NCBI RefSeq assembly: GCF_001202035.1
Contig: NZ_LGHT01000020.1
Location: 1 to 55,190, forward strand
DNA length: 55,190 nt
Origin: Pseudorhodobacter wandonensis
Lineage (GTDB): Bacteria; Pseudomonadota; Alphaproteobacteria; Rhodobacterales; Rhodobacteraceae
Direction of reading: 5' to 3'
The position numbers were made by a program, and so were the translations under genes. The notes under the pieces were generated by a model. The model ran no database searches and was not told the DNA's origin. It saw only the letters and a list, made by a program, of their open reading frames with translations. Shown piece by piece: positions 1-55,190 of the stretch (its first letter is position 1; every line of letters starts with the position of its first letter).

Positions 1-565
1 CTTCGAAGACGCGGAATGCATGCCAGTGGGCATCAAACAGCATCTCATGCGTTTGCAACAGATAGGCCCGCACCAAAAATGCCCGGCTGTGCGACAGCTT
101 GATATGCGCGACCTGCAGCTTGATACGCTCGCCGCCGACATAGGCCCAGTCCTCGCTCCAATCGAACTGGAAAGCCTCGCCCGGCGCGAACACCAGCGGC
201 ACGAAAGTCCCACGATCTGTCGTGTGATGCGCACGCTGCCGGTCACCCTTCCATTCCCGCACAAAGGCCGCAACACGTTCGTAGGAACCGTCATATCCAA
301 GCTTTACAAGATCGGCATGCATCAGCTTCGCCGTTCGGCGTTCCTTGCGTGATTTGCGCTGATCAGTCGTCAGCCACGCAGTAAGATGCTTAGCATAAGG
401 GTCCAGCTTGCTGGGGCGATCTGGCACCTGAAATGCAGGTTCAACAATCCCCTCCCGCAGATACTTCTTGATCGTGTTGCGAGATACGCCCGTCCGCCGC
501 GCGATCTCGCGAATAGGCATCTTATCCCGCAGTGCCCATTTCCGAATTACCCTCAAAAATCCCAT
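1..565 (-). CDS. istA: IstA transposase of IS21 family, N-terminal 188 residues (3' part outside window)
   Basis: This is the transposase that catalyses IS21 transposition with its ATPase helper IstB. Starting from the ATG at 565, the protein opens with MGFLRVIRKWALRDKM, followed by a helix-turn-helix (IREIARRTGVSRNTIKKYLR, about residues 18-37). It continues to the start of the DDE catalytic domain, where AFQFDWSEDW (about residues 135-144) carries the first catalytic Asp. The frame stays open to base 1, so the gene continues beyond the window. No stop or frameshift is visible in this part. It reads away from pcaB. The family call is firm; activity cannot be judged from a fragment. Confidence 0.93.
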   Translation of the reverse strand, partial: MGFLRVIRKWALRDKMPIREIARRTGVSRNTIKKYLREGIVEPAFQVPDRPSKLDPYAKHLTAWLTTDQRKSRKERRTAKLMHADLVKLGYDGSYERVAAFVREWKGDRQRAHHTTDRGTFVPLVFAPGEAFQFDWSEDWAYVGGERIKLQVAHIKLSHSRAFLVRAYLLQTHEMLFDAHWHAFRVFE

Positions 566-618
566 GTCTATCACTCCATGCGCCCCCAGCTGATTCAAGC
601 CGGGGCAAGGTTACACAT

Positions 619-673
619 GGGTCAATTCTCAATGACAATTTCTGCTGGTGCCGGGTCAGTTCTCAATGACAAT
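619..673. repeat. Two tandem IS21 terminal repeats, 34-bp period
   Basis: GGGTCAATTCTCAATGACAA at 619 recurs as GGGTCAGTTCTCAATGACAA at 653, with 20 of 21 positions identical. Multiple copies of a short terminal repeat that bind the transposase are a known property of IS21-type ends. The pair sits between istA and the truncated pcaB. Confidence 0.8.
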
Positions 674-675
674 CA

Positions 676-1675
676 ACAGTCTACGGATGCTCAACTTAGC
701 CATATGCTAGCTTTTGAAGCAGCTTGGACGCGCGCGCTGGCTGCGACCAACCGGTTAGATGCGCGTTCTGCCGAGCATACTGCCATGGCGATAAGTTTGC
801 ACCGAACCGATATTAGCGACTTGGCAAACGGCGCGGCACAGGACGGATTGCCCATTCCTGCTTTGATCCGGCAATTGAAGAGAGGCGCAAATAATCCAGC
901 AGAAATCCACACTGGGACGACCTCTCAAGATGTTTTGGATACAGCATTAGCCATTACATTGCGGGGTGTGACTGACCTCATCCAAACGCGGCTTGCAAAT
1001 CTGGACAGCGAGCTGCGGCGGCTTGAAGATACATATGGAGCAAACGTCCTGATGGGGCGCACTCGCATGCAGGCGGCCATGCCAATCACGGTCGCTGACC
1101 GAGTGCGAACATGGCGCTTGCCCATTTTGGATCACAAGAAAAGGTTTGACGTGCTTCGTCTTAGGACAGAACGGGTACAGATCGGCGGTGCTGCTGGAGA
1201 CAGAGCGGCGCTTGGAAAGGATGGCATGGCAATTGCAGCCCATGTGGCCCAGGAATTGGATCTTGGAAACCCTGCCTTCGCTTGGCATGCGATGCGCGAT
1301 GGACTTGTTGAATATTCAGGTACGCTCTCGCTAACCACCGGGACGCTCGGAAAGATGGGGCAGGACATCTGCTTAATGGCACAACAAGGTATTGACGAGA
1401 TCGTGCTTTCTGGTGGCGGCGGTTCATCCGCGATGCCCCATAAGCAAAACCCGGTGCTGGCCGAACTCTTGGTGACATTGGCGCGTTTCAACGCGGTACA
1501 GGTTTCAGGGATGCATCAATCGCTTGTGCACGAACAAGAACGGTCGGGCGCGGCCTGGGCATTGGAATGGATGCTCTTGCCGCAGATGTGCCTTGCCACC
1601 TGCCGAAGCTTGGCTGCCGCAATCAATTTATGTAAAGGGATCACTCGAATCGGCATGGAGGGCAATGAAGGATAA
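676..1675 (+). pseudogene. pcaB: 3-carboxy-cis,cis-muconate cycloisomerase, 5'-truncated by IS21
   Basis: PcaB cyclises 3-carboxy-cis,cis-muconate in the protocatechuate branch of the beta-ketoadipate pathway. The frame continues upstream into the IS end, so the apparent start at 386 is an artefact. Homology begins about base 690 (LSHMLAFEAAWTRALAA). The fumarase/aspartase-superfamily signature GGGGSSAMPHKQNPV lies at about 1418-1462, and HTGTTSQD, another superfamily active-site segment, is also present. Compared with family members, the first 20-35 residues and the promoter are missing. The C-terminus ends naturally near AINLCKGITRIG. No other pca gene is in the window. Any expression would depend on read-through from the IS. 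Confidence 0.85.
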
Positions 1676-1971
1676 ATTGGCGCCGCCGGAGTGATCGTAA
1701 AATCACTGTAGGCCAAGGTGAAAAACCTTGATGCCAGAGTTTTTTTGAAGGCATTGCGACAATTTTTGGTTCGAATATAAGGTTTTCTGCTGATTTGGGG
1801 CGCCAAGCGTTCTTGAGCCCGCGCGCGGACATTTTGATAACTATCTGTAACAATTAAAGAAACAAATTTTCATTAATCAAATTTTAATGTGTTTGCATCG
1901 CAAAAATCCGTGGTGATTTCAGAGAATTCTTGGCGAAGAAAGTTTGCACAAGTTACGCAGACGGCAGTCAC
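1676..1971. other. No gene recognised between pcaB remnant and IS6 remnant
   Basis: This A+T-richer stretch holds no supported coding region. A weak CAAGGT/ACCTTG inverted repeat at about 1717-1733 lies after pcaB, but it is not followed directly by a T-run, so a terminator is not claimed. Confidence 0.5.
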
Positions 1972-2230
1972 GGCTTTGTCAAAAACTGGCACTGCCGCCA
2001 AAAGATTTTACCGGTGCAGCGTGCAAAAAGGTTTCCATCGTGATGTTTCGCGCGGGTCGAGCGTGGCCAACTCCTGAACGCGGGAAAGCCCTTGGCGTCG
2101 ATTTGTTCTTTTCCGATCATTTGGGCATCTCTATCCCAGAGATTGTCGCCGTGGCGGATTGAAAAGATTTGCAACCGAGCATCGGCCTTGTGATCAGCTT
2201 GATAGATTGCTGATCTTGCTTGGAATATCT
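1972..2230 (-). pseudogene. IS6-family transposase remnant, C-terminal part
   Basis: Read on the minus strand, about 37 residues (SIKLITRPMLGCKSFQSATA and then TISGIE) match the C-terminal block of IS6-family DDE transposases (canonical EQDHRAIKRITRPMLGFKSF). A second frame continues with MIGKEQIDAKGFPAFRS, equivalent to the canonical MIRKGQ...AF tail. The gene is therefore frameshifted and lacks its N-terminal and central parts. The sequence GGCTTTGTC at 1972 resembles the IS6 terminal inverted repeat and probably marks the element end. This is a decayed copy, not functional. Confidence 0.7.
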
Positions 2231-2446
2231 TTCATGTACGCGACTTGGCGAACATTCATTCTGCGCCAGCCTTTGGCGAATATCGGAAACGCTTTGGTAC
2301 TGTTGAAATCTTTTGCGGGTTTCCGCTTTGGGCTCCAATTTGCGACGGATGGCTACGACAAGCAAGCAGCAGGATGTTTCGGTGACGGCAAATTTCAAAG
2401 GGGCGTGCTATCCGAAATCTGTACTTTTGTAGGCCTTTTCATTTAA

Positions 2447-2852
2447 GTGCGCAAAGCTGTGACTTACCGCGACCTTAAGGAATTTCTGGCCGCGCGCGAT
2501 GTGGCCATTGATCATACGATCCTCTCAACCACTGGGTTATAAATTGCGCGCCCGAGATCGCCGCCAATGCGCTGCGCCAACTTTGAAGGGCTTTAGCCGG
2601 TCACTGTGATCCTTACGTCCGAGGGCATTGGCCCATTGATTACCATCAGGCAAAAGCAATACCTCAACAATATCCTCGAACAAGATCACGGGTTCATTAG
2701 GCGCATCACCGAGCTGATGCTCGGCTTCAAAGCCAGCCCACTCGGCCACAACAGCCATTATCGACATCGAGACCGCACAAATGACCCGAAAATGTCAGTT
2801 CGACCCAAACGGCCTTCTCGCTTTCCAGCAATTTGCCGCGCTAGCAGCATAA
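2447..2852 (+). pseudogene. IS6-family transposase, decayed with internal deletion
   Basis: Three pieces of one IS6-type transposase follow each other in changing frames. The first is VTYRDLKEFLAARDVAIDHT (about 2460), the N-terminal dimer/HTH block, shifting frame into LNHWVINCAPEIAANALRQL (about 2523-2582). The second is IRQKQYLNNILEQDHGFIRR (about 2645), the block around the catalytic Glu. The third is MTRKCQFDPNGLLAFQQFAA, ending at TAA 2850-2852. The central DDE section is missing and at least two frameshifts are needed. It lies head-on to the other IS6 remnant upstream and just downstream of iolB. Confidence 0.75.
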
Positions 2853-2900
2853 TGCTGCGCAAACGTAGGCTCACCTCAGACCGAACACTTTCGCCAATGC

Positions 2901-3707
2901 TCACGCATCGCGTTTCATGATCCATTCGACCTCGGGGGCGGGAACGAAGCGCCATTTGCGCAAGGGGCCGGCCATGACGTTCAGGTAATACATCTCAAAC
3001 CCGTAGGGGGCGCCGCAGGGGTGGTGGCCGCGCGGGACCAGAACGACATCACCGTCTGAGACCGCCATGGTTTCATCAAGGCTGCCATCATCGGTATAGA
3101 CTCGCTGGACGCCAAAGCCCGAGGCAGGGTTCAGGCGATGGTAGTAGGTTTCTTCCAGATAGGTGATGCGGGGGAAGTCATCCTCATCATGGCGGTGGCT
3201 GGGGTAGGATGACCAGTGGCCTGCGGGGGTGAAAACCTCGGTCACCAGCAGGCTGTCGCAATAATCCTCGTTTTCCATCGCGATGTTGTTGATGTGGCGG
3301 GTGTTGGTGCCTTTGCCGCGTGTCGTCAGGGTGATGCCATCGGGGCCGATGCGGCGGGCCTTGTGGCCGCCTATGCCGGGGGCGGTGCAAACGGCGATTA
3401 CGCAATCGGTTTCGGCGACGGCCTGCCAATCGGTGCCATTGGGCAAATAGAGGCAATGCGGCGGGGTCTTTTCAAACACGCACATCCGGTCGCCCAACAC
3501 GCCCCAATCCTGCCCTGCCCCGCTGATCGCGGCTTTGCCTTCGATCATTACCAGAATAACCTCTCGGTCACCTGTAACTTCGGATGCTGTTTCGCCTTTG
3601 CGCAAACGGTGCAGCCCAAACCCGACATAGCGCCACCCCGCGCTTTGTGACGTGATATCGTGGACCTTGCCGTGGGTGCCAAAAGGCTTGCGCAAAAGAT
3701 CGGTCAT
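2901..3707 (-). CDS. iolB: 5-deoxy-glucuronate isomerase
   Basis: IolB converts 5-deoxy-D-glucuronate to 2-deoxy-5-keto-D-gluconate, the step between IolD and IolC in inositol breakdown. The 268-residue length is normal for this cupin family. The two cupin halves are visible, with the metal-site segment SSYPSHRHDEDDFPR (about residues 168-182) and a second His-rich segment, VPRGHHPCGAPYGF. It is the last gene of the operon: its ATG at 3707 overlaps the stop of the small membrane protein gene. About 50 bases downstream the IS6 debris begins. No frameshift is seen. Confidence 0.95.
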   Translation of the reverse strand: MTDLLRKPFGTHGKVHDITSQSAGWRYVGFGLHRLRKGETASEVTGDREVILVMIEGKAAISGAGQDWGVLGDRMCVFEKTPPHCLYLPNGTDWQAVAETDCVIAVCTAPGIGGHKARRIGPDGITLTTRGKGTNTRHINNIAMENEDYCDSLLVTEVFTPAGHWSSYPSHRHDEDDFPRITYLEETYYHRLNPASGFGVQRVYTDDGSLDETMAVSDGDVVLVPRGHHPCGAPYGFEMYYLNVMAGPLRKWRFVPAPEVEWIMKRDA

Positions 3708-3910
3708 TTGGGTATGTCCTTATAGTTTTCTGGGTCGAAGACGATGAAAAACTGATAGCCGCACCACGCGGCCACAGCGCCAAAGATGGCGGCCCAACCG
3801 GGGCTGCCGGATACCAGTTCAAAGACGGCCCAGGCCGCAGAAACCCCCACAGTCACCAATCGTGGCAGCACGGGGCGGAAAAACGGGTGGTACACATTCA
3901 AGAATTTCAT
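3704..3910 (-). CDS. Small two-helix membrane protein in the inositol operon, function unknown
   Basis: This 68-residue protein has two hydrophobic segments, about residues 14-35 (VLPRLVTVGVSAAWAVFELV) and 39-60 (WAAIFGAVAAWCGYQFFIVF), with charged ends. I do not recognise a named family. It starts 3 bases after iolE ends and its stop overlaps the iolB start, so it is translationally coupled within the operon and unlikely to be spurious. Its position suggests a role linked to inositol use, perhaps membrane-associated, but no function is assigned. Confidence 0.75.
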   Translation of the reverse strand: MKFLNVYHPFFRPVLPRLVTVGVSAAWAVFELVSGSPGWAAIFGAVAAWCGYQFFIVFDPENYKDIPK

Positions 3911-3913
3911 CCC

Positions 3914-4819
3914 TTACCTTTCAATAGTCAGGCCCGAGCGGGCGCAGATATCGACGATGTGATTATAGCCCATTTTCGAATACTCATAGGGTGGTGCTAT
4001 GGCGGGGTCTTGCTCGGCTTCGACCACGATCCAGCCGTTGTAATCGATCGCCTTTAGCTGATCGGTGATCGCCTGAAAGTCGATACAACCTTGCGGATCG
4101 CCGGGCACGGAGTAAACGCCTGCGCGCACGCCATCCAGAAAGCTGCGGTTGCCATCGCGCACCCATTTCAATTTGTCGGGGCGCACGTCTTTGAAATGTA
4201 CATGATGCACGCGGTGGCCCCATTTATCCAGCACGGCCAGCGGGTCGGCCCCGGCAAAGACCAGATGCCCCGTGTCAAAAAGCAGTGTCACTTCGGGGCC
4301 AGAGCCTTCCATCAGCCAGTCGATATCCTCGGCATCCTCGATCATGCCGCCCATGTGATGGTGGTAGGACAGCGTCACACCCTGATCTGCCGACCATTTG
4401 GCCAGCTCCGTCAACTTGGCGGCATAGGCCATAACGTCATCGCGGCCCAGCTTGGGGCGCGATGAAACCGGCGTGGTCAGCGCCCCCTGCACGGTGTTGG
4501 AGCATTCGGCATAAACAATGCAGGGTGCGTTCAGGGCGGCGAACTGTTCAACCTGCTGGCGGATCGCGGCCTGTTCCTCGGCGACCGAGGCAACCATCAG
4601 ATTGCCAGAACACCACCCGCCACACAGCACCACACCGTAACGGTCCAGATAGGCGCGCAAACCTTCTGTGTCGGCAGGCATCCGTCGGCCGCGTTCGACC
4701 CCTGCATAGCCGATACGGCCCGCGTCTTCCATCGCGCCTGTCGTCGTGAAGTTTGCGGTTAGATCGGGCAGATCATCATTCTGCCATGCGATGAGTGAGA
4801 TACCGATTTTGACCGACAT
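3914..4819 (-). CDS. iolE: Myo-inosose-2 dehydratase
   Basis: IolE dehydrates 2-keto-myo-inositol to 3D-(3,5/4)-trihydroxycyclohexane-1,2-dione. The protein is a 301-residue xylose-isomerase-like TIM barrel. The start is set at MSVKIGISLIAWQNDDLPDL, because the ATG at 4819 shares one base with the iolD stop (TGATG) and homology begins there; a longer open frame upstream lies inside iolD. Metal-binding segments typical of the family are present: YHHHMGGMIEDAEDIDWL (about 145-162), LLFDTGHLVFAG, VHHVHFKDVR, and VVEAEQDPA near the C-terminus. MocC of rhizopine catabolism is a relative, but IolE is the better call in this operon. Confidence 0.95.
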   Translation of the reverse strand: MSVKIGISLIAWQNDDLPDLTANFTTTGAMEDAGRIGYAGVERGRRMPADTEGLRAYLDRYGVVLCGGWCSGNLMVASVAEEQAAIRQQVEQFAALNAPCIVYAECSNTVQGALTTPVSSRPKLGRDDVMAYAAKLTELAKWSADQGVTLSYHHHMGGMIEDAEDIDWLMEGSGPEVTLLFDTGHLVFAGADPLAVLDKWGHRVHHVHFKDVRPDKLKWVRDGNRSFLDGVRAGVYSVPGDPQGCIDFQAITDQLKAIDYNGWIVVEAEQDPAIAPPYEYSKMGYNHIVDICARSGLTIER

Positions 4820-6648
4820 CAGTCTGCCCTTTGCTTTGATTTGTTGGAAACATACACTACGCGCGCGGCATTGACCTGCGGGCGGGTAGAGATTTCTGGC
4901 ACGCCAACCTCCCACCAAGTGCCGCCGTGGGGCGTACTGGGATAGGGGTCTGTGTCAATCACAATGACATAGGGGCCTCTAATGCTGGCGCGATTTGCCA
5001 GCGCTGACTCTAGCGCCGCGATGGACGTGACCTTTACGCTTGTAGCGCCCATGGCCTCGGCATGTTTGGCAAAATCAATCGCGGAAGCGGTGGCATGAAT
5101 CGTGTGGTCCAGCAGATTGTTGAATTCGGCCCCGCCGGTGCCCATTTGTAAGCGGTTAATGCAGCCATAGCCGCGATTGTCCGTCACCACCACGGTAAAG
5201 CTGATGCCCATCATGGCTGCAGTCGCCATTTCGGAATTGGCCATCATATAGGTGCCATCGCCGGTAAAGCATATCACATCGCGGTCGGGTTGCGCCATTT
5301 TGATGCCCATCGCGCCCGCAATTTCATACCCCATGCAGGAAAACCCGTATTCCATGTGATAGGACATGGGGCGCGAGGATTTCCACAGCTTGTGCAACTC
5401 GCCCGGCATGGTGCCTGCGGCACACATCACCACCGTATCGGCATTTGCCGCGCGTTGCACCGCGCCCACGACCTGCATGTCAGTGGGCAGCGCGTTGCCG
5501 GTTGGCGCATCGGTAAGCGGGTCGACGGCGGCGAACCAATCGGCTTTCAAGCCTTCAATCCCGGCCGTCGATTTATGTGCGCCCAAGGTCTGAGACAGCT
5601 CGGCCAAACCAACCCGCGCATCGGCGACCAGCGGCAGTGCTCCGTGCTTGGTAGCGTCATAGGCGGCGATATTCAGGCAAGCGATTTTGCGGGCCGGGTT
5701 TGCGAACAGACCCCATGACCCCGTGGTGAAATCTTGAAAGCGGGTGCCGATGCCCAGCACCAGATCGGCCTCGGTGCAGACGGTGTTTGCCGGGTTGCCG
5801 CCTGTTACGCCAATGGGACCAAGGTTGAGCGGGTGATCCCATGGCAGCGCCGATTTGCCGGCCTGTGTTTCGGTTACGGGGATGTTGTGCGCCTCGGCAA
5901 AGGCGCGCAGTGCCTCAGTGGCGCCCGAGTAATGCACGCCGCCGCCCGCAACGATCACCGGCCGCTTGGCCGCTTTGATGGCCTCGGTCACGGCAGAAAG
6001 TTCGTCCAGGTCAGGGCGAATGCGGCGTGTGGCCCATATCCTGGGCGCGAAAAAGCTTTCGGGGTAATCGTAGGCCTCGGCCTGTACATCCTGACAGAAG
6101 GCCAGCGTGACGGGGCCGCACTCGGCCGGATCGGTCATGGTGCGAAAGGCGCGGGGCAAGGCGGTCAGTAATTGTTCGGGCCGCGTGATCCGGTCGAAAT
6201 AGCGGCTGACGGGTTTAAAGCAATCATTGGCGCTGATGGTGCCGTCGGCAAAATCCTCAATCTGTTGCAACACCGGGTCGGGGCCGCGGTTGGCGAACAC
6301 ATCGCCCGGCACGAGCAGGACGGGCAAGCGGTTCACATGGGCCAGCGCTGCCGCTGTCACCATATTCGTCGCCCCCGGCCCGATCGAGGATGTGACCATC
6401 ATCGCCCTTTTGCGCCCCGATTGCTTGGCATAGGCAATGGCGGCATGGGCCATGGTTTGTTCATTATGGCCGCGCCATGTCGGCAAGCTGTCACGCGCAC
6501 CATGCAGCGCCTCGCCGATCCCCGCCACATTGCCATGCCCGAAAATTGCCCAGCATCCGACGATAAATGGCTCGCCCGTCTCGGCCAGTTGTGCGGCCAC
6601 ATATTTGACCATCGCCTGCGCGGCGGTCAGTCGGAGTGTTTTGGTCAT
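4819..6648 (-). CDS. iolD: 3D-(3,5/4)-trihydroxycyclohexane-1,2-dione acylhydrolase (ThDP-dependent)
   Basis: IolD opens the cyclohexane-dione ring by hydrolysis to 5-deoxy-glucuronate. The protein has 609 residues with the three ThDP-enzyme domains. The N-terminal Pyr domain carries GHNEQTMAHAAIAYAK with the activating Glu. The C-terminal PP domain has the ThDP/Mg motif GDGTYMMANSEMATAAMM. The start at 6648 (MTKTLRLTAAQAMVKYVAAQ) is coupled to the iolC stop by a one-base TGATG overlap, and the longer upstream frame overlaps iolC and is rejected. It lies centrally in the catabolic operon. Confidence 0.95.
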   Translation of the reverse strand: MTKTLRLTAAQAMVKYVAAQLAETGEPFIVGCWAIFGHGNVAGIGEALHGARDSLPTWRGHNEQTMAHAAIAYAKQSGRKRAMMVTSSIGPGATNMVTAAALAHVNRLPVLLVPGDVFANRGPDPVLQQIEDFADGTISANDCFKPVSRYFDRITRPEQLLTALPRAFRTMTDPAECGPVTLAFCQDVQAEAYDYPESFFAPRIWATRRIRPDLDELSAVTEAIKAAKRPVIVAGGGVHYSGATEALRAFAEAHNIPVTETQAGKSALPWDHPLNLGPIGVTGGNPANTVCTEADLVLGIGTRFQDFTTGSWGLFANPARKIACLNIAAYDATKHGALPLVADARVGLAELSQTLGAHKSTAGIEGLKADWFAAVDPLTDAPTGNALPTDMQVVGAVQRAANADTVVMCAAGTMPGELHKLWKSSRPMSYHMEYGFSCMGYEIAGAMGIKMAQPDRDVICFTGDGTYMMANSEMATAAMMGISFTVVVTDNRGYGCINRLQMGTGGAEFNNLLDHTIHATASAIDFAKHAEAMGATSVKVTSIAALESALANRASIRGPYVIVIDTDPYPSTPHGGTWWEVGVPEISTRPQVNAARVVYVSNKSKQRAD

Positions 6649-8561
6649 CAGTTCATCCCCCCGTTTGCAGCGGCGGCGCGGGCCGCGTCCCAGATCTGGC
6701 TCAGACGGGTATAGCGTTCGGACATTTGGGCCACGGCATCTGCATCTGACATTTGCCCTTTCATCCACGCCCGTGCCGCATCGCCAAAAATCGTACGGCC
6801 AACGGCAAAGCCTTTGACCAATGGCTGTTCGGCCGCAAGTGCAAAACTGGCCGACAGCTCGGCCTCGGGCGCGTCCAGCCCCAGCACGACGATGCCGCGG
6901 GTGCGCGGGTCGTTGCGGGTAATCGCCTCCACAGCATTGGCCCATGCGGCGCGGGTCTTGAACGGTTCCAGCTTCCACCAATCGGGATAGATGCCAAGAT
7001 CGTAGAATTGCTGTATCAGCGTTGGCGTGGTCATGTCATCGACCAGCCCAACCTTGGACGGGATCACCTCTAGCAAAAACTCCAGCCCGTTGCGGCGGCT
7101 CGCGGTCCAAAGGCGTTTGACGACGTCCTCTTGCCGCACGCGGATGGCAGCATCATCGTCAGGGTGGCAAAACACCAGCAGCTTGACCACATTTTCGGTC
7201 GCCCATTCGCGCAGCTTGCCGTAATCGGGGCCCAGCTCAGGCTCTAGTCTGATCGGGCGGGACCCCGGCCATTCTGTCGGCCGCCCGATCCACAGGCCCG
7301 TGCCAGAGGCGCGGTGCAACGCCGACCGCCCGATACGATTGTCGCACAAGATACCATAGCCAGGCTTGCCACCCTGCACCTGCAATGCCGCATCAAGGCA
7401 CAATTGCTTGAACGCACCGCCTTTTTGGGGGGTATATCCCTCCATCTCCTCAAGCTGCAAGCGGTGGTCAAATGCGAAGGTTTTGACCGATGACCAATCG
7501 TGCGGGCGGTTCGTGGCCCAATGCACCTGCTCCAACTCGGCATCATTACGAAGGTCGGGCTGTTTTATGCCGCGCTCAAAGAAGAACTGAAGCTCCTCCC
7601 AGCTGGGATAGGCCGGGGTGCAGCCGTGGCGGCTGACCGCAAATGCCCCGCAGGCATTGGCGTATTTAAGCGCCGTGGGCCAATCCTCGCCGTCCAGCCA
7701 GCCCTTTAGCAGGCCGGACATAAAGCCATCCCCTGCCCCAAGCACATTGAACACCTCGATCGGGAAACCGGGACCGGCCGCGCCTTCGTCCAGCGTATCG
7801 GGAATGGCACCGGTAAAGGCCACCGCGCCCGCCGCCCCGCGTTTGCACACCAACGTGGCGTTGGACACGGCCCGCACGGCCCGCAACGCGGCAATCGTAT
7901 CAGTGCTGCCACCTGCGATGTGAAACTCTTCTTCGGTGCCGACGATCAGGTCGAACAGGTGCAGGCTCGCTTGCAGCTTTGCCGTGACCGCTGCACTTTC
8001 CACAAAGCGACTTTCGCCATCACCATGCCCCGCCACGCCCCACAGGTTCGGGCGGTAGTCGATATCTAGCGCGGTCTGCATGCCTTCCGCGCGCGCGATG
8101 GTCAGCGCCTTGATCGTCGCCGCCTCGACTGATGGGTGGCTAAGATGAGTGCCCGTGGCCACAACGGCGCGGGCCTGCTTGATGAACCCTTCATCAATAT
8201 CATCCACGGTTAGCCCCATATCGGCGCAGTTCTCGCGATAGAAAATCAGAGGAAACTGATCTTGGTCGCGGATGCCCAACAGCACCAGCGCGGTCAGTCG
8301 TGCCGGGTCAACCTTTACCCCGTCGGTGTTCACACCTTCGGCACGCAACTGTTCGACAATGAACCGCCCCATATGCTCATCACCGACACCGGTAATAACC
8401 GCCGACTTCATCCCCAATCGCGCTGTCCCGCAGGCAATGTTCGTGGGCGAGCCGCCGATATATTTGTCAAACGACCGCATATCCTCAAGCCGCCCGCCAA
8501 TCTGCGCGCCGTACAAATCAACCGAACTGCGGCCAATCGTGATCAGGTCTAGGGTTTTCAT
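6648..8561 (-). CDS. iolC: 5-dehydro-2-deoxygluconokinase fused to DUF2090 domain
   Basis: The first half (about residues 1-325) is a PfkB/ribokinase-fold sugar kinase. It has GSPTNIACG near residue 39 and the catalytic anion-hole motif LGAGDGFMSG near residue 275, and it phosphorylates 2-deoxy-5-keto-gluconate. The second half (about 330-637) is a DUF2090 TIM-barrel domain, which is thought to provide the following aldolase step (IolJ function), cleaving the product to malonate semialdehyde and DHAP; no separate iolJ is seen here. The start at 8561 (MKTLDLITIGRSSVDLYG) fits the kinase family; an upstream extension is rejected. Such fusions are common in proteobacterial inositol operons. Confidence 0.93.
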   Translation of the reverse strand: MKTLDLITIGRSSVDLYGAQIGGRLEDMRSFDKYIGGSPTNIACGTARLGMKSAVITGVGDEHMGRFIVEQLRAEGVNTDGVKVDPARLTALVLLGIRDQDQFPLIFYRENCADMGLTVDDIDEGFIKQARAVVATGTHLSHPSVEAATIKALTIARAEGMQTALDIDYRPNLWGVAGHGDGESRFVESAAVTAKLQASLHLFDLIVGTEEEFHIAGGSTDTIAALRAVRAVSNATLVCKRGAAGAVAFTGAIPDTLDEGAAGPGFPIEVFNVLGAGDGFMSGLLKGWLDGEDWPTALKYANACGAFAVSRHGCTPAYPSWEELQFFFERGIKQPDLRNDAELEQVHWATNRPHDWSSVKTFAFDHRLQLEEMEGYTPQKGGAFKQLCLDAALQVQGGKPGYGILCDNRIGRSALHRASGTGLWIGRPTEWPGSRPIRLEPELGPDYGKLREWATENVVKLLVFCHPDDDAAIRVRQEDVVKRLWTASRRNGLEFLLEVIPSKVGLVDDMTTPTLIQQFYDLGIYPDWWKLEPFKTRAAWANAVEAITRNDPRTRGIVVLGLDAPEAELSASFALAAEQPLVKGFAVGRTIFGDAARAWMKGQMSDADAVAQMSERYTRLSQIWDAARAAAANGGMN

Positions 8562-8656
8562 AGCACATCCCGTATCAAAGTAAGAGGTTGCCTGCGCGAA
8601 CGCTCCCAAGCATGCCCCGCCAACCAAACGGCGGCAGGGCGATATTGCATTTGGTT

Positions 8657-9649
8657 TCAGCTCAACCGGATTGTTTGCCCAGTGGCCACTGACGCTAATG
8701 CAGCATCGGCCAATTCGAGCGCTTTCAAACCATCAAGCCCAGTCGTTGGTGTCGGCGTATTATTAGCCACCGCAGCGACAAAGGCCGCAATTTCATTGGC
8801 ATAGGCGGCCGTATAGCGGTTCATAAAGAAATCCAACAGTGGCGGGCGCGTATAGCCGTCTGCATTGGCAACCTCGATTCTGGACTGACGATGGTTTTCC
8901 GCCGAAACAGAGCCTTTGGAACCATGCACCTCGATCCGCTGGTCATAACCGTAAGTTGCGCGGCGGGTGTTGGTGATGGTGCATTGCTTGCCCGTTTTTG
9001 TCGTCAGAATGACGTTGACGCTGTCATAATCGCCAAGGCCCTTAATGGCAGGGTCTGTCAGAACCGAAGCCGCGGCCTGCACCGTTGCCACCTCTTCGCC
9101 CAGCAGCCAACGGGCCACGTCGAAATCATGGATCGTCATGTCGCGAAATATCCCACCCGAGCGTTTGATGTAGTCTGCAGGTGGCGCGCCGGGGTCGCGG
9201 CTGGTCAAGGTCACCATCTCGACTTCACCGATAACACCGTCATCGATTGCCTTCTTCAGCGCCATGAAATCGGGGTCAAATCGGCGCTGGAACCCCACCA
9301 TGAGCTGGCCCTTTTCCGCTGCAACCGTTTCTACAACTTTTCGGGCGCGTTTCACGTCAAGATCTACAGGTTTCTCGCAAAACACTGCTTTTCCTGACTT
9401 AACAAAGCGCTCGATCAGATCTGCATGTGTGTCGGTGGGGGTGCAGATAATTACAGCATCAACATCAGCGGATGCCAGTATCGTGTCGATTGTTCGGATG
9501 TCGCAACCATAGCTGTCACAAATGTGCTGCGCGGCCGATTCAACAGGATCGGCGACTGCAACCAATATTGCGCCTTGAACTGACGAAACCGCTTTTGCGT
9601 GCACCTGTCCTATGCGGCCTGCACCCAGCACTGCAAATCTGATAGACAT
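8657..9649 (-). CDS. iolG: Inositol 2-dehydrogenase
   Basis: IolG oxidises myo-inositol to 2-keto-myo-inositol with NAD. The protein is a 330-residue Gfo/Idh/MocA-family enzyme: the Rossmann motif VLGAGRIGQVHA is at residues 7-18, the catalytic EKPVDLD lysine segment at about 92-98, and the substrate-side motif DMTIHDFDVARWL at about 170-182, with the Asp/His pair expected for inositol dehydrogenases. It is preceded by a purine-rich stretch (AGAGAGAGAAAAAG, RNA sense) acting as a ribosome-binding site. It follows the SDR gene by 44 bases in the same operon. Confidence 0.95.
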   Translation of the reverse strand: MSIRFAVLGAGRIGQVHAKAVSSVQGAILVAVADPVESAAQHICDSYGCDIRTIDTILASADVDAVIICTPTDTHADLIERFVKSGKAVFCEKPVDLDVKRARKVVETVAAEKGQLMVGFQRRFDPDFMALKKAIDDGVIGEVEMVTLTSRDPGAPPADYIKRSGGIFRDMTIHDFDVARWLLGEEVATVQAAASVLTDPAIKGLGDYDSVNVILTTKTGKQCTITNTRRATYGYDQRIEVHGSKGSVSAENHRQSRIEVANADGYTRPPLLDFFMNRYTAAYANEIAAFVAAVANNTPTPTTGLDGLKALELADAALASVATGQTIRLS

Positions 9650-9693
9650 TCTTTTTCTCTCTCTTTTAAATTTCGGGCTAGGCCCAGCGTGTC

Positions 9694-10470
9694 TTATGAT
9701 TCCGGATAGGCTCCGGCAACGTTTTGGTCAAAGTCTACGAGTGATCCGGTCATGACACCCGCCTCATCGCTCAGCATATAACTGGCCAACCCTGCAACAT
9801 GGTCTGGCTTTACCAACATCTTGAACGGTTGCTGTGCCTCGGCCCTTTCCAACCAGTCATCGCTTGCATTGTGGAACCGCTTTTGCACTGCGTCCTCTCC
9901 CGGGGTATCCATCCACCCGCAGTTAATCCCGTTTACGCGGATGCGATGGCTGCGCAGCGTGTTGGCTGCGTTCTTCGTCACATTTGCCAGCGCAGCCTTG
10001 GATGCAGAGTAAGGCGCCAAAAAGGATTGACCGCAATGCGTTACCATCGACAGAATGTTCAATATTGCAGCTGGCTTTCCTGCAGCAATGGCAAGTTGTG
10101 ACACCCGCTGAATCGCAAAAAACGGTGACCGCAGGTTGGCTGTCATCATGCGATCAAACTCTGCCTGGCTTGTGTCCAGCACCGAACCTCTGTCAGTCAT
10201 CGCGCCTGCGTTGACCAAGGCATTTATCCGCCCCATCTGTTCGGCCGCACGATCCACAAGCGACAGAATACTGCCGGTATCCTCCAGATCGGCAGAAATG
10301 AAACTGGCCCCGATCTGATGTGCCGCGGCTTGGCCGCGCGGGGCGTTGCGGCCCGCAATGACGATATGGCTGCACCCCTCTGCCACCAGCCGAGTTGCTA
10401 TGGCAAGGCCGAGCCCTTGCGTCCCGCCAATCACCAGCGCGGCAGTATCGGAGTGGATACCGTTCTTCAT
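9694..10470 (-). CDS. SDR-family oxidoreductase in inositol operon
   Basis: This is a 258-residue classical short-chain dehydrogenase. It has a cofactor motif GGTQGLGLAIA near residue 14, an NAG element near residue 90, a Ser in NILSMVTHCGQ, and the YSASK catalytic Tyr-Lys near residue 155. The ATG at 10470 overlaps the stop of the ABC ATPase gene by four bases (ATGA), so it is coupled to transport. Location suggests oxidation of an inositol isomer, or of an inosose, feeding IolG/IolE. The substrate cannot be read from the sequence. Confidence 0.85.
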   Translation of the reverse strand: MKNGIHSDTAALVIGGTQGLGLAIATRLVAEGCSHIVIAGRNAPRGQAAAHQIGASFISADLEDTGSILSLVDRAAEQMGRINALVNAGAMTDRGSVLDTSQAEFDRMMTANLRSPFFAIQRVSQLAIAAGKPAAILNILSMVTHCGQSFLAPYSASKAALANVTKNAANTLRSHRIRVNGINCGWMDTPGEDAVQKRFHNASDDWLERAEAQQPFKMLVKPDHVAGLASYMLSDEAGVMTGSLVDFDQNVAGAYPES

Positions 10471-11243
10471 GCTGCGTCTTCGTAGCCGGCCTGAGTTTTG
10501 GCACCGGTGATGTAGGCCACAACATCCTCGCCCGTGACATCCTCGTTCTTGATGTCCAGATTGGCACAAATGCGGCCCCGCCGGAACACGACCACCCGAT
10601 CCACAAGGTCAAAAACCTGCCGCATGTTGTGACTGATCAGGATGAGCGGCTCACCCGCTTCTTTCAAGGTACGAACGATATTTTCGACCTGCGCAGTTTC
10701 TTGCACACCCAAGGCAGCCGTTGGTTCGTCCATAATTGTCAATTTCGAATGGAACGTAGCAGTGCGGGCAATCGCCACACATTGCCGCTGTCCGCCCGAC
10801 ATGTTGCGGATTTTGTTGCGGATGTTAGGAATCTTGACCCCAGTCTTTTCCAAGGCCATCATCGTTCTCTCACGCATGGCTTTGTAGTCAAGAATGGAAA
10901 ACGGCCCCAAGTTTACTTTGACCAGCTCACGCCCCAGGAAGAGATTATCGGGGACATCCAACTCATCCGCCAGTGCCAAGGACTGAAAGACGGTTTCAAT
11001 CCCAGCTTTGCGCGCATCCATCGGGGTTTCGAAACTGACGGCTGAGCCATTGAAGATGATCTCGCCGCGGGTCCGCTGTTCAACGCCTGTGATCTGGCGC
11101 ACAAAGGTAGACTTACCGGCCCCATTATCGCCCATAATGGCGACATGCTCGCCCTTGCGCAGAATGAAGTTGGCACCTGTCAAGGCATGAACGCCGCCGT
11201 AATGCTTGGTAAGGTCGCGTGTTTCCAGAATGATATCAGTCAT
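10467..11243 (-). CDS. Inositol/sugar ABC transporter ATP-binding protein
   Basis: This 258-residue protein is a single-domain ABC ATPase of the monosaccharide (FrcA-like) type, unlike the tandem-domain RbsA proteins. Walker A is GDNGAGKST (about residues 35-43), the signature is MSGGQRQCVAIAR, Walker B is LTIMDEPTAA, and the H-loop is LILISHNM. The start MTDIILETRDLTKHYGGVHA at 11243 is chosen by homology. It is 11 bases downstream of the permease gene and overlaps the SDR start. With the permease and binding protein it forms one CUT2-type importer, most likely for myo-inositol. Confidence 0.93.
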   Translation of the reverse strand: MTDIILETRDLTKHYGGVHALTGANFILRKGEHVAIMGDNGAGKSTFVRQITGVEQRTRGEIIFNGSAVSFETPMDARKAGIETVFQSLALADELDVPDNLFLGRELVKVNLGPFSILDYKAMRERTMMALEKTGVKIPNIRNKIRNMSGGQRQCVAIARTATFHSKLTIMDEPTAALGVQETAQVENIVRTLKEAGEPLILISHNMRQVFDLVDRVVVFRRGRICANLDIKNEDVTGEDVVAYITGAKTQAGYEDAA

Positions 11244-11254
11244 GGTGTTTCCCC

Positions 11255-12340
11255 TTAAACCTTTGATCCGGCTCGGCGCTGGCGCCATTGGTCCAATACA
11301 ACAGCCGCGACGATAATAAATCCCTTCACCATTTCTTGGTAATACGCATCGAGCCGCAAGAACGTGAAGCCCGAGATGATGACGCCAAAGATCAGCGCGC
11401 CCAACACCGTCCCGACAAGCGATCCACGACCACCCGCCAGAGAAATGCCGCCGATCACAGTCATCGCAATTGCATCAAGTTCATACATGACCCCCATACC
11501 TGCCTGCGCGGTCAGGTTCTTGGACGCCAAAACAATCGCCGACAGACCAGCGAGCATTCCCGCGATGGTGTACACCAAAACCTTGTGGCGGTTCACTTTG
11601 ATCCCCGACATACGCGCTGCATCCTCATTGGACCCGATCGCGTAAGTATGTTTGCCATAAACCGTGTATTTCAGGATCAGATGAAACAGAACCGCAAGGC
11701 CCACAAAAATGATTACGGGCGCCCAGCCGTTCAACCCATTCCCGATGGAGCTGAACTGATCAGTTGGGAAAGAGATTGGGTTGCCCTTAGACCACCACTT
11801 TGCTGCGCCACGGGCCGCCACCATCATGCCGAGCGTCGCAATAAATGGGGGGATTTTAGTATAGGCTATCAGTGCGCCGTTTACAAAGCCGGCCAACAGC
11901 CCAACACCAAGGGCCACCAGAATTGGGATGATGACAGGCAAATCCATCCAACTCTCACCAAAGATTGCTTTCGGGTTCGGATTGCCGTTGACCATCGCGG
12001 TTTGGGCAAAACTCATGGCAATCATCGCGGTCAGGCCGACGATCGACCCCGGCGAAAGATCGATACCGCCGGAAATGATGACCTGTGTTGATCCGATGGC
12101 AATAATGCCAATGATGGAAACCTGAAGGATGATGATCTTGAGCCGCGCTTCGTTGAAGATCGTGTCAAATCGGCCATCACTGTCAAACAGAAAGCTCTGC
12201 CCCATTGTCAGTGCGCCAAGCAGTTCAAACAGGCCAATCATCAACAGCAATGCGAGAAGCACGTTCATCTCGTTCGGCCAAGCCCGCTTTTTTGAATCAA
12301 AGACAAGCCCACCGGTGCCATGTGAATTGTGGTCAGCCAT
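11255..12340 (-). CDS. Inositol/sugar ABC transporter permease (BPD_transp_2 family)
   Basis: This 361-residue inner-membrane protein has about ten hydrophobic segments and the RbsC-type motif SGGIDLSPGSIVGLTAMIAM near residue 95, which is diagnostic of CUT2 sugar permeases. Also visible are the cytoplasmic EAA-like loop (AIGSNEDAARMSGIKV) and the Gly-rich GGISLAGGRGSLVGTVLGAL. The start at 12340 (MADHNSHGTGG) follows GGGGGGAATAATG, a strong purine-rich site. It follows the binding-protein gene after an 85-base gap carrying a stem-loop. Confidence 0.93.
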   Translation of the reverse strand: MADHNSHGTGGLVFDSKKRAWPNEMNVLLALLLMIGLFELLGALTMGQSFLFDSDGRFDTIFNEARLKIIILQVSIIGIIAIGSTQVIISGGIDLSPGSIVGLTAMIAMSFAQTAMVNGNPNPKAIFGESWMDLPVIIPILVALGVGLLAGFVNGALIAYTKIPPFIATLGMMVAARGAAKWWSKGNPISFPTDQFSSIGNGLNGWAPVIIFVGLAVLFHLILKYTVYGKHTYAIGSNEDAARMSGIKVNRHKVLVYTIAGMLAGLSAIVLASKNLTAQAGMGVMYELDAIAMTVIGGISLAGGRGSLVGTVLGALIFGVIISGFTFLRLDAYYQEMVKGFIIVAAVVLDQWRQRRAGSKV

Positions 12341-12377
12341 TATTCCCCCCCAAACCTTGCATAATGTAGAACAGTGC

Positions 12378-12403
12378 CGAAGCATCGCTGTTGCAATGCT
12401 TCG
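12378..12403 (-). promoter_or_regulatory. Intercistronic stem-loop between binding protein and permease genes
   Basis: CGAAGCAT at 12378 pairs perfectly with ATGCTTCG at 12396, with a 10-base loop. On the transcribed strand it lies about 22 bases after the binding-protein stop. Such hairpins commonly protect the 3' end of the binding-protein message or attenuate read-through, giving more binding protein than permease. There is no following U-run, so it is not a strong intrinsic terminator. Confidence 0.6.
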
Positions 12404-12425
12404 ACGTTTATCGTTCGTTATCGGG

Positions 12426-13370
12426 TCAGTTCTTCTTCAGGTAATTGTCAATATTAGCAGGTGTGACCAGTTCGAATGGAATATAGACTTTTTGGTCAAC
12501 CGATTCGCCGCGGGCCAGGCTCAATGCGGCATTCAACGCGCCCGAACCCTGACCTGCAGCATTTTGAAATACTGTCACATCCAAATCACCGGCCTGCATG
12601 GCTTGCAGCGCATCTTGCGTGGCATCAACACCGCCAACAACTATCACATTCATGTCGAGACCAGCTGCCTTCATTGATTGGATCGCGCCGATTGCCATCT
12701 CGTCATTGTTGGCAATGACAGCATCAAAAGCTTCGCCCGTTGACAGCCAGTTGGTCATCAGGTTCTGCGCTTCGTCTCGCGACCAGTTTGCCGTTTGCTT
12801 GTCGACAACCGTGATAAAGCTGCACATATCTGTTCCGAGGATATCTTCGACGTCTTTGGTGCGCTGAACAGCTGCTTGGTTGGAAAGCTCGCCCATCATG
12901 ACATAAGCGCGTGCGCCGCCGCCTTTACCCATTCCCCGCAGCATTTTGCAGACTTCAAACGTCTCCAGTGTGCCGGATTCGATTTCGTTAGACGCAACAA
13001 AGGCTTGGTTGTCAGGTAACGAATCTACGTTGATCGGCTGGCGGTTGACATAGACAAGCGGCACGCCTGCGGCTTCTGCGGCGGCGGTCATCGCTTGTGT
13101 TGCCGATGTATCAACGGGGTTCACAATGATCGCATCCACACCCGATGCGATAAAGTTGTTGATCTGGTCAAGCTGCTTGGCCACGTCGTTTTGCGCGTCT
13201 TCAATCTGAACACTGACGCCATCAGTTTTGTCGGCGACTTCTTGAATACCGTTGCGCAAAACGGTCAGGAAGTTGTCGTCAAACAACGCCATCGAAACGC
13301 CAACATTCTCAGCCATCGCGGTGGTCGACATCAAAGCCAACAGGCTTGCAGTCATAAAGGTCTTTTTCAT
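12426..13370 (-). CDS. Periplasmic inositol/sugar-binding protein of ABC transporter
   Basis: This 314-residue Peripla_BP_4 protein has a signal peptide, MKKTFMTASLLALMSTTAMA, with a cleavage site after AMA. The ribose-binding-protein-like fold is shown by the repeated motifs VGVSMALFDDNF, AIIVNPVDTSATQAM, VANNDEMAIGAIQSMKAAG and VVGGVDATQDALQAMQAGDL. It is the first transporter gene of the operon and delivers substrate to the permease/ATPase pair. The neighbouring iol genes make myo-inositol the likely ligand, although relatives bind ribose or xylose. Confidence 0.93.
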   Translation of the reverse strand: MKKTFMTASLLALMSTTAMAENVGVSMALFDDNFLTVLRNGIQEVADKTDGVSVQIEDAQNDVAKQLDQINNFIASGVDAIIVNPVDTSATQAMTAAAEAAGVPLVYVNRQPINVDSLPDNQAFVASNEIESGTLETFEVCKMLRGMGKGGGARAYVMMGELSNQAAVQRTKDVEDILGTDMCSFITVVDKQTANWSRDEAQNLMTNWLSTGEAFDAVIANNDEMAIGAIQSMKAAGLDMNVIVVGGVDATQDALQAMQAGDLDVTVFQNAAGQGSGALNAALSLARGESVDQKVYIPFELVTPANIDNYLKKN

Positions 13371-13414
13371 CAGTTCCTCCCATATGTGGTGTCCGGCACA
13401 CCGTTATATTCACC

Positions 13415-13439
13415 GGAACCCCGATAGCCGGGGTGTTCC
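13415..13439 (-). promoter_or_regulatory. Stem-loop between iolI-like gene and binding-protein gene
   Basis: GGAACCCC at 13415 pairs with GGGGTGTTCC at 13430-13439 (one bulged base), with a short A/T-containing loop. It lies about 10 bases beyond the iolI-like stop and 45 bases before the binding-protein start. A processing or attenuation site is possible; no U-run follows. Confidence 0.5.
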
Positions 13440-13449
13440 GTCCAAAGCC

Positions 13450-14265
13450 TCAGGCTGATTGCAACTGCAATTGAGAGGCAATGAAGTCGATCGAGCGCTT
13501 TAGTTCGGAATAGGGGTCCGCCATGGCCTGTGTGACAGGCGAAAAACACTCGTATGAAATTGGACCGTCGTATCCTGCCTTAAACAAGGCACCAAGCTGG
13601 GCAATATTGCCCAAGCGGTCTGCGTCATCCACCAGAACGCGATGCTCATCCTCCATCTGATCAACGCGCAAGGTTGGATCGGTAACGCCCGAGATGTGAA
13701 CGATGCCAGTACGTTCGGGATAAATGGCGCCGCCACCGGCTAGCGTGTGGTGAAATGTGTCATGGACCAGTTTGAAATTTGCATCGCCACCAATTGCGTG
13801 AATAGTCTCGTCCAATTCAGTTTTTGACCGCAATGAGGACCGCAAAAAGCCAAGTGGCTCTACCAGCGCAATTAGGCCAGAATCTTGCAACATAGGCAAA
13901 ACGGCCTTCATCGCAACGCGCAGATTGGCCTGCCGTTCGCCATTGCCTACACCGGTTCCATCATTGCGGGGTATAAGGCTGATGGTTTCCGCGTTGGCAG
14001 CCTGTGCAATTGCGATCAAAGTCCGGACCGCGTGTTCGCGCTCGCCATCCCAACTGTTGAACGGGTAAACTTGGCTTAGGCCAACGATACGAATACCTTT
14101 ATCAGCGGCATGCTTTCCGGCCGTGACCGGATCCATCCCGTCAAACAGCGGCCGTGTAATATCGTTACGCACCTCTACGCCGATACAGCCAAGCCTTGCG
14201 GCAAGGTCAAGGAATTCCAGATACCCCATATTGGGTGTCGTCATATGGTTTAGTGCTGTTTTCAT
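13450..14265 (-). CDS. IolI-like inosose isomerase / sugar-phosphate isomerase-epimerase family protein
   Basis: This is a 271-residue xylose-isomerase-like TIM barrel. It has GCIGVEVRND near residue 26, ALVEPLGF near residue 152 and KLVHDTFHH near residue 185 (metal-ligand His/Asp), then GIVHISGV and PISYECFSP with the C-terminal Glu. IolI interconverts 2-keto-myo-inositol and 1-keto-D-chiro-inositol, which would let the pathway take other inositol isomers. The start at 14265 (MKTALNHMTTPN) is preferred over an upstream Met because homology begins here and a G-rich site (GGGGGCAGG) precedes it. It is the first catabolic gene after the regulator, just downstream of candidate operators. Confidence 0.85.
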   Translation of the reverse strand: MKTALNHMTTPNMGYLEFLDLAARLGCIGVEVRNDITRPLFDGMDPVTAGKHAADKGIRIVGLSQVYPFNSWDGEREHAVRTLIAIAQAANAETISLIPRNDGTGVGNGERQANLRVAMKAVLPMLQDSGLIALVEPLGFLRSSLRSKTELDETIHAIGGDANFKLVHDTFHHTLAGGGAIYPERTGIVHISGVTDPTLRVDQMEDEHRVLVDDADRLGNIAQLGALFKAGYDGPISYECFSPVTQAMADPYSELKRSIDFIASQLQLQSA

Positions 14266-14403
14266 TACCTGCCCCCGCCAATTCCAATGCTTGCGCGTTC
14301 TGCAAGTGCCACCGCTTTCCCGAAGTCGCGCATTACACTCTTGACGAGACACTGCATGCGGCCTCGGGATTCGGTCAATAAGGAGGGGTATATTTTATGC
14401 CAT

Positions 14404-14445
14404 TAATGACGTATTAGCACCCAACAAAATGACGCATTTACGTCA
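14404..14445. promoter_or_regulatory. Candidate LacI operators upstream of the inositol operon
   Basis: The gap between the LacI gene and the iolI-like gene has TAATGACGTATTA at 14404-14416 and TGACGCATTTACGTCA at 14430-14445, the latter matching a palindrome at 12 of 16 positions. The half-site TTTACGTCA is nearly the same as TTTACATCA in the promoter of the second LacI paralogue (22024-22032). Placement right behind the regulator gene and before the transport/catabolic genes fits repressor control of the whole operon. Assignment to this LacI protein is inference. Confidence 0.5.
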
Positions 14446-15477
14446 CTACAGGAGCTCTGGCAGAACCACTCTTGGTTCAAGGAAATGCTGCCCTGCCGTG
14501 CCGTCATCTCCTTCCAGACTTGACGTAACCATCAGGTCAATCAGCGCCCTGCACAGCTCGGGCAGCGGGGTAGAAATGGCCATGGTTGCATATCCATCAA
14601 TCAAGGCACCGCGGCTTTCGGCGGTCACCTCATTGACCACAAGGGCCACGCGCGGTTGAGCATGTACTTCGCGCAACGCGGCGATAGCGCCCTCCATCCC
14701 GCCCCCCGCGACATATAGACCCTTAAGGTCGGGATGCCTGTGCAACAGATCCAAAGTTGCCTCATAGGTGACCTGACGTGTCTCTAAGTTCACCAATGTA
14801 TCCAATACGGTAAACCCCTTTCCCGTCTCCCGCACAAATGATCGGAACCCGACCTCTCGCAGGTCATGCCCATGCCACCGGTTCCCGCCTACGAAAATGG
14901 CCAGTTTTCCGGGTTGATGCACTGTTTTACTGATCATCCACGCCGCAAGACGCCCAACTTTCATATTGTTAAGCCCAAGATACCCCTTACGAATCCCTTG
15001 GGCAAAATCGTTCAGCAATGAAACAACAATGACCCCGTTATCCTTGAGGGTTTGCACAACTTGATCCAGCCTTTGATCATTGACGGCGGTGCAAGCAATG
15101 GCATTGCACCGCTTTCCCATTTGGGTCAGTAGCTCGGCAAATTCGACGGGGGATTGCGAGGACGAAAACCGGATGTCCACTGTAATCCTGACATCGCGGC
15201 GTTCGGCAGCCTCAAGTTCAATCTGTTTTGCGAAATTCTTGTAAAACTCTTGGGTCTTTTTCAACAGAATAAACCCCAACCGCAATTCCGGCAGTGGTTG
15301 CTCAAGTTTATCCTGAAATATGCCTCTGCCATGATAGCGCAAGCGATGCGCTGCATCAGCGATCTTGCGCAAGGTTTCCTCACGCACGACAGCACGGCCG
15401 TTTAGGGCGCGGTCAACGGTTGTCGGGCTAAGCCCGGCTTCACGAGCCACGTCCTTTATTGTTGGTCTTTTAGCCAT
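14446..15477 (-). CDS. LacI-family transcriptional regulator of inositol operon
   Basis: This 343-residue regulator has an N-terminal LacI HTH (RPTIKDVAREAGLSPTTVDR, residues 4-23) with hinge helix, then a type 1 periplasmic-binding-like sensor domain. It is strikingly similar to the regulator at 22085-23116, sharing for example GKLAIFVGGNRWH, LETRQVTYEATLDLL and YVAGGGMEGAIAALRE. It lies first in the same direction as the iol genes and is expected to repress them until an inositol-derived ligand binds. TGACG-type half-sites upstream (about 15499-15525) suggest autoregulation. Confidence 0.9.
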   Translation of the reverse strand: MAKRPTIKDVAREAGLSPTTVDRALNGRAVVREETLRKIADAAHRLRYHGRGIFQDKLEQPLPELRLGFILLKKTQEFYKNFAKQIELEAAERRDVRITVDIRFSSSQSPVEFAELLTQMGKRCNAIACTAVNDQRLDQVVQTLKDNGVIVVSLLNDFAQGIRKGYLGLNNMKVGRLAAWMISKTVHQPGKLAIFVGGNRWHGHDLREVGFRSFVRETGKGFTVLDTLVNLETRQVTYEATLDLLHRHPDLKGLYVAGGGMEGAIAALREVHAQPRVALVVNEVTAESRGALIDGYATMAISTPLPELCRALIDLMVTSSLEGDDGTAGQHFLEPRVVLPELL

Positions 15478-15498
15478 GAAGCCTCAATGATGGTTTTC

Positions 15499-15525
15499 CG
15501 TCATGATGACACAAAGACCATGACG
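15499..15525. promoter_or_regulatory. Possible autoregulatory half-sites upstream of LacI gene
   Basis: CGTCA at 15499 and TGACG at 15521 lie 22-48 bases upstream of the LacI start and repeat the half-site seen at 14430-14445. Short motifs arise by chance, so this is only a candidate. Confidence 0.3.
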
Positions 15526-15592
15526 TTGAAAACATCTATCTCCACGCCCTGCCCTAGTGTTGTAAAGATACCCCAAGCCGACCCAAACGACA

Positions 15593-16609
15593 TCACGGTA
15601 GAACAATAGGGCAGGCTATGCCAATCTCGGCCTCCTCTATTTGAGTATCTTGGCCAATCAACCGATAATACTTGCTGAAATGCAGCGAAACGCGGCGGGC
15701 ATCTTGGCGAAAGTTGTGGTGAATCACAAAGCTGATCTGCCTAGACGCCAGCAATGCCTTGTTCGTCCGGTCAAGGTCATGCGCGGCGAAAACATCAATG
15801 GTCCTCCCCGCCTGCGCAAACGCCGCCAGAATGGCCGCGTTGCCGCCGCCCACTGAATAAACGCAACGAATGTTAGGAAAATCCGCGAGGGCTTGCTGAA
15901 TAAGGGAACCCGTAGCGCGATCGATGCCGAACCCGCCAGACACGGTGATGGTTTCCAAATGCGGGGCAGTTTTGACAAGATGGTCGATGAATCCTGTTCT
16001 TCGTGCGCTTTCCCCTTCGAAATCCAAACTGGACAGCGTGACCAGAACCCGCGCAGCCCCCGGCGGCGCCATCCGCCCCAAAAGATAGGCGGCGGTTGCC
16101 CCTGCCCGCGCGTTCGGCATGCCAACATAGGCCAGCCGCAACGACGCCAAGACATCGGTCACATAGGTGACAACCGGAATTCTCTGCGCGGCCAGATCCG
16201 CCAGACAGGCCTCGACCCCCAGTGTGGCAGGTGCTTTCAGCACAATCCCTTGCGTTCCGCGCCGTGCGATCCGGCGCAAAAGCGCAACGATTTCGCGCTC
16301 TTCCATCACCTCGGCCAGATGAAATCGCGCGCGAAACATTGTGGGGCGCATCAGCGGAAACTCTGCCTCGAACGCTGCCCGCACAGCCGATGAAAACCGA
16401 CTTGGCGCCTGTATCACAACATCTATCGTCACCCGTGAGGTGGAAAGCATGCTTGCCGCATATTGCTGTTCAAGCTCTAGTTCGGCAGCGCGCACCCTGT
16501 CACGCGTGACCGCCCGTACATGGTCGCGCCCATGCACAACACGGTCAACGGTTGCAAGGCTTAGCCCCGCTTGATGTGCAATCTCTTTCAGGGTGAACTT
16601 TGTGGCCAT
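15593..16609 (-). CDS. LacI-family transcriptional regulator (second, distinct type)
   Basis: This 338-residue regulator has a LacI HTH (FTLKEIAHQAGLSLATVDRV, about residues 4-23) and a sugar-binding-protein-like effector domain (GMPNARAGATAAYLLGRM, VYSVGGGNAAILAAFAQAG). It is much less similar to the two paralogous LacI proteins at 14446 and 22085 than they are to each other. The start at 16609 (MATKFTLKEIAHQAG) is set by the HTH; an upstream Met adds an unrelated 33-residue leader. It is divergent from the PhyH-type dioxygenase with a 91-base shared promoter gap, so it most likely controls that gene. Confidence 0.87.
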   Translation of the reverse strand: MATKFTLKEIAHQAGLSLATVDRVVHGRDHVRAVTRDRVRAAELELEQQYAASMLSTSRVTIDVVIQAPSRFSSAVRAAFEAEFPLMRPTMFRARFHLAEVMEEREIVALLRRIARRGTQGIVLKAPATLGVEACLADLAAQRIPVVTYVTDVLASLRLAYVGMPNARAGATAAYLLGRMAPPGAARVLVTLSSLDFEGESARRTGFIDHLVKTAPHLETITVSGGFGIDRATGSLIQQALADFPNIRCVYSVGGGNAAILAAFAQAGRTIDVFAAHDLDRTNKALLASRQISFVIHHNFRQDARRVSLHFSKYYRLIGQDTQIEEAEIGIACPIVLP

Positions 16610-16700
16610 CACGCCAGTTGAGGTGTTTTTGAGGGGAAATGCAACTATCGCGACATGGTTTATATAGGCAGAAGTTGGATGAACCTCGGAGGAAACCCAG

Positions 16701-17861
16701 ATGACCAAACCCCAGCGCGCACCGGTATGGCTGAATGCAAACAGCGGTGATTTTGAGATGTTTAGCCAGATCGCCGGTCAACAGGCAGACCCGGCAGACA
16801 CCCCGCATGCCGTTGACATTGTTCGCAATATCCCGATCTATAACGGGCCTTTCGTCGACAAGGTGGCCAATGATACCATCGGCCGGCAGGCCCTAATGGA
16901 GGAATGGGCACATGTCTTTGCGCATGGCGCAGGCATCATTGTTATTCGCCAAGGCGTGCCGGATCATGCGGTAATTGACCGCGCCACCGTGGTTTTTGAC
17001 CAGATTATTGCCACCGAAAAGCTGGCGGCAAAAGGTGGAGGAGACCATTTCGCCAAACCCGGCGCGAATGATCGGATCTGGAACTCCCTAGAAAAGCATT
17101 GCCTGGCGGATCCGGTGAACTTCGCTGCCTATTTCAGCTCTCACAGTATCGCATTGGCGTCCGAGGCTTGGCTTGGCCCCGCCTATCAGATGACGGCGCA
17201 AGTCAACCGCGTCAATCCGGGGGGTGCGGCCCAGACGCCACATCGCGACTATCACCTTGGTTTTATGAGCGCAGACCGGATGGCACAGTTTCCCGCCCAT
17301 ATTCATGCCGTGTCGCCAACTCTGACGCTGCAAGGGGCGGTGGCCCATTGCGATATGCCGGTCGAAACCGGGCCAACGATGGTGCTGCCCTTTTCGCAGC
17401 AGTTCTTTGAGGGTTATCTTGCCTTTGCGCGCCCCGAGTTTCAGGCCTATTTTGCCGAAAATTATGTGCAGTTGCCGTTGAAAAAGGGGGATGTGGTTTT
17501 CTTCAATCCAGCCGTTATGCATGGCGCGGGCACCAACCATACCGCAGACAGATTTCGAATGGTAAACCTGTTGCAAGTCTCTTCGGCCTTTGGGCGCGCG
17601 ATGGAAACCGTCAACCGCACGGCCATGCTGCGCGCTCTTTATCCGGCATTGCAGGCAACGGCAGGCCTGAATATAGCAAATGTTATTGCGGCCTCGGCCG
17701 AAGGATACCCATTCCCCACCAATCTTGACAGCAACCCGCCAATCGGCGGCCTAGCCCCCAAAACCCAAGCCGATTACCTGCGTGATGCGCTAGCAAAGAA
17801 GCAAAGCGAGGCCGATTTTTTCGCTATCCTGACAGCGCTTGAGATCAAGAACCGATCATAA
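16701..17861 (+). CDS. PhyH-family Fe(II)/2-oxoglutarate dioxygenase
   Basis: This 386-residue protein has the double-stranded beta-helix iron site: HRDYH (His181, Asp183), a distal His in MHGAGTNH (His274), and a 2-oxoglutarate-binding Arg in DRFRMVN about ten residues further on. PhyH-family enzymes hydroxylate or oxidatively demethylate small substrates. A good ribosome-binding site (CGGAGGAAA) precedes the ATG at 16701. It is divergent from a LacI regulator and lies between the inositol and Moc-like blocks. A role on a cyclitol or methylated cyclitol is an inference from context; the substrate cannot be read. Confidence 0.85.
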   Translation: MTKPQRAPVWLNANSGDFEMFSQIAGQQADPADTPHAVDIVRNIPIYNGPFVDKVANDTIGRQALMEEWAHVFAHGAGIIVIRQGVPDHAVIDRATVVFDQIIATEKLAAKGGGDHFAKPGANDRIWNSLEKHCLADPVNFAAYFSSHSIALASEAWLGPAYQMTAQVNRVNPGGAAQTPHRDYHLGFMSADRMAQFPAHIHAVSPTLTLQGAVAHCDMPVETGPTMVLPFSQQFFEGYLAFARPEFQAYFAENYVQLPLKKGDVVFFNPAVMHGAGTNHTADRFRMVNLLQVSSAFGRAMETVNRTAMLRALYPALQATAGLNIANVIAASAEGYPFPTNLDSNPPIGGLAPKTQADYLRDALAKKQSEADFFAILTALEIKNRS

Positions 17862-17959
17862 TGCACGCCGCAGCAACGCGAAGGCAACCATCCGGCGGTC
17901 GACATATGCAAAGTCGCGCCGCCGGGCTGTGCTACCCCATCTTTTCCGTCGCATATCCA

Positions 17960-18440
17960 GCCGGACCTGCGAGAAAATCCCTGCACCTCGGCCAACGCCT
18001 TGTTTTCTTAGGTAGCCTTCTTGCAATGAAGCGGGATGTCATGTTTCACCACAACTTTTTGATAGTCAGTATGGTTTGAAATAACCACTAAGATATCGAT
18101 CGGCAGGACGCCGTTCCGCCAACGGCACAACAAGTCGTTCAAGCCCTGGCTAAAGCGCGATACCATTGTGACGACCTTCATTTTCGCCGCTTGGTCGTTG
18201 ATTGCCCATTTCACCACAAAATCGGAGGGAATTGGGCCAAATCCTTTCTCCACTTCCGCCTGGGTAAATTCGGCAGCTGCAATGCAACTGATTCAGATAC
18301 AAAACTTGCCCGACATCGGGTCATCGAATTGGGCGTTTTCGGCGATGCTGCCCCCCTTTGGTCGCCAGAAAGATCGCGATTGCAGCGACGCCCCCAATGC
18401 CCGACGTACAAAACCCAGTGAGCGCTAGGTTGGTTCTTTT
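17960..18440 (-). pseudogene. purU: Formyltetrahydrofolate deformylase, decayed
   Basis: PurU hydrolyses 10-formyl-THF to formate and THF. On the minus strand the family sequence is clear but broken. LTGFCTSGIGGVAAIAIFLA is the N-terminal ACT block. After a frameshift comes SIAENAQFDDPMSGKFCI, ended by a TGA. Then follow AINDQAAKMKVVTMVSRFSQ, LPIDILVVISNHTDYQKVV and HDIPLHCKKAT, with a TAA where Lys is expected, before ENKALAEVQ. The rest of the catalytic domain and the start are gone. It sits directly downstream of the PanB-like gene in the same direction, so it was probably the last gene of the demethylation operon, recycling the folate-bound one-carbon unit. Confidence 0.85.
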
Positions 18441-18471
18441 GGGCCCTTCTTGAGCCTTGAAGCCCCAGAAA

Positions 18472-19281
18472 TCAGATCCGAACCTTTTCCAAACCTTCAA
18501 TGAATGCAGCAAGTTCCGTGTCTGAAATGGCAATGGAATGGCCTGTTTCGGGATAGGCGCCCGTATCAACATCTTGTTTAAACTCTCGAAACGCCGCGAT
18601 GCGTTCGTATTGTAGGCGGTCAAACTCAGCCTGAAAATTGCGATAAGTCTTAGCGTGACGCGGTTTGTGCCCTGCCGTGCAGCCCAAAACATCTTCGGCA
18701 AACAAGTATTGAGCATCAGCGTATGGGCCGGCCCCCATCCCCAACAGCACAAGATTGGTGCGCTTGGAGATTTCAAGCGCCACACGGTCGGGAACGACTT
18801 CCAGCTCGGCCCCAAAACATCCAATCGCTTCAAGCTGTTCGATGTGCCGCATGACATCCAGCGCGCTTTGTGCTGTTTTGCCAACGGCCTTGAAACCGCC
18901 GGTCCATGTGGCCTTTGACGGGATCAGGCCAACATGGCTGACAACAGGAATCCCGTCGTCTGCCAAGGCCTTGATCGTCCCAAAGGATGACGCGCAATAC
19001 ACGCAATCTGCACCTGTCTGCATCGCAGCATGGGCGGCACGCTGATAATCCTCAAGTGTCACCAAAACCCCGTAAAGCAAACCTACCTGGACAAAACAGT
19101 CCCCCGCCGCCTCGCGCATTTCGGATGTCCAGACCGGAGCAATGATTGACAGCATGTCTATCCCTGCGGCAGCCGCAGCGGCAGCCTCATCCGGGGTTTC
19201 GACATAGAGCATCGTCAGTTGGCGTTTGCCCTTTTGCGCACGAATATCTGCAACCGTGGGTCGGTTGTTTTTCAGTCCCAT
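18472..19281 (-). CDS. PanB-like (ketopantoate hydroxymethyltransferase-family) protein
   Basis: This 269-residue protein is of the PEP/pyruvate-type TIM barrel PanB family, whose classical member transfers a hydroxymethyl group from 5,10-methylene-THF to 2-oxoisovalerate. Similarity is seen in IRAQKGKRQLTMLYVETPDE near the N-terminus, GIPVVSHVGLIPSKATWTGG and AIGCFGAELEVVPDRVA, followed by a C-terminal block unlike PanB. It has diverged in the substrate loops, so it is probably not a pantothenate enzyme; no panC is adjacent. Its place between the oxygenase genes and purU suggests handling of a C1 unit or another aldol-type reaction. Confidence 0.75.
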   Translation of the reverse strand: MGLKNNRPTVADIRAQKGKRQLTMLYVETPDEAAAAAAAGIDMLSIIAPVWTSEMREAAGDCFVQVGLLYGVLVTLEDYQRAAHAAMQTGADCVYCASSFGTIKALADDGIPVVSHVGLIPSKATWTGGFKAVGKTAQSALDVMRHIEQLEAIGCFGAELEVVPDRVALEISKRTNLVLLGMGAGPYADAQYLFAEDVLGCTAGHKPRHAKTYRNFQAEFDRLQYERIAAFREFKQDVDTGAYPETGHSIAISDTELAAFIEGLEKVRI

Positions 19282-19298
19282 AAGGGTTCCTCCGGCTG

Positions 19299-20507
19299 TC
19301 AGCTTACGGCGATGGGCCGAAGCATTTTTTTCAAATTGATGGCAGGATCGCCAAGCAGGGCGACATCAAGCGGCACCTCCGCTTCGATCAGTTTCTGCGC
19401 CAGTTTGATATCCTTGGCGACAGCATTTCCAATTCCCAAACCTGCCGCGCCAATAAGGCGGGCTTGTCCATCCAGATAGAAATGCAGTTCCGTCTCCGTA
19501 TCGGTTTTGCGGATTGCGCTGGCCTGTCCGACCGTATCACCAACAGCTTGCAAGCCCAGATCGTATTGATCAGACCAAAACCAAACCGGCCCACCAAATT
19601 GCAAACCGGCCCCTGCCATATTGCGCCCGGCAATGTCGCCCTGAGTTTGGGCATTCTGCCATGTTTCAAACCTGCGATACACAGCGTCTTTACACAGCAC
19701 GCTGGCACAATCGCCCGCCGCATATATATGCGGGTCCGTGCTGCGCAGCTGTCTGTCCACGCGGATGCCGTTCTCAACCGCCAAACCGGACGCCCGCCCC
19801 AGCTCGGTGTCTGGCACCACCCCAATCGCCGCGACCACAACATCTGACGGAATGGACCGACCATCGGCCAGTATAACTGCATTTTTGGTAACCTCGGCAA
19901 TTTGAACACTGCACAAGATATCAACGCCTTCAGCCAAATGCTGACCTGTGATCCGCGTAGCCAAAGCCTCGGGCACGTTGCGCCCCAACGGGCGCGGACC
20001 ATATTCCAACACAGTCACCCGCGCCCCCCGCCCGATAAGCACGGCGGCCAATTCCATCCCGATCAGGCCCGCACCGATTACCGTTATTTGCACGCCCGGC
20101 GCTGCCGCCCCGTAAATCCGCTGCGCGTCACCCAAACTGCGCAAAGACAGGGCACGATCGCCCCCGCTACAAGCCAATTTGCGCGGAACTGCACCGGTTG
20201 CCAAAAGCAGTTTGTCATAGTCCAGACCTGCACCATTTGACAAAACGACCCGCCGCCCGGCCCTATCAACAGAATGCACAGACACGCCCAGCAGCAAGTC
20301 AATCTTGCAGTCCTGCAACCGCTCGGGCGTACAGATCGGTTTTTCCGTGGCACCCAGTTCACCCGGCTTGGACAACGGCGGACGTTCATAGGGCATGCCG
20401 GGTTCCGCAGCAACAACCGTAATGGTGCCAGCATATCCCTGATCCCGCGCGGCAAAGGCGGCACGGATGCCGCAATCCCCGCCGCCCGCAATAACAATCC
20501 CGGCCAT
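19299..20507 (-). CDS. NAD(P)H ferredoxin reductase, MocF-like
   Basis: This 402-residue FAD/NAD-dependent pyridine nucleotide-disulphide-type reductase passes electrons to the Rieske ferredoxin encoded just upstream. It has an N-terminal FAD motif IAGGGDCGIRAA, PYERPPLSK, an NAD motif VIGAGLIGMELA near residue 142 and the second FAD motif IYAAGDCAS near residue 265. The usual GAG of the first motif is GGG here. The gene is one base downstream of mocE in the same operon. In rhizopine catabolism MocF performs this role for MocD/MocE. Confidence 0.88.
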   Translation of the reverse strand: MAGIVIAGGGDCGIRAAFAARDQGYAGTITVVAAEPGMPYERPPLSKPGELGATEKPICTPERLQDCKIDLLLGVSVHSVDRAGRRVVLSNGAGLDYDKLLLATGAVPRKLACSGGDRALSLRSLGDAQRIYGAAAPGVQITVIGAGLIGMELAAVLIGRGARVTVLEYGPRPLGRNVPEALATRITGQHLAEGVDILCSVQIAEVTKNAVILADGRSIPSDVVVAAIGVVPDTELGRASGLAVENGIRVDRQLRSTDPHIYAAGDCASVLCKDAVYRRFETWQNAQTQGDIAGRNMAGAGLQFGGPVWFWSDQYDLGLQAVGDTVGQASAIRKTDTETELHFYLDGQARLIGAAGLGIGNAVAKDIKLAQKLIEAEVPLDVALLGDPAINLKKMLRPIAVS

Positions 20508-20508
20508 T

Positions 20509-20820
20509 CTAAATCTCTATCAACACGCGGCCATCCGCGAGCTTGACCTGATATATCGCCAAATTCACGCAGACAGGCACACGCGTAGCCTCACCCGTGC
20601 GGTAATCAAACTGACCATTATGTTTCGGGCATTCAATCGTGTGATCCATCACCAACCCATCCGCCAGATGAACGTTTTCATGGGTGCAAAGACCATCGGT
20701 GCAAAAATACTGGTCATCAGGTGAACGATAAATCGCAAAGGTGCGGCCGGCATGATCGAAGCGGATCACGTCTTCCTCTTCGATGTCATCTGCCGCACAA
20801 GCATCAATCCAATTTGCCAT
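20509..20820 (-). CDS. mocE: Rieske [2Fe-2S] ferredoxin of MocE type
   Basis: This 103-residue soluble Rieske ferredoxin has the cluster ligands Cys45-x-His47 (LCTHEN) and Cys64-x2-His67 (ECPKHNG). It closely follows the MocE pattern (MANWIDACAADDIEEEDVIR, RTFAIYRSPDD). It should shuttle electrons from the reductase at 19299-20507 to the desaturase-fold oxygenase at 20833-21948. In Sinorhizobium, mocE belongs to the genes needed to remove the O-methyl group of the rhizopine 3-O-methyl-scyllo-inosamine. The three genes are tightly packed (gaps of 1 and 12 bases). Confidence 0.9.
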   Translation of the reverse strand: MANWIDACAADDIEEEDVIRFDHAGRTFAIYRSPDDQYFCTDGLCTHENVHLADGLVMDHTIECPKHNGQFDYRTGEATRVPVCVNLAIYQVKLADGRVLIEI

Positions 20821-20832
20821 GTCGTTCTCTCC

Positions 20833-21948
20833 TTACTCTGCCGGAACGGCTGAAATGGGGTGTGTCGAGGCAGTTGCAGTCTCGCCCAAGGCGGCCTCAT
20901 GCAAATCCTCTCGATAGGGCCGCGCGGTTGGCGGAAGATCGCGTTTCAGGAAATCATTGTGATAGGCCAGTTGTCGCCGCAGGACGGGCAAAACCTCGCG
21001 ATAAGCGTTCCAGATAGATGTGTTCGGCGCGGGCAAATCATGCCCGATCATCGCATGCAGTTTGGGCAGCTGATGATATGGAACCATCGGAAACATGTGA
21101 TGTTCGATGTGGTAATTCATGTTCCAATAGATGAAGCGACTGATCGGGTTCATGTAAACCGTGCGGCTATTAAGCCGATGATCAATTACATTTTCGGCCA
21201 GCCCAGCATGTTGCAAGACCCCTGTCATCACATGATGCCAAGCGCCATATAGGCGCGGCAACCCGATCACCATCAAAGGCAAAATCGATTGCATTGCCAC
21301 GGCCAAAGTAATAACTGCCGCGTAGATCACCACCCAGGTCCGCGCGACAGTGACAACCTTGGACTGTTCGCTTTCCGGGATGTAACTCGCCTCTTCAGGA
21401 TCTAGTTTGCCTGATGCGTTCAACAGCATCCTTTTCCACCCCTGCATCGCATCAATAAGGCCGAAAAGATTAAGGAATATGCGGAATAATGCTGGCGGGC
21501 GCATTGCCACGATTTCCGGGTCACGGCCCACAATGATCGTATCGGTGTGGTGGCGCGCGTGACTCCAACGCCAAGTCACCGGATTTCGCACCATACAAAA
21601 CGACGCAATTTGATACACCCAATCATTGTATTTTGCTGTGCGAAAGGGCGTTCCGTGGCCGCACTCATGCCAGCGGCTATCCATTGCCGACCCGTAGAGC
21701 ACTCCGTAAACAAGCCAGAATGGCGCAGACCACCAAGACGGCCAGAGGACCACGCCCAACCCCGCAAACAGGATCATCAACCCTAACAAGACAATCGTAT
21801 CGCGGATCGCGGGCTGATCTTCGCGCTTCATCAGTGCCTTCATCTCCTTGCGGGAAATGTCGCTGTGATACCAGTCTGCTGCAGCCAGCCCGTTTTCAAC
21901 AGCACGTGCTGCATCCGGCCCATTCATTGAATAATTGCGTTCAGTCAT
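20833..21948 (-). CDS. mocD: Fatty-acid-desaturase-fold membrane di-iron oxygenase, MocD-like
   Basis: This 371-residue membrane protein has the three His boxes of the FA_desaturase superfamily: HECGH (near residue 95), HARHH (near 130) and HIEHH (near 270). It has paired hydrophobic segments around TIVLLGLMILFAGLGVVLW and VVIYAAVITLAVAMQSILPL. The start at 21948 is preceded by GGAGGG; an upstream Met is not needed. Neighbouring ferredoxin and reductase genes make it an oxygenase component like MocD, which is implicated in rhizopine O-demethylation, rather than a lipid desaturase. Its promoter faces the LacI gene at 22085. Confidence 0.85.
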   Translation of the reverse strand: MTERNYSMNGPDAARAVENGLAAADWYHSDISRKEMKALMKREDQPAIRDTIVLLGLMILFAGLGVVLWPSWWSAPFWLVYGVLYGSAMDSRWHECGHGTPFRTAKYNDWVYQIASFCMVRNPVTWRWSHARHHTDTIIVGRDPEIVAMRPPALFRIFLNLFGLIDAMQGWKRMLLNASGKLDPEEASYIPESEQSKVVTVARTWVVIYAAVITLAVAMQSILPLMVIGLPRLYGAWHHVMTGVLQHAGLAENVIDHRLNSRTVYMNPISRFIYWNMNYHIEHHMFPMVPYHQLPKLHAMIGHDLPAPNTSIWNAYREVLPVLRRQLAYHNDFLKRDLPPTARPYREDLHEAALGETATASTHPISAVPAE

Positions 21949-22024
21949 CTGGAACCCTCCCCACTTGCAAATGCTGACTCTCAATATCATAATATTCAGG
22001 AATGGGCGCGTGATCCGCTTGCTT

Positions 22025-22067
22025 TTACATCAAAACACATCAGTATAAGACTTCACAAATGATGTAA
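22025..22067. promoter_or_regulatory. Candidate operators in divergent mocD / LacI promoter
   Basis: TTACATCA (22025-22032) and TGATGTAA (22060-22067) form a perfect 8-bp inverted repeat 27 bases apart, with another ACATCA at 22037. They lie between the start of mocD and the start of the LacI gene at 22085. The half-site differs by one base from TTTACGTCA before the inositol operon, mirroring the similarity of the two LacI proteins. Binding of this LacI is inferred. Confidence 0.55.
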
Positions 22068-22084
22068 TTCAATCAAGGCCCCCT

Positions 22085-23116
22085 ATGCCGCGCCGACCGA
22101 CGATCAAAGACCTTGCCTTGGCCGCAGGTGTAGGCGTTGCAACCGTTGATCGGGTGCTGAATGGCCGCCCCAATGTTAGCCTGGAAACGCTCGAAAAAGT
22201 GGCCGAAGCCGCCGAACGTATCGGCTATCCAACGCGCGTCTTGGCCGCCCGCAAGTTGGAGGCAGAAAGACCCCTCCTGCGGTTCGGGTTTGTTTTGCAC
22301 AAGGGACGACAGGCCTTTTACCAAAACTTCGCCCGCACGTTGAAACTGGCAGTCGAGCAGCGCACAGATATTAGGGGGCGCGCGACCATTCGCTTCGCCG
22401 CCTCGCAATCCCCTGATGATTTTGCCAAAGAACTTCGTGATGTTGCGCGGTCTTGCGATGTGATCGCTACGTCTGCGATCAATCACCCCAGCCTGTCAGA
22501 TCTGGTAACAGACCTCACCAAATCCGGCATCCCGATCTTTGCCGTTCTGAACGACTTTGCCCAAGGGGTCCGGCAGAATTACCTTGGGCTGAACAACGTC
22601 AAAGTCGGGCGCATGGCGGCATGGATGATAACCACGCAGGTTCGCGATCCGGGAAAGCTAGCCATCTTTGTCGGCGGCAATCGCTGGCACAGCCATCTTT
22701 TGCGCGAAACCGGCTTTCAAAGCTATATTCGAGAGTTTTCGCCTGATTTTCAAACCCTTGATACGGTCGTTAACTTGGAGACGCGACAAGTCACCTACGA
22801 GGCAACGCTCGACCTTTTAAACCGCCACCCAGATTTGCGCGGGATCTATGTCGCAGGAGGCGGGATGGAGGGGGCGATTGCCGCGCTGAGAGAAACCCGC
22901 CCACCGGGCAAGGTTTCACTTGTGGTGAATGAGCTGACCGAAGACAGCCGCAAAGCCTTGATCGACCGCTATGTCAGCATGGTTATTGCTACGCCCTTGC
23001 CCCAATTGTGCCGCGACCTCGTAGGTCTGATGATCACCGCCTCTCAGACTGGCCCCGACGCATCTGCCAGCCAGCACTTCCTCATGCCTGACATTTTTAT
23101 CTCTGAGTCCTTTTAG
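22085..23116 (+). CDS. LacI-family regulator, paralogue of the inositol regulator
   Basis: This 343-residue protein has a LacI HTH (RPTIKDLALAAGVGVATVDR, residues 4-23) and a sugar-binding-like sensor domain. Length and long stretches (FGFVLHKG...FYQNFA, LNDFAQGVRQNYLGLNNVKV, GKLAIFVGGNRWH, LETRQVTYEATLDLL) match the protein at 14446-15477, so the two are paralogues or one was copied from the other. It is divergent from the MocD/MocE/reductase operon and probably senses a related ligand, such as an O-methyl or amino inositol. It is convergent with the integrase gene. Confidence 0.9.
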   Translation: MPRRPTIKDLALAAGVGVATVDRVLNGRPNVSLETLEKVAEAAERIGYPTRVLAARKLEAERPLLRFGFVLHKGRQAFYQNFARTLKLAVEQRTDIRGRATIRFAASQSPDDFAKELRDVARSCDVIATSAINHPSLSDLVTDLTKSGIPIFAVLNDFAQGVRQNYLGLNNVKVGRMAAWMITTQVRDPGKLAIFVGGNRWHSHLLRETGFQSYIREFSPDFQTLDTVVNLETRQVTYEATLDLLNRHPDLRGIYVAGGGMEGAIAALRETRPPGKVSLVVNELTEDSRKALIDRYVSMVIATPLPQLCRDLVGLMITASQTGPDASASQHFLMPDIFISESF

Positions 23117-23173
23117 CAACTGTATCGTCAATAATCGTGAAGACTGAAAGCAACGGCAGTGCAATGCGCACGC

Positions 23174-24379
23174 TTATTGTTTTCCTGTCACGAACCGAGC
23201 CCAATCCTGCATCATAGACCGTCGCTGCTCGAGTTGGTCAGTACGGTGATACGCTGCTTCTGTTGCATTTTGTATAGAGTGAGCGAGGGCGCGTTCGGCC
23301 TGATCTTTGGAATACCCGTTTTCCGACGCCCAATCCCTAAAGCTTGACCGAAAGCCATGAGCCGTGGCCACCCTACCGGGGTGATCACTCGGAATTTTCT
23401 GATCACGAAGAAATTTTGTAATTGTCATATCGCTGATCGGGGTATTGCCATTTCTGGAAAATATCAATGTGCCAGATAGAACAACTTTTGACCTTGCCTG
23501 AATGATACCAAGTGACGCGTCATTTAGCGGTACGCGATGACGTATACCTGCCTTCATTCTAGTCGCAGGAATTGTCCAAATCCGATTCTCAAAATCAATT
23601 TCATCCCATGTTGCACCGCGCACCTCTCCTGACCGAGTGGCTGTCAAAATCAGAAACAACAGCGCCTGCCGACTGAGGCTCAGAGTCTTTGGTGTCAAAA
23701 TCACTTTTGCAACCTCTGGCAGATCCCGCCATGGCACTGCAGGAAAGTGTGCGACCCGCTCGCTTTTGGATTGCTGCTTTGGCAAAAGCGCATCTACAGC
23801 TGAAACAGGATTTGTCGACGCGAACTGATTGGCAATGCACCATGTCATTACACGCTCGCAGCGCTGTTTGACCCTACTTGCGGTTTCTTGTTTTTCGAGC
23901 CAGACTCCCCGAAGTACCTCCGCGAAATCTGCGGTGGTCAGCGCATTGACGGCCTTGTTTCCAATGTGCTGGAAAGCATAAGTTTCAAGTGTGCTGATCC
24001 ACTGTCTGCTGTGTTTCAGATTTTTGAAACCAGCTGCGATTCCTTCATAAGTACGATAAGCCGCAATTTCGAAAGTCGGAATTTCGCGTAAGCTAGTTTC
24101 GGTGGAACTCTCAGCATTTCGCTGTTCGATCGGATCAAGCTTCATGCTGATGAACTCGCGGGCTTGTAACGCCTTTTTTCGCGCATCAGCGAGCCCCATT
24201 TCAGGGTATGTGCCCAACCCCATGTCCCGACGCTTTCCTGATGTCGGGGATACAAATCGCAAAATGAATTTTCCAGTGCCACGCTTTGAACCTGCACGCA
24301 AATAGAGGCCCGATACACCTCCTACAGATATAGGTTTCTCGCCCGGATTTAGCTTGCGGGCCTTTGCATCAGTCAGCAT
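23174..24379 (-). CDS. Tyrosine recombinase / phage-type integrase with DUF4102 N-terminus
   Basis: This 401-residue integrase of the P4/prophage type has an N-terminal DUF4102 arm-binding domain (GEKPISVGGVSGLYLRAGSK), a SAM-like core-binding region around residues 120-200, and a catalytic domain. The catalytic domain carries the Arg in TATRSGEVRGATW, the box HGFRSSFRDWASE and the nucleophilic Tyr in AAYHRTDQ near the C-terminus. The start at 24379 (MLTDAKARKLNPGEK) is chosen by homology. The frame is intact. It marks one edge of a possible island; no tRNA gene is adjacent, but a tRNA-Ser-like 3' end lies 190 bases upstream. Confidence 0.92.
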   Translation of the reverse strand: MLTDAKARKLNPGEKPISVGGVSGLYLRAGSKRGTGKFILRFVSPTSGKRRDMGLGTYPEMGLADARKKALQAREFISMKLDPIEQRNAESSTETSLREIPTFEIAAYRTYEGIAAGFKNLKHSRQWISTLETYAFQHIGNKAVNALTTADFAEVLRGVWLEKQETASRVKQRCERVMTWCIANQFASTNPVSAVDALLPKQQSKSERVAHFPAVPWRDLPEVAKVILTPKTLSLSRQALLFLILTATRSGEVRGATWDEIDFENRIWTIPATRMKAGIRHRVPLNDASLGIIQARSKVVLSGTLIFSRNGNTPISDMTITKFLRDQKIPSDHPGRVATAHGFRSSFRDWASENGYSKDQAERALAHSIQNATEAAYHRTDQLEQRRSMMQDWARFVTGKQ

Positions 24380-24569
24380 TCGATTACCTCTTGGCAACGG
24401 CCAAACAGTTAGCCACAGACCCACACCTAGACCCACAAATTGCATGAGATAGATTGCAACAGGATGCATCGAATTGGTAGAGAAAATTTTATTTTACTTA
24501 ATAAAACAGCAGTTATAAGACTGTCCTGAGAGGCCTTGAAACAATTTGCATCATCAATATAGCGGACTG

Positions 24570-24580
24570 TCTCTCCGCCA
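24570..24580. other. Possible attachment-site remnant (tRNA-Ser 3'-end-like)
   Basis: TCTCTCCGCCA matches the usual 3' end of bacterial tRNA-Ser genes, a frequent target of P4-type integrases. It lies upstream of the integrase without the rest of a tRNA, as expected for one att copy of an island. The match is only 11 bases and the partner site is not in the window. Confidence 0.25.
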
Positions 24581-24745
24581 CACCTCATTAAATAATTCGA
24601 TAATTTTAGCAGATTTCAAATTTGCTCCACATAAAACCCCACAAAAAAACGCTGTAACCGTTGCCTCTATTGCTTTTGATTGCATGGAGTGACCTGGCTT
24701 TGTCAGGTTATTGACGCGCCTAGGCTGCGGGCATAGCCAGTTCTC

Positions 24746-25485
24746 ATGATCAGCAAAGTTTCACAGCCTCGCCTGATAGGTTTCCGGTTCCCTCGGTCCA
24801 TCATCGCCTATGCCGTTTGGGCGTACGATCAGTTTGCACTGAGCCTGCGCGATGTCGTGGATTTGTTAGCCGAACGGGGCGAGATCGTTTCGTATGAAAG
24901 CATCCGAGTGTGGTGCCAACGGTTCGGAACGCAGATGGCGGCCAAGATCCGTCACAACCGCCCGGTTCCTGCCGACAAATGGCACCTCGACGAAGTCGTG
25001 ATTTCAATTCGATGGCGAAAACACTGGCTTTGGCGTGCGATCGACGCCAACGGAGACGCGCCGAAGATCTTGATGCAAAGCCGCAGAAATGCCCATACTG
25101 CCAAGCGGTTCCTGATGAAGTTGATGAAGCGAAGAGGTGTGCCATGCGTCCTCGTGCCCCCCTCTCGTGACATTGCAGAGCAATGCACTGCCGGGCAGTG
25201 GACAAACTACGCAGTTATGGCGTGGCCGTCCGTGACCTTTGACCAAGCGTCGATTATCGTTCCCACAAGGGGTTGAACAACCGATCCGAGGCGTCGAATC
25301 GACACACGCGACGAAGAGAAAGGATCATGGGTCATTTCAAATCCCCACACAAGGCGCAGTGTTTTCAATCCGTCCATGATCAGACTTCCACCATCTTTCA
25401 TCCAAAGCGCCAGCGCTTTTCCGCAGCATCCTACCGCCAATTTCGGGCTGACGCGTTCAGCCTGCGGAACAACTATGCGGCCTAA
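24746..25485 (+). pseudogene. IS6-family transposase interrupted by a ~41-nt insertion
   Basis: The first part has the expected family sequence: FPRSIIAYAVWAYDQFALSL, VSYESIRVWCQRFG, the catalytic block KWHLDEVVISIRWRKHWLWR and LMKLMKRRGVPCVLV. Then 41-44 extra bases intervene and the family sequence resumes in another frame with DKLRSYGVAVRDL. A TGA follows almost at once (25241-25243), and then NNRSEASNRHTRRRERIM and FKSPHKAQCFQSVHDQTS appear, ending at TAA 25483-25485. The gene is therefore disabled by the insertion and by one stop. Apart from this it is well preserved, so the insertion is not simply part of a long decay. Confidence 0.85.
25157..25200 (+). repeat. Miniature hairpin insertion element, copy A (in IS6 transposase)
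   Basis: About 41 extra bases lie between the codons for VLV and DKLRSY of the IS6 transposase. The 5' end is CCCCCCTCTC, the 3' end TGCCGGGCAGTG. The centre forms CATTGC-AGA-GCAATG, with outer GTG/CAC pairing. Ends match copies B-D, while the stem sequence is different but still paired. It shifts the reading frame. Confidence 0.7.
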
Positions 25486-25546
25486 ATTTCCTCGTGATCA
25501 GGGCGCAGATCTTGGTCACGTCGCGACAGAAGGACCTGACAAAGCC

Positions 25547-25947
25547 GCGCTGCGTAAAGGCGGAGTTGGAACACCCCCAATTTGTGGTGAGATCGTCTGC
25601 AGACGTCAATTTTCGAATAAAATTCGCATAAGTATCTGTTTTAAATAAAGCAATCTGCTTTTGGCCTCACGAAAAACCCAAGCGTGAGTCTAAAAACTTA
25701 CAACTAAAGGCTGATGCTTCTTTTCCCCAAAGGTCGCGAATCTTGTGGTCCTTTCTGGTCTGCTCGACAAGATCTATGTGCGGTAACCTTTTCTTAATAA
25801 CTTTTTAGATCCGCCAATCGGTAACTTACCAAAATTTGGCTGCCAAACGCCGATTAGCGCAACAAACCGACTTTTTGCCCGCGCAAGCGGTGCGACAAAG
25901 CTTCGAGTCGTCAGCTTGAAGTACATTCACCAACGGGGGAATTTAAA
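25547..25947. other. A+T-rich upstream region of the RTX peroxidase gene
   Basis: No gene is supported here. The segment 25610-25870 is A+T-rich and is the likely promoter region of the peroxidase/secretion operon. A clear ribosome-binding site GGGGGA lies about 8 bases before the ATG at 25948. No promoter hexamers are claimed. Confidence 0.5.
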
Positions 25948-28900
25948 ATGGCTACCAGCTTTCACGTCAACGTCGAAGACCTCATGTTCATTCTGCGTCA
26001 AATCAAGATTTCAGAGGCGCATTCTGGAGGGCTTTCACTTACTCAAGCGATACAGAATGAATATGGCGGAACTGTGGCAGACGCTAATCTTGTACCTTTC
26101 GGGTTGCGCACTGTCGATGGCAGTTTAAACAACCTTGCGCCCGGCCAAGAAGGTTTTGGAGCAGCTGACCAGACATTTCCACGCATGTTGGACCCGATTT
26201 ATGTCAACGATGCCGATGGCGACAGCATCGATTTCAACGGGCCGGCGCCCGGCGGTGAAGTCGTACAGGGTAACTATGGCATCACCGGAAATGTCGTCGA
26301 CGCAGATCCACGCACAATTTCAAATCTGATTGTCGACCAGAGCGTGAACAACCCTGCCGCGATCCTTGCGGCGTTGAAATATGCGGGCATTGAAGGCTCG
26401 GATGCAAGCGCCGCGCTGGCGGCAATTCAGGCCGCGAATGCGGCCGTCAAGGCGGCTCAACAAGCCGCTGCGGCGGCAACACCGACGGCGCTGGACGGGT
26501 TGCAGAACGTTATCGACACAGAGCTTGCTGAACTTGCTATTGCGCAGGCCGCTTATGATGCCGCCGTCGCTGCAGACACTTATGCGGGGCCTGCCAATCT
26601 TGCCGCAACTTCGCAAACAGCAGCCGACGCCCTTGTCGCGGCCATGAATGTGGTTGGTTCTGCAATTTTCGGAACAATTGTGGACCAAACGGATATCGAC
26701 AATGCCTTTGCCGCAGTGACCGCTGCGCAGGCGGCACTTGCGGCTGCCACGGCTGCCACCAATGCCCTAGCTGCCTTGCCAGAGGCAGCTCAGGCACTAT
26801 CCGTGCAGGGCGAAATGGCTTCGCTGGTCACGGTTCTTCAAGCATATGCAACGGGACTTTCGCTGGGCGAACCCGTCACTGCCGGCGATGAGTTGCAGCA
26901 GGTCGTTGATGCAACACGCTCCGCCGAATTCAATGCCGTGGAAGCTGCAGCTTTGGCGACGACGCTTCAGGCTCTTGTAGACCCGCTTGGCGACGTTGCA
27001 ACGACTCTTGCCGCGCTAAACACCGCGCAAGCCGAACTTCTTGCCGCGCAGAATGCACTTGCCGCAGCCCAGAATGCTGCAGCGGATGTGATTGCGGCCA
27101 AGGAAAACCTGATCACAGTTGCAAACGATCACGACGTACAAATTGGCGCAGACGGCGGGCTCGAAATTCCGAACCTTTCGCCTGATATCGGGTTGTCACC
27201 TGCCTTCAATTCCTGGATGACATTCTTCGGCCAGTTCTTCGACCACGGTTTGGATCTTGTTCCCAAAGCTGCCAATGGCACCGTATACATCCCACTGGAG
27301 GCTGACGATCCTTTGATCGCCGGCGCAGATGGCGTGTTTGGCACTGCTGACGACTTGGACGCAAGTCTGCGTTTCATGGCTGTGACCCGCGCTGCGATCG
27401 ACGCGGACGGCAATTCGATCAACCTGACAACGCCGTTCGTCGACCAGAACCAGACCTATACCTCACATGCATCGCATCAGGTTTTCCTGCGTGAATATAT
27501 ACGCGCCGACCTAAATGATGGCAGGGGCGTGGTCACGCTGTCGACTGGTGCCCTGCTGGATGGCACAACGGCCTCGGGGTCGCTGAACGGCGCAATCGCC
27601 AACTGGGGAGAGGTAAAGGCGCAGGCGCGCGAAATGCTGGGCATTGAGTTGACAGACATGGATGTCGGCAACGTGCCTTGGTTGCGCACCGATGCTTACG
27701 GCGAACTTATCCTCAGTGCTGACGGCTATGCGCAAGTCATCACCGGGGTAGGCGCGGACGGGATACCCAACACGGCGGACGACGTGGTTGTGTCCGGAAC
27801 GTCTGCCTCTCCGGTCAACCCGACGACAGTTGGCGCGCTGCGCACGGGTCACGCCTTCCTTGATGACATTGCGCATCATGCAGCACCGGGCATGGTCGAC
27901 CATGATCACAATCCAGCAACGCCTATGGTGATGAAAACCGAGGACGTCGATGTCGACCTCAATGGCGATGGCATCATTGACGCTGCTGAAATGATTGCAG
28001 ATGACGGGATTTCCACGACCTACGACGGTGAAATGCTGGACGCGCATTTCATCACCGGCGATGGTCGTGGCAACGAGAACATTGCGCTGAGCGCCGTGCA
28101 CTCGGTTTTCCACAGCGAGCACAACCGCATTCTGGAAGAAAACAAGCACACCATTCTTGAAACCGGCGATATGGCCTTTATCAACGAATGGCTATTGCTT
28201 GATCTTACAGAGGCGCAAGTTGCTGCAATTCCGACCGATCCCGCAGCGCTGGCTACTTTCATGGACACGCTTGTCTGGGACGGCGAGCGTCTGTTCCAAG
28301 CGGCGCGCTTTACCACCGAAATGCAGTATCAGCACTTGGTGTTTGAAGAATTCGCCCGGCGCATCCAACCTGCCGTCGATCCATTCGTGTTCACCCACTC
28401 ACCTGATATCGATGCGGCCATCGTCGCTGAATTCGCGCATACCGTGTACCGCTTTGGGCACTCTATGCTCGTCGATACGGTCGACCGCTTTGACAACGAC
28501 CTTCAGTTGGTGAACGGGACCAGTGAACAGATCACTTTGATCGATGCGTTCCTCAACCCTCAGGCATTCGTCGCCAGTGGCGCCAGCCTGGAAGAGGTGA
28601 TCAGCAATATCGTCCGCGGTGCTACACGCGATGTTGGCAATGAGATGGACGAATTCGTCGTGCCTTCGCTGCAAAGCAACCTCTTGGGGCTGCCGCTTGA
28701 CCTTGCCGCAATCAATATCGCGCGTGGTCGTGATACCGGCATCCCTTCGCTGAATGAGGCGCGCAAACAGTTCTACGCAGATTACGGTCTGGCCGATATT
28801 AAGCCCTATACAAGCTGGATCGACTTTGCCCAGCACATCAAAAACCCAGCCTCGATCATTAACTTTATTGCGGCTTACGGCACCCATGCAACGATCACCG

Positions 28901-31900
28901 GTGTCGACACGATTGAAGGCAAGCGCGCCGCCGCAATGCAATTGCTGGCCGACTATGGCGATAGCGGCTCGGTTGGTCACGCCGATGCCGTTGCATTCTT
29001 GAATGCGACTGGCGTGTACAACACGATTGAACTTGGTGGCATGAACAATGTCGATTTCTGGATCGGCGGCCTTGCCGAGGAACTGAATGAATTCGGCGGC
29101 ATGCTCGGCTCGACCTTCAATCTGGTATTCGAATTCCAGATGGAAAAGCTGCAAACTGGCGACCGTTTCTATTACCTTAGCCGGACACAAGGTACCAACC
29201 TGCTCAACCAGTTGGAGCCAAACACGTTCACCGACCTTGTTATGCGGAACTCAACGCTGGGTGACGACTATGCGACCCATCTTAATCCAAACTTGTTCGT
29301 AACACCGGACCATATTTTTGAATTGGACGGTGCGATTGCGCAAACGGATTACAATGCCGAGAATACCGCATCGCAAGCCGATGGTGGCTTTGACCCGGTT
29401 CACGAAGACCCCTTCTTGCAATTGATCGACCCAAAGGTTGTGCGCGTTAGCGGTACTGTGGGTCCGGATGGTCATTACTCAGGTGGCTACCTCAAATACA
29501 GTGGCGGTGAGCATGTTGTGCTTGGCGGTACCGAAGGGAATGACACGCTGATTGGTGACAAAGGTATTGATGGAATCTGGGGTGACGGCGGCAATGACTA
29601 TATCAACGCCGGCATGGAATCCGACAACGTCTTTGGCGGCGACGGTGACGACATCATCGAAGACCCCTTCGGCGATGACGTGTTGCGCGGTGAAGGCGGC
29701 AATGACGTCATCAGCGCGGGGTCGGGTCTCGACCTGATTTTTGGCGGCGACGGTCAAGATTACATCATCGTTGGCCAAGACGATAAAGAAGCGTTTGGCG
29801 ACGAAGGTGACGACTTTATCCTTGGCGGCACTGGTAACGACTTCTTGCTGGGCAACGAAGGCAATGACTGGATTGAAGGTGGCGATGGCTTTGACGTCAT
29901 TGCGGGTGACAACTCGGAACTGTTCTTTAACTCGTCGATCGTCGGCCATGACGTCGCTTGGGGTCAGTCCAACGACCAAGACTACGACCTTGAATCCGGT
30001 GATGATATTGCACTTTCCGGCCCTGGCATCCAGCGATTTGAAGGGATGTTTGGCTTTGACTGGGCCATTGGCAAATATGATGTCGAGGGTGTCAAGTTCG
30101 ACTTCGCAGTCCCAATTTTTACCACGATTGTAACGGATATCTTGAAAGACCGGTTTGACCAAATCGAGGCAGCCTCGGGTTGGGTTTACGATGATATTCT
30201 TGATGGAGACGACCGTGGCCACACCAATGGTGGCTCGTCTGCACCGGATTCAGTACCGGTCGAGTTGTTCGCTGACCACATCCTGAATCAAGAAGGGATC
30301 GACAGGATCGACGGGCTGCGCACGCTTCTGAATGGCGGTCTTGAAAATGTGGCTGGGAATAACCTCGTCGCCATGAACTCCATCTTCGGAACCCAATCGG
30401 CAACCTTCCAAAACGGGAACATCTTGCTTGGCGGTGACGGGAATGACGCGCTGCGTGGCCGCGGTGGCTACGACATTCTGGACGGCGATGCCTGGCTGAA
30501 TGTGCGTATCAAGATCATGCACGACGGTGTCGAATACTCGGCAGAATCGATGAACACCGATGAAAATGTCGCAGGGGAATTTTCCGGCTTTGTGTTCAAT
30601 GTGGTCGATGGCGTGCCAGATCTTACAAGCAAAGCTTTCGGTGGCCGCACGCTGAACTCTCTGATGCTTGACGGAACAATTAACCCCGGCAACCTTAGCA
30701 TCGTACGTGAGATCAAATACGATGACACCAATGTTTCCGGCGCCGGCCGCAATGTGGATACTGCGGTGTTCCAAGGCACACGTGACGAATATGACATTGA
30801 AGGCATCACGCAAAACCAAAACACTGGCGCCTATACTGGCACTGCGCGTGACGTAGATGGCGATGGCTTCATCAAAGTGCGTGACCGTGACACGGGTGCG
30901 ATTGGTGCGACGGTCGTTCAGATCATAGACGGCGTGGCAACCCAGGTCACTCTTAACAGCCGTGGCGCGTTGACAGACGATATCGATCTGCTGCGGAACA
31001 TGGAGCAGCTGCAGTTCGCAGATCAGACTATTGTGGTAGGCGTCCCTGCGAACAGCCTTGCCACGGGGACTGTCACGATCGACGATCAGACGCCAATCGT
31101 GGGTCAAGTATTGACCGCGACGCTGTCGAACTTTGCCGATGCGGACGGCCTGACGCTTGACACAAATGGTCTGCCTGTCGGTCTGAATTTCGAATGGCAA
31201 ACCACGGAAGTGGGTAGCAATGCCGGCTGGACCACGATTCAGACAAGTCTTACCTACACCGTGCGTCCGGTCGACCCCGGCCATATCCTGCGCGCCGTGG
31301 CGGTGTTCAAGGATGATACCGGTGTTACTGAGCGGATCGCTTCCGCCCCAACTGCCGATCCGACGGCACCTTTCATCGTTGCCGAAAACAGCGCCGCGGG
31401 GACGGTCGTCGGCCTGACGATCCCGTTCAGCGTGGATTACGACCCGCAGCCAATCAACGGGCAACCACCTGCGGATGTGGATCTGGCAACGATTCACCAC
31501 GAAATTGACCCGAACAACAATGCGGGCGGCCGGTTCACGGTTATATCGAACGGTTTTGATATCAACGGTTTCCCGCGCTTCTCGCTGGTGGTCAACCCGG
31601 CTCTCAACAATACGGGGCCGCTGGATGCGCTGGATACACGGGTGTTGCTGAACTACGAGGCACCAGTACATACGCCGGCCAACCAGTCGCACCAAAACCC
31701 AGACAACCAGTATGAGGTCGTCATCAATACTTATGACGTACCCGGCGGCACGCTGGTGGCAGTGCGGCAGTTCACCGTGTTGCTGACCGATGTGGCCGAA
31801 GGGACTGTTGACGCAGCACCTGTGCTGGATCTGGTCGGGATCACGACGGTTACCAGTGGCAGCTACCGTGAAGAATTCACCGCTGACAGCTATACCGGAA

Positions 31901-34900
31901 TTGACCAACCCTCGCCTTCGAACACGGCTTGGACGACGGACTGGGTCGAAGGTGGCGGCGAAAATGACAACTCATCGAACGGTGGCGACATTGAAATCGT
32001 CAGTTTCAACGGCAGCAATCAGCTTCGGTTTGATGATGGCGTTGATGGTGGTGAGAATATCACCCGCGCAGTCGATCTGTCCGGCGCAACTTCGGCGACG
32101 TTATCGTTCAACTATTTCATGGGTGATCTAGAAACCGGTGAAAACATAGTCGTCGAAGCGCGGTTGGGGAATGGCAACTGGGTCGAAGTCGGCACGGAAA
32201 ACTTGTTCAATGGTAATAGCAACAACGGTGGCCGCACGGTCAGCGGCGTATTCGAGTTCGATTTGCCACAAGCGGTGATCGGCGCTGCAACCGAGATACG
32301 GTTCCGTGCCGAAGGATCTTGGAACAATGGCGATGCATTCTATATCGACAACGTCAACATCGCCTATTCTTCCACAACCACGACCACGGCACCCCCTTAT
32401 GGCTACGACACAGCCTACACCGAAAATGGCGCTGCCGTTGCAATCGCTGACAATCCGGCGATAGCGGATGCGGACAACGCGTTCGTCATGGGTGCCACGG
32501 TCAAGCTGACCAACGCCCAAGCGCAAGACGTGTTGTCGATTGCAGGCGCCTTGCCTGCGGGCATCACGATGAGCTTTGGTCCTGCTGTGGCGGGTGAGAT
32601 TACCATGTATCTGGCTGGTCCAACATCATTTGCAGCGATGCAGACCGCAATTGGCCAGGTTCGGTTTGAAAACACCGGCGACAACCCGACGGCCATCGCC
32701 CGTATAATCAACGTGACGGTCAACGACGGCGAGAAGGAAAGCAATTTCGCAACCGCGACGATCAACGTGACGGAAATCTCAGAACCGTTCGTGGCGGGCG
32801 ATGACCGTATCGTGACGAATATCGGCAACGGTCCTGCAATCATCGTCCCGGAATGGGCGTTGCTGGACAATGACATCGACCCAGACGGACCTGCGGCAGT
32901 GGCGGATATCACCGCCATCAGCGGTGCAAGCAGCCTGACCGCCACTCTGGCACCGGCTGGCAGCGTTTCAATCGTCGATACCGGGAATGGCTTCTTCAAC
33001 ATCGGCGGCTCGTTCAACTATTCCGCGAACTATGGTGCTCAGTCGGATGTTGCCAATGTTCAGGTAGTTCGTGACACCCTAGGGGCGATCAGCGGCAACA
33101 ATGGCAACGACATCCTTGTCGGCGATGGTGGCAGCAGCACTTTCGATGGAGGCGCTGGCAATGACATTATCTTTGCAGGGGCTGGCGACGACACTATCAT
33201 CTGGAGTGCTAACAATAACGGCACGACGGATGGCCACGATTTTGTGGATGGTGGCGATCATTCCAACCCGGCGACATCCGGCGACGTCGTCATCACCGGA
33301 AATGGCGGTGTCACGGGAAATCGGCTGAACTTTACCGACAGCACCGCTGGCAACGAAACGATCAGTCGCGCGGTCGCCCTGAACCCGTCAGAAACGGCTA
33401 CGCTCAGCTTCACTTGGAGACTCGACGATACTGACGGTCCGTTCTTTATCTTCCCCGGTGACGACACGGATGTTCAGGCCTTTGACGGGACAAACTGGGT
33501 GACTATCGCTACTCTTGATGGTGGAATTGCCGAGGATACGGACCACAACTTCTCGCAGGCGCTGACCGCGCCGTTTATCGGCGCACACACTGCAATCCGG
33601 TTCGTCTCACCCAACCTAAGCAATGGCGAAAATATCTACATCGACAACGTTCAGATTGCCACACCAAGCGGCACCTACCGCGACGAGTTTGGCACCCAAG
33701 CCTACAACAACTCGAACGGCACTCTGCCATGGACGACCTCATGGACAGAGACGAACGAACCCGCCGGTGCGGACACCTTTGTCATCAACGGCAATGACGA
33801 GGACGAAACCTTCCGTGTCTATTCACGGGCGGCGGCTCTCGTTGTCGCCAGTCTTGCGGCGGCGATAAGGGCGGATGCCGAAATCATCATCACGCGGAAT
33901 GTTGATGGTGGTGAGCCGGATGCCGACGATATTATTGCCCAGCTCGACAATGTTGAAGAGATCATCATCAACACCAATGGCGGCAACGACACTGTTATCC
34001 CGATCGGAAACTTCGATCCGACCAGTCTTGCCTATAATACCATCTGGGTGGACGGCGGCACGGGTGACGACACTGTCGACATCGCGGGACTGGCATCTAA
34101 TCACCGCGTCGTGTTGACCACCGACGGAGGGAATGACCGGATCGTTGGAGGGGACCGGGCGCAGGATATGGTCCAAAACCCTGACGGCACTGAAGCGGAA
34201 ACCGAAGAAGCAGAAGAGCCAGAAGAGAACAATGCTTCGGGCGAGGATACTTCAGGGTCACCAGAAAATCCTGAGCAGGATACAGGTACCTCTGACCAAC
34301 CTGCCGGGCAACCCAACAGCAACGGAGGGACTTCAGGTGCCGATGTGCTGACGGGCACCGAGCAAGGCGAAACGATCATGTCCTTGGGCGGGAACGACAT
34401 TGTCTTCGCTGCAGGAGGTGCTGACAACGTCCTGGCAGGTGCCGGCAAAGACATGGTCTTTGGTGACAGCGGCAATGACCGCATCTTCGGCGATGGCGGC
34501 GACGACTTCCTAAATGGTGGAGGCGGCAATGACATGGTTGTCGGTGGCGCTGGCAATGACCACTTTGTGGCCGAGGCTGGCGATGGCAACGACACCTACT
34601 ATGGTGACGATGTCGATGGCGGCACGGGCAATGATACGCTCGACATGTCTGCTATTACCGCAAATATCAGTGCGGATCTCGGAAATGGCTATATGGAGCG
34701 CGGCGGTGTCTACAGCAGCGAAACCGGCCATGACACGCTCTGGAATGTCGAGAATATCGTCACTGGTTCCGGTGACGACATCATCACTGCGAGCAATTCC
34801 GTCAATGTGATTGATGGTGGCGATGGCAATGACATCTTCCGCTTTAACTCGGTTGCTGCCGCCAACGGCGATACAATCGCCAGCTTCCAGCCCGGCGACA

Positions 34901-35130
34901 AGATCGACCTAAGTGGGTTCGATGCAAATAGTAGCGCTGCGGGTCAACAAAGCTTCACACTGGTATCTGGTGGGATCACTGGCGGAGGCCAACTGGCGAT
35001 CACGCATGAAATGCATGACGACGGCGATTATACGGTCATCTCCGGCAATGTGACGGGCGGTGAAGACGCCGACTTCAAGATCAACGTAAGGGGCACGCAC
35101 GAACTGACGGCGTCCGATTTCAACCTCTGA
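25948..35130 (+). CDS. Giant secreted RTX protein with animal-type haem peroxidase domain (MopA-like)
   Basis: This 3060-residue protein has no N-terminal signal. Residues about 150-385 form an Ala-rich, probably coiled-coil segment. The haem peroxidase domain (about 390-1090) has the distal His433 in FFGQFFDHGLDLVPK, HSVFHSEHNRILEE, the proximal His838 in YRFGHSMLVD, and NIARGRDTGIPSLNEAR, the family signature. Calcium-binding GGxGxDxxx repeats occur at about 1193-1320, 2381-2418 and 2795-2900. Between them are jelly-roll/cadherin-like domains, two similar blocks beginning SGSYREEF/SGTYRDEF, and an acidic linker (about 2740-2795). RTX repeats and the adjacent exporter indicate type I secretion. 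Relatives include the Mn(II)-oxidising peroxidases (MopA) of Aurantimonas, Erythrobacter and Roseobacter. Mn oxidation here is inference. Confidence 0.92.
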   Translation: MATSFHVNVEDLMFILRQIKISEAHSGGLSLTQAIQNEYGGTVADANLVPFGLRTVDGSLNNLAPGQEGFGAADQTFPRMLDPIYVNDADGDSIDFNGPAPGGEVVQGNYGITGNVVDADPRTISNLIVDQSVNNPAAILAALKYAGIEGSDASAALAAIQAANAAVKAAQQAAAAATPTALDGLQNVIDTELAELAIAQAAYDAAVAADTYAGPANLAATSQTAADALVAAMNVVGSAIFGTIVDQTDIDNAFAAVTAAQAALAAATAATNALAALPEAAQALSVQGEMASLVTVLQAYATGLSLGEPVTAGDELQQVVDATRSAEFNAVEAAALATTLQALVDPLGDVATTLAALNTAQAELLAAQNALAAAQNAAADVIAAKENLITVANDHDVQIGADGGLEIPNLSPDIGLSPAFNSWMTFFGQFFDHGLDLVPKAANGTVYIPLEADDPLIAGADGVFGTADDLDASLRFMAVTRAAIDADGNSINLTTPFVDQNQTYTSHASHQVFLREYIRADLNDGRGVVTLSTGALLDGTTASGSLNGAIANWGEVKAQAREMLGIELTDMDVGNVPWLRTDAYGELILSADGYAQVITGVGADGIPNTADDVVVSGTSASPVNPTTVGALRTGHAFLDDIAHHAAPGMVDHDHNPATPMVMKTEDVDVDLNGDGIIDAAEMIADDGISTTYDGEMLDAHFITGDGRGNENIALSAVHSVFHSEHNRILEENKHTILETGDMAFINEWLLLDLTEAQVAAIPTDPAALATFMDTLVWDGERLFQAARFTTEMQYQHLVFEEFARRIQPAVDPFVFTHSPDIDAAIVAEFAHTVYRFGHSMLVDTVDRFDNDLQLVNGTSEQITLIDAFLNPQAFVASGASLEEVISNIVRGATRDVGNEMDEFVVPSLQSNLLGLPLDLAAINIARGRDTGIPSLNEARKQFYADYGLADIKPYTSWIDFAQHIKNPASIINFIAAYGTHATITGVDTIEGKRAAAMQLLADYGDSGSVGHADAVAFLNATGVYNTIELGGMNNVDFWIGGLAEELNEFGGMLGSTFNLVFEFQMEKLQTGDRFYYLSRTQGTNLLNQLEPNTFTDLVMRNSTLGDDYATHLNPNLFVTPDHIFELDGAIAQTDYNAENTASQADGGFDPVHEDPFLQLIDPKVVRVSGTVGPDGHYSGGYLKYSGGEHVVLGGTEGNDTLIGDKGIDGIWGDGGNDYINAGMESDNVFGGDGDDIIEDPFGDDVLRGEGGNDVISAGSGLDLIFGGDGQDYIIVGQDDKEAFGDEGDDFILGGTGNDFLLGNEGNDWIEGGDGFDVIAGDNSELFFNSSIVGHDVAWGQSNDQDYDLESGDDIALSGPGIQRFEGMFGFDWAIGKYDVEGVKFDFAVPIFTTIVTDILKDRFDQIEAASGWVYDDILDGDDRGHTNGGSSAPDSVPVELFADHILNQEGIDRIDGLRTLLNGGLENVAGNNLVAMNSIFGTQSATFQNGNILLGGDGNDALRGRGGYDILDGDAWLNVRIKIMHDGVEYSAESMNTDENVAGEFSGFVFNVVDGVPDLTSKAFGGRTLNSLMLDGTINPGNLSIVREIKYDDTNVSGAGRNVDTAVFQGTRDEYDIEGITQNQNTGAYTGTARDVDGDGFIKVRDRDTGAIGATVVQIIDGVATQVTLNSRGALTDDIDLLRNMEQLQFADQTIVVGVPANSLATGTVTIDDQTPIVGQVLTATLSNFADADGLTLDTNGLPVGLNFEWQTTEVGSNAGWTTIQTSLTYTVRPVDPGHILRAVAVFKDDTGVTERIASAPTADPTAPFIVAENSAAGTVVGLTIPFSVDYDPQPINGQPPADVDLATIHHEIDPNNNAGGRFTVISNGFDINGFPRFSLVVNPALNNTGPLDALDTRVLLNYEAPVHTPANQSHQNPDNQYEVVINTYDVPGGTLVAVRQFTVLLTDVAEGTVDAAPVLDLVGITTVTSGSYREEFTADSYTGIDQPSPSNTAWTTDWVEGGGENDNSSNGGDIEIVSFNGSNQLRFDDGVDGGENITRAVDLSGATSATLSFNYFMGDLETGENIVVEARLGNGNWVEVGTENLFNGNSNNGGRTVSGVFEFDLPQAVIGAATEIRFRAEGSWNNGDAFYIDNVNIAYSSTTTTTAPPYGYDTAYTENGAAVAIADNPAIADADNAFVMGATVKLTNAQAQDVLSIAGALPAGITMSFGPAVAGEITMYLAGPTSFAAMQTAIGQVRFENTGDNPTAIARIINVTVNDGEKESNFATATINVTEISEPFVAGDDRIVTNIGNGPAIIVPEWALLDNDIDPDGPAAVADITAISGASSLTATLAPAGSVSIVDTGNGFFNIGGSFNYSANYGAQSDVANVQVVRDTLGAISGNNGNDILVGDGGSSTFDGGAGNDIIFAGAGDDTIIWSANNNGTTDGHDFVDGGDHSNPATSGDVVITGNGGVTGNRLNFTDSTAGNETISRAVALNPSETATLSFTWRLDDTDGPFFIFPGDDTDVQAFDGTNWVTIATLDGGIAEDTDHNFSQALTAPFIGAHTAIRFVSPNLSNGENIYIDNVQIATPSGTYRDEFGTQAYNNSNGTLPWTTSWTETNEPAGADTFVINGNDEDETFRVYSRAAALVVASLAAAIRADAEIIITRNVDGGEPDADDIIAQLDNVEEIIINTNGGNDTVIPIGNFDPTSLAYNTIWVDGGTGDDTVDIAGLASNHRVVLTTDGGNDRIVGGDRAQDMVQNPDGTEAETEEAEEPEENNASGEDTSGSPENPEQDTGTSDQPAGQPNSNGGTSGADVLTGTEQGETIMSLGGNDIVFAAGGADNVLAGAGKDMVFGDSGNDRIFGDGGDDFLNGGGGNDMVVGGAGNDHFVAEAGDGNDTYYGDDVDGGTGNDTLDMSAITANISADLGNGYMERGGVYSSETGHDTLWNVENIVTGSGDDIITASNSVNVIDGGDGNDIFRFNSVAAANGDTIASFQPGDKIDLSGFDANSSAAGQQSFTLVSGGITGGGQLAITHEMHDDGDYTVISGNVTGGEDADFKINVRGTHELTASDFNL

Positions 35131-35140
35131 TTTGCGACAT

Positions 35141-35170
35141 CTCGCGGGCGGATCGAAACCCGCCCGCGAG
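35141..35170 (+). terminator. Strong intercistronic stem-loop between RTX peroxidase and exporter genes
   Basis: CTCGCGGGCGG (35141-35151) pairs perfectly with CCGCCCGCGAG (35160-35170) across an 8-base loop, 10 bases after the peroxidase stop and 47 bases before the exporter start. No U-run follows. It probably reduces but does not abolish read-through, or stabilises the large message, giving more substrate than transporter. Confidence 0.65.
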
Positions 35171-35217
35171 GATTTGGTAGAAATCACATTTTAGTCCTGT
35201 TGGGTTGGGGGAACACA

Positions 35218-36987
35218 ATGAAATCGAAAGAGCAAATTAATGCGGCGAAGCGCAAACAGGTGGAGATGCTCACCAGCGGATTCCGTAGCGTATTCGTCTT
35301 CCTATTCGGCATGTCGGGTGTCATCAACATTCTAGCGCTGACAGGCGCTTTCTACATGCTTCAGATATATGATCGCGCGCTGGGTAGCGCGAGTATCCCG
35401 ACATTGCTTGCCCTTTCGGCGCTGGCGATCGGGCTGTATGTTTTTCAGGGTTTCTTTGACATCCTCCGCTCGCAGATACTTATTCGTATCGGCGCGAGGC
35501 TTGATCGCAAGATCGCGCCGTTGGCGCATCAAGTGGCAATTGATATGCCACGCTTCGGATTCTCCACGTCGGAGTCTTTGGAGCGAGGACGAGATGTTGA
35601 CACAGTGCGGGGGTTTCTCGGCAGCCAAGGACCGGTCGCACTTTTTGACCTCCCCTGGATGCCGATCTTTCTAGCTTTCACCTATTTCCTTCACCCGCTG
35701 CTTGGCGCGCTGACACTCGGCGGTGCTTTCGTCCTGACTCTCATTACAATTGCCACGGAACTTCTCACACGCAAACAGAGCAGCGCGACACACCAAGCGG
35801 CGATCACGCGCAATACAATTGCCGACTCCAACGCGCGAAATGCCGATGTCTTGCGGGCAATGGGGATCGCCGGGCGGGCTGTTCGTCGTTTCAATGCGGC
35901 TAATGAGGAGCATCTCGAACTTCATACCCGTACCAACGACATCAGCGGGACTCTTGGCGCACTTTCCCGCGTGCTGCGTATGATCCTGCAGTCTTCGGTT
36001 CTCGGCCTCGGTGCATTCCTTACTATCAAGGGTGAACTTTCGGCGGGTGCAATCATCGCGGCCTCTGTCGCCGCTGGCAGGGCTCTGTCGCCAATTGACC
36101 TTGCTATTGGCAATTGGAAACACATCGTTGCAGCGCGGACTGCTTTTACGCGGTTAAAGGAAACTGTCGTGGTCCTCGCGTCGGCGGACGAACCTATGCC
36201 ACTACCAAAACCAAAGTTATCCCTGAAAGTCGAAGGAATAACGGTCGCTGCGCCCGGTTCAGGGCGGGTTCTTCTTAGCGATGTGGCGTTCGAAATGAAG
36301 GCCGGACAGGCCGTTGGCATTATCGGCCCAAGCGGTGGCGGTAAAACCACGCTGGTGCGGGCGCTGACCGGCATCTGGCCAACCCTGCGCGGCAGTGTCC
36401 GTCTTGACGGTGCAGAAGTTACCCAATGGGACAGCGAGGCGCTTGGCAATAGCATTGGGTATCTTCCGCAAGATGTGGCGCTGATGGATGCGACCATCGA
36501 AGAGAACATTTCACGTTTCAGCGAAAATGCCGATCCTGAAATGATTGTCGCGGCTGCTCAGGCGGCGGGCGTACACGAAATGATCGTCCACTTGCCCGAG
36601 GGCTACCGTACCCAGCTTGGTGCTTCAGGTACTGCGCTTTCGGGCGGTCAACGCCAACGCATCGGGCTTGCGCGCGCGCTGTATGGCGACCCGTTCTTGG
36701 TTGTACTGGACGAACCAAATTCGAACCTGGACGGCGAAGGGGAAAGCGCACTGACGGAGGCAATCAAGAAAATCCGCACCCGTGGCGGTATTGCCATCGT
36801 AATTGCCCACCGCCCAAGTGCGCTTGCCGCTGTCGATCTTGTGGCCGTCATCCAAGGCGGGCGGATGACGGGTTTTGGCCCGAAAGAGGAAATCCTGGGG
36901 CCCAAGCCGGTCGCGGGCGAACACGGCAAGGTTGCTGCGGATCGCGCTAAATCCAATCAGCGGACAGCAGTTGGAGGTGCATCATGA
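35218..36987 (+). CDS. Type I secretion system permease/ATPase (PrtD/HlyB class)
   Basis: This 589-residue inner-membrane ABC exporter drives secretion of the RTX protein. The membrane domain spans about residues 20-300 (SVFVFLFGMSGVINILALTG, FLAFTYFLHPLLGALTLGG). The ATPase domain has Walker A GPSGGGKTT, signature LSGGQRQRIGLARAL, Walker B LVVLDEPNSNLD and H-loop IVIAHRPS. There is no C39-like peptidase domain, as usual for RTX exporters. The ATG at 35218 follows GGGGGAACACA; a TTG at 35200 is rejected. Its stop overlaps the next gene by four bases (ATGA). Confidence 0.93.
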   Translation: MKSKEQINAAKRKQVEMLTSGFRSVFVFLFGMSGVINILALTGAFYMLQIYDRALGSASIPTLLALSALAIGLYVFQGFFDILRSQILIRIGARLDRKIAPLAHQVAIDMPRFGFSTSESLERGRDVDTVRGFLGSQGPVALFDLPWMPIFLAFTYFLHPLLGALTLGGAFVLTLITIATELLTRKQSSATHQAAITRNTIADSNARNADVLRAMGIAGRAVRRFNAANEEHLELHTRTNDISGTLGALSRVLRMILQSSVLGLGAFLTIKGELSAGAIIAASVAAGRALSPIDLAIGNWKHIVAARTAFTRLKETVVVLASADEPMPLPKPKLSLKVEGITVAAPGSGRVLLSDVAFEMKAGQAVGIIGPSGGGKTTLVRALTGIWPTLRGSVRLDGAEVTQWDSEALGNSIGYLPQDVALMDATIEENISRFSENADPEMIVAAAQAAGVHEMIVHLPEGYRTQLGASGTALSGGQRQRIGLARALYGDPFLVVLDEPNSNLDGEGESALTEAIKKIRTRGGIAIVIAHRPSALAAVDLVAVIQGGRMTGFGPKEEILGPKPVAGEHGKVAADRAKSNQRTAVGGAS

Positions 36988-38737
36988 TTACGGTTAAAGG
37001 CACAAAATCTGAGACCCAGCAAAACGATCCCGCAGATATTTATGCTTTAAAGGCTGAACCTCAAAACGCGCGCACGCCCTATGTGATAGGCGCGCTGATT
37101 GCGGCGCTTGTGCTCTATCTGAAATCAGCAATTTCTCCTAAAGCCGCTACGGCGGGTGAAGAGATAGACGAAGGCGCGGTTTCCCCCGTAGCAACAAGCA
37201 CGCCCCTGACCCAAGATGTTCTTTCGCCGCCTCTTCTGGAGCACGCTCGCTCTATTGACCCGGAGCCGGAAATAACGCCACGCGTTTCGTTCAAGTTTTC
37301 AGCGACCGCGACCCAAACCAATTTTCACGGCAGCAAGGATGTCCAGAAAACGCTCACCTCGGGGTTTTCTGGTAAGATGGAAGCGCCAGCAAATTGGGAC
37401 AGCGCGCCAAACGCACGACCAGATGAGGTGGATCTGCAGTCATTGTTCGGTAGCGCCGATGCCATCGCCGATGCTTGGCCCCCCGAAGAGCCCATAGAAG
37501 AGAGTGCGGTCATCGACGAAACCCATGTCCGAAATCGTGCACCACGATCTGGGCGTCCGAATTACCTGTTTGATGTGACCAGCGGTGCAATGGTTATGAT
37601 AGCGTTGTCCGACCTCCTAGCCAATATCTCGGATCCTGATGGCGACGAGCTGACTATTCTGGATGCGTCAGTTACATCTGGCACGCTAACAAAAGTCGAT
37701 GGTGGCTACCTGTTTCGTGCAGATCCTGCAATGCTTGGCCCGGTCCAAATGAAATTCACGGTCTCCGATGGGCAGGCCAGCATCCCGGAAGTTGCGCATT
37801 TTTCTATCGTTCCAAACGAGAAATCAGGAACGGATCAGGCTGATGTGCTGGCGGGCACTTTTTTTATCGATGAAATCCATGGACTTGCAAACGATGACAA
37901 CATCGATGCGCGTGCGGGCAACGATTTCATCTACGGCGGCTCAGGCGATGATACTTTGTCAGGGGGTCAAGGGGATGATGTGATTTTCGGCGGTGCTGGG
38001 AACGATAAGATTCAGGGTGGTGCTGGCAATGACCTAGTTTCGGGCGGGGACGGAAACGACCATATATTTGGTGATGGAGGCGACGATATCCTATTCGGCG
38101 ACGCAGGTGATGACTTTATATCAGATGGCATCGGCGCAGATATCGTTTTTGGCGGCGCGGGGGACGATCTGGTAGCCGCCACGGCGGATGTGGAGATGAC
38201 TTCTTTGATGGTGGTGAGGGTGAGGACACCTTGGATTATTCCCAAGTTACCTCTGACATGAAGATCAATTTGGTCGCCCAGGTCGCCACAGGCAATGATC
38301 TCGGATCGGACACTATCATGAACTTTGAGATAGTTAAGGGCGGCGGTGGCAACGATCATTTCATTATTGGTGCCGAGGAGGTCACACTTTTTGGTGGGGG
38401 TGGGGCGAATACATTTGAATTTATCAATGTCGTTCCAAGTTCCACGTCGGCCATAACTGCTCATCAAATCCTGGATTTCAACATAGGTGACACGATCAAG
38501 ACCAGCAAACTCCTGATCTTCGAAAAGCCGGACGATGATGACGACGATGACCTTTTCGACGTCATGAGTGGCTCCGCAAAAGAGGCCGATGACTCCAGCT
38601 ACATTCGCTATAGGTACGAAAAATATGATGACGACCGCGAGGAAACCATTGTCGAATGGGACAATGACGACTTCTCTCAATTGACGATTGTCACTCTCAG
38701 CGGTCATCACTTCCTGACTTGGGCAGAGAATTCTTAA
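36984..38737 (+). pseudogene. Membrane-anchored RTX/cadherin-like protein between exporter and fusion protein, frameshifted
   Basis: The first frame (425 codons to 38261) has an N-terminal membrane segment near residues 31-50 (TPYVIGALIAALVLYLKSAI), a Pro/acidic linker, and a cadherin-like domain around 195-285 (LLANISDPDGDELTIL, FTVSDGQASIPEVAHFSIV). It then has about ten GGxGxDxxx calcium repeats (about 290-400). Around 38172-38190 the RTX pattern jumps frame (GCGDDFFDGGEGEDTLDYS) and continues to TAA 38735-38737 with an RTX-type C-terminal region including DDDDDDDLF. A one-base loss (or two-base gain) therefore splits one gene; sequencing error is possible. Position suggests an accessory or second substrate of this secretion system. 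Confidence 0.8.
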
Positions 38738-38772
38738 GTCGTTTTCAAAAGCAATTTGAAGGAGATCACCGG

Positions 38773-40104
38773 ATGGAGACGCAACAAAAATTCGTACCTC
38801 AAAAGCCCGCCAATGCAGTGCGCACGACGACTTTTCGGTTCGGCCCACAGGTCATAACGGCGTGTATTCTTGGTGCATTGCTAATTGGCGGGATAGGAGG
38901 TTGGGCTGCAACGTCCAAGCTTGCCGGCGCAGTAATTGCGCCTGGCCTCGTGATCATCGACCAGAACGTCAAGTCGGTGCAGCACCGCGACGGCGGTATT
39001 GTCTCTGACATTGCGGTAAAATCCGGAGATCACGTTGAGGCCGGCCAGATTTTGCTACGGCTCGACGATGCACAGACACGGGCTGAATTGGCAATTGTGC
39101 AGTCTCAGTCCACAGAATTGACCGCACGCAAGGCGCGTCTACTTGCCGAACGTGAACAATTGCCTGACATCATTTTCCCGGTCGGCTACACAACGGACGC
39201 CGAGTCACAAGCCTTCGCTGCAGCCGAAAGCCGGTTGTTTAATGGACAACGTGAAAGCCGCGAAGGCCAGAAACAGCAGCTTGAATTGGGCATCGTGCAG
39301 ATCGAGGAAGAAATCGCCGGGCTTCAAAACCAAAGGGCCGCAAAGGATGAAGAGATCGCTTTGGTCGAAGCAGAGTTCGACCGCACTGATGATCTGAACA
39401 AACGCAAGCTGATCGAGGCGAGCCGCCTCTACACAATTAGCCGCGAACGCGTTAATCTGCGCGGTGAGTTAGGAGAGATTGACTCGAGCATCGCCCGCGC
39501 CCGCACGCGTAGTAGCGAAATACGGCTTGAGATATTGTCGATTGACCAAACAGCGCGCACCGAAGCGCAGCGCGAACTAAGTGTCGTCGAAGCGCGCCTG
39601 CAAGAGTTGAATGAACGTGCCTCTGCGCTTCGCGACAGGCTGTCTCGCACAGATATCCGCGCGCCCCTTTCTGGCACTATTAACGAGTTGAACATCCACA
39701 CCGTAGGCGGGGTCATCTCTCCAGCAGAGGTTCTCGCAACTATCGTGCCCTTGAACGCAAGACTTAAAATCGAGGTAAGGCTGGCACCTGTGAATATCGA
39801 ACAGGTAGCCAAAGACAGTCCTGCACGGCTGCGGTTCTCTTCGTTCAATCAGCGAACAACTCCGGAACTTCTTGGCAATGTCAGCTATGTGGCACCTGCC
39901 ACGACGCAAGACAAAGTAACGGGGGAGCGGTACTATATTGGCCATGTAGAAGTCTCGGCGCTTGAACTGGCCAAGCTGGGAGAAAGTGCATTGATGCCGG
40001 GGATGCCTGTCGAGGTCTATGTGCAGACAGACGAACGGACCGTGGTATCCTACCTTGCCAAGCCGGTCATGGACCAGTTCAGCCGCGCCTTCCGTGAGCG
40101 TTAA
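38773..40104 (+). CDS. Type I secretion membrane fusion protein (HlyD/PrtE family)
   Basis: This 443-residue periplasmic adaptor links the exporter to an outer-membrane TolC-type channel, which is not encoded here. It has a short cytoplasmic N-terminus, one membrane helix (ITACILGALLIGGIGGWAAT, about residues 28-47), a lipoyl-like segment (SVQHRDGGIVSDIAVKSGDH), long coiled-coil hairpins (about 95-290, rich in Glu/Gln/Arg), and a C-terminal beta-barrel with DIRAPLSGTINELNIHTVGG. The start at 38773 follows AAGGAG by about nine bases; an in-frame ATG at 38719 overlaps the previous gene and is less likely. Confidence 0.92.
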   Translation: METQQKFVPQKPANAVRTTTFRFGPQVITACILGALLIGGIGGWAATSKLAGAVIAPGLVIIDQNVKSVQHRDGGIVSDIAVKSGDHVEAGQILLRLDDAQTRAELAIVQSQSTELTARKARLLAEREQLPDIIFPVGYTTDAESQAFAAAESRLFNGQRESREGQKQQLELGIVQIEEEIAGLQNQRAAKDEEIALVEAEFDRTDDLNKRKLIEASRLYTISRERVNLRGELGEIDSSIARARTRSSEIRLEILSIDQTARTEAQRELSVVEARLQELNERASALRDRLSRTDIRAPLSGTINELNIHTVGGVISPAEVLATIVPLNARLKIEVRLAPVNIEQVAKDSPARLRFSSFNQRTTPELLGNVSYVAPATTQDKVTGERYYIGHVEVSALELAKLGESALMPGMPVEVYVQTDERTVVSYLAKPVMDQFSRAFRER

Positions 40105-41129
40105 GTACCCCTTTCGGTCCTCTGTCGATGCAGAACCTTCCCTGAGTAGAATGACGCTAGTAGAATTTTCCAAAGGTTGCAATAGCCGCGATCTGCAATC
40201 CGGCGGGTTCCGCCCCCGCCCTTGTTAGATCGCGTCTAGGATGAATAGATCTATTTTTATGTTCAGACTTCGCAGGTGTATACGCGCGCATTGAAGACAA
40301 CCGCTGCCATGTGCAGATTGATCTGGAGCTGATCCTCAATCAGTCAGCTACTTTGCGCCCCCCAGCCCAGACACTTAACCTAGGCGCCTACAATTCCAGG
40401 GGGTATTCCATCTGAGAAAGCATCAAGCCGTGGGATCATACGCCTATGGAGCTGGTGTTGCTCAACGAAATTTGACAGGTGCATTCTTCCGAATCATATG
40501 TCGTCTGGACCCTCGGTCCACGATCATGGGAAGTATGATTGTTTCGTAAACTCGACCAGTCTCGAGCATACCAGATGATTGTTTCCATATAAGAAAAAAT
40601 CTTTTAGGAGAAACTTGCGAACCATATCCAATTGTGAACATTTGATCACATTCAGCAAAAATGCCGACAGCTTCCATCATTTAGTTTCACGAACATAAAG
40701 GCCAACCGATGTATCACTTCAGGGTTGTGCGCTTGCGGTGCCGGGCTGGAAGAGATTCAGAGGAGAGAAAGTGTCGGCTGTTTTTAAATTTGAATGATAT
40801 TATATATTTAAGTCTGCTTCCTTCCGTCTATCAGTACGCTGATGACGAAATATTTGTGATCGTACGTTCGGCCGGCCCATCTTAGATTTCAATCCAAGGT
40901 AGAGCTGCCTTCTAAAGAATTGACGCTGTCAGGTGCTGATTTTCCATCGCAACCGTATGAATTGTTCAACAACAGAACAGAATATTGCCATTTACTTCTT
41001 GAAGATATTGCGTGGAGGTCATGTATAATAGGCGTTCAAGCCGCACTTAATTGTTTACTCGCGCGGTTCATGGATCGGATTTTTTGTACTGCTGAATTTG
41101 AAAATTATATTGGCACTTTGCGATATTAA
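40105..41129. other. About 1 kb without a recognised gene
   Basis: Open frames here have no recognisable family and no consistent ribosome-binding sites. GGCGG-GTT-CCGCC near 40201-40213 could be part of a terminator for the secretion operon but lacks a T-run. The part from about 40780 to 41130 is A+T-rich and probably holds the promoter of the response-regulator gene. Confidence 0.5.
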
Positions 41130-41141
41130 ATGGAGTTGAAG

Positions 41142-41819
41142 GTGGCATTGGAAATCATAAGCATAGCCTTTGTCGACGATCATCCGATCTTGCTATCGGG
41201 CATTGAACATGTGTTCAGCGAGAATTCCGGTTTTCGGACGATTGGTACCGGGACATGCGCACAAAGCGTTCTCGACATAGCGGATCGGGATCAACCGGAT
41301 GTGATTGTGGCCGACCTCAATATGCCGGGAAATGTGCTTGAGGCGATTTCTAAGCTCGTCCAAGGCAAGTCAAAGACAAAAGTGTTGATTTTCACCGCTG
41401 TCACCTCGGTCGATCATGCCGTTGCAGCGCTTGAGGCCGGAGCAAGTGGCTACCTTCTCAAGGGCAGTTCCGAAAATGAACTGATCCGTGCGATACGTTC
41501 AGTCCACGACGGTGAGACCTATATATCACCAAGTTTTGGTGCAAAAGTTATTGCCGGACTGCGCAGTGCCTCTGTGCGCCGCGCCTCGGCTGCGGCCTTG
41601 CGCCTGAGCAACCGAGAGGTGCAAGTGCTGCGCCTTTTGTTATGGGGCAAAACCAATCAAGAAATCGCGGACTCTCTTTCACTGACTGAAAAAACAGTAA
41701 AGCATTATATGAGAATGCTTATGCAGCGACTGAATGCGCGCAACCGGATCGAAGTTGTGCTTGCCGCGCAAGAGCTTGGCATTGAAGCGTCTGGACAAAA
41801 ACGCCCTTCAATGAACTGA
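41142..41819 (+). CDS. LuxR-type two-component response regulator
   Basis: The receiver domain (first about 120 residues) has the acidic pair in AFVDDHPILLSG, the phospho-acceptor Asp in VIVADLNMPGN, the conserved Thr in IFTAVTS and Lys in GYLLKGS. The C-terminal LuxR HTH is LSNREVQVLRLLLWGKTNQE followed by IADSLSLTEKTVKHYMRMLM. GTG at 41142 is preferred because GGAG lies about six bases upstream; an ATG at 41130 would overlap that site. It is convergent with the histidine kinase gene 15 bases away, so they probably form a pair. Target genes are unknown; the neighbouring secretion operon is one candidate. Confidence 0.88.
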   Translation: MALEIISIAFVDDHPILLSGIEHVFSENSGFRTIGTGTCAQSVLDIADRDQPDVIVADLNMPGNVLEAISKLVQGKSKTKVLIFTAVTSVDHAVAALEAGASGYLLKGSSENELIRAIRSVHDGETYISPSFGAKVIAGLRSASVRRASAAALRLSNREVQVLRLLLWGKTNQEIADSLSLTEKTVKHYMRMLMQRLNARNRIEVVLAAQELGIEASGQKRPSMN

Positions 41820-41834
41820 GGCTACGCAACCCTT

Positions 41835-43172
41835 TCAAATCAATGGGATCTTGGCGAACAATTCGGTTCCGCCAGTTTCACGTTGCCTAATTTCCAGTGT
41901 GCCACCAAAGACGTCCAACCTTTGCCGGATTCCAAGCAACCCGATTCCACGGCTTGGACGCTTATCCCCCTCATCTCGGTTCAAGACGACAGATCCGCTA
42001 TCGCTGACTGAAATGAGCAGTTCATTGTTCGACACGGTCGCCGAGACCCTCTGCTCAGCGCCACTGGCATGACGATGCGCATTCATCAACCCTTCTTGAA
42101 CCAGACGGTAGCAACAAATCTTCAAGCCTTGGTCAACCGTTTCAGGAAGGTTCTCGAAGACAATATCGACCTTATTGCCTGTGAATTCTTCATGCCTGGT
42201 GGTGGCAAGACGCAGCGTTGCCTCAAGCGTCAGGTCGCGGATTTCGGGCAGGACAAGACCGGTAGAGATCGCGCGAAGGTCCTCAATCACGTGGTCTCCC
42301 AGCTCACGCTTGGTCAAGCCAAGCGGCATAGCCATCGAATTCTCCCGATCAAGCGTCAGCATGAGCAGGCTCAGCATTTGAATTGGGCCATCATGCAAAT
42401 CCGCGCCGATCTGATTGAGAATCTTCTCATTCGCACCGCTGGCTTCGTTTCGGGCCCGGTCTGCTGCTTCTTTGAGAACTCTGTTCTGTCGGGCAATGGC
42501 GTTGATCTCAGTGACGTGTCGCAAATGTGCCGCCCTTTGGGAAATGACAAGCAGCAAAAGTCCCACTAAAGCAATTGTCGAGGATATACCAAGTGCAACC
42601 CAGATTGATGTTTCGACAATTGCTCGTTGACGAAAGAACCCAGTTGCATCCTGATATATTTCCCCGACCGCGATGACCTTGCTGTTGGTGGTGTCAAGGA
42701 TCGGGGCGTGGATTTCCAAGTATGGCGGTTCGATCGTTGTGTCTGGGTGATCTTCGTTGTCGGTATAGACCTCTACCACAATCTCCCCCGCAAGGGCCTT
42801 TCTGAGGTCCTCAGGTGATTCATCTTCATCTAACACTGTTCCATCGGTGCTAAATATCATCTTCCCGTCCAGGTCCCAGATTTTCAGAATGTCAAAATGG
42901 CCCGCGACAGGCAGCCGCAGCAGAAACGATTCAAGCGCTTCTTTACTTTGAACGGAGAGCGCACCCTCTGAGAAAAACTCATGGGCATGGGGTGCAAGAA
43001 AACCCTCCACGTACAATCCGCCGGACTCCGCAGCGTGTTGCAACTGCAATTTGCGGTATTCCGTGGTGAAGTAAAGTCCCAGAAAAATCATTACCATACC
43101 GGCACCAACTATGGCGCAGAGCGTGATGCCCAACATCTGTCGCCGGTTCTGACGAGCTTCCGAAGCGTTCAT
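41835..43172 (-). CDS. Membrane sensor histidine kinase, NarX/HisKA_3 type
   Basis: This 445-residue protein has TM1 near residues 14-34 (LGITLCAIVGAGMVMIFLGL), an extracytoplasmic sensor of about 150 residues, and TM2 near 190-212 (WVALGISSTIALVGLLLLVI). A coiled segment follows, then the HisKA_3 phospho-His in GADLHDGPIQMLSLLMLTLD, the N-box QEGLMNAHRHASG, and ATP-lid motifs ISVSDSGSVV and GIGLLGIRQRL. This class phosphorylates LuxR-type regulators, and one lies tail to tail with it. The sensed signal cannot be read. Confidence 0.9.
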   Translation of the reverse strand: MNASEARQNRRQMLGITLCAIVGAGMVMIFLGLYFTTEYRKLQLQHAAESGGLYVEGFLAPHAHEFFSEGALSVQSKEALESFLLRLPVAGHFDILKIWDLDGKMIFSTDGTVLDEDESPEDLRKALAGEIVVEVYTDNEDHPDTTIEPPYLEIHAPILDTTNSKVIAVGEIYQDATGFFRQRAIVETSIWVALGISSTIALVGLLLLVISQRAAHLRHVTEINAIARQNRVLKEAADRARNEASGANEKILNQIGADLHDGPIQMLSLLMLTLDRENSMAMPLGLTKRELGDHVIEDLRAISTGLVLPEIRDLTLEATLRLATTRHEEFTGNKVDIVFENLPETVDQGLKICCYRLVQEGLMNAHRHASGAEQRVSATVSNNELLISVSDSGSVVLNRDEGDKRPSRGIGLLGIRQRLDVFGGTLEIRQRETGGTELFAKIPLI

Positions 43173-43756
43173 TCTAAAATCTCCAAAAGTTTTGACGAAA
43201 ATGGGCCCGTTCTTAAAAATCTATAGTTTCGAATAGGTGATGTCAGAAAAAATTTTCGAGGTCTTTGAGTAATAAACAATACGTTCCACCTGTGGGGTGA
43301 GTGAACGGTTCGGGAAGGCGGGGGATGGCCAAGACTATCGACAACATGAACTCTTACTTGCAACATGCAAACGCGTTGAATTACGCAGATCGCTACAAGT
43401 CGTACTAAGCGAGCAGATCGCTGAAATCGGCATTTCGGGAGTTTGATGAGGTATTTTTCGTGGTATGATATTTTTGCGTGATTAAATTTCTTTTATAAAT
43501 AACGACTTATGGATATCAGTCTAAGGACCGCCTCTCACCATATTCCACTGAAATTATTAGGTAATATTGGGATTTTTTAGTCCAGCCCCTAATCAGCCCC
43601 TAAATCACGCAGCACTGTCTTCGTTCATTCTGTCAGCGGCTTCTCTCCAACGTTGGGCGCTTTTCTGCGTCAGAATATCGCACTGTGTGAGCGTCCGCAT
43701 ACGCTGATCTGGCACGCGGCATTGTCAGGGTATTCGGTCACGACAGTCACACTTGG
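43173..43756. other. Intergenic region with possible gene debris
   Basis: There is no firm gene. A 27-codon frame at 43326-43409 (MAKTIDNMNSYLQHANALNY...) follows a G-rich stretch and could be a small peptide, but nothing supports it further. On the minus strand near 43610-43720, MRTLTQCDILTQKSAQRWRE followed by AADRMNEDSAA and a stop looks like the C-terminus of a lost gene, family not recognised. Confidence 0.35.
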
Positions 43757-44209
43757 TCAAAGCTGCGGGGGCATCCCTGCCCTGCTATACCCGCCCCGCG
43801 CGTCCATGACATTCATGTGGATTGAGGCGGCGATGCGGGTCGCGCGATCGATCACTAGGGCCGCACCTTCGGGCGGGCAAACCTCTTTTGCGGTCTGGCG
43901 GAACAGGTCCAGCCACCGCTCGAAATGCTCCGCCTCAACTGGCAAGGGCAAGTGCTTTGGCATCGGCGCGCCGTGGTAGCGACCGGTCATCAACGCCACC
44001 GAGGACCAGAAATCGACCATCTTTTCCAAATGCGGTGCCCAGTCATCGACATGCGCGGCAAAGATCGGACCCAGCAGTGGATCGGTGCGGATGCGGTCGT
44101 AAAACCCATGCACCAGCCGGGTCAGGTTTGCGTCATCCAGCCCCGTGCGCGCCATCAGATCAGCGGTGACGGCGGGGCGGGCGCTGCGGATATCATTGGG
44201 GGTCGTCAT
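43757..44209 (-). CDS. Group III truncated haemoglobin
   Basis: This 150-residue globin of the group III (trHbP) class has the 2-on-2 fold segments LTRLVHGFYDRIRTDPLLGP, FAAHVDDWAPHLEKMVDFWS and the proximal-His region MPKHLPLPVEAEHFERWLDL, typical of the group. Such proteins are linked to NO or reactive-nitrogen handling and microaerobic respiration. It is divergent from an NsrR-like regulator and close to a cbb3 oxidase cluster, which fits that role. The start at 44209 gives the normal family length. Confidence 0.92.
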   Translation of the reverse strand: MTTPNDIRSARPAVTADLMARTGLDDANLTRLVHGFYDRIRTDPLLGPIFAAHVDDWAPHLEKMVDFWSSVALMTGRYHGAPMPKHLPLPVEAEHFERWLDLFRQTAKEVCPPEGAALVIDRATRIAASIHMNVMDARGGYSRAGMPPQL

Positions 44210-44254
44210 AAGGGCTGCATCCTTTATTCACTTTGCATCAGGGATAAACTCTGT

Positions 44255-44275
44255 TAATACGTATTGTAAATACTA
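44255..44275. promoter_or_regulatory. Candidate operator between haemoglobin and NsrR-like genes
   Basis: AATACGTATT at 44256-44265 is a perfect 10-bp palindrome, followed by GTAAATACTAA, giving repeated A/T-rich half-sites in the divergent promoter. Rrf2 regulators bind such sites next to their own genes. Assignment to this regulator is inferred. Confidence 0.4.
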
Positions 44276-44291
44276 ATTCAATGGATGTTCC

Positions 44292-44732
44292 ATGCGCCTA
44301 ACCTCCTTCACCGATTATGGCCTACGCGCATTGATGCGAATGGCATCGGGGCCCAATCGCGCCTTTTCTACTGCTGTATTGGCGACGGAATTTGGACTGT
44401 CACGCCATCACCTGGCCAAGATCATGGCGACCCTTGCCAGTGGTGGCATCGTGACCACCCGGCGCGGTGGTGGTGGTGGTGCCATGCTGGCCCGTCCCGC
44501 CGATCAAATACCGTTGGGTGAAGTGGTGCGCCTGCTGGAAATGGGGCAACCGCTGGTCGATTGCTTTGCGGAAAGCGGCGGCACCTGCACCCTGATTGGC
44601 TGTTGCAGCCTCAAATCCCGATTGCGCAGCGCCGAAGTTGCGTTTCTGGCCGATCTTGACCGCTCCAGCCTTGCCGATGTCGCCCTGCCGCCATTGAACT
44701 CTGTTCCAACCGAAATGCCTGTTTTGGCATAG
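44292..44732 (+). CDS. nsrR: Rrf2-family regulator, NsrR-like (Fe-S, NO-responsive)
   Basis: This 146-residue regulator starts MRLTSFTDYGLRALMRMASG and has a winged HTH (STAVLATEFGLSRHHLAKIM, about residues 26-45). The Fe-S ligand region has Cys91, Cys99 and Cys104/105 (DCFAESGGTCTLIGCC), spaced as in NsrR/Rrf2 proteins. NsrR loses its cluster on NO exposure and derepresses detoxification genes. Divergence from a truncated haemoglobin and position ahead of the cbb3 genes support a nitrosative-stress role. Other Rrf2 subtypes cannot be fully excluded. Confidence 0.87.
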   Translation: MRLTSFTDYGLRALMRMASGPNRAFSTAVLATEFGLSRHHLAKIMATLASGGIVTTRRGGGGGAMLARPADQIPLGEVVRLLEMGQPLVDCFAESGGTCTLIGCCSLKSRLRSAEVAFLADLDRSSLADVALPPLNSVPTEMPVLA

Positions 44733-44744
44733 AATAATCCGGGG

Positions 44745-44758
44745 CTGATCTGTGTCAG
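44745..44758. promoter_or_regulatory. Weak FNR/NnrR-like site upstream of ccoN
   Basis: CTGAT-CTGT-GTCAG resembles the FNR-family site TTGAT-N4-ATCAA (7 of 10 positions) and sits in a GGCTGA/TCAGCC inverted repeat about 60 bases before ccoN. Oxygen control of cbb3 genes by FnrL is common in Rhodobacterales. Without a better match this remains tentative. Confidence 0.35.
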
Positions 44759-44818
44759 CCACGCGATCCCTAATAGACCTAGTCTGAACCCCATGTCCTT
44801 GCGCGAACGGAATATTCC

Positions 44819-46444
44819 ATGATTGCAATCCTTACCCCGCGTGAACGCCAGATCGGCATGGCGATGGCCATAGGCCTCGCCCTTCTGGGCCTGACCATGG
44901 CGGCCCTTGGGGGCCATGATCCGATTGCGGTGCATGGGTTCATGGCGCTAGCGTTGGGGTTGGCACTGGTATTCGCGGTCGGCAGCGTGCTGGAAGAACC
45001 AGCCCCGAACCCGGCCCGCTTGCAGCAATATTACGATGACCCGATCAAGGTGGGCATCGTGCTGGCGATGATATGGGGCGTGTTTGCAATGACCATCGGG
45101 CTGTGGGTGGCGGCCTTGATGGTGTGGCCGGATGCGACCTTTGGACAAGCGTGGTCCAGCTATGGCCGCCTGCGCCCGGTGCATACCACGGGCGTGATCT
45201 TTGCCTTTGGCGGCAATGCGCTGATTGCCACTTCGTTTCACGTCATGCAGCGCACCTGCCGCGCGCGGCTGGCTGATCAGTTGTCTCCTTGGTTTGTGCT
45301 GATCGGCTATAACCTGTTTCTGGTCTGGGCGGTGACGGGCTATTTCATGGGCGTCACGCAGTCCAAGGAATACGCGGAACCCGAATGGTATGCCGATATC
45401 TGGCTGGTGATCGTCTGGGTCACTTATCTTGTCCTGTATCTGCGCACGCTGAAACGGCGGGCAGAACCGCATATCTATGTGGCCAACTGGTATTACCTCG
45501 CGTTTATCGTGGTGGTGGCGATGCTGCATATCGTGAACGCCGCAGCCATCCCGGTCAGTTGGACCGGGGCCAAAAGTTATCCGGCGTTTTCGGGCGTGCA
45601 GGACGCGATGGTGCAATGGTGGTATGGGCACAATGCGGTGGCGTTCTTTATGACCTCGGGTTTTTTGGGGATGCTGTATTACTACTTGCCGATGCGTGCG
45701 CAGCGGCCGATCTTTTCCTATCGCCTGTCGATCATCAGCTTTTGGGGGATCACGTTTTTCTACCTCTGGGTCGGCTCGCACCATCTGCATTACACGGCCT
45801 TGCCGACTTGGGTCCAAAACCTTGGCATGACGTTTTCAATCATGCTGCTGGTGCCAAGCTGGGCATCTGCGGGCAACGCGCTGGCCACACTGAACGGCGC
45901 ATGGCACCGGGTGCGCGACGATGCCACGCTGCGCTTTATGTTCATCGCGGCAGTGTTCTACGGGCTGTCGACATTTGAAGGCTCGTTTTTGGCCATTCGC
46001 CCGGTCAACGCGCTGTCGCATTATACCGACTGGACCGTGGGGCACGTCCATTCCGGCGCGCTGGGGTGGCTGGCGATGGTGACCTTTGGCGCGTTCTATT
46101 CGGTGATCCCACAAATTTGGGGCCGCACGGCGATGTATTCGCCCAAGCTGGTGGAATGGCACTTCTGGTTGGCGCTGGCGGGGCTGCTGACCTATGTGTT
46201 CTCGCTGTGGAACGCGGGGATTACGCAAGGGCTGATGTGGCGGGCCTATAATTCTGCCGGCACACTCAACTATTCCTTCATAGAGAGCATGGAGGCGATG
46301 CGCCCCTATTACATCGCCCGCGTGCTGGGTGGCGCGCTGTTTCTGGCGGGCATCTGTGTGGGCGCAGTAAACATCTGGCTGACCATTCGCGGGGCGCGCG
46401 ACGCCGCCCCCGACCGCCCCCTTTCCCCCCAAGCGGCGGAGTAG
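44819..46444 (+). CDS. ccoN: cbb3-type cytochrome c oxidase subunit I
   Basis: This 541-residue membrane protein is the catalytic core of the high-affinity terminal oxidase. Haem and CuB ligands are visible: RPVHTTGVIFAFGGNALIAT (low-spin haem His), YGHNAVAFF (CuB His), GSHHLHYTALPTW (two CuB His), and GHVHSGALGW (the two haem-ligand His near the C-terminus). An N-terminal extension of about 60 hydrophobic residues precedes the core, as in many alphaproteobacterial CcoN. It starts the ccoNOQP operon, 4 bases before ccoO. Confidence 0.95.
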   Translation: MIAILTPRERQIGMAMAIGLALLGLTMAALGGHDPIAVHGFMALALGLALVFAVGSVLEEPAPNPARLQQYYDDPIKVGIVLAMIWGVFAMTIGLWVAALMVWPDATFGQAWSSYGRLRPVHTTGVIFAFGGNALIATSFHVMQRTCRARLADQLSPWFVLIGYNLFLVWAVTGYFMGVTQSKEYAEPEWYADIWLVIVWVTYLVLYLRTLKRRAEPHIYVANWYYLAFIVVVAMLHIVNAAAIPVSWTGAKSYPAFSGVQDAMVQWWYGHNAVAFFMTSGFLGMLYYYLPMRAQRPIFSYRLSIISFWGITFFYLWVGSHHLHYTALPTWVQNLGMTFSIMLLVPSWASAGNALATLNGAWHRVRDDATLRFMFIAAVFYGLSTFEGSFLAIRPVNALSHYTDWTVGHVHSGALGWLAMVTFGAFYSVIPQIWGRTAMYSPKLVEWHFWLALAGLLTYVFSLWNAGITQGLMWRAYNSAGTLNYSFIESMEAMRPYYIARVLGGALFLAGICVGAVNIWLTIRGARDAAPDRPLSPQAAE

Positions 46445-46448
46445 CCCC

Positions 46449-47177
46449 ATGTCGATTTTCAAATTCCACTACAACCTTGAGAAGAACTCGGTCGGCTTTG
46501 TTGTCGCCATCATTCTGGCGGCCAGCGTGGGCGGCTTGGTCGAAATCGCGCCGCTGTTCACCATTGATGATACGGTGGAAACGCTGCCCGATATGCGGGT
46601 GTATACGCCCTTGGAACTAGCCGGGCGCAACATCTATATCCGCGAGGGCTGCTATGCCTGCCACAGCCAGATGATCCGCACCCTGCGCGACGAGGTGGAG
46701 CGTTATGGCCCCTATTCGCTGGCCGCAGAGTCGCAGTATGACCACCCGATGCTGTGGGGGTCAAAGCGCACCGGGCCGGATATTGCCCGCCTGGGCGGCA
46801 AGTATTCTGACGATTGGCACGAAGCACACCTGATCTATCCGCGCGCGGTAGTGCCAACCTCGATCATGCCCGCCTATCCTTGGCTGGCGACCACACCGCT
46901 GGATGTAGAAGGTCTTGGCGCGCATCTGGCGGTGCTGGCCCAACTTGGCGTGCCTTACACGGATGATATGATCGCAAATGCATCCCGCGATGCCACCGCA
47001 CAGGCCCGCCCTGATAGCGATGCAGCCACAGGCCTCGTGGACCGCTATGGCGAGGCGACAACCATACGCCGCTTCACCGATGCCCGCGAAGTGACCGAGA
47101 TGGATGCTGTGATCGCCTATCTTCAAATTCTGGGGCAGTTGACCCAAGCGCCCTATGCGGCGGAGGTGCCCCAATGA
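46449..47177 (+). CDS. ccoO: cbb3-type oxidase mono-haem subunit II
   Basis: This 242-residue subunit has an N-terminal membrane anchor (VGFVVAIILAASVGGLVEIA, about residues 15-34), the c-haem motif CYACH in REGCYACHSQMIRTLRDE, and the axial Met in PTSIMPAYPWL. It passes electrons from CcoP to CcoN. Length and motifs are normal. Its stop overlaps the ccoQ start (ATGA). Confidence 0.95.
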   Translation: MSIFKFHYNLEKNSVGFVVAIILAASVGGLVEIAPLFTIDDTVETLPDMRVYTPLELAGRNIYIREGCYACHSQMIRTLRDEVERYGPYSLAAESQYDHPMLWGSKRTGPDIARLGGKYSDDWHEAHLIYPRAVVPTSIMPAYPWLATTPLDVEGLGAHLAVLAQLGVPYTDDMIANASRDATAQARPDSDAATGLVDRYGEATTIRRFTDAREVTEMDAVIAYLQILGQLTQAPYAAEVPQ

Positions 47178-47338
47178 CCCATGATTTCGCGCTGTTTCTG
47201 GCCAAGACCGTGGGGCTGTTCTACCTGATGGGATTTTTCATCATCATCGTGATCCACACCTATCGCCCCTCTCGCAAGGCCGCAGCGGATCGGGCCGCAA
47301 ACGCGATCCTGACAGCGGAGGATAAACCATGTCCGTAA
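47174..47338 (+). CDS. ccoQ: cbb3-type oxidase small subunit
   Basis: This 54-residue protein has one membrane helix (TVGLFYLMGFFIIIVIHTY, about residues 11-29) followed by the family-type basic and Glu-rich tail (RPSRKAAADRAANAILTAED). The ATG overlaps the ccoO stop and the gene overlaps ccoP by 10 bases. CcoQ stabilises the complex. Confidence 0.88.
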   Translation: MTHDFALFLAKTVGLFYLMGFFIIIVIHTYRPSRKAAADRAANAILTAEDKPCP

Positions 47339-48207
47339 CCGAACGCGACATATTCTCGGGCTACATGACCACAGGGCATGACTGGAACGGGATAAAGGAA
47401 CTGAATTCCCCCATCCCGCGCGTTGTACTGTGGTTCATGCTGGTCACACATGTTTATGCGGTGATCATCTGGACGCTCTATCCGGCGTGGCCTTTGGGGA
47501 ACACGCACAGCATGGGGCTTTTGGGCGGTGACCAAAAAATCGCCGTGGCCGCCGATGTTGCCACAGCCACAGCCGCCCGCGCAGATTGGACTACCGCACT
47601 GGCCACCGAAGACTTTGACACCATCCGCGCCAACCCCGACCTGATGGGCCGCGCGCTGGCCACTGCCGGACAGCTTTTTGGTGAAAATTGCCAGGCTTGC
47701 CACGGCGCGGGCGGTATGGGCGGCCCAGGCTTTCCCCGTTTATCGGATGATATCTGGCTGTGGGGCGGCACGGCAGAGGATATCACGGTGACCTTGCGCT
47801 ATGGCATCAACAGCCCACATCCCGACACGCATGTTGCACAGATGCCCGCCTTTGGCCGGGATGGCCTGCTATCAGGCCCAGAGATTGCCGTGCTGACAGG
47901 CTATGTCCAGACTCTTGGCGCGGGGGTGGTTCCAGATGACCCGTCTGAAGGTGCCGTGCTCTTTCAGGAAAACTGCGCCGCGTGCCACGGCGCCGATGCA
48001 AAAGGTGTGGAAGGCCTTGGCGCACCGAACCTGACCGATGCCGACTGGATATATGGCGGCGATTCGGCCACCATCCGCCTTACCCTGTTGAACGGCCGCC
48101 AAGGCGTTATGCCCGCATGGCAGCCGCGCCTGACAGATGCCGAAATCCGCATGCTGGCGCTGTATGTCGAAGGCCTGCACACCAAGGGAGCGGAGGATGC
48201 GCAATGA
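47329..48207 (+). CDS. ccoP: cbb3-type oxidase di-haem subunit III
   Basis: This 292-residue subunit has an N-terminal membrane helix (PRVVLWFMLVTHVYAVIIWT) and the N-terminal family motif HDWNGIKELNSPIPR. Two c-type haem sites follow: CQACH near residue 122 and CAACH near residue 217. Axial-Met segments are VAQMPAF and GVMPAW. It receives electrons from the cytochrome c pool. It overlaps the following small gene by four bases. Confidence 0.95.
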   Translation: MSVTERDIFSGYMTTGHDWNGIKELNSPIPRVVLWFMLVTHVYAVIIWTLYPAWPLGNTHSMGLLGGDQKIAVAADVATATAARADWTTALATEDFDTIRANPDLMGRALATAGQLFGENCQACHGAGGMGGPGFPRLSDDIWLWGGTAEDITVTLRYGINSPHPDTHVAQMPAFGRDGLLSGPEIAVLTGYVQTLGAGVVPDDPSEGAVLFQENCAACHGADAKGVEGLGAPNLTDADWIYGGDSATIRLTLLNGRQGVMPAWQPRLTDAEIRMLALYVEGLHTKGAEDAQ

Positions 48208-48359
48208 CCCGATCTCCCCGGTTTTGGATCGCCGTGGCCTTTGCTGCCTTGGCCTTGGTGATCGGCGCGAACTGGCATCTGGTCACTGTGGCCTTCACCT
48301 CGCAACCCGGTTGTGTGACGACCGCACCCGACATGGCAGCCGCAAAGCCGGGCTGCTGA
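48204..48359 (+). CDS. Small single-helix membrane protein after ccoP, function unknown
   Basis: This 51-residue protein has one hydrophobic segment (FWIAVAFAALALVIGANWHL, about residues 7-26) and two Cys in the tail (PGC, KPGC). The ATG overlaps the ccoP stop (ATGA), so translation is coupled. I do not recognise a family. The Cys-containing tail outside the membrane could be metal-related, but this is only a guess. Confidence 0.7.
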   Translation: MTRSPRFWIAVAFAALALVIGANWHLVTVAFTSQPGCVTTAPDMAAAKPGC

Positions 48360-48371
48360 AAGGGAGAACCC

Positions 48372-49181
48372 ATGCTTGAACCCCTTCCCGCACTTGAAGC
48401 GCGTCACCGCCCGCCAGACCGTTTCGCACGAAACCTTTCGCAAACGGCGGCGCTGGATTGGCTGGCGGCAGGCTGGCGCGACTTGCGCCAAAGCCCCGCC
48501 ACCAGCCTGATCTACGGATTGGCCATAACGCTTTTATCAGTGGCCGTGATTGCGGGGCTGGTCCAGGTGGGCCTGAGCAACCTGATCTTTCCCGCCCTGT
48601 CGGGGTTTCTCGTCATCGGCCCGCTGCTGGCCATCGGCCTGTATGAAAAAAGCCGCTGCTTGGGGTTGGGCACGAGCCCCACGTTCGCGCAAATGCTGTT
48701 CGTGCATCCCCGCGCGGGCGGGCAAGTCGCGTTTGCAGGTCTGCTTTTGTGCTTGCTGATCATGCTATGGTTGCGCGCCGCCGATCTGCTTTATGCGCTG
48801 TTTTTCGGGATGGTGGCATTTCCGGGGTTTGACAATCTGGCCAGCCAATTGCTGACCACGCCGCGCGGCTGGGCGATGATTGCAACCGGATCGGCCATCG
48901 GCGGGCTGTTTGCGTCCTTTGCCATGGCGATCAGCCTGTTTTCCATCCCCATGCTGCTGGAACGCCGCGTTGATGCGCTGACGGCACTTGGCACATCCTT
49001 TGCCATGACCACCCAGAACCTACGTGCCGTGCTGCCATGGGGCGCGATTGTCACCCTTGGGTTCGCATTGTCGGCTGCCACCGGGTTGTTGGGTTTGATC
49101 GTGATCTTTCCGCTGCTCGGCCACGGCACTTGGCACGCATGGCTTGCCCTGCGCCCACACAAGCAGGAGGAGGCGAAATGA
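48372..49181 (+). CDS. DUF2189 integral membrane protein
   Basis: This 269-residue protein has six or so hydrophobic segments, including SLIYGLAITLLSVAVIAGLV and FPALSGFLVIGPLLAIGLYE. The latter, with the following region (YEKSRCLGLG), is typical of DUF2189. The family is often found near cytochrome oxidase genes in Rhodobacterales; its function is not established. It overlaps ccoS by four bases (ATGA), so it is part of the cbb3 operon. Confidence 0.87.
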   Translation: MLEPLPALEARHRPPDRFARNLSQTAALDWLAAGWRDLRQSPATSLIYGLAITLLSVAVIAGLVQVGLSNLIFPALSGFLVIGPLLAIGLYEKSRCLGLGTSPTFAQMLFVHPRAGGQVAFAGLLLCLLIMLWLRAADLLYALFFGMVAFPGFDNLASQLLTTPRGWAMIATGSAIGGLFASFAMAISLFSIPMLLERRVDALTALGTSFAMTTQNLRAVLPWGAIVTLGFALSAATGLLGLIVIFPLLGHGTWHAWLALRPHKQEEAK

Positions 49182-49357
49182 ACTACTACTTCCTCATCCC
49201 CGTCTCAATCGGCCTTGGCCTGACAGGTTTGGCCGCATTTTTCTGGGCCATGCGCCATAATCAATACGAAGACCTTGACGGTGCCGCCGCCCGCGTGCTG
49301 AACGCCCCCGACAAACCTCTCACCACCCTGCCTGCAAAGGACACGACCCATGGATAA
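49178..49357 (+). CDS. ccoS: cbb3-type oxidase assembly protein
   Basis: This 59-residue protein has one N-terminal membrane helix (YFLIPVSIGLGLTGLAAFFW) followed by the diagnostic NQYEDLDGAAARVL segment. CcoS is needed to mature the cofactors of the cbb3 oxidase. The rest of the usual ccoGHI assembly set is absent, so this operon must rely on copies elsewhere. Confidence 0.9.
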   Translation: MNYYFLIPVSIGLGLTGLAAFFWAMRHNQYEDLDGAAARVLNAPDKPLTTLPAKDTTHG

Positions 49358-49583
49358 CTGGCTGCCCACCCTGATCACACCGACACCGACAGAAGGCTAT
49401 AACCTTGCGCTGAAGCTTTCACGCATGACCATCAAATTAACGCAACCCGATGCCGCCGCGCGCGAACGGATGCGCCCGGATTATGCCGAGGATGCAAACT
49501 CCCTGATTGCGGTCAGCGCAGTGGTCGCGACCCATTTCGCCACCATCGCCGCCGCCAACGGCCACTGGCGCGAAACCAAATGA
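49350..49583 (+). CDS. Short soluble protein in cbb3 operon, unknown function
   Basis: This 77-residue protein begins MDNWLPTLITPTPTEGYNLA and overlaps the ends of both neighbours (8 bases with ccoS, 4 bases with the next gene). The tight coupling argues for a real gene. It has no membrane segment, metal motif or recognised family. Confidence 0.65.
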   Translation: MDNWLPTLITPTPTEGYNLALKLSRMTIKLTQPDAAARERMRPDYAEDANSLIAVSAVVATHFATIAAANGHWRETK

Positions 49584-49849
49584 GCAGTATTACGGTTACG
49601 GCCCAAGGCTTTGAGGTGGACGCAATCCTTGTCGCCGCAGCTTTCGGGCTGGACCCTTCGCAGTTGCAAGAAAAAATGCGCGCAGGCGAAGTGACCAGCC
49701 TGTGCGAAAAGGGTGAGGGCGATGATGAAGGCCGCTTTCGCCTGACCTTTCGGCATGATGGGCACGCGCTGAGGCTGACCGTAGATGCGGAAGGCAGCGT
49801 TCTGTCGCGCGCAACCTTTCCCGCAGGGCGTGTAAAGCCCGTGGATTAA
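49580..49849 (+). CDS. DUF6522-like small protein
   Basis: This 89-residue protein has a beta-rich pattern (SSITVTAQGFEVDAILVAAA, FGLDPSQLQEKMRAGEVTSL, FRLTFRHDGHALRLTVDAEG). It is clearly similar to the first 85 residues of the protein at 50151-50609. I believe this corresponds to DUF6522, a small family near respiratory genes; the family name is from memory. It is the last gene of the cbb3 operon. Confidence 0.7.
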   Translation: MSSITVTAQGFEVDAILVAAAFGLDPSQLQEKMRAGEVTSLCEKGEGDDEGRFRLTFRHDGHALRLTVDAEGSVLSRATFPAGRVKPVD

Positions 49850-50150
49850 GGTCCAAAGGCAACTTTGGTATCGTTGGAGCCTTTACGCGTTCGACAAAAT
49901 GAGTTTGCGCTTGCGTTTTGGTCCATGCAGGCGTCCCGTGTAACAGCAGCTGATTGACCAGCTGTTGCCAAACATCTCGAAATCAGATGGTCGCTGGAAA
50001 GCTGTCTTCCTGTCCTATCGCCAGTCAGCATCCGCGCGCGAACTTCATGAGAGGTTCGTAAAATGTTGAGCGTTGTCAAAAGGCGCTGGGGTATTGCTGC
50101 GAAAGCCGGGTCCATGGCAGCACCACACGACAAAGCATGAAGAGGTATCG
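49850..50150. other. Intergenic, no gene recognised
   Basis: This 300-base gap separates the cbb3 operon from the second DUF6522-like gene. Scattered short frames have no family signal. Confidence 0.5.
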
Positions 50151-50609
50151 ATGGAAAAAATCACACTTCCCGCCGACAGATTTGAGCCTGATATGACTGC
50201 AGTGGCCGAGGCATTTGACATCAGTACCAACGAGTTGCATGACGGCATAGAAATTGGCGCGATCAGCCGGTGGCTTGAAGTGGGGACCGGCGACGCGGAT
50301 GACAAACCTCATCAGATCTTCGCCTCTGCTGTGCTTGGGATCAGGGTCGATGTAGATGAACACGGCAACGTGCAATCGACCAGCAAATACGATATAATCA
50401 GCGCCGCACCGCAATCGTATCCAGTTTCAGGCTCCGACAAAGGCGCGGTGCAAAAGGCCTTGGCCACCCCTTTGCAACATGGCCCTGATACCACCCACAA
50501 AACCCACATCGATGCACTTCTTGACGAGGCGCTGAACGAGAGCTTTCCCGCCAGCGATCCTATGGCCATCAGCGTGCCCCGCTTGCGGACGAGGTCTGAT
50601 GATGAATGA
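50151..50609 (+). CDS. DUF6522-like protein with acidic C-terminal extension
   Basis: This 152-residue protein has an N-terminal domain (MEKITLPADRFEPDMTAVAE, FDISTNELHDGIEIGAISRW) paralogous to the 49580-49849 protein. It then has a separate tail ending HIDALLDEALNESFPASDP, a short motif common at the C-terminus of small alphaproteobacterial stress proteins. The start at 50151 follows GAAGAGG and matches the paralogue's start; an in-frame upstream ATG is not supported. Confidence 0.7.
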   Translation: MEKITLPADRFEPDMTAVAEAFDISTNELHDGIEIGAISRWLEVGTGDADDKPHQIFASAVLGIRVDVDEHGNVQSTSKYDIISAAPQSYPVSGSDKGAVQKALATPLQHGPDTTHKTHIDALLDEALNESFPASDPMAISVPRLRTRSDDE

Positions 50610-50639
50610 AGGTTCTGTTTCAGAAACCATTCACATGCA

Positions 50640-51492
50640 TTGGGCCACATAATGGTCGAACACTCTGACGAAGTGGACGAAATCCCCCGCCTGAAATGGC
50701 CGCGTCGCTTTCCGGTGCCAAGCGATTTTGCTGTTGCAAAGGCATCTCGGATCACCGAAGGGAAATTCCGGCCCGCGCCCGAGGGGGCGACCCGGATCGC
50801 GACCTTGCGCATTCACCGCTTCAATCCGGACGGTAAGGACGGCCCGCAGATGGACACCTTCCGCGTTGATCTGGACGATTGCGGGCCGATGCTGCTGGAT
50901 GCGCCGATCTGGATTAAGTCCAGGTTCGATGCGACGCTGACCTTGCGCCGCTCTCGCCGCAAAAGGTTTGCGGGCCTTGCGCGATGACCATTGACGGCAC
51001 CAACTGGACGGTTTGCACACGCGCCATGGATGAGTTGTCCGATCCTGTCACCATCTACCCGCTGGTCAACCTGCCGGTGATCAAGAATCTGATCACCGAT
51101 CAGACGCAACTTTTCGCTCAGCACGTCCTGACCGAGCCCTTGCTGAAAACCGAAACGCCTGCGCCAGAGCATGAGCGCCTGCAGTCGGTTGCGCAGCGCA
51201 CAGCCCTTGACGGCTATTACGAATATATCATGTGTTTTTGCTGCACCTCGGGATGTCCCAGCCATTGATGGAACGGCGACCGTTTCCTTGGTCCCGCCGC
51301 CTTAATCACCTCTTGGCGCTGGCTGGCCGACAGCCGCGACGAGAGTCAGGTTGCGCGATTGGAGGTGCTGAACGAGCCGTTCCGGCGTTATCGCTGCCAC
51401 ACGATCCTGAACTGCACCCGGACCTGCGCGCGCGGCTTGAACCCCGGCAAGGCCATAGCCGAAGTGGAGCGGTTGAAGATTGAAGCGTTAGC
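50640..51492 (+). pseudogene. sdhB: Succinate dehydrogenase iron-sulphur subunit, decayed second copy
   Basis: The frame from 50640 gives SRITEGKFRPAPEGATRIAT and MDTFRVDLDDCGPMLLDAPI, standard SdhB. At the [2Fe-2S] loop the first Cys codon has become Arg and one base is lost, so the frame ends at 50987; the sequence resumes in another frame as MTIDGTNWTVCTRAMDELSD. The second Fe-S segment reads CFCCTSGCPSH followed by TGA where Trp is expected ([12 protein letters not shown]), and the frame continues with [20 protein letters not shown]. So there are one frameshift, one stop and a lost ligand. No sdhA, sdhC or sdhD is nearby; the IS66 left end follows at 51493. Confidence 0.88.
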
Positions 51493-51571
51493 GGTGCGCC
51501 CAGCCCACCTTCCTTGTGCGCCGCTGATCTGAGATTCAGCCCCCATGGATGGATGATCAGGGAGGTTCTCC

Positions 51572-51961
51572 ATGGAGCGCTCAACGGAGTTTCTCAGCAA
51601 CATTGATATGGTTGTGTGGCCGCGTGGTCACCGCCGGTGGCCGGATGCAGTGAAGGCGCAAATTGTGGCCGAGACGTTGGTTGAGGGTGCCTCGGTGGGC
51701 GCGGTTGCGCGGCGTTATGACATGCGGGCCAATCATTTGTCGGAATGGCGGCGCATGGCGTGCGAGGGCAAGCTGGTTTTGCCCGCTGTGACCGAAGAGG
51801 CGAGCTTTGCGGCGTTGGTTGTGCGCGAGGAAGTTGATGCGGTTCCTGAACCTGCGCCCCCGTTGGATCTGCTCTGTGGCAGCGTCCATGTGCGATTGGA
51901 CGCAAACACATCTGCGGCACGCATTGCCGAGATTGTCCGTGCCTTGAATGCGCCCTCATGA
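51572..51961 (+). CDS. tnpA: IS66 TnpA accessory protein
   Basis: This 129-residue IS66 ORF1 protein has a helix-turn-helix region (VKAQIVAETLVEGASVGAVA, RRYDMRANHLSEWRR) and the typical C-terminus DANTSAARIAEIVRALNA. The frame is intact, and its stop overlaps the tnpB start (ATGA). Its exact role in transposition is not settled for the family. Confidence 0.92.
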   Translation: MERSTEFLSNIDMVVWPRGHRRWPDAVKAQIVAETLVEGASVGAVARRYDMRANHLSEWRRMACEGKLVLPAVTEEASFAALVVREEVDAVPEPAPPLDLLCGSVHVRLDANTSAARIAEIVRALNAPS

Positions 51962-52354
51962 TGTTCCCTTCGAACCGAGTGCGGATCGTTGTGGCGACCA
52001 AGCCTGTCGACTTCCGCAAAGGGCATGACGGGCTCGCAGCGCTGATTAAGAACGAGCTGCGCAAGGATCCGTTCACGCGTTGCCCGGCAGGCGATTTGCA
52101 AAGTAAATCTGCCGTGAGGGGGGACAGTTTTTGTGTTCCGCTCAAGACGGGCAGATCGGATTAAGCTGCTGTATCGGGATGGCACTGGTTTGGTCATGGC
52201 TTACAAAAGGTTGGAGGAGCATATCTTCACCTGGCCCGCGATCAAAGATGGGCTGATGGCCTTGAACCACGCTCAGTTTGAAGTGCTGTTCTCGGGTTTA
52301 GACTGGCGCAAAGTAAGGGCTTTGTCAGTGCGCCCCCCCACTGCGGCAGAGTGA
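51958..52354 (+). pseudogene. tnpB: IS66 TnpB, split by a 43-nt hairpin insertion
   Basis: The N-terminal half reads MMFPSNRVRIVVATKPVDFR and GHDGLAALIKNELRKDPFT, as in IS66 ORF2. After 43 extra bases (52078-52120) the family sequence resumes in another frame as TVFVFRSRRADRIKLLYRDG and continues to RAL...PPTAAE with its normal stop at 52352-52354. No other lesion is seen, so removal of the insertion would restore a normal TnpB. Confidence 0.87.
52078..52120 (-). repeat. Miniature hairpin insertion element, copy B (in tnpB, reverse orientation)
   Basis: In element orientation (minus strand) it begins CCCTCACGGCA, has stem GATTT / AAATC around loop ACTTTGC, an outer CGGCA/TGCCG pairing with a GCC bulge, and ends TGCCGGGCAACG. 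Its boundaries are fixed by the interruption of the TnpB reading frame between DPFT and TVFVF. It shifts the frame by 43 bases. Confidence 0.75.
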
Positions 52355-53134
52355 ATCAGGTTGTCTTTTGTAGGGGTGCTGAGGTGTTGGAAATGATAGT
52401 CATTCCCCATGTCAAAACTTGCCGATCTCCCTGATGATGTTGAAACCCTGAAAGCGCTTCTTGTTGCCTCAGAGAACCGCAATCTGCGCAAGCAGGATCG
52501 TATCGATCAGTTGGAGAAACTGGTTTCTGACTTCAAACGTGCCCTGTTTGGCGCAAGGTCTGAGAAGGCCGACCCGGAGCAATATGAGCTGGCGCTGGAA
52601 GATATCAAAACGGCTATGGCGGCGGTCCGCGCTGAAGATGACGCGGTGGATCCGCCTGCATCGCGCCCGGCAAAACCGCGCAATACCAACCGTGGCTCAC
52701 TGCCCAAGCATCTGCCCCGCATTGAAGAGGTGATTGCGCCCGATAGCATGACCTGCGGCTGCGGCGCTGAACGGCATGTGATCGGTGAGGACATCAGCGA
52801 ACGCCTCGACATCGTTCCTGCGCAGTTCCGTGTGATTGTCACCCGCCGCCCGAAATATGCCTGCTGATCCTGCACCAATGGCGTGGTGCAAGCGCCTGCA
52901 CCAGCGCGCCTGATCCCGGGCGGCATGCCAACTGATGCAACAGTGGCGCATGTTTTGGTGAGCAAATACGCAGATCATCTGCCCCTGTATCGTCAGGCGC
53001 AAATTTACAGCCGCCAAGGTATCGATCTGGATCGTTCCACTCTCGCCGGATGGGTCGGCAAAGCGGCCTATGAGCTGCGGCCCGTGTTTGAAGCGTTGAT
53101 GGCCGATCTGAAGCAGTCGACCAAGCTATTCATG

Positions 53135-53175
53135 CCCTCCCGGCCGATTGCCCTGCAATCGCCTGCTGGGTAACA
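53135..53175 (+). repeat. Miniature hairpin insertion element, copy C (in tnpC)
   Basis: These 41 extra bases begin CCCTCCCGGC, carry the perfect inner stem CGATTGC-CCT-GCAATCG, have outer CCCGGC/GCTGGG pairing with a bulge, and end TGCTGGGTAACA. They lie exactly between the codons for LFM and DET of the transposase. Similar in layout to copy B, with different stem bases. Confidence 0.75.
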
Positions 53176-53751
53176 GACGAGACCCGCGCCCCGGTGCTCG
53201 ATCCGGGTAAACGCAAAACCAAAACTGGATACTTCTGGGCACTTGCCCGCGATGACCGCCCATGGGGCGGCACGGCTCCACCCGGTGTGGCCTTCACATA
53301 TGCGCCGGGACGGTCCGGCCAATATGCTGATGACATTTTGAATGGCTTCACGGGCATCCTCCAAGTGGACGGGTATGCAGGATACAATCGCCTACTCAAA
53401 CGTGTCGATGACAAGGTTGGGTTGGTATACTGCTGGGCTCATGCGCGGCGCAAACTGCATGAGGTTGCGCAAGCGGGCTCAGCCCCCATCGCTGAGGCGG
53501 GATTGAAACAGATCGCTGCACTCTACCAGATCGAAAAGAGTATCCGTGGCTTGACCGCCGAGGAACGTCTGGGCGCACGGCAAGACCGCTCAGCACCATT
53601 GATCGTCGCGTTTGAGGCGTGGCTCACGACCAATCGAGCGCGCCTCTCAGCCAAGGCCCCTCTCGGCGAAGCGTTCAAATACATTGCAAAATACTGGGAT
53701 GGACTGTGCCTGTTTCTGACTGACGGTCGCATCGAGATGGACAATAATACC

Positions 53752-53790
53752 CCCTCTCATCGATACTTTGTATCGATTGCCGGGCAATGG
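53752..53790 (+). repeat. Miniature hairpin insertion element, copy D (in tnpC, in frame)
   Basis: These 39 extra bases begin CCCTCTC, have the perfect stem ATCGATA-CTTTG-TATCGAT, and end TTGCCGGGCAATGG. They interrupt the conserved MDNN...ERTIRPIALNRKNA block without shifting the frame. As an in-frame insertion into a coding region they resemble Rickettsia palindromic elements in behaviour. Confidence 0.75.
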
Positions 53791-54186
53791 TGCGAACGCA
53801 CGATCCGGCCTATCGCTTTGAACCGCAAAAATGCACTCTTCGCTGGTCATGATGCCGGTGCCGCAAACTGGGGCGTCATCGCGTCCTTGATCGAGATCTG
53901 TAAATTGAACGATCTCGATCCGCATGCCTATCTGGCAAACACGCTCACAGCCATCGTCGAAGGCCAAAAACAAAGCCAGATTAACGATCTGCTACCGTGG
54001 AACTACGTCAAATAGGTGGGATCAGCGCACCGGTTACAAGACAGTGTTGGTTGCGGGAGCTCGATTTCAGAAATACTTGCCGTTGTATGACGTCCGTAAT
54101 TAGCAGAGATCAACTTCCCGTATCATATTGAAATTAATCACTTTAAAAATAAATTTGTAAGAACGTGCATCAGCACAAAGGGCGGG

Positions 54187-54345
54187 TTGCCGGGCAACGA
54201 TTGGCGGCGCCCCTGAATTTCGTGTTTGCGCCTGCCCTTCACCATCGCCCAAGAACTTTATCCCAGTGCTGTCGATCAGGGGCTTCAGCCGGCCGATAAA
54301 GGTGCTTTCGCGCCATCTTGTCGCCCTGCTTCGAGATGCGTCCAT
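54187..54345 (-). pseudogene. IS5-family transposase fragment
   Basis: On the minus strand LKPLIDSTGIKFLGDGEGQA matches the catalytic-Asp block of IS5-group transposases (canonical LLIDSTGIKFLGDGEWQARK). It is followed after a frame change by QGRRQ. The homology stops at 54199, exactly where TTGCCGGGCAACG, the end signature of the hairpin elements, begins. Upstream it is fused directly to an IS110-like fragment. Confidence 0.7.
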
Positions 54346-54420
54346 TTCTGCTGGTGTCGCCGGACTCGTGTCGTCTTGGCGTCAGCCCGAGATATGCGCC
54401 CGCACCTGATGACCTTTTGA
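54302..54420 (-). pseudogene. IS110-family transposase fragment
   Basis: The minus-strand frame GAYLGLTPRRHESGDTSRNG followed by RISKQGDKMAR matches the C-terminal Transposase_20 block of IS110-type transposases (canonical GLTPRRYQSGE...GRISKCGD). Only about 38 residues remain. It runs directly into the IS5-type fragment, so the two elements recombined or were deleted together. Confidence 0.7.
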
Positions 54421-54439
54421 AGCGTGATGCGTCATCGAA

Positions 54440-55190
54440 GTAAGCGGTCGCTGGGCAGCACGTTCAACTCAGCTTGACGGCCTGAAGTTCCATGGCAGCA
54501 GATCGTCGATGCGGCTTTGAGGATGGCCATTGGCGATCGCGGTCAGGGTTGCCTTCAAGTAGGCGAAGGGCTCGATGCCATTGATCTTGCAGGTTTCGAT
54601 CAGGGAGGCGATGCGGCCCCAGGCGATTCCGCCTTCGTCATGGCCCGCGAAGAGTGCGTTTTTACGATTGAGGGCGATGGGGCGGATCAGGTTTTCAACC
54701 CTGTTGGAGTCGATCTCGACGCGGCCGTCGGTCAGGAATGTTTGCAACCCGTCCCAATGGTTATGGATGTAGGTCAGCTTTTCGCCCAGCCGGGATTTGG
54801 CGGAGATCTTGCGGCGTTGTGCCTGCAGCCAGTCACCGAAGGCCGCCACCAATGGCGCAGCTCGGGATTGTCGGGCAGAGAGACGCTGACCGGGCGAGAT
54901 GCCACGGATGTCGGCCTCGACGGCGTAGAACTCGGCGATGCGACGCAGACCTTCGGCCGCGATCTCTGATCCGTCGCGGTCAAATACTTCCTTGAGCTTA
55001 CGCCGCGCATGCGCCCAGCAAGGCGCCACCCGAATGGGCACGCCGCCCTTGCGCGAGGGTTTGGTCAGCCGATTGTAGCCAGTATAGCCGTCGATTTGCA
55101 GGATGCCATTGAAGCCTGTGAGGAAATTTTCGGCATTCTCCCCCGCCCGACCGGGGGCGTAAAAGTAGACTACGCCAGGCGGGTCATCGC
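54440..55190 (-). mobile_element. Second IS66-family element, partial (continues beyond right edge)
   Basis: GTAAGCGGTCGCTGGGCAGC at 54440 is an IS66-type terminal repeat and marks one end. The tnpC gene reads from beyond the window towards it. This copy is a different IS66 subtype from the 51493-54031 element, judged by both end sequence and TnpC sequence. Confidence 0.8.
54469..55190 (-). CDS. tnpC: IS66 TnpC transposase, C-terminal 239 residues (5' part outside window)
   Basis: This is an open frame from the right edge to TGA at 54469. It has VVYFYAPGRAGENAENFLTG, the catalytic block ILQIDGYTGYNRLTKPSRKG, CWAHARRKLKEVFDRDG and VEIDSNRVENLIRPIALNRK with KNALFAGHDEGG. It ends ...IDDLLPWNFRPSS. 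Unlike the other TnpC it has no insertion at the VEIDSN/VENLIRP site, giving a direct intact comparison for copy D. No lesion is visible in the part seen. Confidence 0.92.
   Translation of the reverse strand, partial: DDPPGVVYFYAPGRAGENAENFLTGFNGILQIDGYTGYNRLTKPSRKGGVPIRVAPCWAHARRKLKEVFDRDGSEIAAEGLRRIAEFYAVEADIRGISPGQRLSARQSRAAPLVAAFGDWLQAQRRKISAKSRLGEKLTYIHNHWDGLQTFLTDGRVEIDSNRVENLIRPIALNRKNALFAGHDEGGIAWGRIASLIETCKINGIEPFAYLKATLTAIANGHPQSRIDDLLPWNFRPSS

Follow-up and report, generated by a model that had tools for sequence, protein, structure and literature searches.

Hairpins in two transposase loci of Pseudorhodobacter wandonensis

The window, i.e. the whole stretch of 55,190 nucleotides that was analysed, holds a remnant of an IS6-family transposase gene and an IS66 element, and four short hairpins (copies A to D) lie within them:

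24746..25500 (approximate), + strand: remnant of the IS6-family transposase gene, interrupted by copy A (translation; Pfam DDE_Tnp_IS240)
25160..25200, + strand: copy A, 41-nt hairpin in the IS6-type transposase remnant (pattern match; covariance model, 60.8 bits)
51572..51961, + strand: IS66 tnpA, hairpin-free (ORF; aligned to L333 tnpA)
51958..52354, + strand: IS66 tnpB, split by copy B (397 - 43 = 354 nt, as intact L333 tnpB)
52078..52120, - strand: copy B, 43-nt hairpin in IS66 tnpB (43-nt gap versus intact IS66; covariance model, 45.3 bits)
52409..54015, + strand: IS66 tnpC, interrupted by copies C and D (1607 - 80 = 1527 nt, as intact L333 tnpC)
53135..53175, + strand: copy C, 41-nt hairpin of the GGGTAACA end type in IS66 tnpC (41-nt gap; covariance model, 48.9 bits)
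53752..53789, + strand: copy D, 38-nt hairpin in IS66 tnpC (gap 35+4; covariance model, 35.7 bits)

The reference for the IS66 of the window was the intact IS66 L333 of Sulfitobacter SK025 (84.9% identity). The alignment contains gaps of 43, 41 and 39 (35+4) nt at the hairpins and one further indel only, of 6 nt and in frame. From these gap sizes, copies B and C are exact insertions, and the limits given for them in the original prediction hold to the base; at copy D the net gain of 39 nt corresponds to a 38-nt element, ending at 53789, plus one extra base following it. For copy A the IS6 reading frame was the sole basis of the limits, and the start moves three bases to the right, to 25160, the CCC at 25157-25159 being flank. 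The ORF flanking copy A matches Pfam DDE_Tnp_IS240 (L007:1078-1500). The tnpC gene additionally carries one in-frame TGA at 52865-52867, and Pfam DDE_Tnp_IS66 matches on 53194-53751. The site and hairpin type of copy B are also found in Pseudorhodobacter turbinis (G007), and the site identical to that of copy C in a second P. wandonensis IS66 copy (C34:7045) holds a related hairpin.

The four insertions are real: the pattern CCCTC-N20..36-TGCYGGGYA matches four times in the window versus 0.02 expected (100 dinucleotide shuffles), and intact IS66 relatives align without the inserted bases.

Anatomy and distribution of the family

The family plan consists of CCCTCTC, a pairing stem of highly variable sequence and then TGCCGGGCARYG, for a total of mostly 37-45 nt, generally not a multiple of three. 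The stems of copies A to D all pair and each has a different sequence. Among 29 chosen 41-nt relatives, both-side changes occur at 8/9 stem pairs, in agreement with the conserved ends and covarying hairpin proposed from the four copies. Pairing was found in 98.9% of cells, versus 68.3% in shuffled and at most 49.4% in slid versions, a figure that leans towards structure because the 29 sequences were taken from hits previously inspected for pairing. Within the same limit, sequences having been picked among paired hits, the hairpins are short imperfect palindromes with a conserved paired stem, as in REP and IS200/IS605-type elements. They were not assigned to the MITE class, since the ends CCCTC and TGCCGGGCARYG do not form inverted repeats and target duplication is absent. 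No Rfam family passed the cut-off in 51500-54400, phage records gave no match to one 41-nt copy used as query, and the open literature searched contains no description of these hairpins, consistent with an undescribed element.

Further copies are numerous, as the original prediction required. The union of pattern and covariance model gave 18 places in the P. wandonensis genome: 10/12 pattern hits were accepted (L011 and L012 were dropped as lacking a stem or being too long), and the covariance model found 16 places at E<=0.1 after scoring 150 of 3969 first-look candidates. On the basis of translated flanks, all 18 lie within IS66, IS6, IS1182, IS5, IS3 or IS110 genes. Many copies are present in related Rhodobacterales, with pattern hits reaching 66 in P. 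turbinis, 32 in G015 and 27 in G075; the reversed pattern gives 0-1, and a few of the hits are chance. In P. turbinis, IS genes hold 47/48 non-redundant places. Members that look intergenic, with extended flanks, were found in G017, G360, G361 and G362. In a wider IS66 sample (295 genomes, 30 loci projected), family hairpins occur solely in the P. wandonensis copy L386; further loci flagged by a loose regex were not counted as hairpins.

Hits with fewer than five or six inner pairs, depending on the analysis, were dropped before counting, the threshold being six for the end/target and target-preference counts. Loci with short flanks were left out of the ORF work. In a set of 237 places, 18 were judged by eye to be chance, none of which belongs to the eight large clusters.

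Exact insertion and the fate of the host genes

Compared with intact relatives, the gaps measure 43/41/39 nt in IS66, 38/40/38/38 nt in IS3 and 37/41/37 nt in IS5, and in these three copies the hairpins are the only frameshifting indels of the coding parts. Alignment to intact IS copies revealed no target duplication at the insertions. Both orientations can occur inside one gene (-,+,+ in the IS5 of P. turbinis; two in each direction in the IS3 of G021). Other hairpin-bearing copies have additional lesions: a 1-nt deletion in tnpB of L204, and 1-nt indels in L233 and in the IS3 of G083. The latter element alone holds six insertions, 39-43 nt in length, and the model recognised five.

Several genomes contain multiplied IS copies that are laden with hairpins. 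Without constraint, a replacement:silent ratio of about 2.5-3 is expected. Between IS copies that carry hairpins and have multiplied in the same genome, the differences were 12:3, 16:9 and 12:8, and on these small counts the polymorphism looks near neutral; two sets (G083 IS5, 18:9; G075 IS5, 25:4) were left out for poor alignment to the reference. Between the window and P. turbinis, the tnpB genes sharing hairpin site 633 have a dN/dS of 0.045 at dS 0.68. Their hairpins differ at just 2/43 bases, and shared ancestry of the insert can thus not be assumed. Protein function after insertion, considered because of the low tnpB dN/dS, was therefore rejected, also in view of the deletion in L204 tnpB.

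Target choice and site reuse

The preferred target is C^GATGR, with the insertion point at ^. Across 230 places, a few chance hits included, the base at -1 is C in 71%, followed by G (77%), A (65%), T (57%), G (58%) and G/A (79%). Flipped, the flank is CRTC-like, with CATC in 56 places, CGTC in 18 and TGTC in 16. The change of the element end from GGGCARYG to GGGTAAYA goes with a change of the preceding target base from C to G: G precedes 14/16 GGGTA-type versus 11/240 GGGCA-type elements (Fisher p=1e-14), and the link holds across IS families. The hairpins thus have a short motif beside one end, tied to the element sequence as a preference rather than an absolute rule. This covariation suggests that the element end helps choose its own site, as in single-strand (HUH) transposition. 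A guide within the stem was rejected, the mutual information between element and flank being weaker (z up to 11) than the end/target link (z 24).

There are 34 recurrent sites, and 23/34 hold at least two hairpin types.

The weak target preference alone gives no account of the bias towards transposase genes.

Search for the mobilising enzyme

The Y1 transposase PF01797 is present in 20/147 genomes. It was not found in the hairpin-rich genomes G000 (P. wandonensis), G007, G021, G075 and G083, which thus have no cognate Y1 (TnpA/RAYT) in the host, and is present in the hairpin-bearing G006, G015, G052, G063 and G072; G023, G037 and G062 have the gene and no pattern hit. Y1 thus occurs in only part of the hairpin-rich genomes, and the search did not identify a mobilising enzyme; insertion may also take place elsewhere than in the genomes that are rich in hairpins.

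A Y2/IS91 transposase is present in 6/9 genomes of the genus, with 10, 12, 2, 15, 66 and 19 pattern hits versus 1, 5 and 1 in genomes without it. It was discarded as mobiliser, since G021 has none and IS91-like ends are unlike the hairpin (by eye; G000, G007, G043). The TGCCGGGCARYG motif has 80 hits in P. turbinis versus 6 for the reversed control. As for an autonomous element with the same right end, the spare hits fetched there appeared to be degenerate hairpins or chance, and inspection of the 60 bases preceding every spare right-end motif revealed no element with these ends and an internal gene.

Interpretation and alternative explanations

A hairpin family that is inserted exactly and without duplication, with a target preference, an end that covaries with the target base, a concentration in transposase genes and reuse of sites, is best read as a REP-like miniature element in an unusual niche. 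We give roughly an even chance to the following scenario: the hairpins would be copies of a non-autonomous Rhodobacterales miniature mobile element, moved as a folded single strand by a trans-acting enzyme, with the hairpin and the conserved ends (CCCTCTC, TGCCGGGCARYG) as its recognition signals. By single-strand (HUH-type) chemistry, the element would be joined between C and GATGR without target duplication or, as seen from the opposite strand, 3' of CATC/CGTC-type tetranucleotides, like IS200/IS605 elements and tagged REPs. The insertion would break the transposase, and the damaged IS would still be copied, probably in trans.

New insertion could instead be rare, with spread mainly into the same site of homologous IS copies by homing or recombination, for instance if mismatch repair overlooks palindromic loops in heteroduplex DNA. 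Near-identical hairpins were indeed found in 13/85 same-site pairs with flanks 60-90% identical, versus 2.2% of 3384 other pairs (p=1e-7; pairs non-independent), and at two IS66 sites the hairpin types of L334 recur in L204 although the L334 flanks are, but for a few bases, those of hairpin-free L333. Homing alone, however, cannot give differing hairpin types at most recurrent sites, and the end/target linkage spans IS families; we regard it as unlikely. The L333/L334 pair also bears on precise loss, by which L333 would have shed three old hairpins exactly, excision restoring the gene. These IS66 are 99.4% identical, with 13 base differences over 2.35 kb and the three hairpins as the sole indels. 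All three look degenerate and older than the split, and two of their sites are common to the 85.6%-identical L204, with the same hairpin types and one in an equal degenerate form. Nevertheless, this is a single pair that homing into L334 accounts for equally well, and no near-identical hairpin-free copy was found for two multi-copy IS searched within their genomes, so that precise loss, which is compatible with the mobile element scenario, has a low probability.

The concentration in IS genes (18/18 and 47/48 places) and the IS3 with six insertions could also reflect a host defence that marks or disrupts transposons. This is improbable, as no candidate system was found, hairpin-laden IS have multiplied and intergenic-looking members exist. 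The same members, together with the absence of accepted hairpins from 29/30 sampled IS66 loci (all except the P. wandonensis one), agree with an ordinary REP-like element inserting anywhere, its bias arising from survival in dispensable DNA and passenger spread with the IS. Many non-IS intergenic places would then be expected, against 0/18 in P. wandonensis and at most 1/48 in P. turbinis (raw counts of places), and we find this account doubtful. Finally, the original prediction had raised a processed or bypassed insert. Several IS do have otherwise open frames; the two orientations within one gene and the near-neutral look of the few polymorphisms following amplification disfavour RNA splicing or ribosomal bypass, which we judge extremely improbable.

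Whereas the palindromic repeats of bacteria mostly stay out of genes, this family is found in the genes of other mobile elements, DDE, DEDD and HUH transposases alike. If the targeting is true, it would represent a natural control on insertion sequences of a kind not seen before. The furthest-reaching version, a hairpin whose own end helps pick its site and which homes precisely into, or leaves, transposase genes across nearly all IS families, would be a reversible cross-family brake on transposition of about 40 nt, and seems to us rather unlikely. If survival and hitch-hiking are true, the hairpins would densely document how small inserts are exchanged and lost among IS copies. Because element end and target base change together, the insertion chemistry is open to test.

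Relation to known palindromic elements

Derivatives of IS200/IS605, such as PATE and REP, have a hairpin, no target duplication, a short fixed motif on one side and an element sequence linked to target choice. The present hairpins have these features in common with them, and the PF01797 enzyme is missing in several hairpin-rich genomes. Translational bypass elements (T4 gene 60, yeast mitochondrial byps) are short hairpins inside a coding gene; unlike them, the present hairpins occur in both orientations and have no apparent protein-level constraint. Rickettsia palindromic elements are also palindromes within genes, where they are kept in frame in host proteins. The present insertions break frames and occupy IS genes, so that the likeness in behaviour first suggested does not extend to in-frame maintenance.

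The CGTC-tagged REPs of alphaproteobacteria, among which RPE-4 and RPE-6 are counted, have a tag changing to TGTC or CCTC and lack a dedicated transposase (PMC3733652). Like the present hairpins, they are palindromes of 20-40 nt with a variable paired stem and an unpaired tag at one end; their AT in the first two stem positions and their CCA tail are not matched here (PMC3733652). Published REP families carry a GTAG or CGTC tag, and the flipped flank of the present hairpins is CRTC-like. REPs lie mostly between genes, whereas the present hairpins lie inside transposase genes, at every P. wandonensis place, with intergenic-looking members in some genomes only. REP-targeting IS such as ISPpu9 have the close association of IS and palindrome in common with our family; in their case the palindrome is what the IS invades, whereas our hairpins invade the IS.

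Hairpin insertions in the window

Pattern search and sequence inspection identified four copies of one hairpin plan in the window:

25160-25200 (+), copy A, in an IS6-type transposase remnant (Pfam DDE_Tnp_IS240)
52078-52120 (-), copy B, in IS66 tnpB
53135-53175 (+), copy C, in IS66 tnpC
53752-53789 (+), copy D, in IS66 tnpC

That B, C and D are real insertions inside transposase genes, as the original prediction had it, is evident from the alignment with L333, an intact, hairpin-free IS66 that has three annotated genes in Sulfitobacter sp. SK025 (84.9% identity): the three copies correspond to gaps of 43, 41 and 35+4 nt, with one further indel of 6 nt and no target duplication. Once the inserts are subtracted, window tnpB and tnpC have lengths of 354 and 1527, the same as the intact genes; tnpC also carries a TGA at 52865-52867. 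Two minor observations concern the surroundings: a weak match to CRISPR-DR10 at 53470-53509, which scores 21.3 bits where the Rfam cut-off is 39 and is probably due to chance, and an open reading frame of 3060 codons (25948-35130) shortly downstream of the IS6 remnant.

Distribution of the family

The exact pattern matched 12 places in the 3.89-Mb genome of Pseudorhodobacter wandonensis (reversed pattern, 0), ten of them with a stem; the other two were excluded. A covariance model built from 29 copies, picked from matches already inspected for pairing, found 16 copies at E<=0.1 among the 150 of 3969 first-look candidates that were scored. The union of both searches gave 18 places. Judged by its translated flanks, every one of them lies in a transposase gene, the families being IS66 (4), IS6 (1), IS1182 (5), IS5 (4), IS3 (3) and IS110 (1), named by eye, with Pfam checks for the window IS6 and IS66.

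The further copies expected in related Rhodobacterales were also present: the exact pattern occurs in 62 of 147 related genomes and is richest in the same family (G007, Pseudorhodobacter turbinis, 66 matches; G015, 32; G075, 27; G008, 19; G072, 17; G006, 15). A one-genome-per-species scan returned at least 119 stretches, about 100 of those listed having Rhodobacterales titles; among the listed stretches from other groups, several are chance matches and one is a Vreelandella IS3 gene (L083). Model strains carry copies too, namely Ruegeria pomeroyi DSS-3 (NC_006569.1:92479; L419) and Dinoroseobacter shibae (NC_009958.1:2482-2829). In a search of the open-access literature we found no description of palindromes inserted in Rhodobacterales transposase genes; the passages searched in PMC3646047 and PMC13386836 mention neither palindromes nor hairpins, and PMC3733652 is a paper on CGTC REPs.

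Anatomy and target choice

The element opens with CCCTCTC and closes with TGCCGGGCARYG; between the two, a 6-9 bp stem, in which one base is often bulged, encloses a short loop. Lengths are mostly 37-45 nt and most frequently 41. Within the 41-nt class both sides have changed in 8/9 stem pairs, coherent with the covarying hairpin originally proposed. Also observed were a lone TGCCGGGCAACG motif at window 54188-54199, with no left end and no covariance-model match at E<=0.1, and a form with two right ends back to back about one stem (CCACTGCCCGGCA...TGCCGGGCAACG), with no CCCTCTC end, in P. turbinis (G007:C1:929082-929126; L292).

No target duplication was seen at the insertion sites. The preceding base is C at 71% of 230 places, and the next five bases tend to GATGR. 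A minority of elements end in GGGTAAYA, and G precedes 14 of the 16 GGGTA-type elements (one being a chance match) versus 11 of 240 in the common class. This link persists across different stems and IS families, which means that the element end takes part in target choice. In the eight protein clusters described below, 89 places run along the gene and 77 against it; these counts are approximate, the frames having been chosen by similarity.

Four features of these Rhodobacterales elements fit transposition as a single strand, as known from IS200/IS605 or REP elements: the joins are exact, a hairpin is present, a motif stands on one side only, and the element end is linked to the target base. 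The hairpin could therefore move in this way. No mobilising enzyme was found among the candidates: several hairpin-rich genomes lack Y1, and others have it. Y2 correlates with the hairpins inside the genus; as a mobiliser it was rejected because the element ends do not fit.

Gain, loss and recurrence

Compared along the 2.35-kb IS, L333 and an IS66 of S. pontiacus (L334) show 13 base differences; L334 has three hairpins besides, and there are zero other indels. Either L334 exactly acquired three hairpins or the three were exactly removed from L333. Two of the L334 sites hold the same hairpin types in a P. turbinis locus (L204, 85.6% identical), one of them in the same degenerate form; at this latter site L334 keeps the L333-like flank up to 2 bases from the insertion on its left side and up to 13 on its right. 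Over all places, 34 sites are recurrent, 23 of them with different hairpin types. Near-identical hairpins make up 13/85 same-site pairs versus 2.2% of 3384 other pairs, about sevenfold more (pairs are not independent), the flanks of the same-site pairs compared being 10-40% different.

The original prediction also considered a processed or bypassed insert. Hairpin-bearing IS have multiplied: a G021 IS3 with four hairpins has six copies, L240 and five others that match it at 99.3-99.8% identity, and the 40 of 44 candidate matches that were scored included no full-length copy free of hairpins; a P. turbinis IS5 carrying three hairpins is there in five copies, some complete and some partial, which keep the hairpins in all parts present. 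One G083 IS3 bears six insertions of 39-43 nt, of which the model recognised five, and also an insertion of 1 nt. The replacement:silent counts among copies, small and with two badly aligned sets excluded, are 12:3 (G021), 16:9 (G083 IS3) and 12:8 (G007 IS5). These differences look near neutral, and the amplified IS are therefore read as dead copies moved in trans rather than as carriers of silent inserts.

Genes interrupted and members apparently outside genes

Across genomes we counted 237 non-redundant places, 18 of them chance by eye. Eight protein clusters of at least four members gather 166 of the 237; Pfam assigned the representatives of seven to rve/HTH_21, DDE_Tnp_IS66, DDE_Tnp_1, DDE_Tnp_1_6, rve, Y2_Tnp and rve, and the eighth, IS256-like, was named by eye (clustering was single-linkage; some IS families are mixed and a few members may be wrong). 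Many of the remaining 71 places are, by eye, IS110, IS21, IS630, IS3 orfA, IS5 or IS6; in four the flank is too short, and some fifteen have no assignment. In P. turbinis (second contig, NZ_CP039965.1), IS genes hold 47/48 non-redundant places (41 by cluster, 6 by eye), the exception, L224, having no assignment. Among IS66 at large hairpins are uncommon: of 30 loci drawn from 295 genomes, the P. wandonensis locus alone has them.

In annotated plasmids, most of the matches listed for two 41-nt queries (60/112 and 60/139 records, many near-duplicates, against a gene table without pseudogenes) overlap no listed gene; the others listed coincide with transposases or hypothetical proteins, or have no annotation. 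Members of 42-45 nt in G017, G360, G361 and G362 look intergenic; several have flanks conserved past the element and adjoin terminator-like sequence. Such intergenic-looking members, with conserved flanks and the terminator-like sequence on their downstream side, are noted at L424, L434, L428, L438, L446, L426, L436, L444 and L039. They are possibly an ancestral REP form. Together with the Ruegeria pomeroyi copy, which lies outside listed genes, they count against strict specificity for IS genes. Elsewhere, P. turbinis has five hairpins in neighbouring IS remnants that together span some 1.6 kb (L205:5935-7563; G007:C1 95435-97062).
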